Assembly (NCBI RefSeq): GCF_029360705.1
Contig: NZ_JARKMX010000008.1
Location: forward strand, 2,224,202 to 2,288,201
Direction: 5' to 3'
DNA length: 64,000 nt
Origin: Paraflavitalea pollutisoli
GTDB lineage: Bacteria > Bacteroidota > Bacteroidia > Chitinophagales > Chitinophagaceae
This document shows, piece by piece, positions 1 through 64,000 of this stretch (positions within the stretch are counted from its first letter, which is position 1; each line of letters starts with the position of its first letter). The notes under the pieces are model-generated. The model made no database searches. It saw only the letters and a list, made by a program, of their open reading frames with translations, and was not told the origin of the DNA. The position numbers and the translations under genes were made by a program.

Positions 1-891
1 CCTGATCTGTTGCGCTTTGAATACCTCGTGCAAGCAGGCCACCTCCTCCCTGCTCACCCCGTGTATTCACTACTTGCCGGCCGTCACGCTTCCAAGCTAC
101 GCGGTCGCGGACTCGATTTTGAAGAAGTACGATTGTATATACCCGGAGACGATATTCGCAACATCGACTGGCATGTAACTGCCCGAACGGGCAAAACCCA
201 CTCCAAGGTCTTCAACGAAGAAAAAGAACGGCCCACCTTTATCGTGCTTGATCAGACTACCAGCCTGTTCTTCGGATCCCAACGATATGTAAAATCCGTT
301 ATTGGTGCCCATGCAGCCGCGTTGGGCGCCTATTACACCATCAAAAGAGGCGATCGCGTGGGCGGCATCATTTTCAACGAATCAGGAGCAGACTATATTC
401 CACCACGGCGTAGTAAAGCAGCCGTGGAGCATTTCCTGCAGTGCGTGGTCAACCGCAACCAACAACTTCCGCAACGGCAGTCAGTACAAAACAATACCCC
501 CCACCTCAACAAGGCATTACACCAGGTGCAGGCGTCCGTCACCCACGACTACGTCATCACGGTGATCAGTGATTTCAGCCGGATCGATGACGAAACGCAG
601 GAACGGCTGCGCAGCCTCAGCTACCACAATGACGTTATCCTGATCCATCTATATGATCCGTTTGAGGAAGCACTGCCCGATGGAAAACTGGTGCTTTCCA
701 ATGGCCCACATCAGCTGCTTTGGCGCAACAACCGGCGACAGGCAGAGGACACCTACAGCAACCAATTTAAACAATGGCAACAGGAAATCACCAGCGCCTT
801 CCGTCATACCCGTATTCCCATCGTATTCTTTACCACTGCCCAACCAGTAGAAGAACAGGTACGCCGCTCAATGGGCATCCTGCTCGATTGA
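1..891 (+). CDS. DUF58 domain protein, 5' end cut by window edge
   Basis: The reading frame is open to the first base, so the true start lies upstream of the window; a TTG at 10 is in frame but the codons before it look like coding sequence. The DUF58 signature is clear: a GRHASKLRGRG-type stretch, then YIPGDDIRNIDWHVTARTG, then a Lys-Phe-Glu-Glu-like segment (KVFNEEKER) and a von Willebrand-like fold in the C-terminal half. DUF58 proteins sit in MoxR/Bat operons and are thought to work with a MoxR AAA ATPase on envelope or chaperone-like functions. The downstream DUF4381, BatA, BatB and BatD genes fit this exactly, so a moxR gene just left of the window is likely (inference). Missing only its N-terminus. 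Confidence 0.9.
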   Translation, partial: PDLLRFEYLVQAGHLLPAHPVYSLLAGRHASKLRGRGLDFEEVRLYIPGDDIRNIDWHVTARTGKTHSKVFNEEKERPTFIVLDQTTSLFFGSQRYVKSVIGAHAAALGAYYTIKRGDRVGGIIFNESGADYIPPRRSKAAVEHFLQCVVNRNQQLPQRQSVQNNTPHLNKALHQVQASVTHDYVITVISDFSRIDDETQERLRSLSYHNDVILIHLYDPFEEALPDGKLVLSNGPHQLLWRNNRRQAEDTYSNQFKQWQQEITSAFRHTRIPIVFFTTAQPVEEQVRRSMGILLD

Positions 892-909
892 TCATTAAAT
901 ACAAAGACT

Positions 910-1386
910 ATGGATGATTATGGAAGCCTGATAGAACCCGCCCCTGTCACCTTCAGCTTTGGAGCACCGGGCTGGTATGTTCTGGCCATTGCGGTCATCC
1001 TGTTGCTGGCGATCATTACAGGTCTATTCATCCGGCGCTACCAGCGTAATCAATACCGCCGACATGCGCTGGCCTGGCTGCGTTTGCGGGAACAGGAGCT
1101 ACAGCAGTCCGACACTACCTTATTGGTATATGAAACCAATATGTTGCTGAAACGGGTGGCCATGCGTCAATATGGTCGCAGCCCCATAGCGGCTATTCGC
1201 GGTGACGCCTGGATAAACCTGCTCAACCAAACAATGAACCGAAGCCTATTCACTGTTCAGGAACAGGACCTGCTCCAACAGGTATTGTATCAACCACAAC
1301 GTAAAATCAACACTGCAGACGCGGCCAACTTCGTGGCCCATTCAAAAAACTGGCTTCAACACCACCGTCACCACTATGCATTTTGA
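910..1386 (+). CDS. DUF4381-like membrane protein of the Bat operon
   Basis: A 158-residue protein with one strong membrane segment near residues 22-42 (WYVLAIAVILLLAIITGLFI) followed by a basic stretch and a cytoplasmic helical domain. Size, single N-terminal membrane helix and position between DUF58 and BatA match the DUF4381 family of aerotolerance operons; the exact biochemical role is not known. It starts 18 bp after the DUF58 stop and overlaps the next gene by 11 bp, which indicates translational coupling. Assignment rests on context and topology more than on a motif. Confidence 0.75.
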   Translation: MDDYGSLIEPAPVTFSFGAPGWYVLAIAVILLLAIITGLFIRRYQRNQYRRHALAWLRLREQELQQSDTTLLVYETNMLLKRVAMRQYGRSPIAAIRGDAWINLLNQTMNRSLFTVQEQDLLQQVLYQPQRKINTADAANFVAHSKNWLQHHRHHYAF

Positions 1387-2356
1387 GATAGCCTATAAAT
1401 GGATATTCCTCCTGTTACCCCTGCCCTTGCTGGTATACTGGCTGCTGCCAGCCTGGCGAAAAAAAAGAGCGGCACTCCTGGTGCCCTTCTTTGACCGGGC
1501 AGCGAAAGCATCGGGCCAACGCCCTGCCCAAAGCGCCTGGATCACCGGAAGAAGCTGGATTAACTGGACTACCCTCTTCCTTTGCTGGATATTACTATTG
1601 GGAGCCGCTGCTTCACCCCGGTATGTTGGGCAACCCGGTAAGCGCGTAAAAACCGTTCGCAGCTTTCTCATCGCTGCCGACATCTCCTTCAGCATGGCGC
1701 AAACAGATTGGGTATTGCATGGTAAAAGAACCTCCCGCTGGGATGCCGTGAAAACCATCATGAAAGATTTTGTACAACACCGCCAAAGTGACCAGATTGG
1801 TTTGGTAATGTTTGGCACCCACGCCTACCTGCAGGCACCCCTCACCACCGATCTCGGCGCCATTAACTGGCTGCTCGATCAAACAGAAGTGGGCATGGCC
1901 GGTCAAATGACCAGCATTGGCGAAGCCATCGGCTTCAGCATAAAGATATTCCGGGAAGATACCATCAAACAAAAGATCATGTTGCTCCTCACCGATGGAT
2001 TGGACGCCGGTCAGCAATTGCAACCATTAGATGCAGCCCAGCAGGCGCGCAAAGATTCGATCATCATTTACACCCTGGGTATTGGCAAAGCCAAAGGAAG
2101 CGGCGGCTACGACCTCGACGAAAAAACATTGCAACAGATCGCCCACATCACAGGTGGTCAGTATTTCAATGCGATGAATGAAGGTCAGCTGAAAGAAGTT
2201 TACAAAGCCCTTGACCGTTTGCAACCCATCCAGTTTGAGGAAGAAACCTACAAACCTGTAAAACTATTGTATATGTACCCGTTAGCCTGGGCACTGGCGC
2301 TCGGATTGGTCTTTCACCTGCTCAATGGATTGGTGCAGGTTATCCGGTGGAACTGA
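1376..2356 (+). CDS. batA: BatA-type von Willebrand factor A membrane protein
   Basis: A 326-residue protein with membrane helices near residues 8-26, 62-80 and at the C-terminus, flanking a VWA domain. The metal-ion-dependent adhesion site is intact: D102-I-S104-F-S106, with later MIDAS-supporting residues (TSIGEA around 188 and LLTDGLD around 208). BatA proteins are anchored in the inner membrane with the VWA domain in the periplasm and are implicated in oxygen or stress tolerance. The ATG lies inside the end of the DUF4381-like gene, and the stop is 7 bp before the next ATG, so it is part of one transcript. Confidence 0.88.
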   Translation: MHFEIAYKWIFLLLPLPLLVYWLLPAWRKKRAALLVPFFDRAAKASGQRPAQSAWITGRSWINWTTLFLCWILLLGAAASPRYVGQPGKRVKTVRSFLIAADISFSMAQTDWVLHGKRTSRWDAVKTIMKDFVQHRQSDQIGLVMFGTHAYLQAPLTTDLGAINWLLDQTEVGMAGQMTSIGEAIGFSIKIFREDTIKQKIMLLLTDGLDAGQQLQPLDAAQQARKDSIIIYTLGIGKAKGSGGYDLDEKTLQQIAHITGGQYFNAMNEGQLKEVYKALDRLQPIQFEEETYKPVKLLYMYPLAWALALGLVFHLLNGLVQVIRWN

Positions 2357-2363
2357 GTTGACT

Positions 2364-4121
2364 ATGTGGAGCGAACTGAAACATATGATCACACACATCG
2401 ATTGGGAGCAATTTCATTTCCTGCGGCCCCATGCATTCTATTTATTCATACCGGTGGCAATTGTGACAGTCTTACTGCTGGCCGGCAACCGGGAGCACAA
2501 ACGCTGGAAACAATTGATCCAACCTGTATTGCGTCCATTTATGTTCACCCGCAACAATCCCTGGGCCATTGTGCTGCCGCTGCTGCTCTTCCTCATCGCA
2601 TCCGCCACCGGCATCTGCTCTCTTGCCGGCCCCGCCTGGGAAAAGAAAAAGATACCCGGTCAAAAGATCGAAGCTGTCGTATTGATTGCCCTCGATTGTT
2701 CGCGCTCCATGCTGGCCTCCGACATTCAACCCAATCGCCTCGAACGGGCCAAATTCAAGATCAGTGACTTTCTCGATGCCAATCCGCGTGCCCGCGCTGG
2801 CCTGATCGCCTTTGCCGGCACTGCGCATCCCGTGTTGCCTTTCACGCCTGATTACAAATTAATAAAGCACCACGCAGTCAGTCTTACCAACCGGATTATG
2901 CCGGTAGCTGGCAGCAACCTTCCCCTATTGCTGCAAGTGGCAGACACCATGCTAAAAAGTATACAGGCACCCAGCACGATCCTCCTGATGACCGATGAAC
3001 TGACCAATGACGACGCTGCCCGGCTCAGCCAATTTTCGAGGAATTCAATCCATCATATAGAAGTATTACTACTAAGTACGCCCAACGGTGCTACAGTGCC
3101 CGGCCACCCCCACGTACGATCTGCCCAGAACGCTATTGTCCTCGCCAACCTGCGGCAGGATACATCGATTACCATTACACCGCTCACCCTCGACACCACC
3201 GATGTGGGCAGCATCGCTGCACGCATCAGCAAGAAACTGGTCTTTCAAAAAGATACCACCAAAGACGATAAGGATTGGGATGATCAGGGTTGGTTGTTGC
3301 TCTTCCCCGTATTGGCCATCACCCTGTTCTCGTTCCGCAAAGGATGGGTCATTCAATGGTGCTGGTTACCCATTACAGGTTGTTTATTGACCTCATGCGG
3401 TCTGAAAAGCAAACACCCCGACTGGTGGTACAGCCGCGACTACCAGGGACAGTTACTGGCCAACCAGCAGCAATACACGGAGGCGGCAGATCGTTTTGAG
3501 CAGGATAACCGCAAAGCTGTTGCCTTCTACAAAGCGGGCAACTTCAATGCCGCTGCCGATCTCTGGTCGCTTGACAGCAGTGGCGCCGCCAGCTACAACC
3601 GAGGATTGGCCCTGGTACACCTGGGCCGGTACAACGAAGCCAGGCTGGCCTTCGGCATTGCCTCCGACAGGGACCCATCCCTGCAAGACAAGGTTCACCA
3701 CTCCCTCGCCCGCACACAAAAAGCGCAACAACGCGCAGACAGCGTACTGCAGCTCTCCACTACCTCCACCAGCAAAAATGCCAAAGACTTAAAAGAAGAC
3801 AAGGAGAAAGAGAAGCAAGATTCGCTTAAAACCCATAAGCCGGAAGGCAAAGACGAGCAGCTCAGTTCGGATACCCGTGTTAAGAAGTTACCCAGGTTCG
3901 GTAACCGCGCTACCGATGAGGTTGCATCCGACATACACCGTGGCAAGGAGGCCAAATGGCCACCCAAAGATGTTAACCAACAGGAGCAAAAACCACCAGA
4001 CGCCACCAAGATCATCATGCAGCAGGTAGCAGCTGATCCTGCAGAGTTCCTGCACCGCCGGTTTGAACTACAACAAAAACGCTACTACAAACACATACCA
4101 AAAAGCAAACAAACCTGGTGA
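2364..4121 (+). CDS. batB: BatB-type VWA protein with C-terminal TPR region (BatB-BatC fusion)
   Basis: The ATG at 2364 (MWSELKHMITHI) is preferred to one at 2325, because it follows the batA stop by 7 bp instead of overlapping it. Of 585 residues, the first 330 form a membrane-anchored VWA domain with MIDAS residues D111-C-S113-R-S115 and helices near 22-40, 68-86 and 318-340. After a Cys-containing membrane stretch comes an extracytoplasmic TPR-like part (residues about 350-460, with repeated NRGLALVHLGRYNEARLAF-type helices) and a Lys/Glu-rich tail. Classical Bat operons encode BatB and the TPR protein BatC separately; here both functions sit on one chain. Its stop codon overlaps the GTG start of batD. 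Confidence 0.87.
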   Translation: MWSELKHMITHIDWEQFHFLRPHAFYLFIPVAIVTVLLLAGNREHKRWKQLIQPVLRPFMFTRNNPWAIVLPLLLFLIASATGICSLAGPAWEKKKIPGQKIEAVVLIALDCSRSMLASDIQPNRLERAKFKISDFLDANPRARAGLIAFAGTAHPVLPFTPDYKLIKHHAVSLTNRIMPVAGSNLPLLLQVADTMLKSIQAPSTILLMTDELTNDDAARLSQFSRNSIHHIEVLLLSTPNGATVPGHPHVRSAQNAIVLANLRQDTSITITPLTLDTTDVGSIAARISKKLVFQKDTTKDDKDWDDQGWLLLFPVLAITLFSFRKGWVIQWCWLPITGCLLTSCGLKSKHPDWWYSRDYQGQLLANQQQYTEAADRFEQDNRKAVAFYKAGNFNAAADLWSLDSSGAASYNRGLALVHLGRYNEARLAFGIASDRDPSLQDKVHHSLARTQKAQQRADSVLQLSTTSTSKNAKDLKEDKEKEKQDSLKTHKPEGKDEQLSSDTRVKKLPRFGNRATDEVASDIHRGKEAKWPPKDVNQQEQKPPDATKIIMQQVAADPAEFLHRRFELQQKRYYKHIPKSKQTW

Positions 4122-5491
4122 GATACGCAGCCACGATAATCTTCCTCGTATTACTGACGAATATTGCTTCGAGTCAGACAAGCTGTTTTGCGCAAATCAG
4201 CCTAGATCGCAATACGGTCTATGTACAACAGCCCTTCAAGGTTACCATCAAAGTACTAACGGCGACATGGTTCACCCATCCCCTTGAGTTCGACAACCTG
4301 CAAATACCCAATGCATTTACCCTGCCTTTCGATCAAACCATTCCGGGCATGTATGACATCAAGGGGGATCAATATGCCGGCCTCGAGTTCTATTTCATTG
4401 TATTTCCCTATCAGGCCGGACAATTCACCATCCCGCCCATTCATATCGTTGCCACCACACCGACTAAAGGCAGTTCGACGGCGACCAAAGTAGAAATTCA
4501 TACGTCTGCCCATACTTTTACCGTAAAGCCCGTGCCGGATCAATGGCAGGGCAGCAATTGGCTAGTGGCTAAAAACGTTTACGTACAAGAACATTGGAAC
4601 CGGTCGCTTCACCAGCTAAAGGTGGGTGACGTCATCGAAAGAACCATTGTTATCGATGCCAAAGGCACTTTACCACAATTCATTCCTGTGCCCGAATATG
4701 ACGAACCCGCCTTCGCCGCTACCTACCCGCAGGATCCTGAACTGGAAGACAAGCGGGATGATTATGATGCCAACGGCCGCCTTACGCAAAGCATCACCTA
4801 CCTGCTGGAGAAAGCGGGTGATTTTGAACTACCTCCCGTAATGATCAATTGGTGGAATCCTTTAACCAGCCGCCGCTATCAACAATCTGCCCCGGCTGTA
4901 CAAATACATGTAGTGCCCAATCCAGACCTCGGCATGATGACGACTATTAAAGACAGCCTGGCAACCTCACTAAAGATCCATACTACAACTGTAAAAACGC
5001 CGTATAAAATATTCGGTATTCCCTGGTATTATTTTGCCTTGTATACCCTGGTTGCCATTGTAGTGACTTACCTGGCCACCCGATTATTGATACGCGCCAT
5101 CAGAAAGATCCGTAATTGGCGTGCTGCCTATCATCAAAGGGAAACCTACTGGTACCGCCGTCTGCTTCATTTATCCACGACACCGCTGCAATTGATCCAT
5201 CATTTCTATTCCTGGTGGGATCACCTGCCAACACGCAGCAACCTGCCCGATACGGGCAAACAGTATTGGCGACAGCAAAAACAGCACACCCTACTAAACG
5301 ACTGGGGGACGATCAACTCGATGGCGTTTAACCACAACGATGTCCGGGATACCGCCGCTACCACAGGTCGTCCAAAGCTTAAAGCATTTAAACGCAACCT
5401 TGCCCATTATCGTAAACAATTAAACCATCCATCCGTGGCAAATGTTGGTCCACCAATCGACGACCACCAACAACCTTGGAACTCCACGTAA
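4118..5491 (+). CDS. batD: BatD-like oxygen tolerance protein
   Basis: Starts with GTG inside the GTGA overlap with batB, a coupled start that leaves a clean signal peptide (hydrophobic residues 4-18, Ser-Gln at about 20). The 457-residue product has periplasmic immunoglobulin-like beta domains (residues 25-280, starting with ISLDRNTVYVQQPFKVTIKV), one membrane helix near 300-325 (WYYFALYTLVAIVVTYLATR) and a basic cytoplasmic tail. This layout is that of BatD, the last core member of aerotolerance operons. Role beyond assembly with BatA/BatB is not established. Confidence 0.83.
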   Translation: MRYAATIIFLVLLTNIASSQTSCFAQISLDRNTVYVQQPFKVTIKVLTATWFTHPLEFDNLQIPNAFTLPFDQTIPGMYDIKGDQYAGLEFYFIVFPYQAGQFTIPPIHIVATTPTKGSSTATKVEIHTSAHTFTVKPVPDQWQGSNWLVAKNVYVQEHWNRSLHQLKVGDVIERTIVIDAKGTLPQFIPVPEYDEPAFAATYPQDPELEDKRDDYDANGRLTQSITYLLEKAGDFELPPVMINWWNPLTSRRYQQSAPAVQIHVVPNPDLGMMTTIKDSLATSLKIHTTTVKTPYKIFGIPWYYFALYTLVAIVVTYLATRLLIRAIRKIRNWRAAYHQRETYWYRRLLHLSTTPLQLIHHFYSWWDHLPTRSNLPDTGKQYWRQQKQHTLLNDWGTINSMAFNHNDVRDTAATTGRPKLKAFKRNLAHYRKQLNHPSVANVGPPIDDHQQPWNST

Positions 5492-5542
5492 GTAACTGTC
5501 CGTTCCTATTAGCACCCATCACCATCACCAAAATCTACAATC

Positions 5543-6307
5543 ATGAAACTCATTTTCACATCAGTAGTCATTGCCTTGACTTGTTCCTGTTCTTCATCCA
5601 AACGCATAAAAGCCATGGAAGAAGAAAGCAGGGGACTTACAGAGCATGTTCATAAACTTGAAGACGAACGCGGTAAACTGCAAGCCTCCAACACACAGAT
5701 GCAACAGCAGTTGCAGCAGTTCAACAATGAAAGACAGGTAGCGATTGATGCATTTGCCAAATACAGGGCAGAATGCGAAGCCACCCAATCACGCCTGCAA
5801 GTCACACAAGCCGTGCTCCGCGAACAGGTAAGAAGCCTGCAGGAACTGGAAACGAAGATCGAAACTGCACTGGCGGACTTTGAAAACAAAGGGGTGGATG
5901 TTTACTACAAGAACGGATATGTTTATGTCAGCATGGAAGACAACCTGCTGTACAAAAGTGGCAGTTCAGCCCTGGGCACCGAGGGTAAAAAAGCACTCAG
6001 CTCTCTGGCCGGCGTGTTGGACGATTACCCCAATCTAAAAATCGTGATTGTAGGCAACACCGATGACGCACCTTTCAAAAAAGGGAGTATGGACAACTGG
6101 AGCCTCAGCACCGAGCGGGCGAACGGCGTGGTCCGCGCCTTCAGGGACGACTACAAGATAGACCCTGCCCGCCTCACCGCTGCCGGCCGAAGTAAATACA
6201 ATCCTGTCGCCGATAATAGCACCGCCGCAGGTAAGGCGAAAAACAGGCGCACCGACATCATCCTCAATCCCGACCTCGACAAACTGTGGGATAATATCGG
6301 CAACTAA
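5543..6307 (+). CDS. OmpA-family lipoprotein with coiled coil
   Basis: A 254-residue protein with a short signal peptide ending in a lipobox (LTCSCS, lipidated Cys likely 14 or 16), a long coiled coil rich in Gln and Glu (about 23-115) and a C-terminal OmpA-like peptidoglycan-binding domain (about 120-250). The OmpA motif is recognisable as NTDDAP...NWSLSTERANGVV and the terminal NRRTDI. It should sit in the outer membrane and hold peptidoglycan. It follows batD by 51 bp on the same strand and may be co-transcribed. Confidence 0.85.
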   Translation: MKLIFTSVVIALTCSCSSSKRIKAMEEESRGLTEHVHKLEDERGKLQASNTQMQQQLQQFNNERQVAIDAFAKYRAECEATQSRLQVTQAVLREQVRSLQELETKIETALADFENKGVDVYYKNGYVYVSMEDNLLYKSGSSALGTEGKKALSSLAGVLDDYPNLKIVIVGNTDDAPFKKGSMDNWSLSTERANGVVRAFRDDYKIDPARLTAAGRSKYNPVADNSTAAGKAKNRRTDIILNPDLDKLWDNIGN

Positions 6308-6340
6308 CCATTACCGGTTACTCACCATCAACGAAATAAC

Positions 6341-8530
6341 ATGAAAACGCATCATGCAAAACGCTACTATTGTTTAGCTGTACTGGTAACCATTTTACGG
6401 GCCACCGCTATGGCCCAGTCTGCCAATCACGTGCAGGATATCGGCTGGCCAAGGCTGGCATCAAAAAACGGCGCAACGCTCACCTACTACCAGCCACAGA
6501 TCGATGCCTGGAAAGATTACAAAGAATTATCCGGTCGTTTTGCATTTTCATTGGTACCTAAGGGGGGCAACCCACTGATGGGGGTGGCCTCCCTGCAGGC
6601 CACTACCCTTGTTGATAAAGAAACACGCACCGCCTTTTTCAGAACGGTCAACTATACGGATGTTCGCTTTCCTTCACTACAGGGCGATTCTGTACAAATG
6701 ATGTCAGACCTGTTCAAACAGCTTGCACCTTCTGGTGGTGATCCTGTGGCGGTCGACCGCATCCTCGCCGACCTGCAACAACAGCAGCAACAAACACCGG
6801 GAGTACCCTTAAACAATGATCCACCCACCATATATTATAGTGCCGGACCGGCAGTATTATTGATCGTGGAAGGAGATCCTGTACCCGCGCCGGTTGAAAA
6901 AACCAACCTGACATTTATCGTCAATACCAACTGGGACCTGTTTCAGGAAAAGAAAAAAGACTACTACCTGCTCATCAACCGCAATTGGTATACCGCCACC
7001 AACCTGGAAGGGCCGTGGAAATACACACGAACAATACCGAAGGACATGAGTAAGCTACCAGCTGGTCAAAACTTCGATGAGGTCAAAAAATACATCCCCC
7101 CGCCAGCCCCGTCCGGCAACAACCCCCAGATCTTCTTTAGCAACAAACCCGCCGAACTAATACAATTAAAAGGAGCTCCGGTATATAGTACCATTCCAGG
7201 CACTCAATTACTGTACGTAGCCAATACCGACAATGATCTGTTTGTGGACAACGCCACTAAAGCGTATTACGTGTTGTTCTCTGGCCGGTGGTTCAAATCT
7301 GCCAGCTTCAATGGTCCCTGGACATTTGCCAGCGACGCCCTGGCAGACGATTTTAAAAAGATACCGGCAACTTCCACCAAGGCCCATGTGCTCGCCTCTG
7401 TACCCGGCACCATAGAAGCCTCCGATGCCGTGATGCTGGCACAGATCCCTACCACGGCGATCGTGAACAAAGCGGAGGTGGAAGCGAAAGCGAAAGTGAG
7501 TTACGATGGTGCCCCCCAGTTTAAGCCCATCGAAAAAACCGACCTGCAATATGCCACCAACACCCAGGACAAAGTGATTAAAGTGGGCGATCTGTACTAT
7601 CTCTGTTTCCAGGCCGTTTGGTTTATGTCCACCACGCCCAATGGTCCCTGGAAGGTCGCCGACTCCGTACCCAATGAGATCTACACCATACCACCCGGTT
7701 CGCCCGTGTATAATGTGACCTATGTAACGCAAACCAACAGCACAGAAACTACCGTGGAAAGTAGCTATACCAGTGGCTATCTCGGCATGTTTATCCTTGG
7801 TGCGACCATTGGCGCGTGTATAGCTTTTGGTACCGGGTGGTATTATCCTCCTTATCTCTGGTGGGGGCCCGGGATGCTATACCCTATTTACCGTCCCTGG
7901 CCCATGACCTATGGTATCGGTGCCGTATACAATCCCTGGACTGGAGGATTTGCGGCAGGTAGGGCCATATACGGTCCTTATGGCGCTGCCCGCACTGCAG
8001 CCTGGTACAATCCAGCTACAGGGCGCTACGGCCGGTCAGCCAGCGTGCAGGGTTGGTATGGTGGCCGTACCGCCGCCAGTACCTACAATCCATGGACAGG
8101 TGGCTATGGCGCTACCCGGCAGGGCCACAATGCCTACGCACAGTGGGGCACTTCGGTAGCCTCACGGGGCAATCAATGGGTTCAAACAGGGCATATCTCC
8201 ACCGCCAACGGAACAGCGTTCGGATACCGCACAGCCAGCGGCCAGCACGGGACCATCAACACAGGACCACGAGGTAACACCGTGGTGCACACCAACAATG
8301 GGGTCTATGCCGGCCACGATGGCAATGTATACCGGAAAAATGGCACGGGCAACTGGAGTCAGTACAACCATGGCAGCTGGCAACAACCCACCGGCACCAG
8401 CGATCACACCATGCGTGGACTGGATCATGCTGCACAAGCGCGGCAACGGGGCCAGGTACAAACTCAGCGTTTTCAGCAACACAGTCGCCCCTCCTTCGGT
8501 GGAGGTCGCGGCGGCTTTCGTCGCAGGTAG
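6341..8530 (+). CDS. Large secreted protein with three GPW repeats and a Tyr/Gly-rich tail
   Basis: A 729-residue protein with a signal peptide (cleavage near AMAQ at about 26). After an N-terminal domain, three repeats of roughly 85-95 residues lie at about 160-245, 260-355 and 385-465; each carries a Trp and a closing GPW (NWYTATNLEGPW, RWFKSASFNGPW, VWFMSTTPNGPW). A hydrophobic segment at about 483-502 leads into a low-complexity tail rich in Gly, Tyr, Trp and Asn with YNPWTGG units, ending in Arg/Gly. Similar proteins are sometimes labelled carbohydrate-binding family V/XII in databases, but I see no proof of sugar binding. It lies 33 bp after the OmpA gene. Function unknown; probably envelope or surface located. 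Confidence 0.7.
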   Translation: MKTHHAKRYYCLAVLVTILRATAMAQSANHVQDIGWPRLASKNGATLTYYQPQIDAWKDYKELSGRFAFSLVPKGGNPLMGVASLQATTLVDKETRTAFFRTVNYTDVRFPSLQGDSVQMMSDLFKQLAPSGGDPVAVDRILADLQQQQQQTPGVPLNNDPPTIYYSAGPAVLLIVEGDPVPAPVEKTNLTFIVNTNWDLFQEKKKDYYLLINRNWYTATNLEGPWKYTRTIPKDMSKLPAGQNFDEVKKYIPPPAPSGNNPQIFFSNKPAELIQLKGAPVYSTIPGTQLLYVANTDNDLFVDNATKAYYVLFSGRWFKSASFNGPWTFASDALADDFKKIPATSTKAHVLASVPGTIEASDAVMLAQIPTTAIVNKAEVEAKAKVSYDGAPQFKPIEKTDLQYATNTQDKVIKVGDLYYLCFQAVWFMSTTPNGPWKVADSVPNEIYTIPPGSPVYNVTYVTQTNSTETTVESSYTSGYLGMFILGATIGACIAFGTGWYYPPYLWWGPGMLYPIYRPWPMTYGIGAVYNPWTGGFAAGRAIYGPYGAARTAAWYNPATGRYGRSASVQGWYGGRTAASTYNPWTGGYGATRQGHNAYAQWGTSVASRGNQWVQTGHISTANGTAFGYRTASGQHGTINTGPRGNTVVHTNNGVYAGHDGNVYRKNGTGNWSQYNHGSWQQPTGTSDHTMRGLDHAAQARQRGQVQTQRFQQHSRPSFGGGRGGFRRR

Positions 8531-8555
8531 GCATTCAATAATATAACCATTTAGT

Positions 8556-9947
8556 ATGAAACAAATATGCTTTACTATTGCCCTCATCGGCTTGTTACTG
8601 AGTTGCCAGCAACGTAACACAAGCAACGCCGCGATCGAGATTGCACCCGACTCGGCCAGGGCCATCGCCAGGGAGGCGTGGACCTATGGATACCCGATGT
8701 TTTACAACTACAGGTCGATCTATCTCTACGCACTCGACAAATCATATTCAGACTATGCAGGTGGCTTCAATCGTTTCAAACATTACGCTAAAAGTTTTAC
8801 CGATACCGATACCGCGGTGGTCACGCCCAACAACGATACGCCGTACTCCTGGGCTGTGGTCAGGACCGATGAAGAACCAGTTGTTCTGGAGGTACCCGCC
8901 ATCGCCGACAACCGGTATTATGTAATGCAGTTAGTCGACCTGTACACCTTCAACTTTGCCTATGTGGGCACCAGGGCCACCGGCAACGGACCCGGTAAAT
9001 ACCTCATTGCAGGGCCGCAATGGAAGGGCGAAACGCCCGCAGGCATCACACGTGTCATGCAGTCCGAAACCAACCTCGTCACGATACTGGGTCGAACCCA
9101 ACTATCTGACGCATCCGATCTTGAAAAGGTCAAAGCTATTCAGCAGCAATACAAACTGATACCACTACACGAGTATACCGGTCAGGCAGCTCCCGCAAAG
9201 AAGGATTACCCCATGCCATTACCCGCCTGGCAGGAAGCGGACTACAATGCTCCGGGATTCATCGGCGTTCTCAACGCATTGCTGCAATACTGCTCAACCG
9301 ATCCCAGTGAAGAAAAGTTGAAAGCGCAGTTTGCCCGATTGGGCATCGAAGCAGGAAAACCATTCGATAGCACCAACTATTCAAAGGAAACACTCGCTGC
9401 GATCCGGGAGGGAATAACACTGGGCAAAAAGGACATGGAAACAGCCATTGCACAAACAACCAGTTCGCTCGGGCTGTTTGGTAGCAGGGCCGAACTCGGC
9501 AACAATTACCTCAAGCGCGCCATCGCAGCCGCCATGGGCCTATACGGCAACAATAAAGAAGAAGCCGTATATGTTGGCAGCTTAAAGGACCGGGAGGGAC
9601 AACAGTTGGTCGGTGAGCGCCGCTACACCTTGCGTTTTCAAGGCAACCAGCTACCGCCTGTTAAGTTCTTTTGGAGCATAACTGCCTACGTGTTGCCACA
9701 ACGATACCTGGTCAAAAACCCGATCGGACGTTATTCAATCGGAGATCGCACGCCTTCCCTGAAGCGAGACCCGGATGGTTCCCTCGTCATTTACCTGCAA
9801 TCAACGTCGCCTGGCCCGGGTAAGGAGGGAAACTGGCTACCAACACCACAGCAAGGACCTTTCAACTATGTACTGAGGTTATACGGACCGGGGCAAGAGG
9901 TCATGAACGGCAATTGGCAACAACCGTTGCCCCAAAAAGTGGATTGA
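8556..9947 (+). CDS. DUF1254/DUF1214 domain lipoprotein
   Basis: A 463-residue protein beginning with a lipoprotein signal (LIGLLLSCQQ, Cys 17). The N-terminal half has the DUF1254 hallmarks AWTYGYPMFYNYRS and VVTPNNDTPYSWAVV, followed by LEVPAIADNRYYVMQLVDLYTFNFAYVG; the C-terminal part (about 350-455) is DUF1214-like with a KNPIGRYSIGDRT stretch and YLQSTSPGPGKEGNWLPTP. Proteins of this pair of domains are widespread and mostly uncharacterised. A second, shorter relative is encoded at 42295-43293. The gene follows its neighbour by 25 bp. Confidence 0.85.
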   Translation: MKQICFTIALIGLLLSCQQRNTSNAAIEIAPDSARAIAREAWTYGYPMFYNYRSIYLYALDKSYSDYAGGFNRFKHYAKSFTDTDTAVVTPNNDTPYSWAVVRTDEEPVVLEVPAIADNRYYVMQLVDLYTFNFAYVGTRATGNGPGKYLIAGPQWKGETPAGITRVMQSETNLVTILGRTQLSDASDLEKVKAIQQQYKLIPLHEYTGQAAPAKKDYPMPLPAWQEADYNAPGFIGVLNALLQYCSTDPSEEKLKAQFARLGIEAGKPFDSTNYSKETLAAIREGITLGKKDMETAIAQTTSSLGLFGSRAELGNNYLKRAIAAAMGLYGNNKEEAVYVGSLKDREGQQLVGERRYTLRFQGNQLPPVKFFWSITAYVLPQRYLVKNPIGRYSIGDRTPSLKRDPDGSLVIYLQSTSPGPGKEGNWLPTPQQGPFNYVLRLYGPGQEVMNGNWQQPLPQKVD

Positions 9948-9971
9948 TTCAATACTGGAAAATAATGCTAT

Positions 9972-10697
9972 ATGCTAAAGGTCTTCTGCATACTATGCCT
10001 GCTCATGATGATGCATCGGGCTGCCCGCTCCCAGGTGTTGATCGCCCTGTTATTTGGCGATAAACTCAATTCGGGCAAACTGGAGTTTGGCCTTACCGTG
10101 GGACCGTCCCTTACCAATATAAGTGGAATAGATGGCAAAGCCAAAGCAGGGCTAAACCTTGGTTTGTATTTCAACATCCGCCTCAGTGACCGGTGGTTTA
10201 TTCACCCGGAAGGCGTGGCCAAAGGAGGCTTTGGTGCGAGAAAAATACCACCGTATGGAACCGGCAACGACAGCCTCGATCAGTTTTTTCAGGGTGGGGA
10301 TATCAAACGGAAGATCGGATCACTCAGTTTGCCGGTATTGATGCACTACCGGATAAAAGGTAAATGGTTTGCGGAGCTTGGGCCTCAGGTCAACCTGCTG
10401 GTACAGCCCAAAGACATCTTCAACGGCAAGGTCAACGATAATGACCTGACCTACACCACCGATATACGGGATGACATCACCCTGCTGGATATCGGCATGG
10501 CTGCGGGAGTATTGTATAGGCTACGCGAAGTCCGTGGCATGGGTGTCGGCATCCGCTACTACGCCGGACTCACCGATGTCCAGAAGAATACAGTCGGATC
10601 GCAGCGCAACAGCATGTGGCAGTTCAATGTAACGATCCCCATCGGAACCGGCAAGCCCCGCCCCCCCTCACCCACTCCATCAACATCAACAAATTGA
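9972..10697 (+). CDS. PorT-like outer-membrane beta-barrel protein
   Basis: A 241-residue protein with an N-terminal signal peptide (hydrophobic residues 3-18, cleavage near RAARSQ), then alternating beta-strands typical of small 8-stranded outer-membrane barrels (KLEFGLTVGPSLTNISGI, AGLNLGLYFNIRLSDRWFIHPEG, and VGIRYYAGLTDV near the end). The pattern of a Gly-rich first strand followed by LNLGLYF resembles the PorT/OMP_b-brl family. A Pro/Ser/Thr tail closes it. It is 24 bp after the DUF1254 gene and 6 bp before the next gene. No specific substrate can be named. Confidence 0.72.
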   Translation: MLKVFCILCLLMMMHRAARSQVLIALLFGDKLNSGKLEFGLTVGPSLTNISGIDGKAKAGLNLGLYFNIRLSDRWFIHPEGVAKGGFGARKIPPYGTGNDSLDQFFQGGDIKRKIGSLSLPVLMHYRIKGKWFAELGPQVNLLVQPKDIFNGKVNDNDLTYTTDIRDDITLLDIGMAAGVLYRLREVRGMGVGIRYYAGLTDVQKNTVGSQRNSMWQFNVTIPIGTGKPRPPSPTPSTSTN

Positions 10698-10703
10698 TCT
10701 GCC

Positions 10704-11864
10704 ATGAAGCCATTCAACCGGGTATTATTGTATACCACCACCTGCCTACTGCTCCTGGCCACCCACCTCGAAGCCCAGAAAAAGCGTATATCGCTCAAGG
10801 ATTCACTGGACGGAAAATTTGACCTCAGTGATTATATCATCGACGCCAATGGCTTTGTTCCGGTTCCCTATATCATCACTGAACCCTCACTCGGCGGATT
10901 CGGAGGGGCGCTGATCCCGGTATTCATTAAGAAAAGGCCACCCTATATCGACTCCGTGGATGGTCACGTACAAAGAACGCCTGTGGCGCCGGATATTACC
11001 GGTGGCATGGGCGCTTACACAGCCAATAAGACATGGATGCTGGCTGGCTTCCGGTCGGGCACCCTCATTAAAAGCAGGATCAAATATATTATCGGCGGGG
11101 GATACAGCAACGTCAACATGTCTTACTTCCGCACCTTCGAGCGGCTGGGTGAAAAGGAATTGAAATTCAATATCAAGGCCATTCCCGCCATTTTGCAGGC
11201 CACCAAAAGGATCGGCCGATCACATTGGTATGCCGGTTTTAAATACCTATTTCTGAAGACAGACATCAGCTTTGCGGGAGACACCAGCCTTGCCATCCTG
11301 GCCAAGCCAATGGAGTTCAGTAGTATCATCAGCCAACTGGGGGCAGTGATTGAACTCGACAACCGTGATAACGTCTTCACGCCCGACAAAGGGATCAAGT
11401 TCCATGTAGAAGGAATATGCTCAGACAACATCTTCGGCAGCGACTATGATTTCTGGCGGATCAATTACTATACCTACATGTATACGAAACTGACACACAA
11501 CCTCATTGGCGGCCTAAGGATCGATGGACAACAGGCCATCAGCGATCCGCCTTTTTTCATGCTGCCTTATATAGATATGCGGGGGGTAGCTGCCAACCGT
11601 TATCAGGGTAATGCAGATATACTGGCGGAAGCCGAACTACGCTGGGATATCGTGAGCAGATGGAGTGTCATGGCCTTTGGCGGAACCGGAAAGGCATTTG
11701 ACAAATGGAGTGAATTTGGTCCGGCAACCTGGGTCTACAGTGGTGGTACCGGTGTTCGCTACCTGTTGGCAAGAAAGTTTAAACTGCGGGTAGGCATCGA
11801 TATCGCCCGGGGACCCGACACCTGGGCCTGGTACATTGTATTCGGCAGCAACTGGCTGAAGTAG
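10704..11864 (+). CDS. BamA/TamA-like (surface antigen) outer-membrane barrel protein
   Basis: A 386-residue protein with a signal peptide (residues 1-24) and no room for POTRA domains. The body begins with YIITEPSLGGFGGALIPVFI and continues with barrel strands; VIELDNRDNVFTPDKGIKFHVEG is the typical DxRDNxFxPxxG signature of the Omp85 barrel, and the terminal strands include GGTGVRYLLARKFKLRVGIDIARG. Related short Omp85-type proteins in Bacteroidetes have unknown roles, perhaps lipid or protein insertion. It ends the long + strand series that starts with the Bat genes and is followed by a hairpin terminator. Confidence 0.8.
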   Translation: MKPFNRVLLYTTTCLLLLATHLEAQKKRISLKDSLDGKFDLSDYIIDANGFVPVPYIITEPSLGGFGGALIPVFIKKRPPYIDSVDGHVQRTPVAPDITGGMGAYTANKTWMLAGFRSGTLIKSRIKYIIGGGYSNVNMSYFRTFERLGEKELKFNIKAIPAILQATKRIGRSHWYAGFKYLFLKTDISFAGDTSLAILAKPMEFSSIISQLGAVIELDNRDNVFTPDKGIKFHVEGICSDNIFGSDYDFWRINYYTYMYTKLTHNLIGGLRIDGQQAISDPPFFMLPYIDMRGVAANRYQGNADILAEAELRWDIVSRWSVMAFGGTGKAFDKWSEFGPATWVYSGGTGVRYLLARKFKLRVGIDIARGPDTWAWYIVFGSNWLK

Positions 11865-11924
11865 CATAGCAATGCCCTGTAAAGCCGGCAGCAACAAGTA
11901 ACACTACCAGTGAAAAACTGCTGG

Positions 11925-11965
11925 AAAATTACCGGCACAGCATAGGGGCCGCGCCGGTAATTTTT
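11925..11965. terminator. Bidirectional hairpin terminator
   Basis: A perfect 12-bp stem (AAAATTACCGGC with GCCGGTAATTTT) around a 16-base loop, with a T-run on one side and an A-run on the other. It sits between the convergent barrel gene (stop 11864) and the AraC-type gene (stop 11972), so it can end both transcripts. Confidence 0.85.
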
Positions 11966-11971
11966 CATGGC

Positions 11972-12442
11972 TTACTCACTCGTGGCACGCAAGCCGGCAA
12001 GGCCCACAGGTCGCCTGAACGATAAAATATTACGCGTATACACCGAAGGGGTAAAGCCGGTGAATTTCTTAAAGGCAGTCGTTAGTGTGTTGCGGTTGCT
12101 GAAACCGCATTTGAGGGCTAAACCTTTCAGGTTCAACTGACCGACCAACCCGCCCTGCATCAGTTCTTCGCAATAACGAACCCTGAACTGGTTCAGGTAA
12201 TCGTTGAAGTTAAGACCGATCTCGCGGTTGAGATAGGCAGAAAGTTGGTAAGAAGGAATGTCTATATCGTCGGCCAGGCACCGGATCGAATACCCGAACC
12301 GCAGAAAGGGCTTCTGTTCACGCATAAAACGATGTAATCGTGCTTCAATGTTCTCAATCCGGTCTGATGAAAGTTCATAAGTGTAGCCAGGTCTTTCGTT
12401 TTTAACCTGGAATGACAGGTATTGTAATAAATCGTGACGCAT
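11972..12442 (-). CDS. AraC-type HTH transcription factor, HTH-only
   Basis: A 156-residue protein whose C-terminal 100 residues are an AraC double helix-turn-helix (second helix pair: LNLKGLALKCGFSNRNTLTTAFKKFTGFTPSVY). The central linker EQKPFLRFGYSIRCLADDIDIPSYQLSAYLNRE matches that of the membrane-bound AraC protein at 26187 and the short AraC protein at 27791, but the sensory membrane half is absent. The N-terminal 50 residues have no recognisable domain. Target unknown; it is flanked by a long non-coding stretch on its upstream side. Confidence 0.82.
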   Translation of the reverse strand: MRHDLLQYLSFQVKNERPGYTYELSSDRIENIEARLHRFMREQKPFLRFGYSIRCLADDIDIPSYQLSAYLNREIGLNFNDYLNQFRVRYCEELMQGGLVGQLNLKGLALKCGFSNRNTLTTAFKKFTGFTPSVYTRNILSFRRPVGLAGLRATSE

Positions 12443-13241
12443 GGTGAAAAATTTAATGTTACGTAGAATGAATGGATTTCAATAACTCCGGTCAGGGTGC
12501 TATCGAGGCATGTTTCTACATCGGTAAACGTCCGGTTTGGCCTATGCGCGCGCTGCATCACCAACCCGTACACGCATTAAATCTGGATGGGGTTAATACT
12601 GACTAAATGGCATTTAAATAAATGAAGGAGAAGTTGCTTCTTTGTTCCTACGGCGATTCTGAGCGCTCGTTTAAACAATGTTGTTGTGAGCTTAATCGCT
12701 AAGGCAGCAATTACTGAATGGATTACCGCAGGTTACCGATTTGGCCAGTACGCTGCGTCGAAGGTTTTGAAAGGCTGATTGATAAAACGGGGATAAGGTT
12801 GATAAAACTGGGCATCTTCCGCTGGATTGGTCTAATGGTTCGAATGATTGTTTCATAATTCACATTTTTGGTGTTACACAATGGGATTCGCGGGGAGTCG
12901 CTGGTTGATTAATGCTCTAACAATTTACAATGTTATGCATACCCAAGCCTAATTAAAATACCCGAAAGCAGCATTGTTTTATAATTATTGGCAGCATTTC
13001 CAAAATTGAGAATATCTCCATGGATTCCATTACATGAGGCATCCTATAATGGTGTTTTACTTTTTTTTAAACATGATTAAAAAACTTACACAAAGGCGTA
13101 ACGTTCGAGTAACACTGTGTAGTTAATAAGACAAAACCCTTAAGGTTCGTTAAACCATCCCTGTACCAGCCGGGGAAAATGGGTATATCGGAAAGGCCAC
13201 AACGCCAGTACGGGCTGATTTTCCACAACCAGGCAAAAGCT

Positions 13242-13255
13242 TTGACATAAATCAA
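13242..13255 (+). promoter_or_regulatory. FNR/CRP-like binding site
   Basis: TTGACATAAATCAA matches the FNR consensus TTGAT-N4-ATCAA at 9 of the 10 defined bases. It lies 77 bp upstream of the DUF502 start. Its centre (13248.5) is about 41.5 bp from 13290, the position where transcription would start if the A+T stretch in the palindrome (13277-13284) served as the -7 box, which is the classic activator spacing. Site by sequence only; no Crp/Fnr gene is in the window. Confidence 0.45.
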
Positions 13256-13266
13256 ATCACCTCAGT

Positions 13267-13290
13267 TGCCTCCATTTATAAATGGAGGCA
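13267..13290. repeat. Perfect 24-bp palindrome
   Basis: Each half reads TGCCTCCATTTA on its own strand, with no unpaired centre. It may be an operator or a small hairpin in the leader of the DUF502 gene 42 bp downstream. There is no T-run after it, so it is not a convincing terminator. Confidence 0.6.
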
Positions 13291-13331
13291 GGGGACCTTT
13301 ACCATCATACATTTACTTATATCAAACGTCT

Positions 13332-13925
13332 ATGAAAAAGCTATTACAGGTCGCCAGTACCACCGTCATAGGGGGGCTTTTCTTTTTGGCTCCGCTCGTG
13401 TTGCTGCTGATTGTTTTCAGCAAAGCAGTAACCCTGTTGCAAAAAATAACTCAGCCCATGATGAAATCGCTCGAACAATGGACAGTCGGAGGCATTGCAT
13501 TTCATGAAATTCTGGCAGTAATATTATTGCTGCTCCTGTGCCTGGCCGCTGGCTTATTTGCCCGGACAGCTGTGGCCAGATCTTTTCTGAAAAAGATCGA
13601 AACCGGCATCCTCGTTCACTTGCCTGGGTACGAGGTGATGAAGACGATTATGGGCGATCAGCTCACAGAGGAGCAGGGCGCAAGCGATCTGCAGGTAGTG
13701 CTGGCACAAACAGATGCGGGCTGGCAGCTGGGTTTTTTGATCGAAACAGTCAACGACAACCTGTTTGTTGTCTTTATACCCAATGCCCCCAGCCTGCGGG
13801 ATGGAGCAATCGTCTACGCAGAAAAAGACAAGGTCCGGCACCTGGACATTACCCGAAAAGAAGCCATCCGCACCATTCGACGCATGGGCGCCGGCTCCGC
13901 TACCGTCTTTAAAGGAAAATTATAG
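13332..13925 (+). CDS. DUF502 family membrane protein
   Basis: The ATG at 13332 (MKKLLQVAS) is chosen over an in-frame ATG at 13266 that would add a non-hydrophobic leader running through the palindrome. The 197-residue protein has two membrane helices (about 10-33 and 54-78) and a soluble C-terminal domain containing the DUF502 pattern: HLPGYEVMKTIMG, then GFLIETVNDNLFVVFIPNAPSLRDGAIVYAE. DUF502 proteins are inner-membrane proteins of unknown function. It stands alone between two long intergenic stretches. Confidence 0.85.
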   Translation: MKKLLQVASTTVIGGLFFLAPLVLLLIVFSKAVTLLQKITQPMMKSLEQWTVGGIAFHEILAVILLLLLCLAAGLFARTAVARSFLKKIETGILVHLPGYEVMKTIMGDQLTEEQGASDLQVVLAQTDAGWQLGFLIETVNDNLFVVFIPNAPSLRDGAIVYAEKDKVRHLDITRKEAIRTIRRMGAGSATVFKGKL

Positions 13926-14535
13926 CGCCATTGGTCCACCTGAACTCATGACATCCGGCGCCCATCCGGCTAACCTCGACGGTGCCTCGATACCTTGCCC
14001 CCCCCTTTGCGTTGAAGCCTCGATATTTTCTTTCCCTTGATGCCTAGGTACCTTGAGGCCTCGTTGCCTTTCTTTATAAGATTGAGCACCAAACTCCTTG
14101 CATTATTTTGTATGCGTATCCGAGCTTTGTAACTTCAATACAGCAACTAACACAAACGCATAAGCTCTGTCAAGGCCATTGGAAGTGGCCGATCATAAAC
14201 TTTTCTTTTCATGTTTTAGTTTAAAGGCTCCGTGCCCTGTGAAACTTTTTTCCAATCAATCAGTTTAGTAAGGGGTTCTTTTCATATCAGAGTTTTTTAT
14301 TTGTGCCCGGAGTTCCGCTTTTGCGGGACTCCCTTATTTTATACACCATAACAGTATCCCCACTCAACAATACGATAGCACAATTGTACACACCATATTA
14401 ATTAAGACAGCCTCTCCCGGCTATTTATAAAACAGTGCAACATTTAGTACGCATCCCACTATCTTCGTTCAACATAAGCGGTTCTTGTAAGCAATTATTC
14501 AATAATTTTATGAGAACCATTAAGTTCGACACTGC
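13926..14535. other. Intergenic region with degenerate GCCTCGATA repeats and a hairpin
   Basis: About 610 bp without a gene. The left part holds four related 9-mers (GCCTCGATA at 13984 and 14017, GCCTAGGTA at 14042, GCCTCGTTG at 14058) at shrinking intervals of 33, 25 and 16 bp. A strong hairpin lies at 14309. The promoter of the porin gene should lie in the last 130 bp; TATCTTCG at 14460 is a possible -7 box. Confidence 0.5.
14309..14340 (+). terminator. Rho-independent terminator-like hairpin
   Basis: A 10-bp stem (GGAGTTCCGC with GCGGGACTCC, one G-T wobble) around a TTTT loop, followed by CTTATTTT. It lies about 385 bp after the DUF502 stop and 195 bp before the porin gene, so it may end a short unannotated transcript or a long 3' leader of DUF502. 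Confidence 0.6.
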
Positions 14536-15696
14536 ATGAGACTATACCGGACTCTAGTCAAAGCCAGCACGCTACTGCTCTGTATCAACACGCAGGCACA
14601 ACAGACCGATCAAACTTCCCTCACCACGGTTGACACAATGACTAATTTTTCGGCCTTCAAGCGCTCCCTGTCATTTGCCGGGGTACTACAAACGCGGTTT
14701 GTAGCCTCTTTACGTAACAATGTTGACGTCAACGGTAAGCATTTCAATACCGGCGCCGACCCTGCAGGTGTACGCAACACCTTCCTGGTCAAGCGAGCCC
14801 GTGTGATGGTCAAAGCCAACATCAATGACCACTTTTCGGCAAACGTGCTCGTCAACCTCGCTGAATTCAACAGCTCCCCCACCAATAAAGTGCTCGAAAA
14901 CGCCTACATCAAATATGCACTCAACCAACATTTCAATATACAGGCAGGCCAGTTCCGGCCGTTCTTTGGTATTGAAGATGCCATCGCTGCCGATATCATC
15001 CGTACGCTTGATTTTTCCAACCAGTACTATGCCTTTGGCCGTAACGGCTGGCAGAGCTTCCAGATAGGCCTTTCGCTTTTTGGCGACGTCACCAAAGATG
15101 GTAAACTCAAATATTTCGCCGGCGCCTACAATGGCAACAACCGCAACCAGATCACCGACGACGACAATACAAAGAACCTATATGCCCGCCTGGAAGCCAC
15201 ACCGTTACCCAACTTCACGGTGGCCGCCAATGCGGGAACCGGCAGTCTGGGAGGCAGTACCACCGGCAATGCGTATGGTGGCGATCTCACTGCCAAAATC
15301 GACCTGTCAACCGCCTGGCACTTGTTGTTGATGGCGGAATACAAATCTGGCTCCAACTTCCTGGCTTACAATGCCAGCACCCAAACACCACGCCCATCGC
15401 TGCGCGAGTTCCGTATGCAGGGTTTTTACTTCTTCCCTACGCTGCGTTATGAATACAAACATCCGCGTGTGCGGGCCATCGAATTCTCCTCCCGATACGA
15501 ATGGCTGGATGATAATCATCGACAAAATAGCAATCCTCGTCAGACCGTGATACCCAACGTATCGCTCATTTTCGCCGATAATTTTTACGCCGCCCTGCAG
15601 GTCGGTGTAGCCATCGATATGTACAAACACGATGTAGAGAACACGACTGCTTATAGCAATAACCTGGCATATGCACAATTGCAGATCAGGTTTTAA
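14536..15696 (+). CDS. OprP/OprO-like (phosphate-selective porin family) outer-membrane porin
   Basis: A 386-residue protein with a signal peptide (residues 1-21, cleavage near TQAQQ). The mature part is a porin O/P-type barrel: FAGVLQTRFVASL at the first strand, RARVMVKANINDHFSANVLVNLAEF, then IQAGQFRPFFGIEDAIAADIIRTLDFSNQYY, a typical stretch in this family, and a closing strand ending LQIRF. Despite the family name, substrates in Bacteroidetes are usually unknown. It lies 9 bp before a DASS anion transporter, suggesting that the two move the same anion across outer and inner membranes. Confidence 0.82.
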   Translation: MRLYRTLVKASTLLLCINTQAQQTDQTSLTTVDTMTNFSAFKRSLSFAGVLQTRFVASLRNNVDVNGKHFNTGADPAGVRNTFLVKRARVMVKANINDHFSANVLVNLAEFNSSPTNKVLENAYIKYALNQHFNIQAGQFRPFFGIEDAIAADIIRTLDFSNQYYAFGRNGWQSFQIGLSLFGDVTKDGKLKYFAGAYNGNNRNQITDDDNTKNLYARLEATPLPNFTVAANAGTGSLGGSTTGNAYGGDLTAKIDLSTAWHLLLMAEYKSGSNFLAYNASTQTPRPSLREFRMQGFYFFPTLRYEYKHPRVRAIEFSSRYEWLDDNHRQNSNPRQTVIPNVSLIFADNFYAALQVGVAIDMYKHDVENTTAYSNNLAYAQLQIRF

Positions 15697-15705
15697 ACCA
15701 ACAGT

Positions 15706-17136
15706 ATGAAAGAAATAAGGCCCAAAGCACTGCTCATCACCCTCGTCATAGCCCTCATTATCTGGTTCATACCCGCGCCGGAAGGCGTAAAACCCAATGC
15801 CTGGCACCTGCTGGCCATTTTCCTCGGCACCATCTTCGGCATCATCCTGAAAGCTGCCTCTATGGGCACCATGGCTATGATTGGGATCACCGCCTGTGCC
15901 GCCACCCAGGTACTGGCTCCTGGTGACCCCGCCCATGCTGTGGCAGCAGCCCTCAGCGGTTTTGGCAACTCTACCATCTGGTTGATCGGGCTGGCTTTTT
16001 TCATTGCCCGTGGCTTTATCAAAACGGGGCTTGGTACCCGGCTGGCTTACAACTTTATCCGCATCTTTGGCCGTGGACCTTTGGGATTGGCCTACGGTCT
16101 CAATACGGCCGACCTGCTGCTGGCCCCTGCCATCCCCAGCAATACAGCACGCGCTGGCGGCGTCATCTTTCCCATCATGAAATCCATTGCCGTCAACATG
16201 GGCTCGTTTCCCGATAAACCGGAAACCCACCGGCGCATCGGCGCCTTTCTTACGCTCGGCAGTTACAATGCCAACATGATCACTTCCGTCATGTTCCTCA
16301 CCGCTACTGCCAGCAACCCCATGGCGCAAAAATTTGCCAAAGACCTCGGTATCACGATCACCTGGGGAAGCTGGGCTGTGGCCGCTTTATTACCCGGCCT
16401 CGTATGTTTCTTTCTATTGCCTCTGTTCCTCTATAAATTCTATCCGCCCGAAATAAAGAATACCAAAGAAGCACCTGCGATGGCCGCGCAAAAGCTGAAA
16501 GAGATGGGCCCGGTCACCTTGCAAGAATGGCTCATGGTGGCCACGTTTATCATCCTGCTGGTGCTGTGGATCTTTGGTAACCTGATCTCGATAGATGCTA
16601 CTACCGGTGCCCTAATTGGTCTCTGTATACTGTTGCTTTGTGGTGTACTGACCTGGGAAGACGTGAAAGCCGAGAAAGGGGCCTGGGACACCATCGTATG
16701 GTTCTCCTCCCTCGTGATGATGGGCTCCTACCTCAACTCCCTGGGTTTTGTAGGTTGGTTTGGTCAGCTCATTGGTGGCAAGATGGCCCATTTCAGCTGG
16801 CAGTTCGCTTTCCCCATCCTCATCCTGGTGTATTCGTATAGCCATTATATGTTTGCAAGCGCCACCGCACACGCAGCCGCCATGTACCCGGTATTTTTGG
16901 CCGTAGGGATCGCCGTTGGCGTACCCGGTACTATGCTGGCAATTTTCCTGGGTGCCTGCGCTACCCTCATGGGATCGCTTACCCACTATGCCCACGGACC
17001 CGCCCCCATCTTTTTTGGCAGCACCTATGTAGACATGAAAGATTGGTGGAAACATGGCTTTTTCATCAGCGTGTTGTTCCTGGTGATCTGGTTTGCCGTA
17101 GGCGGCTTATGGTGGAAAGTAATGGGACTTTGGTAG
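15706..17136 (+). CDS. DASS/CitT family anion transporter (SLC13-like)
   Basis: A 476-residue inner-membrane protein with about 11-12 hydrophobic helices. The DASS substrate/Na+ signature occurs twice: SNT at residues 145-147 (PAIPSNTARAGG) and SNP near 205 (TATASNPMAQ), and GFGNSTIWLIGLAFFIARG is typical of the CitT/2-oxoglutarate-malate translocator branch. Members exchange or co-transport di- and tricarboxylates. Coupled by a 9-bp gap to the OprP-like porin upstream. The exact substrate (citrate, succinate, tartrate) cannot be read from sequence. Confidence 0.88.
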   Translation: MKEIRPKALLITLVIALIIWFIPAPEGVKPNAWHLLAIFLGTIFGIILKAASMGTMAMIGITACAATQVLAPGDPAHAVAAALSGFGNSTIWLIGLAFFIARGFIKTGLGTRLAYNFIRIFGRGPLGLAYGLNTADLLLAPAIPSNTARAGGVIFPIMKSIAVNMGSFPDKPETHRRIGAFLTLGSYNANMITSVMFLTATASNPMAQKFAKDLGITITWGSWAVAALLPGLVCFFLLPLFLYKFYPPEIKNTKEAPAMAAQKLKEMGPVTLQEWLMVATFIILLVLWIFGNLISIDATTGALIGLCILLLCGVLTWEDVKAEKGAWDTIVWFSSLVMMGSYLNSLGFVGWFGQLIGGKMAHFSWQFAFPILILVYSYSHYMFASATAHAAAMYPVFLAVGIAVGVPGTMLAIFLGACATLMGSLTHYAHGPAPIFFGSTYVDMKDWWKHGFFISVLFLVIWFAVGGLWWKVMGLW

Positions 17137-17234
17137 CCAGCTCCCTTACAACCCGTAAATCGACCCACTGCTGCTTTCACCGCTCGTCTCATACGCCCCG
17201 CCCCATAACCAGTTCACGATAAATCACCGAGCGT

Positions 17235-18677
17235 ATGAAACCTATAGCACCCATTGTGCTGTTCCTGGGCTTGCTGCCCGTCTGGCTCCTGGCACAACCA
17301 GTCAGCCTCAAGCAATGCTTTGCCCTGGCGGGCAATCGCAACAGCCTGGTACAACAATCCCGCGCCTCCCTGCTGGCACGGCAATACAACCTGGCAGCTG
17401 AGAAGCAGCGGTATTTGCCAAAGATAGACGCCCTGGCCAGCTACACCTACCTAAGCCGGCCACTCGAAGTGAACCTGCAACAGGTACGCAACGGTATACT
17501 CGATGGCAGCTCCCAACAAGCCGTCAATGCGGCAAATACCGTTTTCCAGGAGATCACAGGCAACCCATTGCCCCAAAATATCCAGGATGGCCTGTACAAC
17601 ACCTCAAAAAACATTTTGGGTGCCGTATACCCCGACTATAATCCACCGCTATCCAAACAATCTTATTTTCTGGCGGGACTCGCAGTACGGCAACCCATCT
17701 ACCTGGGTAATAAACTGACTGCAGCGCGCAATTTCGCCGAGTCGGAAGTCGTCGCCGGACATATCAATACCGACCTCGTCGAAAAAGATGTACAGTACGC
17801 GATTGCCGTGCAATACGTGCGGATACTGTACATCAATACCCTGCTGCGGACCCAGCGTAATCTGGTCGATGCCTTTACCAGAAACCGGGATTACGGAGAA
17901 GAACTGGTCAAAAACGAGATACTCCCCCCTTACCAGAAAAGCTGGACGAAAGTTTTGTTGTCGCAGGCACGCACAGCATACAACAATCTGCTGATGGATA
18001 GACAAAACGCCCAGCTCGAGCTCAACAAACTCATCGGCATTCCGCTCGATTCATCCCTCACCATTACTGATACCCTACGTTATCGATCCGTCAATACATT
18101 CGCCGATGACCAGCAGGTTTATGAACAGCATCCTGCCTATCAACTGGTGAAAAGCAAAATCGCTACGGCACAGACGACAGAAACGATCGCCCGCTCTTTT
18201 AACCTGCCCAATATATTTGCCATAGGCAACCTCAATCTCTACCAAAATGACCTGCCCATCACGATTGCCCCCTGGATGGTAGGCGTAGAAATGCAATGGA
18301 ACCTATTCAGTGGTACCCAAACGCACAAGCGCAAACAGGCGGCCCGGCAGCTGGTACAGGAAGTAAAGTTGGCCGCAGAAAACACCCGGGAAACCCTGCA
18401 ATTGCAACTGCGGGTGGCACGCAACAAAGTGGCGGCAGCCCACAACGAGATCAGCACGGCCGATAGCGCGCGTACGGATATTGCCACCACCCGGCGACTC
18501 ATTAAGGAGCGGGTAGACAATCAACTAAGCTCTCTCAAAGACCTCAATGAGGTGGTATTGATACAAGGTGAAGTAGACAAGGCTTATTACACCGCCCTGC
18601 TGGGATACTATATCGCACTGGCCACTTACTGGAATATCTATGGCGACCCCAAACGCCTCACCGAGTCCATTCCATAA
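17235..18677 (+). CDS. TolC-family outer-membrane efflux protein
   Basis: A 480-residue protein with a signal peptide (cleavage near LLAQ, about residue 20) and the helical repeat structure of TolC: two halves rich in long amphipathic helices (LKQCFALAGNRNSLVQQSRASLLARQYNLAAEKQRYLPKI-type opening and a matching second half around 290-470). It should form the outer-membrane channel for the HlyD protein and the two permeases that follow. First gene of that operon; next start lies 22 bp beyond its stop. Confidence 0.88.
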   Translation: MKPIAPIVLFLGLLPVWLLAQPVSLKQCFALAGNRNSLVQQSRASLLARQYNLAAEKQRYLPKIDALASYTYLSRPLEVNLQQVRNGILDGSSQQAVNAANTVFQEITGNPLPQNIQDGLYNTSKNILGAVYPDYNPPLSKQSYFLAGLAVRQPIYLGNKLTAARNFAESEVVAGHINTDLVEKDVQYAIAVQYVRILYINTLLRTQRNLVDAFTRNRDYGEELVKNEILPPYQKSWTKVLLSQARTAYNNLLMDRQNAQLELNKLIGIPLDSSLTITDTLRYRSVNTFADDQQVYEQHPAYQLVKSKIATAQTTETIARSFNLPNIFAIGNLNLYQNDLPITIAPWMVGVEMQWNLFSGTQTHKRKQAARQLVQEVKLAAENTRETLQLQLRVARNKVAAAHNEISTADSARTDIATTRRLIKERVDNQLSSLKDLNEVVLIQGEVDKAYYTALLGYYIALATYWNIYGDPKRLTESIP

Positions 18678-18699
18678 AGACATACTAAATAGTCAATCC

Positions 18700-19689
18700 A
18701 TGAATGCATTCTTCAGACAATACTGGGCCCTTTTCATCCCCCTCTTCATCCTGGCAATTGCCATCTGGTTCCTATTCCGCCGCTCGGGCAGCACCAATGA
18801 TGCCCCCATTGGTATGATCGATGCCACCAGCGTAGATGTCGCCGCCGAATTCCCGGGCCGCCTCGACAGCCTCTTCATAGCGCAGGGCGATACGGTGAAA
18901 GCCGGACAACTACTAGGAGTACTACGCACGAACGAGATCGAAGCTATCCGATCACAAGCCCTCGCCGCTGTAGATGCGGCCAAAGGGCAACTCGAATTGC
19001 TGCAGGCAGGCCCACGGCAGGAGTTGGTAGGTGCGACCGGCAAACTGTATGAGATCGCCGAAGATCAATATGACCTCTTCAGCAAAACCTACCAGCGTAT
19101 GCAACGTCTGTACAATGCCGATGTCATCAGCGGGCAGGAACGTGATATTTTTTTCTTTAAATACCAGGCGGCACAGAAAGAAATGGAAACCGCTAAACTC
19201 AACCTCGAGATGCTGCAAAAAGGTACGCGTCCCGAACTATTGAGAAGCGCCCGCGCCATCGTGCAACAGGCAGAGCAAGCCTATGAACTCACCAAAGTAC
19301 TGAAAGAGAATACGCGCATCTATTCCCCGGCCAATGGCGTCATCACGTCGCTCGTCATTCACCAGGGCGAGATCGTCTCCATCGGTTATCCCATCATGAG
19401 CGTGGAAAAAGAAAACAGTTTTGTGCTACGGTTCAATATCAGACAAGACCAGGCAGCAGCCTTCCGGCCCGGCACAACCACCACCGTTCGCGTACCGGGC
19501 TGCAGTCCGGAAACCTTTCCGGTCACTGTCACCAGTATCGCGCCATCGCTCACTTTTGCCAATTGGGTGCCGTCCAAAGACAAAGGACAATTCGAGCTGC
19601 GCACCTTCACCATAGAATTCAAACCCAGTCAACCCAACACCGTTAATGGCCTGCGCTCCGGCATGACGGCCTCGCTACAACTACCATGA
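18700..19689 (+). CDS. HlyD-family periplasmic adaptor (membrane fusion protein)
   Basis: The ATG at 18700 (MNAFFRQYW) is chosen because it gives a normal N-terminal membrane anchor (about 8-27); an in-frame ATG at 18640 lies inside tolC. The 329-residue protein shows a biotinyl-lipoyl-like half (VAAEFPGRLDSLFIAQGDTVKAGQLLGVL), a coiled-coil hairpin (about 80-195) and the second lipoyl half (IYSPANGVITSLVIHQGEIVSIGYP). It bridges TolC and the ABC-2 permeases. Its stop overlaps the next start (ATGA). Confidence 0.9.
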   Translation: MNAFFRQYWALFIPLFILAIAIWFLFRRSGSTNDAPIGMIDATSVDVAAEFPGRLDSLFIAQGDTVKAGQLLGVLRTNEIEAIRSQALAAVDAAKGQLELLQAGPRQELVGATGKLYEIAEDQYDLFSKTYQRMQRLYNADVISGQERDIFFFKYQAAQKEMETAKLNLEMLQKGTRPELLRSARAIVQQAEQAYELTKVLKENTRIYSPANGVITSLVIHQGEIVSIGYPIMSVEKENSFVLRFNIRQDQAAAFRPGTTTTVRVPGCSPETFPVTVTSIAPSLTFANWVPSKDKGQFELRTFTIEFKPSQPNTVNGLRSGMTASLQLP

Positions 19690-20849
19690 CTATCCTGAGG
19701 ATCATATGGCGCGAGTGGAAACGGATACTGGTATTGCCGGCGCATTGCCTGGTATTGCTGGTGATTCCGCCCTTACTGTTCTTCCTGTATGCTTTTATCT
19801 ACGATGAACAGCAGGCCGATCACCTGCCCGTAGCTGTCTGGGATGAAGATCACTCTGCCGTATCCCGTCAGTTTACCTTCTTGCTTGGACAGGTAGCAAC
19901 CATTCAGTTATCGCGACAGGTATCCAGTTTGGGTGAACTCCAGGACCTGGTTCTTAAAGGGGAGATCATGGGCGCCATTCATTTTCCGCAGCATATGGAA
20001 CGCGATATCAAAAGCCGCCACCCTGTCAACGTAGTCGTCTATACCAATGCAGCCGCGGTGGTACCGGCTAAACTCATTTATAAAGAAGCAGCGCAGGTGA
20101 TCATTACTGCCGGGTCAGGGGTCATTTTGCAGAAGTTCGTTAAAACGGGTATGGATAAAGGAAAAGCCCTGGCTCTGGTACAGCCCATTGCCCTGGTCCC
20201 CTACACACTCTACAATCCAACCTATAACTACCAGCAATACCTGGTACCGGGCCTTATCACCGTAGGCTTGCAAATGATCATGATCATGGTCAGTGTATTG
20301 CTGCTTAATTACGAGACGACCACTCAGTCGCGGGAGGAATTATGGCGCCTCTCCAAAGGATCGGCATCGACCATCATCGCCGGCAAAACCCTCTCGCACC
20401 TGGTCGTAGCTTGGCTGAACTTCATTCTGGTAGCCTATGTGATATTTCCCTACTTCCAACTGGGCCTTCCGATTGCCAATGGAAAGTTTTTTGTATTGTA
20501 TACGTTTTTAAGCCTCGCATGCATCGGTATTGGTTGTATGCTGTCGGCCTTGTTTACCGATACCATGCTGGCTACGGATGTGGCTCTTTTCTATACATCA
20601 CCGGCATTTGTATTCAGTGGCTTTACTTTTCCACGCTGGGCCATGCCCTGGTACGATCAGTATTACGCCAACATCATGCCCTATACCCATTTTCTCGATG
20701 GCTTCTTCAAGATCTATTACATGGACCTGCCGTTGCACTACGCCCGCACCGAAATGGGTTACCTGCTGTTATTTATCGCCATCACGTTTTCGATAGCCAT
20801 CCTCCTATACCAACAACAAATCAACCGCTACCGGCTTGTTATCCAATAA
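19686..20849 (+). CDS. ABC-2 type permease, first of two
   Basis: A 387-residue membrane protein with one N-terminal helix (about 18-38), a large extracytoplasmic domain (about 40-180) and five to six C-terminal helices (180-385), the ABC2_membrane layout of YhhJ/YbhR-type exporters. It contains YLVPGLITVGLQMIMIM, as expected after the outer domain. It overlaps the HlyD gene by 4 bp and the next permease by 14 bp. No nucleotide-binding subunit is encoded next to it. Confidence 0.85.
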   Translation: MTILRIIWREWKRILVLPAHCLVLLVIPPLLFFLYAFIYDEQQADHLPVAVWDEDHSAVSRQFTFLLGQVATIQLSRQVSSLGELQDLVLKGEIMGAIHFPQHMERDIKSRHPVNVVVYTNAAAVVPAKLIYKEAAQVIITAGSGVILQKFVKTGMDKGKALALVQPIALVPYTLYNPTYNYQQYLVPGLITVGLQMIMIMVSVLLLNYETTTQSREELWRLSKGSASTIIAGKTLSHLVVAWLNFILVAYVIFPYFQLGLPIANGKFFVLYTFLSLACIGIGCMLSALFTDTMLATDVALFYTSPAFVFSGFTFPRWAMPWYDQYYANIMPYTHFLDGFFKIYYMDLPLHYARTEMGYLLLFIAITFSIAILLYQQQINRYRLVIQ

Positions 20850-22002
20850 TACCATATTTACAGTCTGGCAGCTGACAAAACGCGAAGCAGCCCGCATCGG
20901 CAGCGACCATAGTCTGTTGCTGACCTTGCTCATTGCCCCCTTGCTGTATGCCTTCTTTTACGGCAGCATCTATACCTATAAAGAGGAGGAAGGGGTTCAA
21001 CTCGCCATCGTGGATGATGACCGTACCAGCCTGTCAAGGCTACTTGCTCAACAAATAGGCTATGCGCAGGTAACCGCCGTCTTTATGGTACCCACCATCG
21101 AAGATGCGAAGGAAGCTATGTACCAGGGACAATGCCAGGGATTCTTATACATCGAAAAAGGACTGGAACAACGGGTAAAGACACTTCGGCAGGCACATGT
21201 CGTAGTGGCCCTCAATGCGGCGCGTTTCCTGCCCTCCAGCGACCTGCTCCTGAGCATCAATCAAACATGCCTGACCATCGGAGCAGGCGTACGCCTGCAA
21301 TACCTGCAAAAATCGGAAGGCATGAACACCGGTGCATCGATGCAGGAGGTGATGCCCGTCAACCTCGATTACCGGCCACTCTTCAACAGTCGTAGCAGTT
21401 ATGGAGCCTTCCTGCTGCCGGGCCTCCTGGCCCTCATCCTGCAACAAACCTTATTGATCGGCCTTTCGGCCAGCGTGTCCGCCGAAAGAAAGAAAAACCG
21501 GGTGGGCACCTGGATGGCCACCGCCCGTTACAGTCTGTCGGCGGCACTCTGGGGCAAGGGTTTGTTCTACATCCTCCTGTATGCCGTGTACGCGTATTTC
21601 TTCATGACGGTCAACTACACCTTGCTTGAACTGCCTATGCGTGGCAATGGATGGCACCTGACCGGAGCTTTCGCATTATTCATACTCACGTTGATCCCGA
21701 TGGCACAATGGATCGGCAGCCTGTTCAAAGATCCACTCCTCAACGTGCAGTTCATGGCTTTTTCCACCTACCCTTTTTTCCTTATTACCGGGTATACCTT
21801 CCCGCTGCAAAATATTCCCCAGCCTTTGCAATGGCTATCGGCCCTGTTACCCACCACGCCCTTCATCAATATGTACCAATCCATCGTGCAGGCAGGCGGC
21901 ACCCTTTTCCAAAACGGCTACCACTTCATTCACCTCCTCCTGCTCCTGATTTTATATACGGCAGCAGCCCTTTACCGGCTGGAAAGGATTAGCCGGATAT
22001 AA
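20836..22002 (+). CDS. ABC-2 type permease, second of two
   Basis: Starts with TTG at 20836, overlapping the preceding gene by 14 bp; no ATG lies close, and the frame gives an N-terminal cytoplasmic stretch (WQLTKREAARIGSD) of normal form for this family. The 388-residue protein has the same plan as the preceding permease: one helix at about 30-48, an outer domain, then GAFLLPGLLALILQQTLLIGLS and further helices. The two probably form a heterodimeric exporter membrane core. Confidence 0.83.
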   Translation: MLSNNTIFTVWQLTKREAARIGSDHSLLLTLLIAPLLYAFFYGSIYTYKEEEGVQLAIVDDDRTSLSRLLAQQIGYAQVTAVFMVPTIEDAKEAMYQGQCQGFLYIEKGLEQRVKTLRQAHVVVALNAARFLPSSDLLLSINQTCLTIGAGVRLQYLQKSEGMNTGASMQEVMPVNLDYRPLFNSRSSYGAFLLPGLLALILQQTLLIGLSASVSAERKKNRVGTWMATARYSLSAALWGKGLFYILLYAVYAYFFMTVNYTLLELPMRGNGWHLTGAFALFILTLIPMAQWIGSLFKDPLLNVQFMAFSTYPFFLITGYTFPLQNIPQPLQWLSALLPTTPFINMYQSIVQAGGTLFQNGYHFIHLLLLLILYTAAALYRLERISRI

Positions 22003-22031
22003 AAAGACGACGACCATTTATGGCCGCCGTC
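22000..22031 (-). terminator. Terminator of the T9SS cargo gene
   Basis: On the minus strand the RNA forms a 12-bp stem (GACGGCGGCCAT with ATGGTCGTCGTC, two G-U pairs) followed by TTTTT. On the plus strand the stem has mismatches, so it mainly serves the minus-strand gene ending at 22058. It sits at the very end of the permease gene. Confidence 0.75.
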
Positions 22032-22057
22032 ATACACAATGTTCATTAAAACCAATA

Positions 22058-23761
22058 CTATCTGGTAAGTATCATTTTTTCGGAGAACACCTGCGGCCCC
22101 AACAGCACCTTTACGATGTAAGCACCGTTGTTCCAACGCACGGGACAAGGTAAATCCACCAAAACGGACCCGCTGGTGACACGTGTTTTCTCCTGCAGCA
22201 ACACGCGGCCATTCATGTCATAGATCTGCACCACCATTTCTTCGGTGAAGGGTGTACCAATACCCAACCGAAGGTGATGGGAAACAGGATTGGACAGAAG
22301 CTTAACTATCCTTTTGTCAGGAATACGATTCAAAGTAAACTTGCCACGCTCATCCTTTTGTTGCAGCAGCGTGCAAAATGGATCGAGTGTCACCACCACT
22401 GTGTCTTTTGCATAAGTGGAACCGCAACTATCCATGAGTAATTGACTCACGATGTAAGTACCTGGCTGATCTACCGAGACAGACGGACCGATGGTATCAC
22501 TCGCAAAATGGCCATCGGAGGTGGACCAGGTATATAGAGAAGTCAGCAAGGGAGTGGCCACACTGATCGTGCTAATGCCGGTAGTACCACAAAACAATGG
22601 TATATCTGCGGACGCAGAGGCCATAGGAGCACGGAAAAAATCAAACGGTCCAACGAAGTCTTTCAACTCCGAACTAAACGAGCTCGACGTACGTGACTTT
22701 ACCAATATACGGCGGAATGGCATTTTACAGGCATCACCTACACTGACCAGCGGATCGACACCGAGTTTACTGAGGTTAACTGAAAACTCCAGGAACTGTG
22801 CCGCTTCATATTGAGTTACGACACTGTTGTCCACCCTTACAAGGCCAAACGGCCCCGCCCAGGTATTGTCGGCACATTGCAGGCCGGTATAAAAGGTGCC
22901 GGCCGTAGACGGTAATATATTAGCATAGCCGTAGGTGGAACTGCCGGTACCACCATCAATTGAGCCGCCCCAGGCAAAAGCCACCGGAGACACTGTGGTA
23001 ACCGCACTACGGTCTACCCAGATCCTGGCTTCCAGGTTGCTCAACCCCGATCCGCCGTACTCGGCAGTAAAGATGATGTCTCCGGCCTTGGTAACATTAC
23101 CAAGCGCGTCAAACTGCCAGGCTGTATGGCCTTCATCCGGTCCGTATCCTTTAAAAGTCAAACTCGATCGTTCGTAATAAATGTCTGTCTGGTACATCTC
23201 AAAATCGAAGTAACGGTTGCCGCCGGTACCTTCCAGGGATACACCACCAAACAGCCAGAGTGAGTCCGTTGTATTGGCCCCTTCCCGACGCACATGCATA
23301 AACATATCGAGAATATCGTTCTTATTGGGAACACTTTGCACGAATACCGGCGCCCAATCTGCCGGATTCATTCCATTCTTGTTAGATCCCGCCCCATAGG
23401 TGGTGGAATCTGCACCATGGTGGTCTCGTATGAATACTGCATCGATAAGCATGCGGTTGTTGACGAGCGAAAACTGTGGATAGCTCATGCCCCTGAATAA
23501 CGGCAACATGCGCGTGGCTGGGTTCGTCAGGTACAATTGATTGATATAATGGGCGCCTGTGGTGTCAATGACAAAGATGCCGCTACCAGCAGCGCCATCA
23601 GTATACCAGTCGTCACCATTTGATATGCCAGGGCCACCAAAAAGGTTGGCACGCAACCCGCCATCTACCTCAAATCCTGCACGGGTGATCGGTGTTGTGA
23701 TCTGGGCTGACAGCCCGATCGTTAAGCAACAGTAAATAAAAAATAACACTGCTTTCTTCAT
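22058..23761 (-). CDS. Secreted protein with type IX secretion (type A) sorting domain
   Basis: The start at 23761 (MKKAVLFFIYCCLTIGLSAQ) gives a clean signal peptide; a longer frame from 23824 adds unrelated residues. The 567-residue product has a beta-rich body with an Ig/PKD-like region (about 400-465, TISVATPLLTSLYTWSTSDG-like) and a C-terminal type A T9SS domain of about 80 residues: VKLLSNPVSHHLRLG, VVQIYDMNGRVLLQEK, then GAYIVKVLLGPQVFSEKMILTR. It is expected to be exported through the T9SS and attached to or released from the surface. The body matches no enzyme family I recognise. Confidence 0.85.
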   Translation of the reverse strand: MKKAVLFFIYCCLTIGLSAQITTPITRAGFEVDGGLRANLFGGPGISNGDDWYTDGAAGSGIFVIDTTGAHYINQLYLTNPATRMLPLFRGMSYPQFSLVNNRMLIDAVFIRDHHGADSTTYGAGSNKNGMNPADWAPVFVQSVPNKNDILDMFMHVRREGANTTDSLWLFGGVSLEGTGGNRYFDFEMYQTDIYYERSSLTFKGYGPDEGHTAWQFDALGNVTKAGDIIFTAEYGGSGLSNLEARIWVDRSAVTTVSPVAFAWGGSIDGGTGSSTYGYANILPSTAGTFYTGLQCADNTWAGPFGLVRVDNSVVTQYEAAQFLEFSVNLSKLGVDPLVSVGDACKMPFRRILVKSRTSSSFSSELKDFVGPFDFFRAPMASASADIPLFCGTTGISTISVATPLLTSLYTWSTSDGHFASDTIGPSVSVDQPGTYIVSQLLMDSCGSTYAKDTVVVTLDPFCTLLQQKDERGKFTLNRIPDKRIVKLLSNPVSHHLRLGIGTPFTEEMVVQIYDMNGRVLLQEKTRVTSGSVLVDLPCPVRWNNGAYIVKVLLGPQVFSEKMILTR

Positions 23762-24160
23762 AAGTAGAGATTTTATGAATGATAACTGGTGTACGGATCC
23801 GAGTGGCGTGTTCAGCCAATTCAAGACAATACATCGCCCCGCCGATCGATAAACCGGCTAGCACACAGAAGTGAGTAATTGTTATAAGTTTAGCCCAGGT
23901 AACATTCCTGTTCTCGCGGTCCGGGAAATAATGACCGGCCAATGTAAATAAATGAATCAGATGAAAGTAGCTGTTCTTTCATGGGTTACAGATTTGTCAA
24001 ACAAAATAGAAAATATTATTAAAAGATCATAGCACCTTTTCTACCCATTCACCTTAGTCGCTGCGAATCATACAGTTAATAACTGATTTTGAATTCATTA
24101 GCTTCACATCGCCCTAAATCTGGCATGATTTTTACGCCTTCGCAGTCAAATTTTCTACTT
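23762..24160. other. Divergent intergenic region
   Basis: 400 bp between the T9SS gene (-) and the DUF4382 gene (+); both promoters must lie here. I could not place a full TAnnTTTG box in either direction. A and T rich near 24000-24035. Confidence 0.4.
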
Positions 24161-24670
24161 ATGAAACCATTGCACATCCTAATCCCTGCAGCCTTATTGA
24201 CAATCATCACAATTGCTTGCAAAAAGGACAAAGAAACAACTACAGATCTCCGGATCCGGCTCACTGACAACCCTTATGATGCTTCCGAAGTCAACGTAGA
24301 CATTCGCCAGGTACGTATAAACCTGCAAGACGACTCCAGTGGTTGGGTTAATCTGGAAACAAGAGCGGGTATCTATAATTTGCTGGATTATCAAAATGGC
24401 ATTGATACCCTCATTGCACAGAGCATTGTACCCACCGGTCGCTTGAAAGAGATACGTTTTGTGTTGGGCACTCAAAATAGTATTAAAATTGCCAATACAA
24501 TATATCCCCTGACCATACCCAGCGGTAGCGAATCTGGCTTAAAGATTAAACTGGACAAACAACTCCATGCACACCTTGACTCATTGGTCATTGATTTCGA
24601 TGCGGCCATGTCTGTCATCCAGGAAGGTACGGGCAACTATAAATTAAAGCCTGTGATTAAAGTAAAATAG
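24161..24670 (+). CDS. DUF4382 domain lipoprotein
   Basis: The ATG at 24161 (MKPLHILIPAALLTIITIACKKD) gives a lipoprotein signal with Cys 20; an upstream in-frame start at 24089 would bury it. The 169-residue protein carries the DUF4382 pattern LRIRLTDNPYDASEVNVDIRQVRINLQDD...WVNL and then YNLLDYQNGIDTLIAQSIVPTGRLKEIRFVLG. The family is common in marine and soil Bacteroidetes; function unknown, probably outer-membrane or periplasmic. Confidence 0.86.
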   Translation: MKPLHILIPAALLTIITIACKKDKETTTDLRIRLTDNPYDASEVNVDIRQVRINLQDDSSGWVNLETRAGIYNLLDYQNGIDTLIAQSIVPTGRLKEIRFVLGTQNSIKIANTIYPLTIPSGSESGLKIKLDKQLHAHLDSLVIDFDAAMSVIQEGTGNYKLKPVIKVK

Positions 24671-24687
24671 CAGTAGTTCATAAAATA

Positions 24688-24724
24688 CAGGCAAGGCTTC
24701 CCGATTGGAAGCCTTGCCTGTTTA
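24688..24724 (+). terminator. Rho-independent terminator of the DUF4382 gene
   Basis: Perfect 14-bp stem (CAGGCAAGGCTTCC with its complement) around CGATT, followed by TTTA. It lies 17 bp after the stop codon. Confidence 0.88.
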
Positions 24725-24807
24725 GGTGCGACACAACTTACAAATTCAGGCATATTAATCGGGCTGTAACTGGGGTGTTTATAGAATTGCTGGTGTCCCC
24801 ATCCTTG

Positions 24808-25851
24808 ATGCTATCCATTTATATCAGAAACTGGACACTTAGTGTTCTCGCCTCATCGATCTCCTTTGTATTAAATGCACAGGTGAAGGATACGCTGTTC
24901 CTATACAACCAATCGGTGCTCATCGGCGAACTAAAAAACATCACCCTGGGCAAACTGACCATCGATGCCGATGATGTAGGATTGGTCAACATAAAGACCA
25001 CCAAGATTCGAACGTTGCGGGCAGCATCGCACTACTACCGTATTGAGACAACCCATAAAAAAGTCTACTACTCCCGCATACTGGAAGACACCATGCCGGG
25101 CTATATCCGGATCGCCAATCAGGACACGATCCTTTCCATAGCATTAGAAGACATCGCCAATCTGTCATCCTTCAAGAATCCCAAGGCAGCGCAATGGGAT
25201 GGATCAGCTTCGGTCGGCTACTCATTTACCCGTTCCAGCAAGATCGGTCGCCTCAACGGCGACTTTTCACTAAAACGAACCACACGGAGACTTGAACTAT
25301 CTTCATCCTACTCAACCATAATTACCCAAACCGACACCGGCTGGACCCGCGACAATGCTACAGGTACCCTGACCGGCTCTTATTTTATCAATACCCGTTG
25401 GCAAGCAGTCGCATTCCTGCAATACCAGCGTAACCTCGAACTGGGCTTGGCACGCCGTTACCAGGAGGGATTGGGCTTTACCTATTCGATCATTTCCACC
25501 AATCATGTGCGCCTACGCACAGGAAGCGGCATAGTGCTCAACCAGGAATTGAATACAGAAGGCGTAACTTCTCCCACCCAGGTGGAAATACCATTTGTTA
25601 ACACCTTCAACTTTTTTAGTTTCAGTAAACCCGAAATGGATTTGTCCAGCACACAGAACGTTTATTTCAGTTTGTCTACAAAAGGCCGTGTGCGGCACGA
25701 TGGACAGATAAAACTCACCTGGAAAGTCATCACCGACTTTAGCGTGACCCTTACCCTTTACGACAACTACGACTCCAAGCCACCAGGCATCAACGCGGCT
25801 ACCCTCGACTATGGGATTGTCTTCGGTTTATCCTACTCTTTCACCCGATAA
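24808..25851 (+). CDS. DUF481-like outer-membrane protein
   Basis: The ATG at 24808 (MLSIYIRNWTLSVLASSISFVLNAQ) gives a good signal peptide; a GTG at 24775 is also possible. In the 347-residue product, residues 22-90 form a small domain with VLIGELKNITLGKLTIDADDVGLVNIKTTKI, as in SH3-like heads of DUF481 proteins. From about 135 on it is a barrel of the DUF481 (YdiY-like) type: WDGSASVGYSFTRSSKIGRLNGDFSLKRTTRRLELSS. These are outer-membrane proteins without a defined role. Confidence 0.8.
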   Translation: MLSIYIRNWTLSVLASSISFVLNAQVKDTLFLYNQSVLIGELKNITLGKLTIDADDVGLVNIKTTKIRTLRAASHYYRIETTHKKVYYSRILEDTMPGYIRIANQDTILSIALEDIANLSSFKNPKAAQWDGSASVGYSFTRSSKIGRLNGDFSLKRTTRRLELSSSYSTIITQTDTGWTRDNATGTLTGSYFINTRWQAVAFLQYQRNLELGLARRYQEGLGFTYSIISTNHVRLRTGSGIVLNQELNTEGVTSPTQVEIPFVNTFNFFSFSKPEMDLSSTQNVYFSLSTKGRVRHDGQIKLTWKVITDFSVTLTLYDNYDSKPPGINAATLDYGIVFGLSYSFTR

Positions 25852-26186
25852 ATGTTACAACCTTATTCCAGTGTACAGCCCAGGCCAATATCCAGGTAAC
25901 TACCGGTCATGTAAATAAGAAAGAAAATCCACCACCGTATTTTCCGCATTCTCAAACGGTTGCCTGTAACCCCCGCTTGACTATTATCAAATCCCGCTAC
26001 CGTTTGCTCATTTTACCCCACGCATAGACCCGATAGTTTTTACCTTGCAACCCGGCCGCTGCTACAACGCAAGTGGTCGAGTATCAGGAAGTACGAATCG
26101 ACTGTTTCATCACTGATTGCCTTGCCAGACATTCAGGTGTGTTGTGCTCTTGTCCCTCATACAGAAATCGAAATCACCTGGAGCCT
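25852..26186. other. Intergenic region
   Basis: 335 bp between two + strand genes. No hairpin terminator and no convincing promoter box was found; the first 38 codons of the frame that opens at 26073 are judged non-coding. Confidence 0.4.
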
Positions 26187-27326
26187 ATGTTGTTGATCGC
26201 CCTGCAACCTGGCCTACTGTCCTGTATGGCCTTTGTATTGTGTGCTCTTACCGGGTTCATATTACTCGTACGCCCACCACACACCGTCAGGTATGGCCAT
26301 CGCCTGCTGGGTACAGCTTATGTATTGTTAGCGCTCTGTTTTGGTCTCGGGCTTTTCTTTATGGCACATCCGCAGGAAGCAGACCATCGCTGGTACAAGA
26401 TCCCCCATATCCTTTGGTTGATCTACTTGCCCATGCCCTATCTCTACGTTCGGTACCTATACGATGCAAAACCGGTGGGCTGGAAAGACCTGGTACACCT
26501 GCTGCCGCTACTGGTATTCCTTATCGACTACCTGCCCTACTTCATCCAGGGGCATGGCATCCGCCCTACCGACCCTATGGGTTGGTCACGGGTAAAAGCG
26601 ATGATCCCCATCTGGGGCGGCTGGATCTTCCCCGATAATTTTCACGTACCCGCGACCTGCCTCACGATGGCACTGTACTGGATCATGCAGGTACACACCC
26701 TCGTGTTGTATACGGAACAACAACAGCCCCGGTTCCCGGGATATACCCGGTGGCTGGTCATTTATACCACTCTGCAGGTACCGGTTTTCATTCCCGCCTT
26801 GCTGACGCAGATTACCCAAAAACCATCCGTATGGGCCAGCGTGGTGCCGCCGGCCACCATGTCGATCCTTACCTGTATCACGCTCATCATGTATCCCAGG
26901 ATATTGTACGGCACCGCCACGGCTCCTTTGGTCCGGGAACCCTCCTCCAATCCCAAACCGTCTTTCTCAGACGACCACATCGAGTCGATCAACCGGGAGA
27001 TGGCCCGGGTCATGCAGGAAAAAAAGCCCTACCTGGATGGAGATTACAGCCTGCAGCAACTGGCCGATGAACTGAGTATGCCTCCACATAAACTATCGGC
27101 TTTCATCAACAACGTGAACGGCAGCAACTTCAATGACTACCTGAACCAGCAACGGATCGCATACTGCCTCGATATGATCGCCAGCAATCAGACCGATCAC
27201 CTCAACATCAATGGCCTCGCATCCCTATGTGGATTCAACAACCGCAATACTTTCAGTATTGCGTTCAAAAAAATGACCGGCGTCAGTCCGTCCGAATACC
27301 TGCGCAGCAGGCAAAAAGGGGCATAA
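26187..27326 (+). CDS. Membrane-bound AraC-family transcription factor
   Basis: The ATG at 26187 places the first membrane helix right at the N-terminus. The 379-residue protein has about seven hydrophobic helices in its first 250 residues and an AraC HTH in the last 110 (DYSLQQLADELSMPPHKLSAFINNV, then INGLASLCGFNNRNTFSIAFKKMTGVSPSEY). Such 7TM-AraC proteins are frequent in Bacteroidetes and probably sense an envelope or small-molecule signal while held in the membrane. It shares its linker and HTH with the short AraC proteins at 11972 and 27791. Confidence 0.85.
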   Translation: MLLIALQPGLLSCMAFVLCALTGFILLVRPPHTVRYGHRLLGTAYVLLALCFGLGLFFMAHPQEADHRWYKIPHILWLIYLPMPYLYVRYLYDAKPVGWKDLVHLLPLLVFLIDYLPYFIQGHGIRPTDPMGWSRVKAMIPIWGGWIFPDNFHVPATCLTMALYWIMQVHTLVLYTEQQQPRFPGYTRWLVIYTTLQVPVFIPALLTQITQKPSVWASVVPPATMSILTCITLIMYPRILYGTATAPLVREPSSNPKPSFSDDHIESINREMARVMQEKKPYLDGDYSLQQLADELSMPPHKLSAFINNVNGSNFNDYLNQQRIAYCLDMIASNQTDHLNINGLASLCGFNNRNTFSIAFKKMTGVSPSEYLRSRQKGA

Positions 27327-27790
27327 AAAAAACGGATTGCCATCCGGGTACTATTGCGCTTCAGCGCGTGGCTTCAATAATTTAAAAAGGGTGTCCCTGG
27401 CTATCTGACAATGTTTTGGCAAATAGAATCATTCCTCCCCCCAGGGACAGCACCTTTTGAACGGTCATTCGATGGCAAGATCGTACGATGCCCAATACCT
27501 CGGCGGCAGGACACACAACAAACGACTTACAGTGCGAAACAAACGAAGGGAATTGTCAACGAAAAGGGTAAATGAGTGGAAATGAGACGACTCAGCAACT
27601 TTCAATCAATTAAGCAGGGGCAAGATACACATAATCTTCAGAAAACACCATAAACTACAGGTATTTTTACGCACACTACTTCGTATTTTTTACATAACGG
27701 AAACCAGTATGTAAATAAAAGCCCTGACCAGTCAACACCCGCTAGCGTGTTGACTGGTCAGGGTGAACAGACTTTCGCCCAGGATTTTAT
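27327..27790. other. Intergenic region between convergent genes, with an inverted repeat
   Basis: 464 bp. At 27384-27400 and 27441-27458 lie two arms that are near reverse complements (TGTCCCTGG with CCAGGGACA, plus AAAAGG with CCTTTT) separated by 40 bp. A strong terminator for the minus-strand AraC gene lies at 27716-27763. The rest shows nothing recognisable. Confidence 0.5.
27716..27763 (-). terminator. Rho-independent terminator of the short AraC gene
   Basis: Perfect 17-bp stem (CCCTGACCAGTCAACAC with its complement) around an 8-base loop. On the minus strand it is followed by CTTTTATTT. It lies 27 bp beyond the stop of the AraC-type gene at 27791. Confidence 0.88.
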
Positions 27791-28267
27791 TTAATGGTCC
27801 ATTTTGTTACCCCGCGCCAGGTCAGAGGGCGTCATTCCCGTAAAACGCTTTACGGCCATCGCCAGTGAATTGCGGTTCTGAAAACCACAATGCGCCGCAA
27901 TACCGCTCAGCGTAAGGTTATTCAGTTCACCTTTCGCTACCAGGTCTACAAAATAAGCCACCCGGTATTGATTGAGGTAATCCGTAAACCGCATACCCGC
28001 CTGCCGGTTCAGGTAAAACGACAACAGGTAGTACGGAATGCCAATAGCCCGGCTCATTGCTTTCAACGAATAACCAACCTGTAAAAAAGGCTTTTGCTCT
28101 TCCATCAGCGTAGCCAATTGGTTGGCTATATTGGTTGCGGCCTCGTCGCTCAGCGAGAGCGGCCTGTAAGCAATTCTGCGTGTGGCAGTTTCCTGTACAG
28201 GATAAAGGATCTCATCACGCCAGCTGTCCGGATTCCACGAAGAAGTAGATGTAAAGTACATAGACAT
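27791..28267 (-). CDS. AraC-type HTH transcription factor, HTH-only
   Basis: A 158-residue protein made of a short unrecognised N-terminus (about 50 residues) and an AraC double HTH (VGYSLKAMSRAIGIPYYLLSFYLNRQ, then LSGIAAHCGFQNRNSLAMAVKRFTGMTPSDL). It retains the EEQKPFL linker seen in the membrane-bound AraC protein encoded next door but has no membrane or ligand domain. It lies convergent to that gene with 464 bp between. It looks like the DNA-binding half of a 7TM-AraC protein that now stands alone (inference). Confidence 0.82.
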   Translation of the reverse strand: MSMYFTSTSSWNPDSWRDEILYPVQETATRRIAYRPLSLSDEAATNIANQLATLMEEQKPFLQVGYSLKAMSRAIGIPYYLLSFYLNRQAGMRFTDYLNQYRVAYFVDLVAKGELNNLTLSGIAAHCGFQNRNSLAMAVKRFTGMTPSDLARGNKMDH

Positions 28268-28606
28268 AGTATTGAATTAAGGTTACAATATATTGAACAC
28301 GTAAAGCTGAATATTGCTCGTTTTTATAAATACGGTAAAACGGGCAGAAATAGATCATTGTAGCGTATCAGTAGTCGTGGAGAGAGGAACATCATCCTTT
28401 TGGGCATTAAAATGCGCCAACTAGCATGAATACAGGCAAATTTAAGCCTTGATTACTGGCTTATCTGTCATTTAAACAAGTAAATTCGTGTCATAGAATC
28501 TACGACATCGGCTATCCGCTCCCCGCACTCATCACGCAATAGGACCAACGCTATTCAACACCTGTACTTTACCAGTACCACAACACTAACCTGACAAGTC
28601 AACAAC
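28268..28606. other. Divergent intergenic region carrying a shared promoter element
   Basis: 339 bp between the short AraC gene (-) and the response regulator (+). Its main content is the TAAATTCG box and inverted repeat at 28481-28505, shared with two kinase genes elsewhere in the window. Confidence 0.6.
28481..28505 (+). promoter_or_regulatory. Shared promoter element, copy 1 (response regulator gene)
   Basis: TAAATTCG (a form of the Bacteroidetes -7 box), two bases, then TCATAGAATCTACGA, a 15-bp inverted repeat (arms TCRTAGA, one central base). Over 27 bases it matches copy 3 at 24 and copy 2 at 22 positions without a gap. No TTTG-like -33 box is present at the usual distance. It lies 102-126 bp before the start codon. 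Confidence 0.75.
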
Positions 28607-29239
28607 ATGAAGCATTTCCTTTTAGCCGACGACCACAGTATTGTACGATCAGGTATCAAAAACTTGCTGCGCGAACAATTCATTCAGCCGGCCATCGATG
28701 AAGCCAGTGATGGTTATGAGATCGCAGAGCTGATCAAAAGCAACCACTACGACCTGGCTATACTCGACATCAACATGCCCGACACAGATTTTGCCTCCCT
28801 GATTCCCTGGATCAAAACGACCGATCCCGAGTGCCGAATGCTGATCTTTACAACATATCCCGCCCACACCTATGGTGTGCGCAGCCTGCAGTCCGGCGCC
28901 CACGGCTTCCTCAACAAATCGGCCACCAATGAACAGATCGTACAAGCCATCAACACGATTCTGGAAGGCAAAAAATACATTGGATCCGAGTTGGCGGAAA
29001 TCATGGTGAATCAATTGCAGGGCAACCAGGAGGCCAATCCCCTCAACCAATTATCTACCCGGGAAATGGAGATTGCCAGGCTTTTGCAGAAAGGAACCTC
29101 GTTACCCGAGATCGGCCGGCTATTGAACATCGGCTACAGCACCGTAGTGACCTATAAAAACCGCATATTCGACAAATTGCATGTGGAGAATCTTCTTTCA
29201 CTGGTAAAATTGCTGGAGGCCAATGGCTTCATAGACTAA
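28607..29239 (+). CDS. NarL/LuxR-type response regulator, orphan
   Basis: A 210-residue protein. The receiver domain (1-125) has the acidic pair D8-D9, phospho-acceptor D54 (LAILDINMP), T82/T83 and K104 (GFLNKSA). The LuxR HTH (about 147-205) reads LSTREMEIARLLQKGTSLPEIGRLLNIGYSTVVTYKNRIFDKLHV. No kinase gene is adjacent. The two propeller kinases at 37378 and 54097 lack receiver domains and have the same promoter element, so they are the best candidate partners (inference). Confidence 0.9.
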   Translation: MKHFLLADDHSIVRSGIKNLLREQFIQPAIDEASDGYEIAELIKSNHYDLAILDINMPDTDFASLIPWIKTTDPECRMLIFTTYPAHTYGVRSLQSGAHGFLNKSATNEQIVQAINTILEGKKYIGSELAEIMVNQLQGNQEANPLNQLSTREMEIARLLQKGTSLPEIGRLLNIGYSTVVTYKNRIFDKLHVENLLSLVKLLEANGFID

Positions 29240-29278
29240 CAGACTGCTATATTTATTGCATTGATTGGAGGCAACAAA

Positions 29279-29313
29279 GCCCGGCCAGTGTCTTATACGA
29301 AACACTACGGGCC
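29279..29313. repeat. Imperfect hairpin between the regulator and the HTH gene
   Basis: GCCCG...AGTGT and ACACT...CGGGC pair in two blocks around a 10-base loop. There is no T-run after it, so it is more likely an RNA structure or a remnant of a mobile-element end than a terminator. Confidence 0.4.
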
Positions 29314-29348
29314 TCGCAGCATGCACATACGCTAACAAAATCACCCAC

Positions 29349-29624
29349 ATGACAGCGCAGCGGCGATCTTTCACCAACGATGAAAAACTGCTCATAATCG
29401 CGCAGGCGCAGGAACTCGGCGTTGCACGAGTGCTACAGGAGTACAATCTTTCGTACAGTGTGTACGCACGCTGGAAGCTTCAACTGAAAGCCTCACACGC
29501 TACCCGCCACCTCGAAAAAATGCAGGCACGCATCGACGAACTGGAACAGGAAAATACCCGGCTGAAAGCCATCATCACCAACTTCCTGTTACAATCTGAA
29601 TCAACTAAGAAAGAAAATAAGTAG
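29349..29624 (+). CDS. Orphan IS3 OrfA-like HTH protein
   Basis: The ATG at 29349 (MTAQRRSFTNDEKLLII) is chosen over an upstream start at 29265 that would add residues unlike the family. The 91-residue protein has an N-terminal HTH resembling transposase OrfA (RRSFTNDEKLLIIAQAQELGVARVLQEYNLSYSVYARWKLQLK) and a leucine-zipper coiled coil (about 58-82, LEQENTRLKAIITN). That is the IS3/IS911 OrfA plan. No OrfB with a DDE domain follows; the next gene is convergent 9 bp away. Either an insertion-sequence remnant or a domesticated DNA-binding protein. Confidence 0.65.
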   Translation: MTAQRRSFTNDEKLLIIAQAQELGVARVLQEYNLSYSVYARWKLQLKASHATRHLEKMQARIDELEQENTRLKAIITNFLLQSESTKKENK

Positions 29625-29633
29625 AGCAGCTGG

Positions 29634-30854
29634 CTACAGGGATATATCCCATTGTAACCGGTAACGCCATTGGGTGGCGGGGATGCCACCCGTTTTATCG
29701 TAGTTATAATGGCTGCACATAAAGGTCAATTTATTCTTATGCCCTTTGAAGAACCAGTTGGCCGCCCCCGACCACTCTGTTTTGCGCGTAGCGTCAGCAG
29801 CACGATTTGGCCGGTAACCGGCATTGCGAAAAGCAAGCTCCAGCGGTTTAGGCCACCAGTCGAGTGACTGGTGAAAGAAATAGCCCAATTGCCAGTAGTA
29901 ACCATATAATTCATCGGTTTCATCACTATTCAGTTTATCAATGATCTCTTTCCAATGCCCCTCTGCCTGGCAACTGAACCCTTTGTACATAAAAGCGGTT
30001 TCTATATTGGCCTGGTTTACCCGGTATTGAGCAGGCTGACCATCTTCGTATCCTTCCAGCGAGCCCCCACCAGCCTGCGAAAAACGGGTATACGGACTTC
30101 GATTGGTCACGGCCGATATTGCCACCACACCCGCAGGTTCCTGATGGATCTCGAGATCACTGCCTTCAAAATCCAGGTAGCGACCAAAACAATTCCATTG
30201 AACGCGGCCGAAGTACATCAGGTGATTGTCATCGTTATCGGTATTGCCCCGGCCTGTACCAGTCGCCACAGCCAGCCAGTAATTAAAATCAGCCACGCCC
30301 CTTCCTTTAAGCCGGCCATATAGCTCAGCCCCTTGCTGCCTGTCAACAGTAAAAGGCCGGTTGATCACCGATCGGTCTATCATTTGTTGTTCGCCGCTGC
30401 TGATTCGACGCTCCCGGGAATATTCCACCTTCCATTGCCCTACCTGCAATTTCAGCCAGTCCCACTTCTCCACCTTAATGGTATAGTTGAGCAAATTCGA
30501 CTGGCTCAATTCATATTCCCAGTAATACTTCAGCCAGGGCACAAAAGCATGGCCACCTACTTTGAGACGTGCCCGGTTGATCTTAAATACCGGCTTTTTC
30601 TCACCACTGAAATCATCGAAGGTCACCGGATCCTCATCCTCCGGTGTAGCAAACCGGAATTGCAGCCGGCTTTGTATTTGAAGCAGAAACTTATTATCCG
30701 TCGTATTGAACTCAAAACCTTTCGAGCCATACTGCACCGTTGCCTTCGGTAGCGAGTCCATCTCCTTTTGCGCCAACGCCGATTGCCAGCCAACCGGTAT
30801 CACCAGGCAGCAACAAATTGTTCGGATCAACAAAGTATGGAACCTATCCATCAT
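29634..30854 (-). CDS. OprP/OprO-like porin
   Basis: The ATG at 30854 overlaps the stop of the upstream gene (ATGATG containing TGA), a coupled start; a longer frame from 30956 overlaps that gene and has no signal peptide at its front. The 406-residue product has a signal peptide (about 1-28, cleavage near SALAQ) and a porin O/P barrel: LLQIQSRLQFRFA, INRARLKVGGHAFVPWLKYYWEYELSQSNLL, LKLQVGQWKVEYSRERRISSGEQQ, closing with WRYRLQWDISL. Last gene of a four-gene minus-strand operon. Substrate unknown. Confidence 0.82.
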   Translation of the reverse strand: MMDRFHTLLIRTICCCLVIPVGWQSALAQKEMDSLPKATVQYGSKGFEFNTTDNKFLLQIQSRLQFRFATPEDEDPVTFDDFSGEKKPVFKINRARLKVGGHAFVPWLKYYWEYELSQSNLLNYTIKVEKWDWLKLQVGQWKVEYSRERRISSGEQQMIDRSVINRPFTVDRQQGAELYGRLKGRGVADFNYWLAVATGTGRGNTDNDDNHLMYFGRVQWNCFGRYLDFEGSDLEIHQEPAGVVAISAVTNRSPYTRFSQAGGGSLEGYEDGQPAQYRVNQANIETAFMYKGFSCQAEGHWKEIIDKLNSDETDELYGYYWQLGYFFHQSLDWWPKPLELAFRNAGYRPNRAADATRKTEWSGAANWFFKGHKNKLTFMCSHYNYDKTGGIPATQWRYRLQWDISL

Positions 30855-31426
30855 TCCTTGCTTTTGCCCAGCTCCTTGCTGATCCCCAAACCAATCGTCC
30901 AGGTATCGTAAGCCTTCCACCGGATATCGTATTGTAAAACCCCATAAACTTCCCATCCCTTCCTGATCTCAACCCCGTACTCAATGGCCAACCGGTTCAG
31001 GAAGTAATTGTCCCCACCGGAAAATTCACCACCTGCCCCCAAGGCAAAACTCCACCGTTCAGTGGGTTTGTAAAAAGCCATCAATGCCGGAGCCAGGGGG
31101 CGCTTTCGTTCTATCAACTCCTCGCCCGATTCCAGGTTCTTCTCCACTTCAAACTCTTCGTTGATATAATCTACATGCACACCCATCCCCCAATGCCGGG
31201 CAAACTGAAAATTGTAGTCGAATCCCCAGTAAGGCAGGATGATTGTTTTGCTGCTACCATCTTCATTGATACCATGAAAGGAATGTTCATGACCAATGTT
31301 CAGCCCAAGACTGTGTTTCGGGCGGAATGCCTCCTTTTCCTGCGCTTTCATGCCGATTCCCGCCAGTAGTAAACACAGCGTCACACCATAGCTAATCAGC
31401 CTGCCATATGTCCATGATGTTTTCAT
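30851..31426 (-). CDS. Small outer-membrane beta-barrel protein
   Basis: A 191-residue protein with a signal peptide (about 1-28, cleavage near MKAQ) followed by alternating strands (HSLGLNIGHEHSFHG, YWGFDYNFQFARHWGMGVHVDYI, WSFALGAGGEFSGG, TWTIGLGISKEL). Probably an 8-stranded barrel. I do not recognise a named family. It lies 12 bp after the HAD gene and overlaps the porin by 4 bp, so the three are co-transcribed. Confidence 0.68.
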   Translation of the reverse strand: MKTSWTYGRLISYGVTLCLLLAGIGMKAQEKEAFRPKHSLGLNIGHEHSFHGINEDGSSKTIILPYWGFDYNFQFARHWGMGVHVDYINEEFEVEKNLESGEELIERKRPLAPALMAFYKPTERWSFALGAGGEFSGGDNYFLNRLAIEYGVEIRKGWEVYGVLQYDIRWKAYDTWTIGLGISKELGKSKE

Positions 31427-31438
31427 CAGGCAGCTGCT

Positions 31439-32470
31439 TTAACGTTCAAAAGGATAGATCACCTTCCAATCACTCTTCATATCTACTACCGTCCAGCCCT
31501 TCGCTACCGCTTCATCCCAGCCCTTGTCCAAAGTACCGATATGAGATTGCCGGTCATAAGCCCACTCTCGTGTAGAGTCGGTATGGTGAACATACAGCTT
31601 GAAACTCTTCAATGGATTACTATCTGTCCACTGCAACATCTGCAGGTCTCCATCTGAATTGCCACAGGCAAACACGGGTTTGCGTCCGATAAAGCGGTTG
31701 ATGCCAACCGGCTTGCCGACCTTATCATCGATGAAATCGATCTTCGCCAGTCGCCGCAATACTGGTTTACCGTTGTTGTAATCATACGCCGTGCCAATGC
31801 TACTGCCCACGATCTGGTCTTTGGGAATACCGTACACCTGCTCGGCCCAGGGGCGCATGAATTCGATACCCCCACCCGAAACGATAAAGGTCTTGAAGTG
31901 ATTAGCCTGCAGGTAGTGGATCAGTTCCAGCATGGGTTGAAACACCAGTTCGGTATATTTCTTCTTTTTTGTGGGATGCAGGGCCGTATCGGCCCATTGC
32001 TTTACGGTCGCAGCAAACTCATCCGAGGTATTGTTCACATGACTGGTCATCATGATCTCTACCAATCCCTTTTCCCCCTGTTTCATCAAGGTACCCATAT
32101 CATTTTCCAACAGCGCCTTATAAGGCTGCTGGTTTTTCCATTCCGGGTGACTGGCCGCCATGGCCTTTATTTGATCGATCGCAAAGAAGAGTTGAAAATA
32201 CACCGGTTGTTCGCTCCACAACGTACCATCGTTGTCGAAAGTCGCAATGCGGTCTGGCACCGGGATAAACTGACCACCCGCCGAATCGGTAGCTGCCCGC
32301 ACATAATCGATAATGCCCTTCTTCGCCGCCCCTTCATTCCAGGAAGGCAGTGGGTCAGCCTCGCTGGTAGACGTATCCGGCTTGCTGCCCGTGGAATTGT
32401 CACCAGCGCAACTGGCAAAGGCCAGCACAATAATACCTACCCAAAAGGTGTACACTGATCTACATTGCAT
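31439..32470 (-). CDS. Extracytoplasmic HAD-family phosphatase lipoprotein
   Basis: A 343-residue protein with a lipoprotein signal (VLAFASCAG, Cys 21) and all HAD motifs: motif I D79-N-D81-G-T (IATFDNDGTLW), motif II TFIVSGGG, and a motif IV region ACGNSDGDLQML. The layout resembles the phosphoserine-phosphatase-like branch. Being lipid-anchored it acts outside the cytoplasm, possibly releasing phosphate from phospho-esters. Two barrels and a FadL-like protein share the operon, which fits capture and uptake of the product (inference). Confidence 0.83.
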   Translation of the reverse strand: MQCRSVYTFWVGIIVLAFASCAGDNSTGSKPDTSTSEADPLPSWNEGAAKKGIIDYVRAATDSAGGQFIPVPDRIATFDNDGTLWSEQPVYFQLFFAIDQIKAMAASHPEWKNQQPYKALLENDMGTLMKQGEKGLVEIMMTSHVNNTSDEFAATVKQWADTALHPTKKKKYTELVFQPMLELIHYLQANHFKTFIVSGGGIEFMRPWAEQVYGIPKDQIVGSSIGTAYDYNNGKPVLRRLAKIDFIDDKVGKPVGINRFIGRKPVFACGNSDGDLQMLQWTDSNPLKSFKLYVHHTDSTREWAYDRQSHIGTLDKGWDEAVAKGWTVVDMKSDWKVIYPFER

Positions 32471-32490
32471 AAGTATGAATTTGAAGTCTT

Positions 32491-33915
32491 TTAAGGCTTT
32501 TTAAAATTGAAAGTGAACCCTATCAATAGTCCGATGGAATGATAGGTGGCCTGGGTAATCGTCGTAGAACCCGACAGGAAATTATCTTCGGAAGGCGTGC
32601 TGAGGTTCCCTTCCTGCTCGCGGTTATTATCCTTGCCAGAACCGATCAACACGCCGAGGCTCAACGTGCTTCGGCGGCTGCGCAGGGTGGCGCCTCCTAC
32701 AAAATGATAGATATCCCAGGTGGAGATGGTCGGTTTGATGCCGCGGGTGGCCAGCACATCCTTATCAAAATAGCTCCTGTCTGATCGTACGCTGGCATTC
32801 AGCGTCACGACATCACTTAACAAATACTCATATCCCACGCTGACATTCCACACTGCTTTGGCACCCCCTTTCACGCGCATGAATTCATCACTGCCCAGGT
32901 TGGGATAAATTTCCGGCGGCCGCACAAACGCAGCCGGCTTCGCCTGCAGTACATCGTACACATCCTGCGCCGCATTGTATTGCGTGGCTACACCAATTTC
33001 CGAACGGTGAAAACGTATATTGATGCCGGCTGCTACCATGAATGGAGATTTAAAATCGGCTTTTAGTTTTCCCTGCCGGTCATTGGCCAGTAGGTCGATG
33101 CGGTTACCGTTGTATTTGATGTCATTGGCAGTAATATCGACCGCCACAACGCCTTTACCGAACATACGCAACCCCGGACTGGTTGCGACCAGGCCGATGG
33201 AAACGTTTTTACTCAACCAGGTAAGCCCGAGACGCGCGTTGTAGCGAAAACTGTTGTAGCTGAAGTTCTGGATCACATCACTGCTCACCAACCGGCGGTC
33301 GGTTGTATTCAGGTAAAAGCGCGATAGAGATGCTTTGGTGAACGATTGACTATGGAGGGAAAATAAATTGGTAAGCCCTATAGAAAAATGCTGTCCCAGC
33401 CGGTAACCAATGGCCAACCCCACCGATGTTTCGTTTACCCGCGAATTAAAGGCAACCTGCCCAATGAAAGATTCCAGTCCGGGACTTTCATCGTCGGGCA
33501 CCACCGCATAATCGCCATCCACCCGAGCCGTTGCCTTGAAACTGAAATCGACAGGCACCACCAGGCCATATCCCAATTTAAGCCTTGGGTTGCGGGTGGC
33601 AACCATACCGGAAACCAATACAGGAAATGAGGTGAAACCCGCACTCTTGAATCCCTTGGTTTGGCCCAGGGCATTTTCAATATTGATATTTTCAAACCGG
33701 TACAGGTTGGCATTGATAGATACCGACGTTGTGTCGATGAAGCCCATACCGCCGGGATTGTAGAAGATGGCGGTATTGTCTTTCACCCCGCCAACTACGG
33801 CGCCGCCCATCAAGGCAGAGCGCGTGCCGAACTGCTGGGTCCAGTATTGCGTATCCTGCGCGGCGACGAAGCGGGCCAACAGAAAACATATCCACAATAA
33901 GTATAGGCTTCTCAT
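32491..33915 (-). CDS. FadL/OmpP1-like outer-membrane transport protein
   Basis: A 474-residue protein with a signal peptide (about 1-19). The N-terminus has the FadL-family hatch pattern: TRSALMGGAVVGGVKDNTAIFYNPGGMGFID, with NPG typical of long-chain fatty acid transport and toluene-porin proteins. The rest is a 14-stranded barrel (GYGLVVPVDFSFKATARVDGD; SVGYEYLLSDVVTLNASVRSD). First gene of the operon that continues with the HAD lipoprotein 20 bp downstream. Likely takes up a hydrophobic compound; which one is unknown. Confidence 0.85.
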   Translation of the reverse strand: MRSLYLLWICFLLARFVAAQDTQYWTQQFGTRSALMGGAVVGGVKDNTAIFYNPGGMGFIDTTSVSINANLYRFENINIENALGQTKGFKSAGFTSFPVLVSGMVATRNPRLKLGYGLVVPVDFSFKATARVDGDYAVVPDDESPGLESFIGQVAFNSRVNETSVGLAIGYRLGQHFSIGLTNLFSLHSQSFTKASLSRFYLNTTDRRLVSSDVIQNFSYNSFRYNARLGLTWLSKNVSIGLVATSPGLRMFGKGVVAVDITANDIKYNGNRIDLLANDRQGKLKADFKSPFMVAAGINIRFHRSEIGVATQYNAAQDVYDVLQAKPAAFVRPPEIYPNLGSDEFMRVKGGAKAVWNVSVGYEYLLSDVVTLNASVRSDRSYFDKDVLATRGIKPTISTWDIYHFVGGATLRSRRSTLSLGVLIGSGKDNNREQEGNLSTPSEDNFLSGSTTITQATYHSIGLLIGFTFNFKKP

Positions 33916-33958
33916 CTACCTGTAAGACACCTGAAGGAGCAGCTTTCCGCCACCCCCA

Positions 33959-33997
33959 ACAAAAAGGCCATTTCCTTTGCGGAAACAGCCTTTTCTA
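33959..33997 (-). terminator. Terminator of the sulfatase gene
   Basis: On the minus strand: AAAAGGC, internal mismatch, TTTCC, loop, GGAAA, mismatch, GCCTTTTT. It lies between the sulfatase stop (34040) and the FadL-like start (33915), so it separates the two transcripts. Confidence 0.7.
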
Positions 33998-34039
33998 TAC
34001 ACAGACAACAAATAGGAAATCGGATTTCCCCTATGCGGG

Positions 34040-35617
34040 TCAATTTCTTGGGGTCGACATGCCCTCCACTTCTTTCAGTCGCTTCAACGCGTCCTGCTGT
34101 CGCAATAAGCCATACCCTATTCCACTGGGATTGAGTGTACTACCAGCCTGATAGGGAAACTGGTCGAAATCACTGAAGAATTCTTTGATCTTTTGCTGAA
34201 TGGGCACCAATAGCCACATATTGCGCGCGAGAAAATCAACTGCACCGCCACCTTCCTCCAATCCCTTTTCATAAGGATCCATCCGCAGGTTGGCAATCAA
34301 TGCCCAGGCTGAAACCTTGCGGGTACCGGTGGCGATATTACCGTCGGAGGTGGCAAAAGAAAGCTTCCAATCGTTCCAGCGTAACGCATTCAGGTTACCA
34401 CCCTGGTCAAAATAATAGATGACATCGCGAGGGCCTTTGGTAGTCTTGCCTTCTAGATAGGGCAAAAAGCTATAACCATCGAGGTGTACTTTGAACGTCT
34501 TGCCATTTGTATTGAATCCGGTTTTCATTTTTGCCTTGATATCACCGGCTCCGGCTGCCTCTGCCAGGGTGGGGAACCAATCTATCAATGAGATGATCTC
34601 ATTGGATACCATGCCAGGTTTTATATGACCAGGCCAACGCACCATCATGGGGCAACGGAAACCGCCTTCCCAGGTAGTTCCCTTTTCACCACGAAACATC
34701 GTCATCGCCCCATCAGGCCAAAGGGCGATCTCCGCGCCATTATCAGTGGTATACACGACGATCGTATTGTCGGCGATGCCGAGGTCATCCAGTTGTTTCA
34801 ACAACTCACCCACCATGCCGTCATGCTCTACCATACCGTCTGCATGGATGCCTACGCCGGTCTTGCCCAGTGACTCTTTTTTCAGGTGTGTGAACACGTG
34901 CATCCGGGTGCTGTTGAACCACACGAAGAACGGCTTGTTGGCCTTAGCTTGCCGGTCGATGAAAGTCTTGGCAGCACCAAGAAATTCTTCATCGACTGTA
35001 GGCATGCGCGTACTGGTGAGGGGACCGGTATCTTCGATCTTACCATCAGCGGTAGAGCGGATCACGCCACGCGGACCAAATTTCTTTTTGAAAGCAGGGT
35101 CTTTCGGATAGAAGTATCCTTCCGGCTCTTCCTCGGCATTGAGGTGATACAGGTTGCCAAAGAATTCGTCAAAGCCATGTTTGGTCGGCAGGTGTTTGTC
35201 CTGGTCACCGAGGTGGTTCTTTCCAAACTGGCCGGTCGCATAGCCTTGTCCTTTCATAACGTCAGCAATGGTAGGCATCCAGTCGGTGATACCATGGGGA
35301 TCGCCCGGCATACCGATGGTTAGAAGCCCAGTACGGAAAGGTTCCTGGCCCAGGATGAATGATGCTCGGCCCGCCGTGCAACTGTTTTGAGAATAAGCAT
35401 CCGTAAACAGACAACCCTCTTTGGCGATACGGTCGATATTGGGGGTACGGTACCCCATCATACCCATGGTATAGGCGCTTACCTGTGGCACCCCGATATC
35501 ATCACCAAAGATCACGAGAATATTGGGCTTCTTTTGAGCCTGCGTGGTGAGCGATAACAGCATGCCCGATAGCAGCATACAGACGCCGCCCCACCGAGAT
35601 GTGGAAAACAGTTTCAT
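34040..35617 (-). CDS. Arylsulfatase
   Basis: The ATG at 35617 (MKLFSTSRWGG) gives a signal peptide (cleavage near LTTQAQ, about residue 28); a longer frame from 35698 does not. In the 525-residue product the sulfatase metal site begins with FGDDIG (D39, D40), and the formylglycine motif is C80-T-A-G-R (NSCTAGRASF). Later residues GKNHLGD and TTDNGAEIALWPDG complete the site. The Cys form requires a formylglycine-generating enzyme, and none is in the window. Secreted or periplasmic; substrate unknown. Confidence 0.9.
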   Translation of the reverse strand: MKLFSTSRWGGVCMLLSGMLLSLTTQAQKKPNILVIFGDDIGVPQVSAYTMGMMGYRTPNIDRIAKEGCLFTDAYSQNSCTAGRASFILGQEPFRTGLLTIGMPGDPHGITDWMPTIADVMKGQGYATGQFGKNHLGDQDKHLPTKHGFDEFFGNLYHLNAEEEPEGYFYPKDPAFKKKFGPRGVIRSTADGKIEDTGPLTSTRMPTVDEEFLGAAKTFIDRQAKANKPFFVWFNSTRMHVFTHLKKESLGKTGVGIHADGMVEHDGMVGELLKQLDDLGIADNTIVVYTTDNGAEIALWPDGAMTMFRGEKGTTWEGGFRCPMMVRWPGHIKPGMVSNEIISLIDWFPTLAEAAGAGDIKAKMKTGFNTNGKTFKVHLDGYSFLPYLEGKTTKGPRDVIYYFDQGGNLNALRWNDWKLSFATSDGNIATGTRKVSAWALIANLRMDPYEKGLEEGGGAVDFLARNMWLLVPIQQKIKEFFSDFDQFPYQAGSTLNPSGIGYGLLRQQDALKRLKEVEGMSTPRN

Positions 35618-35741
35618 AAATAATAAGTTTTTTGATAAATCCGATAAAACACACCCGTAAGACACGGATGGGCAGGCTTTGCCGCCTACCCCACGCACCT
35701 ATTTGTAAGACGGTGCAACATCGGCAATATCTATCGGAGGT

Positions 35742-37049
35742 TCAACCTGGTCGACGCGCCGACCTTTTCAGGACGAAAAGGCCGAAGGCACCTGATACAA
35801 TGGACGCCAGCAGGATCCCATATTTGGAGTAATCGATCAGCACGGAATCTTCGAAAGCCAGTTCCGTTACAAACAACGACATCGTAAAACCAACACCCGC
35901 CAGCAAAGCAACGCCTGCCATCTGTGGCCAGCGGGCACCGAGGGGTAGCGAGGAGAGTTTTAATTTGACCATGATCCAGGTAAAGAGAAATACGCCCGTG
36001 AATTTACCGATCACCAGACCGGCCATTACCCCTACGCTCACGGGGTTGGCGAGTTGTGAAAAGAAATCGGCTTTGATAGGGATCCCCGCGTTGCACAGCG
36101 CAAACAAAGGCATGATCACGAAAGTCACCCAGGGGTGTAAGGCATATTCAATTTTCTGTAAGGGTGTTTCTGCATCCAGGTTCACCTGTTTAGCTTCGGC
36201 AATCAGCAGCAATTGGTCGCGGGTGATCAGGGGACTATTCAACCGGTCAGCATGCCTAAATTGTTCGGTAAGCCGTAGCATACTGTCCATGTATTCGTCT
36301 TCATTGATCCGGGTACGTGCGGGGATCATAAAGGCAACCAGCACACCGGCGATCGTAGCGTGGATGCCGGAAAGGAGAAAACAGATCCAAATGGCCATAC
36401 CAATGACGCCATAAAATAACAGGCTGCGAACCCCCATCCGGTTGCCCCAAGCCAGCACCAACAGCAGGCCACTGCCGATCAATAAGGGCACCAGCGCGAT
36501 CTTAGCCGTATAAAAAAAAGCGATCACCAATACCGCACCAAGATCGTCTGCTACTGCCAGTGCCGATAGGAATACTTTAAGGGAAGCGGGAATGTGTTTA
36601 CCCGCCAGAGAGATGAGTGCCAGGGCAAACGCAATATCAGTGGCCATGGGTATTCCCCAGCCACCTTCAGAAGGCGTGCCCCGGTTGATCAGGAAATAGA
36701 TCAAGCCCGGCACCAGCATACCACCGAGTGCAGCTACGGCGGGCAAGGTGGCTTTCTGCGCCGTCGACAACTCGCCGGCCATGAATTCCCGCTTCAACTC
36801 CAATCCGATCAGAAAAAAGAAGATGGCCATCAGGCCGTCATTGACCCAGCTGTGCAAGGGTTGATCGAGCCGGTAGTCGTCAAAGCTGACCGCAAACCGC
36901 GTCTCCCAAAAATGGTGATAGCTGTCGCTCCAGGGTGAATTGGCCCAACCGATGGCCAATACGACGCAGGCAAACAGGACGATGGCCCCGGAGAATTCCT
37001 GGTGAATAAAACTGCTGACTGACCATTTACGGGGGGTGTTTGTTGCCAT
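35742..37049 (-). CDS. nhaA: Na+/H+ antiporter NhaA
   Basis: The ATG at 37049 (MATNTPRKW) is preferred; a frame from 37088 adds 13 residues unlike the family. The 435-residue protein has about 12 membrane helices and the key residues: MATDIAFALALISLAG (D138) and ADDLGAVLVIAFFY (D168 and D169, equal to the two essential Asp of E. coli NhaA), followed by CNAGIPI. It exports Na+ in exchange for protons at the inner membrane. It precedes the sulfatase on the same strand with 124 bp between. Confidence 0.93.
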   Translation of the reverse strand: MATNTPRKWSVSSFIHQEFSGAIVLFACVVLAIGWANSPWSDSYHHFWETRFAVSFDDYRLDQPLHSWVNDGLMAIFFFLIGLELKREFMAGELSTAQKATLPAVAALGGMLVPGLIYFLINRGTPSEGGWGIPMATDIAFALALISLAGKHIPASLKVFLSALAVADDLGAVLVIAFFYTAKIALVPLLIGSGLLLVLAWGNRMGVRSLLFYGVIGMAIWICFLLSGIHATIAGVLVAFMIPARTRINEDEYMDSMLRLTEQFRHADRLNSPLITRDQLLLIAEAKQVNLDAETPLQKIEYALHPWVTFVIMPLFALCNAGIPIKADFFSQLANPVSVGVMAGLVIGKFTGVFLFTWIMVKLKLSSLPLGARWPQMAGVALLAGVGFTMSLFVTELAFEDSVLIDYSKYGILLASIVSGAFGLFVLKRSARRPG

Positions 37050-37377
37050 AGCGAATACGTTGAGATCGCCGCAAAGATAGGTGGTCATACCCTTATTCGC
37101 GTGATCCCTTGATGCTGCCGGGCAAGAACACTACCGTACCCGCCTATATCCGGCAACACCCAGCTTTTTCAGTCTTAGACAATTCAAATCCAGGTCTACT
37201 ACCCCACCCGGACATCGATTCTGACAGGAATTATTAATTGGTAAACTGTGTTTATGATATAGAGCAGGTTGTCAGGTTATTTTGTCATCTAATCAACTAA
37301 ATTCGTGTCATAACAATTACGAAACCGACTATCCGACTCTCTGAGACCGTTACCCGACCGAACATAATCTTTAACCA
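37050..37377. other. Divergent intergenic region with the second shared promoter element
   Basis: 328 bp between nhaA (-) and the propeller kinase (+). The right half carries the TAAATTCG box and inverted repeat at 37298-37322. Nothing else stands out. Confidence 0.55.
37298..37322 (+). promoter_or_regulatory. Shared promoter element, copy 2 (propeller kinase 1)
   Basis: TAAATTCG, two bases, then TCATAACAATTACGA. Compared with copies 1 and 3, one outer base pair of the dyad has changed in both arms (G to A left, C to T right), so symmetry is kept (TCRTAA and TTAYGA). A further 17 bp upstream also match copy 1 at 13 positions. It lies 56-80 bp before the start codon. Confidence 0.75.
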
Positions 37378-40300
37378 TTGATCGTACGCCTCCGCCAACG
37401 TCACATCTGCCCCGTGCTGACAGCTATGCTGCTTGCCTTGTTTACCTGGCCCATGTATGGGCAGGATTCAAGCCGCTATTTTCTGCGCCACTACAACGCA
37501 GAAAACGGACTTCCGCAAAACAGCATCAAAGGCATGCAGCTCGACTCCAAAGGATATCTCTGGTTGCTTACTGAATCAGGCCTGCTGCGCTTTGATGGAC
37601 AGAACTTTCACACCTACGACAAATTACGCGACGGTAGTCGCTTCCGCCAACGGCCCTCCTCCCTTGGGCAATTGAACAACGATACCATTATTATGTACCG
37701 GGGCAAAGATCGCCACTACAGGCCGGCGGGCTACGATAGCCTCCTTCCCTACCCAGCTGCGCCAGACCGCGCTCCACACCTGTCGCAGGAAACCATCTAC
37801 AATGCCTGCTACCAGCTGGTACGCGACCGTAAACAACCCGACTGGATCACGCCTCACTGGCAAGACAACCTGCTGCGCTCCGCCAAAAGCTATGCCAGCA
37901 TCGGGAACTACTATTACTGGCTCAATCGTCACCACGAACTGGTGGTTTGCGATACGGCCCTGCATCATTTTCAACGAATAACGCTAACCGGACTTCCGCC
38001 GCTGACCGATAGTCAGTCTGTAGCGAGGATCATTTGGGACACCAAAAAACTATACCTGCAATGGGGAAATCATATTGGTTCGATAACCCTGGAAGGTGGT
38101 CAACCACAAACTACAGTCAGGGACATTAAATACATAGGTCGATTGGGCATGGTGACGGTGATCCAGGAAACACCCAATCCGCATATTTTCTTTATAGGTA
38201 CGCTGACCGATGGTTTTTATCAGTTCTCACGCAAAGAATTTACCACCAAGCTGTTTCCGGGTACACCCAACAACGTTTTTTATGCACAGGCACCCATAGG
38301 CAGCCATGATGTGGTAACAGAAAAGGGCATTCTCACCATCCATCAGCCCCCGGCTTTTGGCAACTTCCGCAGCAGAACCATTTTACACCTGCAGAATGGT
38401 GGCTACATCCTCACCAAATGGTACGACAGACCGCGCAACGGGCTCATCTTCTTCGATAGCAACTTTCGGCAAAATGGTTTCCTGCCACATCCCCGCTTAT
38501 CGACGACCTGTCTTTTTCAATCCAGTGATGGCCGCATATGGGTCGGGACGGAAGACCAATTCCTGGGCGAGTTGAAAGACAGCGCGATCAGTTGGAAACC
38601 TGCACCGTCACCCCAGGAGCATATCGCCGTACAAGCTATGCAGGAAATCACACCGCAACTGTTTTGGTTAGCCGGGCACGAAGGGCTTGCCCGATATGAT
38701 GTGGCCAGCAATCGCATAGGGCCAATACCGGCCTTGCGCAACAAGGGCATACGTACCATATACCTCGACTCGACAGGCATACTCTGGATCGGCACCTATG
38801 GCAATGGCTTTTATGCTTTGAAAAATGATCGGCTCACCAAATTCCCTACTGACCCCAGCGGCTTCATGGAGGGAGTCCATGCCTTTATGCAGGATGACCA
38901 TGGCTATACCTGGATGAGTACCAATAAAGGGCTATTCCAGGCCCGTACACAAGACCTGCGGGCGTACATGTCCGGCAGCCAGCAAGACATCTATTATCAC
39001 TACTACAATACAGACAATGGCTTTCTGACGAATGAGTTTAATGGCGGATGCTTTCCAGCCGCCATCCGGACCAACAGCGGCATTTTTTCCTTTCCTTCCA
39101 TGCGGGGGGTGGTTCAATTTGATCCGCTATCGATCAAACCTATCTTATCCGCCAATCAACTACACATAGACCAGGTATTGGCCGACTCCACCGTTTTACT
39201 ACTGGATGGCAAATCCATGGAAATTCCATCAGGCACTCACCTCCTGCAGTTCGCTGTCTCTTCGCCTTTTTATGGCAATCACCACAATCACGTCATCGAA
39301 TACCGGATGGCAGGCATGGACAACAGCTGGCGTAGATTACCTGCTGACGGACTGCTGAGTTTCGAAAGGATGAGTGCCGGAAAGTATTCCCTGCAATTTA
39401 GGAAACGCACTGGTTTCGGCAACAACGTGACCATGGCCATCCAGGAGTTTATCGTAAGGCCTGCTTTTTATGAAACAAGATGGTTTGTTGCATTACTGAC
39501 GCTAGCAGTGTTGATGTTGCTATGGTCAATTGTACGATACCGATTTCGCTTTATGAACCGCCAGCAAAAAAGACTCGAAGGCGAAGTCGCATTCCGCACC
39601 CGGGAACAGTTGAAGCTGATCAGCCAGCTGGAATCGACAGTGCAAAGCCTGGAGTTATCCAAAAATGAGTTGGCTCATTATAGCCGCCTACTGGAAATGC
39701 TGTCCATGACCATCACCCACGACCTGCAATCGCCGCTTCGATTCTTCGCAGATGTATCGGCAACTTTGCACGATCAATCGCTGCGCTCCAGCGATCAACC
39801 TGCGGCCGAATTAAGTGGTGAATTACTGAAGACCTCGCGCACGGTGCATCGTTTTTTACAGGAATTTGGTTATTGGATCAAAAGCTTGAATAAAGATTTT
39901 TCGGTACAACAGCAGGAAGTGCTGTTGTCTTCCCTGTTCAACGATGTCAACGAGTTTGTAGCTGAACAACTACGATCAAAAGGCAACACACTGCAAATAG
40001 TTAGCGCCCCGGCTGTATCCATCCGATCAGACAGGCAACTGTTACTCATCATCCTGCGCAACCTGGTCGATAATGCCAACAAACATACCCGGCAGGGGAT
40101 CATCACCCTACAGGTCGCGACGAATGGCGATACCGCATCAATAACCGTCAGTGATACAGGTCGTGGATTCAACCCAATAGCCCTTGCCCATGTGCGCAAG
40201 ATCACCCAACAGTCCTTCAACAGCCTGGGAACTGTAAAGGAGAACAGCGGTTATGGCTATTATTTTATTGGTGACTTTTGCAAACTGTTGAACATTGCCA

Positions 40301-40395
40301 TCACCATCGACAACCGGCCAACAGGAGGTGCCATCATCACACTGGGCAACTTACCGTTGGTTTCTGTCACGCAGGAATTACCAAAGTCCGCCTAG
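37378..40395 (+). CDS. Propeller-type sensor histidine kinase 1, without receiver domain
   Basis: Starts with TTG at 37378, which gives a full signal peptide (hydrophobic 12-24, cleavage near MYGQ); the next ATG at 37423 would cut into it. The 1005-residue protein has two-component-propeller repeats (RHYNAENGLPQNSIKGMQLDSKGYLWLLTESGLLRFDG first, more up to about 600), a Y_Y_Y beta domain (about 605-690), a membrane helix near 701-719, and HisKA/HATPase domains with H781 (THDLQSPLRF), an N box near 897-902 (DNANKHT) and DTGRGF. The usual GxGLGL lid reads NSGYGYYF. It senses an extracellular ligand. No response regulator follows. A close full-length relative is encoded at 51071. Confidence 0.9.
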   Translation: MIVRLRQRHICPVLTAMLLALFTWPMYGQDSSRYFLRHYNAENGLPQNSIKGMQLDSKGYLWLLTESGLLRFDGQNFHTYDKLRDGSRFRQRPSSLGQLNNDTIIMYRGKDRHYRPAGYDSLLPYPAAPDRAPHLSQETIYNACYQLVRDRKQPDWITPHWQDNLLRSAKSYASIGNYYYWLNRHHELVVCDTALHHFQRITLTGLPPLTDSQSVARIIWDTKKLYLQWGNHIGSITLEGGQPQTTVRDIKYIGRLGMVTVIQETPNPHIFFIGTLTDGFYQFSRKEFTTKLFPGTPNNVFYAQAPIGSHDVVTEKGILTIHQPPAFGNFRSRTILHLQNGGYILTKWYDRPRNGLIFFDSNFRQNGFLPHPRLSTTCLFQSSDGRIWVGTEDQFLGELKDSAISWKPAPSPQEHIAVQAMQEITPQLFWLAGHEGLARYDVASNRIGPIPALRNKGIRTIYLDSTGILWIGTYGNGFYALKNDRLTKFPTDPSGFMEGVHAFMQDDHGYTWMSTNKGLFQARTQDLRAYMSGSQQDIYYHYYNTDNGFLTNEFNGGCFPAAIRTNSGIFSFPSMRGVVQFDPLSIKPILSANQLHIDQVLADSTVLLLDGKSMEIPSGTHLLQFAVSSPFYGNHHNHVIEYRMAGMDNSWRRLPADGLLSFERMSAGKYSLQFRKRTGFGNNVTMAIQEFIVRPAFYETRWFVALLTLAVLMLLWSIVRYRFRFMNRQQKRLEGEVAFRTREQLKLISQLESTVQSLELSKNELAHYSRLLEMLSMTITHDLQSPLRFFADVSATLHDQSLRSSDQPAAELSGELLKTSRTVHRFLQEFGYWIKSLNKDFSVQQQEVLLSSLFNDVNEFVAEQLRSKGNTLQIVSAPAVSIRSDRQLLLIILRNLVDNANKHTRQGIITLQVATNGDTASITVSDTGRGFNPIALAHVRKITQQSFNSLGTVKENSGYGYYFIGDFCKLLNIAITIDNRPTGGAIITLGNLPLVSVTQELPKSA

Positions 40396-41237
40396 TCTGC
40401 CCCTCCATCGATATGATCGAAGGTTTCACGGCCACGTGGTCGGAAGTTCCATTTCAGGGCAACCGTCGGCCCCCAGTACACATCGAATTGTTTGCCGTTG
40501 GTCCGCAATTGCATTTGACCGATGATACCGGCCAGCATGGTCAGGTTTTTGGTCAGCCCCGCTGAGTAATACACCGATTGTCGTAAAATATCGAAGCGTG
40601 ACTTCGCATAATCTTTAGAAGGGAATTTGAGCATCAGCTCGATGTAATAGGAGACATTATGCTGTTGTATTGCAGACCTGGCACCCTGCCGCAGAAAATG
40701 ATTGACGCCAAATCTGGCGCGCAAGCGCGGGATGGTTTGATGTACGCCGTTCTGGTCCTCGAAGAATTTGGTCTCAAACCGTACCTGCTCAAACATACTT
40801 CCTTTGGGCAGCTTTTGTGAATACGTTCCCATCAAAATGATCCGGTGCTCCAGTATCTCCGGGTTCCCCGCCTCTTTGATCGCATACTTCTTGTTTCGTG
40901 CATAGCCCGCATAAAAAGTCATGTGATTGAACCCGGAGTATATCAACCAGGGCCGAAACACGAACCGCTGGGCATATGCAAAAGGATTTGAATTGGTATA
41001 GGCGCCCTGCGTTACCAGTTGTACATCTGCCTGGCCCGACAAATGCCATTTATTCACCAGGGGAAAGGCTACGTCTATTTCTTCAACGGAAGCAGGAATA
41101 AACCCCAGTTCGTAAGGAGGAGTCTGGGCGTACAGGCAGGACGGCCAAAGCCACATCGCTATAACTACTACCGGCCTGGACACAAGCCAACCGATGATCG
41201 TGTAATGAGTCCTTCGCGGAACACTGATAAGTTTCAT
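40392..41237 (-). CDS. DUF2490-type outer-membrane protein
   Basis: The ATG at 41237 (MKLISVPRR) gives a signal peptide-like N-terminus; the longer frame from 41345 runs through a terminator. The 281-residue barrel shows the DUF2490 pattern: VNKWHLSGQADVQLV, RFVFRPWLIYSGFNHMTFYAGYA, EHRIILMGTYSQKLPKGSMFEQVRFETKFFED, RLRARFGVNHFL. Function unknown. Its stop overlaps that of the kinase on the other strand by the shared bases CTAG, leaving no space for a terminator. Confidence 0.78.
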   Translation of the reverse strand: MKLISVPRRTHYTIIGWLVSRPVVVIAMWLWPSCLYAQTPPYELGFIPASVEEIDVAFPLVNKWHLSGQADVQLVTQGAYTNSNPFAYAQRFVFRPWLIYSGFNHMTFYAGYARNKKYAIKEAGNPEILEHRIILMGTYSQKLPKGSMFEQVRFETKFFEDQNGVHQTIPRLRARFGVNHFLRQGARSAIQQHNVSYYIELMLKFPSKDYAKSRFDILRQSVYYSAGLTKNLTMLAGIIGQMQLRTNGKQFDVYWGPTVALKWNFRPRGRETFDHIDGGAD

Positions 41238-41291
41238 ATACGTTATGACACTTATCGCGACACCAGGCCGCCGCACAACTATCCCATTCCA

Positions 41292-41322
41292 TACACAAAA
41301 AGCGCCTCCCGAGGAAGGCGCT
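41292..41322 (-). terminator. Terminator of the barrel gene at 41426
   Basis: On the minus strand AGCGCCTTCC pairs with GGGAGGCGCT-like bases and is followed by TTTTTGTG. A second, GC-rich hairpin (GGGCCGGC with GCCGGCCC, 41372-41398) lies just before it, nearer the stop codon. Confidence 0.8.
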
Positions 41323-41425
41323 CTGAAAAGGGAACTGTGACGCATGAATCCATTACATATTTTGAAAATTTGGGCCGGCTCCTAACGGTGGCCGGCCCAC
41401 TCATCAATCACACTCAGCTCAATTG

Positions 41426-42217
41426 CTAAAACTGCGTATTAAAGCCTACGAATGTTTGATATTTGGGCTGTCCCACACCTTCCGCGAATACCGTAAACTG
41501 TGGTTCGGCAAACAAATTGAATACCAGCTTGCCTACTTTCATAACTTTTCCTGCCCCCAGCCCGATGGGCACACTATAATCGCCCGTATGCAGATTGAAG
41601 CTCCAAATGCCCGTACTGCGCAAATTCCAGCCTCCGCCGAGTTGCCAAATGCCAAACACCTGCGGAGTCAGCAAACTTACATCCGGCCGGTCATCATCAC
41701 CCGCAAAAGAAGTTTGCCATTGCAATAAGGTGCCCCATTGTATCTGCTTATTGCTCGCCATAAACGCCAGGAAGGATAAGCCCGCCTGCCACTTGCCGGC
41801 ACCCAGATTATGCGACCCCGTCGGGAAAGTCAGGTTGGGGCCAATACCGATCTTGTTACCCGCCGAAACAGGAAAGGAATAGATCGCAAAAAGGCTGAGG
41901 TCGCCGAATCCTGTGGTGGGCGCCTTTGTAGCCTCAGATGAAACAATGAAAGGCATCGTCACGCGCAACAGGACTTTGCCCAGAGGCTGGGAATAACGCG
42001 CCAGCGTTTGAGTTACACTATTGTCCGGCAAGCCGTATAATTTGGAAACCAGGTAACTTTGCACATTGAAAGCTTTCACATCGGCCATCGGATCGTTTGC
42101 CTTCTTCAAGGTTTCTTCATCTACTTCTTGTTTACCTTCCTGCGCAAAAACCACTTGCGACATACAAAAGAAAATCACGCTCATGATCATTATCCGGTTG
42201 AACAATTGCTGTAGCAT
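41426..42217 (-). CDS. Transporter-like outer-membrane barrel (phenol-degradation MetA type)
   Basis: A 263-residue protein with a signal peptide (about 1-25, cleavage near VFAQEG). The barrel has the look of the phenol MetA-deg/transporter family: VLLRVTMPFIVSS, TTGFGDLSLFAIYSF, IGIGPNLTFPTGS, GKWQAGLSFLAFMAS, and a closing strand ending GFNTQF. Role unknown. It lies 77 bp after the DUF1254-type lipoprotein gene and may be co-transcribed with it. Confidence 0.7.
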   Translation of the reverse strand: MLQQLFNRIMIMSVIFFCMSQVVFAQEGKQEVDEETLKKANDPMADVKAFNVQSYLVSKLYGLPDNSVTQTLARYSQPLGKVLLRVTMPFIVSSEATKAPTTGFGDLSLFAIYSFPVSAGNKIGIGPNLTFPTGSHNLGAGKWQAGLSFLAFMASNKQIQWGTLLQWQTSFAGDDDRPDVSLLTPQVFGIWQLGGGWNLRSTGIWSFNLHTGDYSVPIGLGAGKVMKVGKLVFNLFAEPQFTVFAEGVGQPKYQTFVGFNTQF

Positions 42218-42294
42218 CTCGATTTATTTAGTCTTCCATTGTGTAGATTGAAGACACTGCTCCAACATCGATTCCGCCATCTGCCCTCAACAAA

Positions 42295-43293
42295 TTAACG
42301 TAGCCATTGTAACCGCGGCATGGTCCAGGTGCTATCCAATACAGTCGGCCTTGGCCGGTACAGCCGTACTGTGTAGCGCCAACCCGGGAAGATGGGCAGA
42401 CAATTGTCTACCCCGCTATCACAACCACCAAACTGAATAACAATGCCACCGTCAGGTCCGCTATGCGCGGTCGTATTATTGATGGTAAATTGGTCATACG
42501 CGCCTTGTGGCACATGCCCCGTCGAATCACACACGCTCACCGACCAGAAGCCATCAGCTGGCACCTCCCGCAAAACAAGCTGAAAAACACCACTGCCATC
42601 ATTGGTCGCCGCAGAACCGGTAAAATATTGCGCGTCATCTTCATCGGGTAGCCCCCAATCGGCCGCAGTAGCCGCCAGGTGCTGTTGCGGGTCCACCTCC
42701 TGTTTACTACCCGCAGCTCTTCGCCAGTTGGTCAGGGAGCCGGCCAATGCACGCAGTCCATGCCGCACGGCTTGCTGACTTTCAGCATCATACGTTGGCA
42801 TATCGAATTGGCCCGGACCAGCTTGTTGTACCACCAGCTCGTCCTGCAACCCATGCACGATCTGACTGTCAAGTGAAACGTCTCCATCCGTAAAAAACCG
42901 CACGATGGCGATCACATAACGGGATCCTGCCTGAACTTTCGAGTATACATGAGGCCCCGGCGTATAGTCCGTACCCACCACCAGGTTGTCTTCATTGATG
43001 ATGCTCATCGACTCAAATCGCTCACCGGCTTCCGGCAGCGTGATGGTAACAGGCCCGGCATCCAGGTCGAAGACCGCTACCGAGTGGTAAGCATCGGTAT
43101 TGGGCCGCATACCCGGTTGGTCGGTAATACCCAAGCGCCTGAAATGGTAGAAATGCCCCAACGCACCCCGCTCCACAAAGCGGGCAAAATGCCATTGAGA
43201 TTCTGCCCTGGCAAAATTATCCTTTGTCACAGGAACCGGCTCCCGGCAGCCCCCCAGCATCCATAACATACAAAATAGACCGACACTTCGCAT
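42295..43293 (-). CDS. DUF1254/DUF1214-type lipoprotein, shorter relative
   Basis: The ATG at 43293 (MRSVGLFCMLWMLGGCREP) gives a lipoprotein signal with Cys 16; the frame from 43365 adds unrelated residues. The 332-residue protein has a TDAYHSVAVFDLDAGPVTITLPEAGERFESMSIINEDNLVV block like the DUF1254 core and a C-terminal DUF1214-like part (DGFWSVSVCDSTGHVPQGAYDQFTINNTTAHSGPDGGIVIQFGG). It is a distant relative of the lipoprotein at 8556. Function unknown. Confidence 0.72.
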   Translation of the reverse strand: MRSVGLFCMLWMLGGCREPVPVTKDNFARAESQWHFARFVERGALGHFYHFRRLGITDQPGMRPNTDAYHSVAVFDLDAGPVTITLPEAGERFESMSIINEDNLVVGTDYTPGPHVYSKVQAGSRYVIAIVRFFTDGDVSLDSQIVHGLQDELVVQQAGPGQFDMPTYDAESQQAVRHGLRALAGSLTNWRRAAGSKQEVDPQQHLAATAADWGLPDEDDAQYFTGSAATNDGSGVFQLVLREVPADGFWSVSVCDSTGHVPQGAYDQFTINNTTAHSGPDGGIVIQFGGCDSGVDNCLPIFPGWRYTVRLYRPRPTVLDSTWTMPRLQWLR

Positions 43294-43433
43294 CGTAATT
43301 ATGACACCAGCCGCCCGGGCGGGTAGCCAACCAAGACCAACGCCTTTGCCCTGATTCATAAACAAGCGTCACTGCGACCCAATTTTGTTTTCTCACAAAA
43401 CCTTGTTTCCTTTGGCCTTCAACTGCTCCCAGC

Positions 43434-44468
43434 ATGGCCGACGACAAAGAAGTTACGATCTATGATATCGCGGAATACCTCCAGATCTCTGCTGCTACGG
43501 TCAGCAGGGGACTCAAGAACAGCACCTCTGTCAACAAGCATACCCGGAAGAAGATAGCCGACGCAGCCATTGCACTGGGCTACCAGTCCAACACCTTTGC
43601 CAGCAGCCTGCGCAGCAAAAGCACCAACACCCTGGGCGTACTTGTACCCAGGCTCAACAGCTATTTCATGTCATCTGCCCTGGCAGGTATGGAAAAAGCC
43701 GCCAACTTGCATGGCTACCACCTGATCATTGCCCAGTCGCTGGAAGACGTGAAGAAAGAAAAGGTCAATGCCGCTACCATGTTCAACAAGCGGGTCGATG
43801 GCCTGCTCATCTCCCTGGCGTACGACACGCAGGACATCGAACACCTCGAACCGTTTTTCAAGCGAAAGATCCCCGTCGTCTTTTTCGATCGGGTGCACCC
43901 CCACAACGATAGCATATCGGTGGTCATCGACAACTATGCTGCCGCCTACAATGTCACCCAACACCTGATCGACCAGGGCTGCAAACGTATTATGCACCTC
44001 GGCGGCAACCTGCTGCGGAATGTGTACAATGACCGCTTCAATGGTTATCGCCAGGCCCTTAAAGACAATAACCTGCCCTTCCAGGACAAATGGCACCTCG
44101 TCAGTACGCTGTCCGAAAAAGCAGGTGACGCCGCCGCCCGCCATATCCTCAGCCTTCCCCCCGCCAAAAGACCAGATGGGTTGTTTGCTGCCAACGATAC
44201 GGCCGCGGTGCATGGTATGATCGCGTTACAGGCAGCGGGTCTACGCATTCCGCAGGACCTGGCTGTAGCGGGTTTCAACAATGACCCCATCAGCAAGATC
44301 ATTGCCCCCAACCTGACGACAGTCGATTACAGCGGCGACAACATGGGCATCACGGCGGTCACCAACCTGATCAATCACCTCAAAGGCATCAGCGACCTCT
44401 ACAGCACCAATTCCATTACACTCCGGGCCGACCTCATCGTACGTGCCTCCTCCCTGAAAAAAGGTTGA
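43434..44468 (+). CDS. LacI-family transcriptional regulator 1
   Basis: A 344-residue protein with an N-terminal LacI HTH (VTIYDIAEYLQISAATVSRGLKNSTSVNKHTRKKIADAAIALGYQ) and hinge (SNTFASSLRSKSTNTLGVLVP), followed by a periplasmic-binding-protein-like sensor domain (70-344; DGLLISLAYDT, VVFFDRV, DGLFAANDTAAVHG, PQDLAVAGFNND). It lies convergent to SusD with 73 bp between and is similar throughout to the second LacI protein at 50037. It probably controls the SusC/SusD operon or a related sugar gene (inference). Confidence 0.92.
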   Translation: MADDKEVTIYDIAEYLQISAATVSRGLKNSTSVNKHTRKKIADAAIALGYQSNTFASSLRSKSTNTLGVLVPRLNSYFMSSALAGMEKAANLHGYHLIIAQSLEDVKKEKVNAATMFNKRVDGLLISLAYDTQDIEHLEPFFKRKIPVVFFDRVHPHNDSISVVIDNYAAAYNVTQHLIDQGCKRIMHLGGNLLRNVYNDRFNGYRQALKDNNLPFQDKWHLVSTLSEKAGDAAARHILSLPPAKRPDGLFAANDTAAVHGMIALQAAGLRIPQDLAVAGFNNDPISKIIAPNLTTVDYSGDNMGITAVTNLINHLKGISDLYSTNSITLRADLIVRASSLKKG

Positions 44469-44475
44469 GGTACGC

Positions 44476-44518
44476 ACAAAAAAAAAGAGACTGGCTGCCA
44501 CGAAGGCAACCAATCTCT
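44476..44518 (-). terminator. Terminator of the susCD operon
   Basis: On the minus strand a 14-bp stem (AGAGATTGGTTGCC with GGCAGCCAGTCTCT, containing G-U pairs) is followed by nine T. It lies 24 bp beyond the susD stop and just after the LacI stop on the other strand. Confidence 0.88.
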
Positions 44519-44541
44519 GCAATTAAACGACTGTTCACTTA

Positions 44542-46521
44542 TTATTGGTAACCGGGGTTTTGATAAGCGGCTTTCTCCTCGGCCGTCGCCTCCATACCAT
44601 CAATCTGTGCTTGTGGTACGGGACGCAGGTAATACTTAGGCTCGATGGTGCGGGTAAACGTTTGTGGGGTATGATTGCCATACGCTGCTCCACCGATCTG
44701 GTAAGAGCCTGCGATTTCACTCCACTTTTGCGTACGCACCAGGTCAAACCAACGATGACCTTCCCCAAAATACTCGCGCGACCGCTCCGCCAGGATATAG
44801 TTGATATCGATCGTCGCCGGTGTGGCCACCATCATTGCAGCACTGTTATCTGCCACCAGCGCGGCATTGTTCTTATTGGAGAATTTCCACTTGCCGGCAC
44901 GCGCACGGACCACATTGATCAGGTCACGCGCCGATTTGCCCGCGGTCGTCGTAGCACCCTTCACGGCTGCTTCGGCAGCGATCAGGTAAAACTCGGAGAA
45001 CTTGGCGATCTTGAAAGGACGGGTACTGGTCGCATTAGGCTGTCCCAGGCCGGTACCATTATCGGTCCGGTATACACCCATCTTCCACAAACCGGGGAAT
45101 ACAATGCGGCTGATACCACGGGGCGACACGACAAAGTCTGCACGCCCAGGTATCACCCCAGCGCCGATACCATTCGATGTTTTATTGGGGAAATTAGCGC
45201 CAGACGGATACGTAATGCTACCCGCCAGTGTTTCATCCTCCAGGAAGCTGAGGATCGGCTGCCCTGGAATAACAGGAATCTCATTCGCATTGTACAGCGT
45301 CGCATTGGTGGTGCCACCTTTGGGCCAGTTGCCGCGGAATACCGTACTGAACGTTCCATCATACCGGGAGTCCAGTGTTTTATCAGCAAAGGTATTGGTG
45401 ATCGCACCGATGGTAGGCGCCATACGCGTATAAGGACGACCCAACATTTGTGCCGCTTCACGCTGTACGGAGCTTACGCCTGAACCCGTACCGTCTGCAT
45501 TGGGTGCACTTCTGACCACCGTATAGTTAAAGGTCACCATCCATACCGCCGAGTTCCGGCCATTACCAGCCTCACTGTCGAAACAAGCCAGGCAGGCACC
45601 GTTATAAAACTCGCTTTCCTGTGTGTGGTCGGCAAACAGCAGCATTTCCTTGTTGCGGTCATTGCCCCCTACATGCAGATCATAGAACGTATTCTCCAGG
45701 CCATAAGGTCCGGGATTATCGATACCCTGTACAGATACATCATACGCTTTCTGGAAATACCAGGCAGCATCATGCCCATCGGGATCCGTTCTCGCTACTT
45801 GCGGATACGTTGGAATATTGTTCGGGTTCTGGATCCACCAGGCATACGTCAGGTAGGCCTTCGATAAATACAGCCTGGCTACGTTCTTCGTAACACCACC
45901 GGGTACCCGTGGCTGGTCAGGCAGTTCGGAGATCGCCTGCAGCAGATCAGGAAAGATGGCTTTGGTGTATACTTCCGGTACCGGGTTACGCGTCGATTTC
46001 CGGGAAGGTGCCGTATTGAACTTCAACGGGCCTGCACCAAGGTCCAAAGGCACGCCGCCAAAAGTCTGCACCAGCAGGAAATAATCGAAAGCCCGGAAGA
46101 ACCTGGCTTCGGCGATGAGTGAGGCCGGTATCGTCCCTACGGCGCCTGCATTCTCGATGATACCACTGGCCGTATTGATATTGGAGAAAGCCGTGCCCCA
46201 TAAGGCATCCGACCGGCTGCTGGCCGGCGTGATCTGACCAACACCACTCAGGTCCATATCGCGGAAATTGGCATCAGCGCTCTGAGCCCAGGTATATTCA
46301 TCCGTACCTGTTTCGAGGGTATTATAATAGTACGGCTGTCCGTAAATAAATCGCAAGTGCGCATACTGGGAGGTGATACCGCCCTGCACCCCTTTCTCGG
46401 TCTTGAAGAAACCGGGCTCGTAAAAACTGCGCGGCTGCTCCTCCAGGATCTTGTTGCATCCCGACAACAGGGTCAGCACGCCTGCCGATGCTATGATTGA
46501 CTTGATAAGCAGATGTTTCAT
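44542..46521 (-). CDS. susD: SusD/RagB-family glycan-binding lipoprotein
   Basis: A 659-residue protein with a lipoprotein signal (TLLSGCNKILEEQP, Cys 22) and the SusD fold pattern: FKTEKGVQGGITSQYAHLR at the N-terminus, RFFRAFDYFLLVQTFGGVPLDL, VARLYLSKAYLTYAWW (TPR helices), and the C-terminal RSREYFGEGHRWFDLVRTQKW. SusD caps the SusC pore on the cell surface and holds the glycan. It lies 12 bp after the susC stop. Which glycan is not visible, though a GH13 alpha-amylase gene is 8 kb away. Confidence 0.93.
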   Translation of the reverse strand: MKHLLIKSIIASAGVLTLLSGCNKILEEQPRSFYEPGFFKTEKGVQGGITSQYAHLRFIYGQPYYYNTLETGTDEYTWAQSADANFRDMDLSGVGQITPASSRSDALWGTAFSNINTASGIIENAGAVGTIPASLIAEARFFRAFDYFLLVQTFGGVPLDLGAGPLKFNTAPSRKSTRNPVPEVYTKAIFPDLLQAISELPDQPRVPGGVTKNVARLYLSKAYLTYAWWIQNPNNIPTYPQVARTDPDGHDAAWYFQKAYDVSVQGIDNPGPYGLENTFYDLHVGGNDRNKEMLLFADHTQESEFYNGACLACFDSEAGNGRNSAVWMVTFNYTVVRSAPNADGTGSGVSSVQREAAQMLGRPYTRMAPTIGAITNTFADKTLDSRYDGTFSTVFRGNWPKGGTTNATLYNANEIPVIPGQPILSFLEDETLAGSITYPSGANFPNKTSNGIGAGVIPGRADFVVSPRGISRIVFPGLWKMGVYRTDNGTGLGQPNATSTRPFKIAKFSEFYLIAAEAAVKGATTTAGKSARDLINVVRARAGKWKFSNKNNAALVADNSAAMMVATPATIDINYILAERSREYFGEGHRWFDLVRTQKWSEIAGSYQIGGAAYGNHTPQTFTRTIEPKYYLRPVPQAQIDGMEATAEEKAAYQNPGYQ

Positions 46522-46533
46522 ATACTGAATGAT

Positions 46534-49500
46534 TTAAAAGGTCAGGTTGACGCCAACAATATAGTTACGGGTAGCGGGAGTATTGTAGCCCACAGTCAGG
46601 ATACGCCGCAAATTGTTATTGAGGTTGACAGACGCATTCTCATTGCCATAGGAATTCGTTTCCGGATCCATACCCGATTCCTTGTGGAAAGGAGAGAACA
46701 GCACAAACGGATTTTGTGCCGTGGCGTACATCCGCAGTTTGATGGCCGAATTGCGGATCACACTCCTGCTGAAATCGTACCCCAGCGTAATGGTGCGCAC
46801 CTTCAGGAACGATCCATCGAAATAACTGAGCGTACTGCCGTACTTGGGGTTGTCGCTGCTGACGATACCTCCTGGCTTGGGATACTTGGCTCCTGTGTTT
46901 TCAGGCGTCCAGTAGTCAACCGCGATATTGTTGCGGCGCCCGCTCAACAGGTTGAGGTAACCGTTCGATCCGTGAATGGTACTGAAGAGAATGCCACCAC
47001 CGCGGAAGAAACCCACGATACCAAGATCGAAGCCTTTCCAACCAACGCGGGTATTGAAACCTCCCTGAAAATCGGGATCCACATCCATGATCTGCCGGTC
47101 GGCTGGTCCGATAGCACGTTCAGGAGTGCCGTCCGCTTTATTACCACCGGTATATTTTACTTTGATCATGCCCACATTGCCACCTGGCTCCAGCACATTC
47201 AGGTTGGCATCTCCCTGCTGCCACAGACCGATACGCTCGTAGTCGAAGATGGCGTTGATGTTATGTCCCACAAACCACCAGTTGGCTTCGTCGCGCGTTT
47301 GGCCAGAGGCCAACGAGGTCAGCTTGTTCCGGTTCATGTAAATATTGGCACCCAGGTCCCAGGTCCAGCCATTGGAACCATCGAGGATGGTACCGTTCAA
47401 AGCCAGCTCGAAACCCTTGTTTTCCGTCGAACCGATATTGGCCGTATAGCCGGTTACACCAGAAGTAGGTGGCAGGCTCAGCCCCAACAGGATATCTTCT
47501 GTTTTGGTAACGTAGTATTCGATCGTACCCGACAGCCTGTTCTTCAACAGGGAGAAGTCAAGCCCCACATTCACGGTTTTTGAAAACTCCCAGCCCAGGT
47601 CGGCATTGGGCAGTTGTGATACATAGTAGCCGGTAGAATACGTGGTTGGTCCAAAATTGTAAGGTCTTGTATCCAGGCGGCCCAGCGTAGCATAGGGGGC
47701 GATGGCCTGGTTGGACGTCTGACCAAAACCAGCCCGCAATTTCAGGCTATTGATCACCGGAACATTCTGCATAAACGACTCGTTGGAGATATTCCAACCT
47801 ACCGACACGGCAGGATAGGTATGCCATTTATGACCGGGCGCCAGTCTCGAAGAGGCGTCGGAACGAACGGTAGCGGAGATCATGTACCGGTTATCGTAAG
47901 AATACATCAGTCGTCCCATGGCCGACATCAGCCCCCACAATTGATAATCCTGGTTGGCAGGATCAACAACGATCTGCCCCGCAGCCTGTCCGATATTGTA
48001 GAATTGAAAAGCGTCGGCGGGTATATCCCGGGCCGACATATTCGAGCGGGTGTATTTACTCTGTTCTACAGAATACAAAGCCACCGCATTGAAAGTATGC
48101 TTACCGAAGGACCGGTCGAAGGTCAACAGGTTTTCTAACGTCCAATGCAGCGTGTTGCGATTGTCGACCGAAGCAGCAGAAGCCGTCGTGGGATTCAGTG
48201 CATCCCCTACCCCCTGACCGGTATAGGCACCGTTGTTGGTTTGAATATAATCTAAGCCCAGGTTCACCCGGTATTTCAGTCCGTCGAGGAAGGGCGCTTT
48301 CACTTCGCCATACACCGCATTATAGGTAGCAAAACCACGGGTCTCATTCACCCACTGACTGTTATCACGTAAGTTCCGGACAACATCTTTGGTGTACACA
48401 TACTGGTTATCGGCCGCCATCCGTATACCGCGACGCAAAGTACCGTCGTCATTGTATGGAGAAGAGATCGGTGTCATGCTCAGGGTATTGTACAAACCCA
48501 CCTGGTTACCCTCACTTTCGTTGAAGTTGGAATTGGAAGTAAAGCCCACCCGAAACAGTTTACCTACCTGTTGATCGATCGACCCGCGCAACGCATACCG
48601 TTTGTATTGCTGCGTGGGGATCACCCCCTGGTTGAGGTAGTAGCCACCGCCAAAATTATAATTGCCCGTCTCCGAGCCACCAGAAAGGCTGATGTTGTGG
48701 TCGGTGACCATACCGGTCTGGTAAAACAGGTCCTGCCAGTCCGTATCTATATTATCGGCTTCGTCTTGTCCGTTGGGGTATTGGTTCGCCGCCTTCCGCA
48801 GGGCAACAAACTCGGGACCATTCATCATCGGGTATTTCGCAAATACTTTTTGCGCACCCACATAACCGCTGTAATTGATGCGTGGCTTACGGTTGCGGCC
48901 GCCCTTTTCGGTGGTAACGAGGATAACGCCATTAGCACCCCGCGATCCATAGATGGCAGTAGCAGAGGCATCCTTCAATACATCGACACTTTTGATATCG
49001 TTGGGATTGATATCGGCCAGGGAACCAATGAAGGGAATACCATCCAGCACGATCAGCGGATTGTTGTCGGCACTCAGCGAACGCGTACCGCGGATGCGGA
49101 TCTGCATCGTAGCGCCTGGCCTGGTAGAAGTCTGAGCGATATCGACCCCCGCCAATCTTCCCTGCAGCGCCTGGGAGATATTGGGCGCCGGCACTTCGCG
49201 CATTTTTTCGCCGCCAATGGTAGCCACCGAGCCGGTTACCGCCTCTTTACGTTGCGTACCGTAGCCCACGACCACCACCTCACCCAGGTCGCCTGCCGAC
49301 GCAGTCAACACCACGTCAACGGTACTGGCCGTACCAACCTTCACTTCCTTGGTGGTAAAACCGACATTGGAGACGACGAGCGTAGCGCCCGCAGGTACCG
49401 CCAGCGTAAAAGAGCCGTCATCGGCGGTATTGGTTCCCGTACTGGAACCTTTAATGGTCACAGAGGCGCCGGGGACCGGCTCTCCTTTGTTGCTGGTCAC

Positions 49501-49638
49501 CTTTCCCTTCACCGTTTGCTGCGCAACGGCAGCGGTGATACAGGCCAATAAAAAGAATAACATCATTGCAGTCGTTTTTGTCCGCAACAGACCGGGCAGG
49601 ACAAATCCAAACTGACTTGGACTTTTTTTCATATTCAT
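46534..49638 (-). CDS. susC: SusC/RagA-family TonB-linked outer-membrane transporter
   Basis: The ATG at 49638 (MNMKKSPSQFGF) is chosen; a frame from 49878 adds a long unrelated stretch. In the 1034-residue protein, a signal peptide (about 20-40) is followed by a carboxypeptidase-regulatory-like domain (QQTVKGKVTSNKGEPVPGAS to FTTKEVKVG), a plug (VVVVGYGTQRKEAVTGSVATI; SIKVDVLKDASATAIYGSRGANGVI-like block) and the 22-stranded barrel ending VGVNLTF. It imports a glycan or similar ligand with TonB energy. First gene of the susCD operon, divergent from the second LacI gene. Confidence 0.94.
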   Translation of the reverse strand: MNMKKSPSQFGFVLPGLLRTKTTAMMLFFLLACITAAVAQQTVKGKVTSNKGEPVPGASVTIKGSSTGTNTADDGSFTLAVPAGATLVVSNVGFTTKEVKVGTASTVDVVLTASAGDLGEVVVVGYGTQRKEAVTGSVATIGGEKMREVPAPNISQALQGRLAGVDIAQTSTRPGATMQIRIRGTRSLSADNNPLIVLDGIPFIGSLADINPNDIKSVDVLKDASATAIYGSRGANGVILVTTEKGGRNRKPRINYSGYVGAQKVFAKYPMMNGPEFVALRKAANQYPNGQDEADNIDTDWQDLFYQTGMVTDHNISLSGGSETGNYNFGGGYYLNQGVIPTQQYKRYALRGSIDQQVGKLFRVGFTSNSNFNESEGNQVGLYNTLSMTPISSPYNDDGTLRRGIRMAADNQYVYTKDVVRNLRDNSQWVNETRGFATYNAVYGEVKAPFLDGLKYRVNLGLDYIQTNNGAYTGQGVGDALNPTTASAASVDNRNTLHWTLENLLTFDRSFGKHTFNAVALYSVEQSKYTRSNMSARDIPADAFQFYNIGQAAGQIVVDPANQDYQLWGLMSAMGRLMYSYDNRYMISATVRSDASSRLAPGHKWHTYPAVSVGWNISNESFMQNVPVINSLKLRAGFGQTSNQAIAPYATLGRLDTRPYNFGPTTYSTGYYVSQLPNADLGWEFSKTVNVGLDFSLLKNRLSGTIEYYVTKTEDILLGLSLPPTSGVTGYTANIGSTENKGFELALNGTILDGSNGWTWDLGANIYMNRNKLTSLASGQTRDEANWWFVGHNINAIFDYERIGLWQQGDANLNVLEPGGNVGMIKVKYTGGNKADGTPERAIGPADRQIMDVDPDFQGGFNTRVGWKGFDLGIVGFFRGGGILFSTIHGSNGYLNLLSGRRNNIAVDYWTPENTGAKYPKPGGIVSSDNPKYGSTLSYFDGSFLKVRTITLGYDFSRSVIRNSAIKLRMYATAQNPFVLFSPFHKESGMDPETNSYGNENASVNLNNNLRRILTVGYNTPATRNYIVGVNLTF

Positions 49639-50036
49639 CGTTTTGGTAGTAGAAGATGTGTTGGGGAAACCGGTCTTACCGGATGCAGCTCGCCGCCGAG
49701 CGGCGTTGGGCCCATGGCGGTCAGCCCGGGCCCACCATAAAAAAGTAGCGGATATAAGAAAAGCGTGAAAGAAGATCAGGCTGTTCCATACGGCATTATT
49801 AAGAAGTGAGCAATCGTTTGGCAGCACCTTGTACAGCGACTGCCAGAACGAATATAGGTAAAAAATACAAAATAGCAACCGATTACATTTTTTGTTGCAT
49901 AAATCCTATATTTATAAAGCCACAGTGGCCGAAGGCTGCACATAAGAATTTGATAAAACTCAATCATATAGCCGTAAATGGCATAGAAATGGGGCCTTTC
50001 CCGGCTATTGAAATAAATCACAACCGATTGCAAAAT
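49639..50036. other. Divergent susC-LacI control region
   Basis: About 400 bp. The 9-mer CAACCGATT occurs twice in the same orientation (49876-49884 and 50021-50029), the second just ahead of the LacI ATG. The half nearer susC is GC-rich with a GCCGCCGAGCGGCG-like stem near 49692, the half nearer LacI is AT-rich. Operators for one or both LacI proteins are expected here but no full palindrome was identified. Confidence 0.5.
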
Positions 50037-51074
50037 ATGGAGCAAAAGAGAGAGGTTACCATCCATGATATTGCCCGGAGATTGAAAGTTTCATCTGCCA
50101 CGGTGAGCCGGGCATTGCGCGACAATCCGGCCATCACCCGGCAAACACGGGCCCGCGTACAGGAGGCTGCCCGGCAGTTGGGGTACCGGCACAATATATT
50201 CGCCAGCAGCCTGCGCAAACAACAAACCAATACGATCGGCATCATCGTTCACGAGCTCAACAGCCATTTCATCACGTCCGTATTGACCGGCATTGAAAAG
50301 GTCACGTCTGCAGCAGGCTACGACCTGATCATCGCCCATTCGGCAGAAAGCTATAAAAAGGAAGTCGCCAACGTCACCAATCTTTTTCATAAACGGGTCG
50401 ACGGACTGATCGCCTCCCTGGCCTGCGACACCAACAGGCTTGACCACTACGCTTTATTTGAAGACAAGGGAATTCCGGTCGTTTTTTTCGACCGGGTAGA
50501 AGAAACCGTTGGCAGTACCCGCGTGATCATCGACAATTATACCTGTGGTTACCTGGCTACGCAACACCTGATCGAGCAGGGTTGCCGGCGCATTGCGCTG
50601 GTGACGGCCAACCTGGAACGCAATGTCTACCAGGAGCGCTTCCAGGGCTACCAGGCGGCACTGACCGCCAACGGACTATTATTGGAGGAGAAACTCGTCC
50701 TGATCAGGGGACTACAAGAATCATGCGGCCGGGAGGCCGCAGCAGCCATCCTGCAGATGGCGCCCCTGCCCGATGGCGTATTCATCACCAATGATTTCAC
50801 CGCATCGGTATGTCTGCAACATTTTAAACAACATGGCTTGCGCATACCGGCAGACATAGCCATTGTTGGTTTCAACAATGATGTAATTGGCCGGCTGGTA
50901 GAGCCAGCCCTGACCACCATCGATTATTGTGGAGAAGAAATGGGCGAACAGGCCGCCCGCAGCCTCATCGAACATCTTCAAGCGCCAGCCGTCAATGTAC
51001 CCGCCACCACCATCTCTATCCGGTCACAACTCATAGTGCGTGAATCTTCGTTAAAGAAACCGCACGCCTCCTAA
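50037..51074 (+). CDS. LacI-family transcriptional regulator 2
   Basis: The ATG at 50037 (MEQKREVTIHDIARRL) places the HTH at the N-terminus as in all LacI proteins; the frame opening at 49806 is non-coding leader. The 345-residue protein shows HTH (VTIHDIARRLKVSSATVSRALRDNPAITRQTRARVQ), hinge (IFASSLRKQQTNTIGIIV) and ligand domain (VVFFDRVEETVGSTRVIIDNY, DGVFITNDFTASV). It is divergent from susC by 399 bp and is the closest candidate for its local regulator. Its stop shares bases with that of the kinase on the other strand. Confidence 0.92.
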   Translation: MEQKREVTIHDIARRLKVSSATVSRALRDNPAITRQTRARVQEAARQLGYRHNIFASSLRKQQTNTIGIIVHELNSHFITSVLTGIEKVTSAAGYDLIIAHSAESYKKEVANVTNLFHKRVDGLIASLACDTNRLDHYALFEDKGIPVVFFDRVEETVGSTRVIIDNYTCGYLATQHLIEQGCRRIALVTANLERNVYQERFQGYQAALTANGLLLEEKLVLIRGLQESCGREAAAAILQMAPLPDGVFITNDFTASVCLQHFKQHGLRIPADIAIVGFNNDVIGRLVEPALTTIDYCGEEMGEQAARSLIEHLQAPAVNVPATTISIRSQLIVRESSLKKPHAS

Positions 51075-54000
51075 TCGGCTTGTCGAAAAATAATAAAGTT
51101 CGAGAGGGTAATTACAGCACCATTACCTGGGAGATTGGCTACTATAATCTCAACATTCAATAGCTTACAAAAAGCGCTGATAAAATAATAGCCATATCCG
51201 GAATTGCCTTTGATGGCACTAAGGCTGTTAAAGGGATCATGCGTGATCTGCTTCACCCGCTCAAGCGTGTGAGTTTGGAAGCCCCTGCCCGTATCGCTTA
51301 TCACAATATGTGCAAGAGCGCCTTCGGTTATTACCGCTAGCTTGATTTGTCCGTTGCTGGTATACTTATTGGCATTATCGATCAGATTGCGCAACACGAT
51401 CTGCAGCAACTGCCGGTCAGTTTCAATGCATAAGTCTAAAGGGATATCAAAACTGAACACATTGCCCTTTTGCTTCATCACATCGCCCGCAAAATTGCCA
51501 AGTTGATTAAAAAGTTTACTCAGCACAACAGACTCCTTATTGATCGAAAACTCACTGCCCTGGCTCTTGATCCAATATCCAAATTCCTGCACAAACCGAT
51601 GTATGGCGTCAGATCCATGAAGCAATTCCCGACTCAGTTCCGCCGCACGCGGATTATCGTTCTGTAAAGCATTTTCGTGCAAACTGCCGGCAACATCCGT
51701 TAAAAAACGTAGCGGCGATTGCAGGTCATGAGAGATGGTCATCGACATCATCTCGAGTAGTCTGCTATGGCGCGCCAGTTCATTCTTCGACCTTTGAAGA
51801 TGGTCTACTGTGGCCCCTAACTCTTCGATCAGCTTTTCTTGTTCTTTGGTACGATAAACGATCTCTTGTTCCAACCGCACTTGCTGACGGGCGAGGTACC
51901 GGTAGCGTAGCCGCATGGCTAACCAGATGCCTGCCAACAATAATAAAGCAATGAACAACTTAAACCATATCTTTTCATAGTAAACAGGCTGCAGGGTAAA
52001 AGGGATAGTCTTTATCGACATACGATGACCAAACCCATTCATTTTCCGCACAACCAGCGCATACTCACCATGCGGTAGCCGGTCGAAATTAAGCCGTCCA
52101 TCCGCAGGCATCGTATTCCACGTACTGTCTGCCCCCTGTAGCTGGTATTCTATAAAATGATTATTAGGATGTCCGAAGTAGGGAGAAGAAATGGCAAAAC
52201 GGATATGAACACTACCGGCAGGAAATTTTATTGTTTGCCCCTTCCACGGATAGATAAGCGAATCAGCAGCCACCTGGTCAATGTAGATGTCATTGGTTGA
52301 AAAAGCCGGTTCGATCTTTAAGGGATCAAATTGAACAAGGCCATTCATGGAGGGGAAGGAAAACAAGCCTCCACTTGTTCTGATCGCCGACGGCCAACAT
52401 CCTCCATTGAATTCGTTTGTCAGAAAACCATCGGTTTTATCGTAATAATGATAATAAATAGACTTTGTACCGCCACGTATAAAATCTACCAGGTCGCTCA
52501 TGCGGGCCTGAAACAAGCCTTTATTAGTACTCATCCAGCAATAACCGTGATCATCTTCCATAAAGGCATGCACGCGGGCCAGGTAGCGGTTTGGATCTTG
52601 TGGCAATTTAACGATCTGGTTACCGGTTAACGCAAACAACCCACTTCCGTAGGTACCGATCCAAAGTATTCCGCGGCGGTCCAGGTAAAGGTGACGAATC
52701 CCTTTTCCCTTAAAATATGGTACCAGGGTGAACGCTCCCGTATTAACATTTAACCTGGCCAGGCCTCTGTAACTCGCAACCCAAAACATACCCCCACCAA
52801 TCTCCTGCATCGCTTCTATTAAAGGGAATTGTTCTTTATCCGGAGACTGCATCCATCTAATCTGCCCATTTTTCAGCTCTCCCAAAAACTGTGATTCAGC
52901 ACCTACCCACACACGCCCATCTGCGCTTTGAAAAAAACAGTTCACGGCTGTAATGGGTTCATGCTGAAAACCCATTCGTCGAAAATTGCTATCGAAATAC
53001 ACGAGACCGTTGACAGAATTGTGCAACCATTGGTTCAGTATATAACTGCCATCCTTTAAGCGCAGGATCGTTCTGTTCCGGAAGCTGTCGAGCTTAATAT
53101 ACCTATCATCCCCAAACACCCCCTTCTCCGTCACTACCCCGTTTTCGCCAAACGGCGCCTGGGCGTAGTAGACATTATCCAAAGCGCCCTTAATGGTTTT
53201 TGTGATGAATATCTTTTTTGTAAATTGATACAAGCCGTCCGCCAGCGTTCCGATGAAAAACGATTGCTTACCAGGAAGCTCTTTAATCCGCGTTACGATA
53301 CCTATTTTACCAACATGCCATTTATCCTTAACAATGGCTTCCAGGCCGTCGTTGGATATCACAATAATACAGATGAATTCACCCCATTGGACATATATTT
53401 TGTCGGAACTCCAGATCATCTTAGCCATGGCCATGCTATCTTTGAGCACCGGAAATCCCGTCATCTTTAGACGCCGAAATTGCAGCAAGGCGGTATCCGC
53501 TGCAACCAATTCCCGTTCACTGTTAAACCAATAATATCTGTTATTGACCAGCCCCAAACCGATGGCAGCGCGTAACGTACTACTTTTCGATGCTGGCATG
53601 ATCCAGGATGGTTCCTTCTTCTGCCGCACTTTCATAAAACAGCGAGCATACACCATAGGCTCCTGCAGCCCGGCTCCGCTCGTGAATTTATTGCCGGTTG
53701 AAGCAGACACTGTATAGGGTATCAGGCTGTCAAGTGCTGCCGGGCGGTAAAAACGATTGTGACTTTCCAACATTACGATGGTATCAGGTTCCTGCAGAAA
53801 TAGCCCTCCTGGCCGTCGCCGCATTGAATTTCCGTCGGGCAGCCGGTAGTAGTCCTGGAAGTGTTGACCGTCGAATCGTAAAAGGCCCGCTTCTGTGATC
53901 AGCCACAGATAGCCTTTCGGGTCGAGTTGCATATCCTTTACACTGTTTTGAGGAAGCCCATTTTCCGCATTGAAATGCCGGACATGATAACTGGGTGTAT

Positions 54001-54097
54001 CCTGTGCAAAGGATGTCATCGCAATGCAACAAAACGGCAGCATACAGAAAAAGGCAAAAGCCTTATTATAAAGCAAACAATTAAGAAATGACTTCAA
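51071..54097 (-). CDS. Propeller-type sensor histidine kinase 2, without receiver domain
   Basis: A 1008-residue relative of the kinase at 37378, similar over the whole length. Signal peptide (about 12-31, cleavage near TSFAQ), propeller repeats from RHFNAENGLPQNSVKDMQLDPKGYLWLITEAGLLRFDG on, a Y_Y_Y domain, a membrane helix near 712-730, HisKA with H790 (SHDLQSPLRF), N box (DNANKYT), DTGRGF, and again NSGYGYYF in place of the GxGLGL lid. Unlike hybrid two-component systems of glycan loci it ends after the HATPase, with no receiver or AraC HTH. It lies between LacI 2 and the amylase and overlaps LacI 2 by 4 bp at the stops. Confidence 0.9.
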   Translation of the reverse strand: MKSFLNCLLYNKAFAFFCMLPFCCIAMTSFAQDTPSYHVRHFNAENGLPQNSVKDMQLDPKGYLWLITEAGLLRFDGQHFQDYYRLPDGNSMRRRPGGLFLQEPDTIVMLESHNRFYRPAALDSLIPYTVSASTGNKFTSGAGLQEPMVYARCFMKVRQKKEPSWIMPASKSSTLRAAIGLGLVNNRYYWFNSERELVAADTALLQFRRLKMTGFPVLKDSMAMAKMIWSSDKIYVQWGEFICIIVISNDGLEAIVKDKWHVGKIGIVTRIKELPGKQSFFIGTLADGLYQFTKKIFITKTIKGALDNVYYAQAPFGENGVVTEKGVFGDDRYIKLDSFRNRTILRLKDGSYILNQWLHNSVNGLVYFDSNFRRMGFQHEPITAVNCFFQSADGRVWVGAESQFLGELKNGQIRWMQSPDKEQFPLIEAMQEIGGGMFWVASYRGLARLNVNTGAFTLVPYFKGKGIRHLYLDRRGILWIGTYGSGLFALTGNQIVKLPQDPNRYLARVHAFMEDDHGYCWMSTNKGLFQARMSDLVDFIRGGTKSIYYHYYDKTDGFLTNEFNGGCWPSAIRTSGGLFSFPSMNGLVQFDPLKIEPAFSTNDIYIDQVAADSLIYPWKGQTIKFPAGSVHIRFAISSPYFGHPNNHFIEYQLQGADSTWNTMPADGRLNFDRLPHGEYALVVRKMNGFGHRMSIKTIPFTLQPVYYEKIWFKLFIALLLLAGIWLAMRLRYRYLARQQVRLEQEIVYRTKEQEKLIEELGATVDHLQRSKNELARHSRLLEMMSMTISHDLQSPLRFLTDVAGSLHENALQNDNPRAAELSRELLHGSDAIHRFVQEFGYWIKSQGSEFSINKESVVLSKLFNQLGNFAGDVMKQKGNVFSFDIPLDLCIETDRQLLQIVLRNLIDNANKYTSNGQIKLAVITEGALAHIVISDTGRGFQTHTLERVKQITHDPFNSLSAIKGNSGYGYYFISAFCKLLNVEIIVANLPGNGAVITLSNFIIFRQAD

Positions 54098-54440
54098 TGA
54101 TCAACCATTTATGGGTGTTACCAGTACTTTTCATTGAAGGCACGGAGGGAAACAGCTTGTCGTAGAATCTATGAGACTAATTTAAATGATTTGATGGGAG
54201 TAAGGCCGAAACAGTTAATAAAAACTTATATATCTTGTATAAACTTAAACAGCTGACTACAAAGTTTATAGCCTGTAGAAAAAGTCCTGCAAGTCATATG
54301 GCCCCCAGCAGCCCTTGCGCCGAAATACCCAAAATGGGATAAAAAAACCACAATATTTGCACATACGGGCCTGATTGCCGTTCAGGAACAGCTCATCGAC
54401 AGGATTCGCAAATTGCTATATACCGCCTAAAATCTCCCCC
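54098..54440. other. Divergent kinase-amylase intergenic region
   Basis: 343 bp. It holds the third copy of the shared promoter element (54160-54184), facing the kinase. The AT-rich stretch 54215-54260 contains repeated TATA(T/A)A motifs. The amylase promoter should lie nearer 54400 but no full -7 box was seen. Confidence 0.5.
54160..54184 (-). promoter_or_regulatory. Shared promoter element, copy 3 (propeller kinase 2)
   Basis: Read on the minus strand: TAAATTAG, two bases, then TCATAGATTCTACGA, a 15-bp inverted repeat identical to copy 1 but for the central base. It lies 63-87 bp before the kinase start codon, and the spacing between box and dyad is the same as in the other two copies. Confidence 0.75.
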
Positions 54441-55925
54441 ATGTTTAACGGAACCATGTTCCAGTATTTTCACTGGTATATTCCCAACGACGGTAGTTTA
54501 TGGAACCAGGTAAAAGAAGATGCGGAGCACCTGGCCCGCCTCGGCGTCAACAGCGTTTGGCTACCACCCTTCTACAAAGGCAAGGAGGGCGCCAATGCCA
54601 GCGGCTATGATGTGTACGACCTTTTCGACCTCGGAGAATTTGACCAGAAATTCTCCCTGCGCACCAAATACGGCACCAAGCAGGAGTTACTGGATGCCAT
54701 CCGCGCCCTGCACGAGAAAGGCATACACGTATACGCAGACATCGTGCTCAACCACAAAGGCGGCGGTGATGAAACAGAGCGAATATGGGTAAAGCGTGTA
54801 GATGAGGCTAACAGAAATCAATTCACCAGCGACCCATTCGAGATCGACGCTTATACCAAATTTACCTTTCCCGGCCGCCAGGGCAAATATTCTGATTTTA
54901 TCTGGGACCACACCTGTTTCACCGGGGTTGACTATGCTGCCGACCTGGAAGAAACCGCCATTTTCAGCATTCTGAATGAATACGGCGAAGACTGGGAAGA
55001 AGTCATCGATACGGAAAAGGGGAACTATGATTACCTGATGTTTTGTGATGTAGAATTCAGAAATCCGGCCGTACGCGAAGAACTCAAAAAATGGGGCGCC
55101 TGGCTGATGCAGGAAACCGGCATCGACGGAGTTCGCATCGACGCTGTCAAACATATTTCCCCCAAATTCTATAATGAGTGGCTCGATCATATGCGCAGCA
55201 TCAAGAGCGATCTGTTTGCCGTAGGTGAATACTGGGCGCCAGGCGAACTACCCTTGCTTCTTAAATATATAGAGGCCACAGAAGGGCGCATGTCGCTCTT
55301 CGACGCCTCGTTGCACCACGCACTATACCATGCATCTCTGAAAGGCAAAGACTTCGATCTCAGCACCATCTTCAATGATAGCCTGGTGGCGGCAAAACCG
55401 GAACTAGCGGTTACCGTAGTAGACAACCATGATACACAGCCCCTGCAATCGTTAGAGGCCCCCGTGGAAAATTGGTTCAAACCACACGCGTATGCACTGA
55501 TCTTATTGCGCGAAGGCGGATACCCCTGCATATTTTATCCCGACCTGTATGGGGCTCATTACGTCGACAAAGGAAAGGATGGCAATGACCACGAGATCTT
55601 TCTCGATAAATGCGCTCACCTCGAACAGCTGATGGAGGCCAGGCACCTGTTTGCCTATGGCCTGCAACGCGACTACTTCGATCATCCCAACTGTGTTGGA
55701 TGGACACGAGAGGGTGTGGATGATCACCCCAATTCCGGCTGTGCCATATTACTGTCCAACAGCGAAGATGGCTTCAAATCGATGGAGGTAGGTCAGCGGC
55801 ACAGCGGTAAAACCTTTATCGATTATTTGGGCAACCATCAGGCAGCCGTCATCATCAATGAAGCAGGCTGGGGCGAATTTCAGGTTCCTGCAGGCTCCGT
55901 ATCGGTATGGGTGGAAAAGAAATGA
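54441..55925 (+). CDS. Cytoplasmic alpha-amylase, GH13 subfamily 5 type
   Basis: The ATG at 54441 (MFNGTMFQYFHWY) matches the conserved N-terminus of this subfamily; the frame opening at 54375 is leader. The 494-residue protein has no signal peptide. Catalytic residues are present: nucleophile D234 (GVRIDAVKH), acid/base E263 (AVGEYWAPG) and D331 (VVDNHDTQP), with ADIVLNHKGG for calcium/substrate binding. It cuts alpha-1,4-glucans to oligosaccharides inside the cell. Neighbouring kinase, LacI and SusC/D genes suggest alpha-glucan use, although intracellular glycogen turnover is equally possible. Confidence 0.92.
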   Translation: MFNGTMFQYFHWYIPNDGSLWNQVKEDAEHLARLGVNSVWLPPFYKGKEGANASGYDVYDLFDLGEFDQKFSLRTKYGTKQELLDAIRALHEKGIHVYADIVLNHKGGGDETERIWVKRVDEANRNQFTSDPFEIDAYTKFTFPGRQGKYSDFIWDHTCFTGVDYAADLEETAIFSILNEYGEDWEEVIDTEKGNYDYLMFCDVEFRNPAVREELKKWGAWLMQETGIDGVRIDAVKHISPKFYNEWLDHMRSIKSDLFAVGEYWAPGELPLLLKYIEATEGRMSLFDASLHHALYHASLKGKDFDLSTIFNDSLVAAKPELAVTVVDNHDTQPLQSLEAPVENWFKPHAYALILLREGGYPCIFYPDLYGAHYVDKGKDGNDHEIFLDKCAHLEQLMEARHLFAYGLQRDYFDHPNCVGWTREGVDDHPNSGCAILLSNSEDGFKSMEVGQRHSGKTFIDYLGNHQAAVIINEAGWGEFQVPAGSVSVWVEKK

Positions 55926-56011
55926 GCATAAGAGATTCAGCTCAGACCATCCCAACAGGCGAAGCAAGCTGATGGCACAATTTTTTACCCTTATCTCCCT
56001 AAAATCCAACT

Positions 56012-56815
56012 ATGGCAACGACTATTCTTTTCATACACGGCATGTTCCAGAATCCCGTTAGCTGGAACAAATGGGTTCTATATTTTGAATCTAAAGGCTA
56101 TAAATGTCAGTCGCCGGCCTGGCCCTTTCATGAAGGTGAACCGGAAGACCTGCGCAAAAACATCCCCTCCGAACTTGGCGATCTGCGTTTGGAGACCGTG
56201 ATCGATAAATTTGCAGCGATGGCCCAGTGCTGCGACGAACCACCAATCGTGATCGGGCATTCAGTGGGAGGCTTAATCGCCCAGGTGTTGGTAAGCCGTC
56301 AACTGGCTAAAGCGGCCATCTGCATCAGCTCGGTAGCGCCCAACAGGATGTTGGCCTTCGACTGGAGCTTCTTAAAAAACACGCTCAGTATTGCCAATCC
56401 CTTGAAAGGAGATGAACCTTTCCTGATGGATGCTGCAGGCTTTCATGCCAATTTCGCCAATTGCCTGACCAAGGTTGAATCGGATGCAGCTTTTGAAGAG
56501 ACCGCGACCCACGATAGCAGGAATATACTCCGTGATTGTATGGGCGTGGCCGGAGAGATCGATATGGAATTACCCCATGTGCCCTTGTTATTCATCGGAG
56601 CACAGAAAGACGAGATCGTTCCACCCTCCCTCAATGAGAAAAACAGCAAGGCGTATAAGGATGATGGCAGCATTGCCGACTTCATAGAATTCCCTCACCG
56701 CGGCCATTTTATATGTGGCGAACCCGGTTGGGAAGAGGTAGCAGAACATTGCTACGATTGGTTGGAAACGTTGTCGTTGCGCCCGTTGACACTTGCGCAC
56801 AGCACAATGGGCTAA
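56012..56815 (+). CDS. Alpha/beta hydrolase
   Basis: A 267-residue protein with HG (LFIHGMFQNP) for the oxyanion hole, nucleophile S84 in GHSVGG, a candidate acid in GAQKDEIVPP, and the catalytic His in HRGHFI. There is no signal peptide, so it should be cytoplasmic. Substrate not inferable; esterase or lysophospholipase-like chemistry is typical. It follows the amylase by 86 bp and its stop is 32 bp before the HMA-AraC start. Confidence 0.88.
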   Translation: MATTILFIHGMFQNPVSWNKWVLYFESKGYKCQSPAWPFHEGEPEDLRKNIPSELGDLRLETVIDKFAAMAQCCDEPPIVIGHSVGGLIAQVLVSRQLAKAAICISSVAPNRMLAFDWSFLKNTLSIANPLKGDEPFLMDAAGFHANFANCLTKVESDAAFEETATHDSRNILRDCMGVAGEIDMELPHVPLLFIGAQKDEIVPPSLNEKNSKAYKDDGSIADFIEFPHRGHFICGEPGWEEVAEHCYDWLETLSLRPLTLAHSTMG

Positions 56816-56835
56816 CAATACTAGGTACCTTTTGC

Positions 56836-56843
56836 TACCTTTG
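56836..56843 (+). promoter_or_regulatory. Consensus -7 box directly before the HMA-AraC start codon
   Basis: TACCTTTG fits TAnnTTTG fully and ends 4 bp before the ATG at 56848. Transcription would then begin at or within a few bases of the start codon, implying a leaderless message, unless the true start is the GTG/ATG further in. Confidence 0.45.
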
Positions 56844-56847
56844 CCCC

Positions 56848-57411
56848 ATGTTGCTCCACATCAAGAACATGGTTTGTAACCGCTGCATCCTCGCCGTACG
56901 TCAACAGCTCGATCAACTCGAACTGCCTTACAGCAGCGTCAACATGGGCGAAGTGGAGCTTACTCACCCACCGGCTCCACAACAACTGGATGCCCTCCGT
57001 CACCGACTGGAGCAACTGGGCTTTGAACTGCTCGATGACAAAAAAAGTACCATCGTCGAAAAGATCAAGAACATCATCGTGCAGGAAGTGCACCACAATG
57101 CAGAGGGTCCCAGCGCGCTTAAATTATCTGCCTTGCTCTCCGACAAACTCGGCCTCGATTACCACTACCTCACTACCCTCTTCTCCTCGGTCGAAGGCGT
57201 AACGATCGAGAAATACGCCATCCTGCAACGCATCGAGAGAGCCAAGGAACTCCTCCTGTACGATGAGCTCAGCCTCAGCCAGATTGCCGACCAACTCGGT
57301 TATAGCAGCGTACAGCACCTCTCGCAGCAGTTCAAGAAGACCACCGGCCTCACCCCCAGTCATTTCAAGCAACTCAAAGACAACAAACGCAAGCCCCTCG
57401 ACCAGGTATAA
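56848..57411 (+). CDS. HMA-AraC fusion, probable copper-responsive regulator
   Basis: A 187-residue protein joining an N-terminal HMA-like domain (1-68; MLLHIKNMVCNRCILAV, with C10-x-x-C13 in the position of the metal loop, then a ferredoxin-like strand pattern) to an AraC double HTH (about 80-187; ALKLSALLSDKLGLDYHYLTTLFSS and SLSQIADQLGYSSVQHLSQQFKKTTGLTPSHFKQ). The start is fixed by the need for the first HMA strand. Lying just upstream of copA and copZ, it is the likely metal sensor that switches them on. Small HMA-AraC proteins are known from other Bacteroidetes. Confidence 0.85.
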   Translation: MLLHIKNMVCNRCILAVRQQLDQLELPYSSVNMGEVELTHPPAPQQLDALRHRLEQLGFELLDDKKSTIVEKIKNIIVQEVHHNAEGPSALKLSALLSDKLGLDYHYLTTLFSSVEGVTIEKYAILQRIERAKELLLYDELSLSQIADQLGYSSVQHLSQQFKKTTGLTPSHFKQLKDNKRKPLDQV

Positions 57412-57510
57412 TCATTATCCATCTCACCTAAACAACTGAATTACAATAACATAGCGCACCTCCGAATCATTTCGGGGGTAATTAACTTATTGGCTTACAG
57501 TCTTTTATTC

Positions 57511-57565
57511 ACATCAAACACAGATCAAACACACATCAAACACAGATCAAACGCACAACAAACAG
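57511..57565. repeat. 11-bp tandem repeats
   Basis: Consecutive units CACAGATCAAA, CACACATCAAA, CACAGATCAAA and CGCACAACAAA, preceded by a partial CACATCAAA; the first units also form an exact 22-bp direct repeat. The 11-bp period places every copy on the same face of the helix, as expected for binding of several protein copies. Confidence 0.8.
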
Positions 57566-57654
57566 TGTCCTTCTGTGTCTTTTCTCTGTGTTTGTACTGT
57601 ATTTCATTACTGTTTAATCTCCTTAAGACCCGGGCATCCCCCCTGTCACAATCC

Positions 57655-57710
57655 TATACATCCGGCTCACAATCCTGTAACAATCCCCCTGAGCACCCTG
57701 TCTACCTTTA
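57655..57710 (+). promoter_or_regulatory. Promoter of copA, shared with copZ
   Basis: TATACA, 11 bp, ATCCTGTAACA, 20 bp, TACCTTTA. Between the last two also CCC, one base, TGAGC. Aligned without a gap to the copZ promoter, 38 of 56 positions agree. The -7 box ends 18 bp before the copA ATG. The ATCCTGTAACA element takes the place of a -33 box. Confidence 0.75.
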
Positions 57711-57728
57711 CGGAAACAGCAGAGAACC

Positions 57729-59978
57729 ATGAGCACGACTACCATAACACCACCAAAGAAGCCGGTATCAGCCAGCACCAAAGAAACCTTTCCCGTGCTG
57801 GAAATGACCTGTGCGGCCTGCGCCGTCAGCGTAGAATCGATGCTGAAGGCAGTGCCCGGCGTACAATCCGCCGCCGTGAACTTCGCCAACCAGACCGCCC
57901 TTGTTGAATACGTCCCGCAGCAAGTGACACCCGCGCAGCTACAGGCCACCGTTCGATCTATCGGGTACGACCTGGTCATCGATAAAGACAACAGCACGGC
58001 CATTCAGGAACAGGCGCAGGAGCAACATTACCGGGCCATCAGGCACCGCACCGCCTGGTCCATTGCCCTCTCCCTACCCATCGTCGTCATCGGGATGTTC
58101 TTCATGAACATACCCTATGCTAATTGGATCATGATGGTACTGGCCACGCCCGTCGTATTCTACTTCGGCCGCACCTTCTTTATCAATGCCTTCAAACAGG
58201 CCCGTCATCGCAAGGCCAACATGGATACCCTCGTGGCATTGAGCACGGGCATCGCCTGGCTCTTCAGTGCTTTCAATACGGTATACCCGGCGTTCTGGCA
58301 TCAGCGTGGTCTCCATGCCCATGTGTATTTCGAAGCAGCCGCCGTCGTTATCGCCTTTATTTCGCTCGGCAAATGGCTGGAAGAGCGGGCGAAATCCAAT
58401 ACCTCTTCCGCCATCAAAAAACTGATCGGCCTGCAACCCAAAACGGTATGGCAAATACAACCCAGTGGAGCGCTTGTCGAACTGCCCATCGCCCAGGTAC
58501 AAGTGGGCGATCTACTGCTGGTAAAACCAGGCGAAAAGATCCCCGTAGACGGGAACGTGGTGTCGGGTGAATCGTATGTAGAAGAGAGTATGATCACCGG
58601 CGAACCGGTTCCTGTGCTCAAACAGGCAGGCGCCGCACTCTTTGCCGGCACCATCAACCAGCAAGGCACCCTGCAGTTCAAAGCCGCCAAAGTGGGCGCC
58701 GATACGCTCCTGGCGCAGATCATTCGCCTGGTGCAGGAAGCCCAGGGCAGCAAAGCCCCCGTTCAAAACCTGGTGGATAAAATTGCAGGCATATTTGTAC
58801 CCGTAGTTATCGGCATATCGATGCTCACCTTTATCGTGTGGATGATCGCCGGGGGTGACAATGCCTTTACCCATGCCTTATTGACTTCCGTAACGGTACT
58901 CGTGATCGCCTGCCCCTGTGCCCTGGGACTGGCTACACCTACAGCCATCATGGTGGGGGTCGGTAAAGGTGCCGAAAACAACTTGCTGATCAAAGATGCC
59001 GAAAGCCTCGAACGGGCTCACCAGGTCGATGCGATCATACTTGATAAAACCGGCACCATCACCGAAGGCAAACCCATCGTTACCGACCTGAAATGGCAGG
59101 GAACCGTACGAGCCGATGACGCGGCTATCCTGCACGCGCTCGAGCAACAATCCGAGCACCCGTTGGCCCTGGCCGTTACCCAACACCTCGCCAGCCGGGC
59201 AACCACACTCCACCTGCATGAGGTGAAAAGTATCACCGGTAAAGGTATTACTGCCCGTTACCAGGGCAGTCTGTACCTGGCCGGCAATAAAAAACTATTG
59301 GAGGAAGCACAGATACCTATCGACACCGCCGCCGCCGACATCGCTACCCACTGGCAGCAACAGGCTAAAACGGTCATCTATTTTGCAGGTAATGGACAGC
59401 TGCTGGCCATCATCGCCATCGCTGATAAAGTAAAAGACAGTTCAAATACTGCCATTGAAAAACTGCAACGCAAAGGCATCGACGTCTATATGCTGACCGG
59501 CGACAATGAGCATACCGCCGCCGCCGTGGCCAATCAGGTAGGCATAACCCATTTCCAGGCCTCGATGATGCCTGCCGGCAAAGCGGCCTTTGTACAACAA
59601 CTACAGGCAACCGGTAAAACGGTGGCGATGGTGGGCGACGGCATCAACGATGCGCAGGCACTGGCACAGGCCGATGTCAGCATCGCCATGGGCAAAGGCA
59701 CCGATATCGCGATGGATGTGGCCAAGATCACACTCATCACCTCCGACCTCAACAGCGTGCCCCAGGCACTGACCCTATCACTCAAAACGGTCGCTACCAT
59801 CCGGCAAAACCTGTTCTGGGCATTCATCTACAATATCATCGGCATCCCCATTGCAGCGGGCATCCTCTACCCCTTCAACGGCTTCCTGCTCGATCCCATG
59901 ATCGCAGGTGCCGCGATGGCCCTCAGCTCCGTGAGCGTGGTCGCCAACAGCCTGCGCCTCAAAGCTGCGAAGTTGTAA
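57729..59978 (+). CDS. copA: Copper-transporting P1B-type ATPase
   Basis: A 749-residue protein with one N-terminal HMA domain (M26-T-C28-A-A-C31), eight membrane helices, the C395-P-C397 ion site, phosphorylated D439 (DKTGT), the HP motif (SEHPLA) and GDGIND. CPC together with AMGKGTDIAMDVAKITLI and a terminal YN/MxxS-type set (helix 7 YNIIGIPIAAG; helix 8 MIAGAAMALSSVSVVANSLRL) is the Cu+ export signature (P1B-1). It pumps Cu+ out of the cytoplasm. Next to the regulator and copZ with a matching promoter. Confidence 0.94.
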   Translation: MSTTTITPPKKPVSASTKETFPVLEMTCAACAVSVESMLKAVPGVQSAAVNFANQTALVEYVPQQVTPAQLQATVRSIGYDLVIDKDNSTAIQEQAQEQHYRAIRHRTAWSIALSLPIVVIGMFFMNIPYANWIMMVLATPVVFYFGRTFFINAFKQARHRKANMDTLVALSTGIAWLFSAFNTVYPAFWHQRGLHAHVYFEAAAVVIAFISLGKWLEERAKSNTSSAIKKLIGLQPKTVWQIQPSGALVELPIAQVQVGDLLLVKPGEKIPVDGNVVSGESYVEESMITGEPVPVLKQAGAALFAGTINQQGTLQFKAAKVGADTLLAQIIRLVQEAQGSKAPVQNLVDKIAGIFVPVVIGISMLTFIVWMIAGGDNAFTHALLTSVTVLVIACPCALGLATPTAIMVGVGKGAENNLLIKDAESLERAHQVDAIILDKTGTITEGKPIVTDLKWQGTVRADDAAILHALEQQSEHPLALAVTQHLASRATTLHLHEVKSITGKGITARYQGSLYLAGNKKLLEEAQIPIDTAAADIATHWQQQAKTVIYFAGNGQLLAIIAIADKVKDSSNTAIEKLQRKGIDVYMLTGDNEHTAAAVANQVGITHFQASMMPAGKAAFVQQLQATGKTVAMVGDGINDAQALAQADVSIAMGKGTDIAMDVAKITLITSDLNSVPQALTLSLKTVATIRQNLFWAFIYNIIGIPIAAGILYPFNGFLLDPMIAGAAMALSSVSVVANSLRLKAAKL

Positions 59979-59993
59979 GTGGCGCCATAATTA

Positions 59994-60049
59994 TATACAA
60001 CCCGCACCGTATCCTGTAACAGGGCCCGTGAGCGATCAAACTAATTTTA
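59994..60049 (+). promoter_or_regulatory. Promoter of copZ, shared with copA
   Basis: TATACA, 11 bp, ATCCTGTAACA, 20 bp, TAATTTTA, with the internal CCC, one base, TGAGC. All spacings equal those before copA. The -7 box ends 22 bp before the copZ ATG. So copZ has its own start of transcription 93 bp behind copA. Confidence 0.75.
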
Positions 60050-60071
60050 CACTTCTTAAATAACAAAGACA

Positions 60072-60284
60072 ATGAACACCTTACAATTCAAAACGAATAT
60101 CAAATGCGGCGGCTGTGTAGCCACTGTAACACCCGGCCTCAATCAGACTGCCGGCGAAAACAACTGGCAGGTCGACCTGCAATCGCCCGACAGAATATTG
60201 ACCGTACAAGGAAATAGTATCCAAGCAGCAGACATCAAACAGGCAGTAGAAAAAGCAGGCTTCAAAGCCGAGCCCGTTCAATAG
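60072..60284 (+). CDS. copZ: Small HMA protein, CopZ-like copper chaperone
   Basis: A 70-residue single HMA domain: LQFKTNIKCGGCVATV with C12-G-G-C15, then VDLQSPDRILTVQG and IKQAVEKAGFKAEPVQ at the end. The first motif lacks the Met that usually precedes CxxC (Lys-Cys here), as in many Bacteroidetes CopZ-like proteins. It should bind Cu+ and pass it to CopA or the sensor. Confidence 0.9.
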   Translation: MNTLQFKTNIKCGGCVATVTPGLNQTAGENNWQVDLQSPDRILTVQGNSIQAADIKQAVEKAGFKAEPVQ

Positions 60285-60314
60285 GATAGCCACGAACAAC
60301 ACCTGCCAATACGC

Positions 60315-60352
60315 AAACAGGCTGTCGTCCCTCAAAGGATGACAGCCTGTTT
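60315..60352. terminator. Bidirectional terminator between copZ and kup
   Basis: A 16-bp stem (AAACAGGCTGTCGTCC with its complement, one G-T wobble) around CTCAAA, placed between two convergent genes. T-rich stretches follow on either side. Confidence 0.85.
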
Positions 60353-60383
60353 ATATGACTATTTTGCAGCTTCAGCTTACTGA

Positions 60384-62336
60384 TCAACTCTCCCGTACCA
60401 GCCGCTCTTCCCGCACCGGCGTCACCACCAGTGGGTACTTCTCGCTCGTCACATTGCTGGGGTCCAGTCCAAAGTTGACCTCTTCTTTCACGCTCAGCAA
60501 CTTCAGGTTGAAGAAACTCTTCATCACGAAACGTTTACCGTAGCTCATATCATTATCGAAGGACAGGAAGGATTCCAGTAGCAGGAACTTAAAATCACCG
60601 ATGTTATTGTCCTGGTAATACGATTCGTGCCTTTCCGACACATCCACTTCACCTTCCTTTACCAGGTCCATCACGGCCTGCCGGAAGAAGAAATCGATGC
60701 GGGGCTCCACCCGGAAACCCAGGTTGAAGGTCAGGAAATAAACATCATTCTTGACCAACGTATCAACATGGTACCGCATGGCATACGGTTCATCCAGGGT
60801 ATTCACATGCACAAACCAATAGATATCTGCGCGCTTGGGAGACTTCAGCAGGATCGACGCCATCGCCGTTTTCTCGATCTTGCGCGGCGAGTTCGACATC
60901 GTCATATAGACCAGGTTGGTCGCATATTTGGGAATGTGTTCGTCGTTGCTGAGGCGTTTAAGCCGGTCTACATAATCTTCCACATTGACCAGTTTCGTAA
61001 GCGCCCGCTTGATGCCTTTACCCCTATGCCAGATAAACATCACACCAAACAGGATGGCACCGATCAGCAGGGTGATCCAGCCACCTTCTGCGGCCTTCTG
61101 AAAATTGGCAGCGAGGAAAGCACACTCGATGGCCAGGAACAGGCCTGTTACCAGCACTACCGCAATGGTCGGCCATCGCTTCACATACAAATAGAAATTG
61201 ATCAGGATGGTACTGGTGATCATGGTCAGCGTAACGCTCAGCCCATAGGCTGCTTCCATTGCTGTCGACTCCCGGAAATGCAGTACCATAAAGATACAAC
61301 CACCCAGCAGCAGCCAGTTGATGAAAGGAATATAGATCTGTCCTTTAAAATCACCTGGAAAGATCACCCGGTGACGCGGCCATACATCGAGACGGATCGC
61401 TTCGTTGATGAGGGTAAAGCAACCACTGATCAGCGCCTGGCTGGCGATGACAGTCGCGCAGGTAGCAATGATCACCGTGGGGATATAGACCAGATCCGGT
61501 ACGATGTGGTAAAAGGGACTGACACCGCCTACCGTTTCACCGGTGTGTTGCAGCAACCAGGCCGTTTGTCCGGCGTACGCCAGCAACAGCATTATCTTTA
61601 CATAGATCCAGCTGACGCGGATATTGTTACGACCACAATGGCCCATATCGCTGTAGAGCGCCTCGGCTCCTGTGGTACACAGGAAGATACTGCCCAATAA
61701 CCAGAAGCCACCCGGCACTTCCTGGATCATGTACCAGGCATAATACGGATTCAATGCCTTGAATAATCCGGTCGCATCTTTCAACGCCCATATCCCTAGT
61801 GCTCCTATAAAGGTGAACCAGATCACCATCACAGGTCCAAATATCTTTCCGATCTTATCGGTACCAAATTGTTGCAAAAAAAATAACCCGATCAGGATCA
61901 CAATCACGATGGGCACGGTATTGATGTGCGGGTAAAACTTTTCCAACCCTTCTACGGCTGAAGCTACCGACATCGGCGGGGTGATAATACCGTCGGCAAG
62001 CAGAAAGGCCCCACCTGCCATGGCAGGGATCAGCAACCATTTACCCCAGAAACGGCGGATAAGTGCGTAGAGGGAAAAGATGCCGCCCTCCCCGTTGTTA
62101 TCGGCCTGAAGGGTAATGATCACGTACTTCAGCGTCGTTTGAAAAAAGAGGGTCCAGAAGACGGCAGAAAGCGCGCCAAGCGCCACTTCTTCCGTAATGA
62201 CCCGGTCATGAAAAACAGCATTGAGGGTGTACAAAGGAGAAGTACCGATATCTCCGAAAACTATGCCGGTAGCGATCAGCACGCCGGCAGACGTAACTCT
62301 TTTGTGAAACGAGGCAGCACCACCTGGAGCACTCAT
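60384..62336 (-). CDS. kup: Kup-type potassium transporter
   Basis: A 650-residue protein with about 12 membrane helices and Kup family hallmarks: IVFGDIGTSPLYTL at the N-terminus, NNGEGGIFSLYALI, DGIITPPMSVASAVEGLE, GAEALYSDMGHCG, and a C-terminal cytoplasmic domain of about 190 residues. It imports K+ with protons. The N-terminal SAPGGAAS leader fits a short cytoplasmic start. It is convergent with copZ. Confidence 0.94.
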   Translation of the reverse strand: MSAPGGAASFHKRVTSAGVLIATGIVFGDIGTSPLYTLNAVFHDRVITEEVALGALSAVFWTLFFQTTLKYVIITLQADNNGEGGIFSLYALIRRFWGKWLLIPAMAGGAFLLADGIITPPMSVASAVEGLEKFYPHINTVPIVIVILIGLFFLQQFGTDKIGKIFGPVMVIWFTFIGALGIWALKDATGLFKALNPYYAWYMIQEVPGGFWLLGSIFLCTTGAEALYSDMGHCGRNNIRVSWIYVKIMLLLAYAGQTAWLLQHTGETVGGVSPFYHIVPDLVYIPTVIIATCATVIASQALISGCFTLINEAIRLDVWPRHRVIFPGDFKGQIYIPFINWLLLGGCIFMVLHFRESTAMEAAYGLSVTLTMITSTILINFYLYVKRWPTIAVVLVTGLFLAIECAFLAANFQKAAEGGWITLLIGAILFGVMFIWHRGKGIKRALTKLVNVEDYVDRLKRLSNDEHIPKYATNLVYMTMSNSPRKIEKTAMASILLKSPKRADIYWFVHVNTLDEPYAMRYHVDTLVKNDVYFLTFNLGFRVEPRIDFFFRQAVMDLVKEGEVDVSERHESYYQDNNIGDFKFLLLESFLSFDNDMSYGKRFVMKSFFNLKLLSVKEEVNFGLDPSNVTSEKYPLVVTPVREERLVRES

Positions 62337-62566
62337 GAAAGGAATTTGGGTGCCAAATTACACTAATTTCAATTACACCGTTAGTGGTTGATCATACCAT
62401 TTTAATACTAACTAGTGTTCATTTTCCAGGCAATAACCCACCTGTTCAGTTTGCTACGTTATTCCCTACACAAATGGCACCCATCAAACACATACGCTGG
62501 ATCAGCGACTTGCCTGATGGATGCCATTACTATTTTTACTGCTCACCCGGAGCAGAACAACCTCAT

Positions 62567-62731
62567 CTAGGGTGTTCTGGTTCTGCCGGCGATCAGTGAG
62601 ATCAGAAACAGTACGATAAAGATAAAGAACAGGATCTTAGCGATACCCGCAGCACCAGCTGCAATACCACCGAATCCGAAAATGGCAGCGATTAACGCTA
62701 CGATCAAAAAGATGACTGTCCAGCGTAACAT
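62567..62731 (-). CDS. DUF1328 family small membrane protein
   Basis: A 54-residue protein encoded on the minus strand (start ATG at 62731, stop TAG at 62567): begins [20 protein letters not shown], then [20 protein letters not shown] and [14 protein letters not shown]. Two hydrophobic helices around [15 protein letters not shown] are the DUF1328 (YtjA-like) hallmark. Such proteins are common, membrane-bound and often stress induced in Proteobacteria and Bacteroidetes; their role is unknown. It lies 231 bp upstream of kup on the same strand. Confidence 0.93.
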
Positions 62732-63314
62732 AACTTAAGATTTAAAATGTTTTACAATGGATCAAACTCGCGTGCCTTGAACAAAGGACCCATAAAAAAT
62801 GGGAGCGGTTCTTTCGAAGCCCCGGTGGGCATTGACGATCTTACCGCGTACAAGCCTGCATTCGTTTGATCTGTTTTTCTTGTTGGTTGGTCCACTTCAA
62901 CAGCGCGTGCTGTCAGCGTGGCTATCGTTAATCCATGGTTATCGATAAATTCCTTTCGTTGTAATTCCATGTCTATACCCGAGTAAAAACAATGCCCACG
63001 CTGCCAGCCAGTGCCTCCCTCCCAATCTTGAGTAAGCCATTCCACAATTGGGAAGTATAGGCAACACCCTATACCCGTATTACCCCCTGATGACCGGTCA
63101 ACCAGGCACCAACTCGAAGTCTGTACTTCGATAAATACCTGTCTACCAGCCGGCGAGGTTGCCTGCTGCGGACCAACTACGAGTATCCACTTATCATGGC
63201 AATTGTACATGAACAACGATAATATAGCCATTGATTCCGGTAGCTGACCTTTCTACTTTTGGGTACCGTAGCCTTCCTGTACTGCGACGTCCCAAAACAT
63301 AATTTATACTGCAT
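62732..63314. other. Intergenic region, probably non-coding
   Basis: 583 bp. A 159-codon minus-strand frame (62752-63231) is open, but its product is Cys/Trp-rich, matches no family I know and has no ribosome-binding context, so I regard it as chance. A promoter for the last gene lies at its right end. Confidence 0.5.
63231..63261 (+). promoter_or_regulatory. Consensus Bacteroidetes promoter of the last gene
   Basis: TTG, 20 bp, TACTTTTG: a full TAnnTTTG -7 box with a -33 TTG at the right distance. Transcription should start near 63268, leaving a leader of about 47 bases before the ATG at 63315. Confidence 0.7.
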
Positions 63315-64000
63315 ATGAACCCTTCCGGTTTCTCCTTTCACGCCAGTCAATGGCAACCATGGGCCATCCTGATCCTGTTGCTCGTCGTATTGGGACTGGC
63401 ACTGCTCGCCCGCAACGGTGTACAGCGACTGCGTCGTATGGTCGCCCACCAGCACGACCCCATCACCCGCGACGAGATCCGCGAACAGGTCGACGAACTC
63501 AGCGCCGAACAGATCGATGAACTGCTGTCGATGCGCGAGCAGCGAAAAAAAGACAGCCCCAACGACAGTACATCCTCCAATACACTGCGCCACCTGCTCC
63601 TGCTGTTGTTGCCCCTGTTGCCAACCGGAGAACTGCTGGCGCAAGATGGTGTCAAGACCAGCGTTACTGCCCTCTTTCGCCAGCCCGGTATCATTATCAC
63701 CATTGTGCTCATCCTGTTGCCTGTACTCGCTGGTATGTTCATCATGTACAAGCGCATCAGCCGGCTGCTGCAATCCTATGGGGAAGCCGAGCGGCGCGCC
63801 AAAGCCAAACAACTCGCCGAAGCGCTGGCCGATCCGGATGATATTACCGCCGCCGATCTGCAACGCCGCAAGGCCGCACTGAGCTATCACCTACACAACG
63901 ACGAACTCAGCGGCAACCAACCTGCAGAAGACAACAAAGGATTGGTACACATCAACGCTCATCCCGGATTGCCGGTAGTGCCCCTGAAGAAAAAAGCAGC
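63315..64000 (+). CDS. Unidentified membrane protein, cut by right window edge
   Basis: An open frame of at least 228 codons from ATG 63315 with no stop before the window ends. Three hydrophobic segments are seen (about 16-33 near LILLLVVLGLALLA, 94-106 near LLLLLLPLLP, 120-142 near IIITIVLILLPVLAGMFIMY), separated by charged cytoplasmic-type stretches. The second looks like a signal-type segment (LLPTGELLAQDGV) in the middle of the chain. I do not recognise the family; cytochrome-oxidase accessory or other envelope proteins are possible but unproven. It has its own consensus promoter. Confidence 0.75.
   Translation, partial: MNPSGFSFHASQWQPWAILILLLVVLGLALLARNGVQRLRRMVAHQHDPITRDEIREQVDELSAEQIDELLSMREQRKKDSPNDSTSSNTLRHLLLLLLPLLPTGELLAQDGVKTSVTALFRQPGIIITIVLILLPVLAGMFIMYKRISRLLQSYGEAERRAKAKQLAEALADPDDITAADLQRRKAALSYHLHNDELSGNQPAEDNKGLVHINAHPGLPVVPLKKKA

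Follow-up and report, generated by a model that had tools for sequence, protein, structure and literature searches.

A putative promoter-operator shared by a NarL-type response regulator gene and two propeller sensor kinase genes in Paraflavitalea pollutisoli

Why would a response regulator gene and two sensor kinase genes, each in its own unit, carry the same sequence ahead of their start codons? This question is raised by a 64-kb stretch of the Paraflavitalea pollutisoli genome (the window), in which a preliminary description had recognized a 25-nt element, TAAATT(C/A)G followed after 2 bases by a dyad, upstream of a NarL-type response regulator (RR) and of two paralogous propeller sensor kinases (K1 and K2). 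On re-reading the window, we found the sequences and coordinates of the three copies as given there:

28481-28505 (+), 25-nt element upstream of RR
37298-37322 (+), 25-nt element upstream of K1
54160-54184 (-), 25-nt element upstream of K2

When up to 3 mismatches were allowed, TAAATTNGNNTCATANNNNNTACGA had three matches in the window, each with 0 mismatches, while shuffled windows gave a mean of 0.07 matches and none of 100 shuffles reached three. A genome-wide search (8,759,071 bases, 8.76 Mb, in 16 contigs) for hundreds of unrelated copies was negative: the exact pattern occurred in three places, all in the window, and the reversed-pattern control in none. With up to 3 mismatches, the genome held 8 additional matches compared to 17 for the reversed control, so a larger family of elements is unsupported. 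The bare dyad TCRTARNNNYTAYGA occurred at 10 sites (control, 12), of which 3 were the RR, K1, and K2 copies; among the seven others, five fell within open frames longer than 200 codons, and the remaining two adjoined genes unlike RR, K1, or K2. The element is therefore private to the three genes in its own genome. A larger regulon was considered and rejected, as neither the full pattern with up to 3 mismatches nor the bare dyad showed an excess. A weight matrix built from the three copies scored them at 56 to 61, whereas no other site exceeded 6.7 in the window, 10.1 in 400 kb of this genome, or 12.9 in nine loci of relatives. An Rfam scan of the window for an RNA leader returned no family at the gathering score.

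The similarity extends well beyond the 25-nt element, and we delimited a longer block as follows:

28466..28518 (+), 53-nt shared promoter block, RR copy, 43/53 identical to K1 without gaps
37283..37335 (+), 53-nt shared promoter block, K1 copy
54147..54199 (-), shared promoter block, K2 copy; first 42 nt identical at 32/42 to RR and 29/42 to K1

All three copies lie in divergent intergenic regions and point towards the RR, K1, or K2 gene, with 141 (RR), 95 (K1), and 102 (K2) nt from the start of the block to the start codon. The genes had been called unlinked, which is too strong: other genes on both strands lie between them, yet all three are within 26 kb. Ungapped identities were 43/53 nt for RR-K1, 37/50 for RR-K2, and 22/27 for K1-K2. 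The earlier counts of 24/27 (first and third copies) and 22/27 (first and second) are right if the two bases past the 25-nt element are included. The element as first described is therefore real, while its extent was understated, since 27 of the first 42 columns are identical in all three copies (T..CAT..AA.CA..TAAATT.GT.TCATA.....TACGA.A).

To place these similarities against background, we scored 3000 pairs drawn at random from 236 gene-upstream stretches of 300 nt (coding or noncoding) in 400 kb of this genome. The RR-K1, RR-K2, and K1-K2 pairs scored 33, 24, and 17, respectively, compared to a maximum of 20 among the random pairs, two of which reached 17 or more. The best score of the RR, K1, or K2 block against the 236 other upstream stretches was 15. 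In an all-pairs comparison within the window, one unrelated pair among 589 scored 18, above K1-K2. The RR-K1 and RR-K2 similarities are thus far outside the null distribution; K1-K2 on its own is modest and does not stand out in this way. If the copies arose from one another, these similarities cannot be counted as independent. The unrelated pair that scored 18 consists of the upstream regions of 43365(-) and 49878(-).

The dyad had been cited as a sign of selection by a dimeric protein, and we examined its symmetry in each copy. Written with the half-site TGTCRTAGA, it spans 19 bp:

28489..28507 (+), imperfect 19-bp dyad TGTCATAGAATCTACGACA, RR copy, 8/9 pairs
37306..37324 (+), dyad, K1 copy, 6/9 pairs, symmetry not above chance
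54158..54176 (-), dyad, K2 copy, 7/9 pairs
28466..28477 (+), possible upstream half-site TGTCATTTAAAC, directly repeating the left dyad arm at a distance of 23 bp

Of 20,000 random 53-mers, 59 had a best arm score of 8 or more, 930 of 7 or more, and 5,915 of 6 or more; taken alone, the RR copy is the sole palindrome of note. None of the copies pairs at 3/13, where each has A opposite C. The compensated base pair reported for the K1 copy does exist, with 6/10 changed from G-C to A-T, but the adjacent pair 7/9 is changed from A-T to C/A and symmetry is lost there. Two adjacent pairs changed and just one of them stayed symmetrical, so the selection argument built on the compensation carries little weight. 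At the position of TGTCATTTAAAC, 9/12 (RR), 7/12 (K1), and 8/12 (K2) bases were identical to the left dyad arm.

A case for selection comes from the age of the kinase pair. K1 and K2 were identical at 40 of 136 fourfold-degenerate sites (29%), compared to 25% expected at random. With silent sites this near saturation, intergenic similarity of the same age needs either selection or later copying, and the element has probably been kept by selection beyond the neutral expectation.

We asked which class of promoter the block might represent. Bacteroidota have a class of -7 box, TAnnTTTG (PMC9723704), which in Flavobacterium psychrophilum lies at -12 to -5 (PMC9723704). From block start to start codon, each unit has a single TAnnTTnG, and we tentatively assigned these as follows:

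28481..28488 (+), TAAATTCG, putative -7-box-like sequence, RR
37298..37305 (+), TAAATTCG, putative -7-box-like sequence, K1
54177..54184 (-), TAAATTAG, putative -7-box-like sequence, K2

TAnnTTTG itself was absent between block and start codon of all three genes. Across 155 upstream regions of this genome, window included, TAnnTTTG occurred 31 times compared to 10.3 in shuffles, a threefold excess, and 14 times on the opposite strand; TAnnTTCG (13) and TAnnTTAG (7) were not enriched over the 10.1 of shuffles for each. TAAATT(C/A)G may be a degenerate -7 box. A -33 element is also part of the Bacteroidota sigma-A promoter. By inspection, none was common to the three copies, and a spaced TTG before TAnnTTTG was not enriched in the sense orientation in this genome (4 sense, 6 antisense, 1.1 shuffled). 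If the -12 to -5 placement is valid here, the dyad would lie across +1.

The proteins encoded downstream have the domains of a two-component system:

28607..29239 (+), RR, NarL-type response regulator, 210 aa (PF00072, 2.2e-22; PF00196, 1.1e-10)
37378..40395 (+), K1, propeller sensor kinase, 1005 aa (PF07494, PF02518; H781)
51071..54097 (-), K2, propeller sensor kinase, 1008 aa, paralogue of K1 (H790)

RR has a receiver and a GerE/LuxR helix-turn-helix domain, both above the Pfam cut-off, and D54 (the acceptor), T82, and K104 were located by inspection. At E <= 1e-30, RR matched only itself in its own genome (144/144 candidates scored). In agreement with the preliminary description, no receiver was detected in the two propeller kinases: at E <= 0.001, Pfam returned only Reg_prop and HATPase_c for both (PF02518 above its cut-off), with no receiver domain and no separate HisKA match. 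HDLQSPLRF, the N-box, and the G boxes were located by inspection in both. K1 and K2 are identical at 485 of 972 residues overall and at 45 of the 70 around the phospho-acceptor His, with HDLQSPLRF unchanged, and they were the sole kinase matches at E <= 1e-100 among the best 21 of 172 candidates in their own genome. K2 matched the propeller sensors of PDB entries 3v9f (3e-22) and 4a2l (2.6e-20), and its gene lies near a SusC/SusD locus. There, LacI-type regulator genes (43434-44468 and 49806-51074) flank the SusC/SusD pair (44542-49878), and K2 converges on the second of them.

Each copy of the block also faces a divergent gene on its other side:

27791..28267 (-), AraC-type helix-turn-helix protein, divergent from RR (PF12833)
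35742..37088 (-), NhaA-type Na+/H+ antiporter, divergent from K1 (PF06965, 5e-149)
54375..55925 (+), alpha-amylase, divergent from K2 (PF00128, 1.1e-24)

By Pfam, these neighbors are unrelated to each other. The AraC-type protein could share the RR control region, and the NhaA antiporter and alpha-amylase are possible outputs; since the element occurs nowhere else in the genome, these three genes are the first candidates for outputs.

We then looked to relatives for gene order. K2 was searched against 344 genomes of the family with the best 2 candidates per genome scored, and at least 6 genomes had matches at E <= 1e-130. For the regulator, the best 9 candidates per genome were scored, and at least 6 genomes had matches at E <= 1e-48; G000, G353, G030, and G309 were among the matching genomes of both searches. 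In the comparison of regulator neighborhoods, from which G152 and G333 were left out, G353, G030, and G309 had a kinase followed directly by a regulator on the same strand, G001 and G004 had the order regulator then kinase, and G002 had a regulator followed by two kinases. G005 and G127 each had a convergent kinase and regulator, as did G030 in a second pair that is distant; the regulator of G003 had no full-length kinase of the family nearby (a 537-aa frame gave a weak match, 4.4e-6). In trees of 12 kinases and 11 regulators, drawn with midpoint rooting, K1 and K2 grouped with the proteins of G353, G030, and G309 (100/98) and RR did likewise (96/96), so the trees agree. Because the same families are mostly adjacent in relatives and the trees agree, the genes in the window would be scattered partners, and the data support placing RR and K1/K2 in partner families. 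A kinase-regulator operon is likely the ancestral form, since the three nearest relatives found (G353, G030, G309) have that arrangement.

Two details of these loci were noted along the way. The one-strand run of G002 (L062, 5039-12053), a regulator followed by two tandem propeller kinases, is a second case of one regulator with two sensors in the family. The frames of the convergent kinases and regulators overlap at their 3' ends, by 4 nt at L064 7754-11403, 38 nt at L077 7007-10613, and 74 nt at L076 1919-5528.

The convergent pairs, which have separate promoters, allowed us to ask if common promoter elements are general in the family. No common element was detected in the three pairs of G005, G127, and G030 (scores of 10, 9, and 9, with 95% of shuffles at 12), and sharing such an element is therefore not a general feature of the family. 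With up to 2 mismatches, the element had 54 matches in 58 other genomes compared to 100 for the reversed control. With up to 1 mismatch, it had 21 matches (1 exact) in 20 of 393 other family genomes compared to 27 for the control; these totals are hand sums of tables. For 47 of these matches (29 from the first search and 18 from the second), the surrounding 1.5 kb was examined at E <= 1e-3, and no relative of the three genes was detected. The suggested check thus did not show conservation in related genomes, with no examined match near genes of these types, and the element, known from one genome only, has no phylogenetic footprint. In four other genomes of the same genus, the best RR matches were only 40-43% identical. 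Upstream of these regulators (L061, L062, L063, L065) is a conserved block, TAGAAAAA..ACTA, with ATAAAT and a -7-like TATTTTTG near the ATG; it differs from the RR/K1/K2 element and is a probable operator of another member of the regulator family. A kinase-alignment search of contigs from the named genomes yielded a single locus, from a Mesonia MAG, with a match of 23%.

Several explanations other than an autoregulated circuit were weighed. Short repeats are common in large genomes, and such copies might stem from a small mobile or repetitive element, or the similarity might be due to chance. This is disfavored and very improbable, as there are exactly three copies, all directed towards partner genes, whose start codons follow the start of the block by 141, 95, and 102 nt; 0 of 100 shuffles and, for RR-K1 and RR-K2, 0 of 3000 random pairs did as well, and the 47 near-match loci elsewhere showed no relatives of the three genes within 1.5 kb. 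The blocks might instead be relics of duplication, copied from one ancestral promoter by operon duplication and loss or by promoter capture, with similarity that mostly reflects descent and no current common control. The longest block is indeed common to RR and K1 (43/53), and RR is closer to the K1 and K2 copies than these are to each other, as would be seen if the RR copy were the one closest to the ancestor, or if the copying took place after the kinase had duplicated. We consider a relic improbable, because equally old neutral remnants should be gone when kinase synonymous sites are near saturation, and the divergent neighbors of the three genes are mutually unrelated. Nor were remnants of lost partners detected: 12 kinases compared with 27500-30000 around RR gave a best E-value of 0.052, and 11 regulators queried against the regions behind K1 and K2 gave 0.015, both taken as chance.

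The strongest competitor is a functional common promoter read by an alternative sigma factor or by another regulator, such as the AraC-type protein (27791), which would co-express the three genes without autoregulation by RR. Conservation does include the -7-like box and its upstream side, beyond the dyad; the enriched box of this genome is of another form than TAAATT(C/A)G, and no TAnnTTTG lies from block to start codon in any of the three units. Against this, a sigma factor or global regulator with three sites in 8.76 Mb, all on one circuit, would be unusual, and two-component genes commonly regulate themselves, as stated for the operon form (PMC2820520). We regard a promoter of this kind as a possible but rather unlikely explanation.

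We therefore favor, with moderate confidence, a reading in which selection has kept one promoter-operator in front of each of the three transcription units that make up one two-component circuit. The ancestor probably had a kinase-regulator operon under one promoter. In the lineage of P. pollutisoli, kinase and regulator would have separated and the kinase doubled, in an order of events that we infer, with each unit keeping the promoter. RR most likely binds TGTCRTAGA-type half-sites and so would control its own gene, K1, and K2 together. That the binder is the 28607 product is fairly probable, because autoregulation is common in two-component systems and the element has no other target in the genome. 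A dyad across +1, if the box is at -12 to -5, would by default imply negative autoregulation. Activation is also possible, since DigR of Myxococcus xanthus occupies +1 to +24 of a promoter whose high activity depends on DigR. RR and K1/K2 would be cognate, with phosphotransfer between them predicted from the partner families. The single autoregulated circuit with two sensors that had been proposed is thus partly supported, by an element that appears selected and by the partner families, while the compensated-pair argument for it carries little weight.

The individual parts of the arrangement are all of known kinds: autoregulation in a two-component system, two sensors for one regulator, dispersed genes, and an operator in common. 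In the DosR/DevR system of Mycobacterium, one sensor gene lies apart from the regulator. That system likewise combines one NarL-type regulator (PMC3029386) with two closely related sensor kinases, DosS and DosT (PMC4082495), but here RR, K1, and K2 are all separate units with a common promoter sequence. The regulon induced by DevR/DosR comprises about 48 genes (PMC4973870), compared to three sites here, all on the circuit, and the sensors differ, as DosS contains haem (PMC4082495) and K1/K2 have propellers. SgmT and DigR of M. xanthus are a kinase and a regulator encoded apart in one pathway (PMC3509222). The palindrome bound by DigR spans +1 to +24 of a target promoter, and fibA needs DigR for high activity (PMC3509222); this geometry resembles the dyad position proposed here, while the palindrome sequence differs. 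SgmT is one hybrid kinase with GAF and GGDEF domains, and DigR targets lie outside the circuit, unlike here; the main text of PMC3509222 contains neither 'autoregul' nor 'sgmT promoter'.

The hybrid two-component systems of Bacteroidota also use Reg_prop propeller sensors, to which the K2 matches 3v9f and 4a2l belong. These hybrids combine kinase and receiver in one protein, and a DNA-binding domain is usually fused as well, whereas RR is separate here and K1/K2 have no receiver match. K1 and K2 were accordingly rejected as hybrids of this type, having Reg_prop and HATPase_c only and no fused receiver (Pfam, E <= 0.001). A literature search for propeller kinases with LuxR/NarL-type regulators in Bacteroidota yielded no papers. 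Titles and abstract openings on Chitinophaga and autoregulated systems, orphan pairs, two-component evolution, and operon fission described no such arrangement.

A further, more speculative possibility is that the circuit is closed, with strong RR sites only on RR, K1, and K2 and with the divergent AraC-type, NhaA, and alpha-amylase genes as its outputs, driven from those very control regions; we regard this as doubtful. If true, the element would keep the stoichiometry of three scattered parts after operon break-up, a caught example of break-up with promoter inheritance.

Pairing scattered ('orphan') kinases and regulators is hard, and orphans make up 57% of two-component genes in Caulobacter crescentus and 55% in M. 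xanthus (PMC3509222). Where a private promoter element marks the partners, they can be paired from genome sequence alone; in this case, the gene neighborhoods of relatives back the pairing independently. The regulatory link is well supported; what is unusual is the privacy of the element together with this independent support. Collectively, these findings suggest a once-continuous signaling unit that has been split up and is still switched as one, a ready case of a signaling operon that was divided without losing co-regulation.
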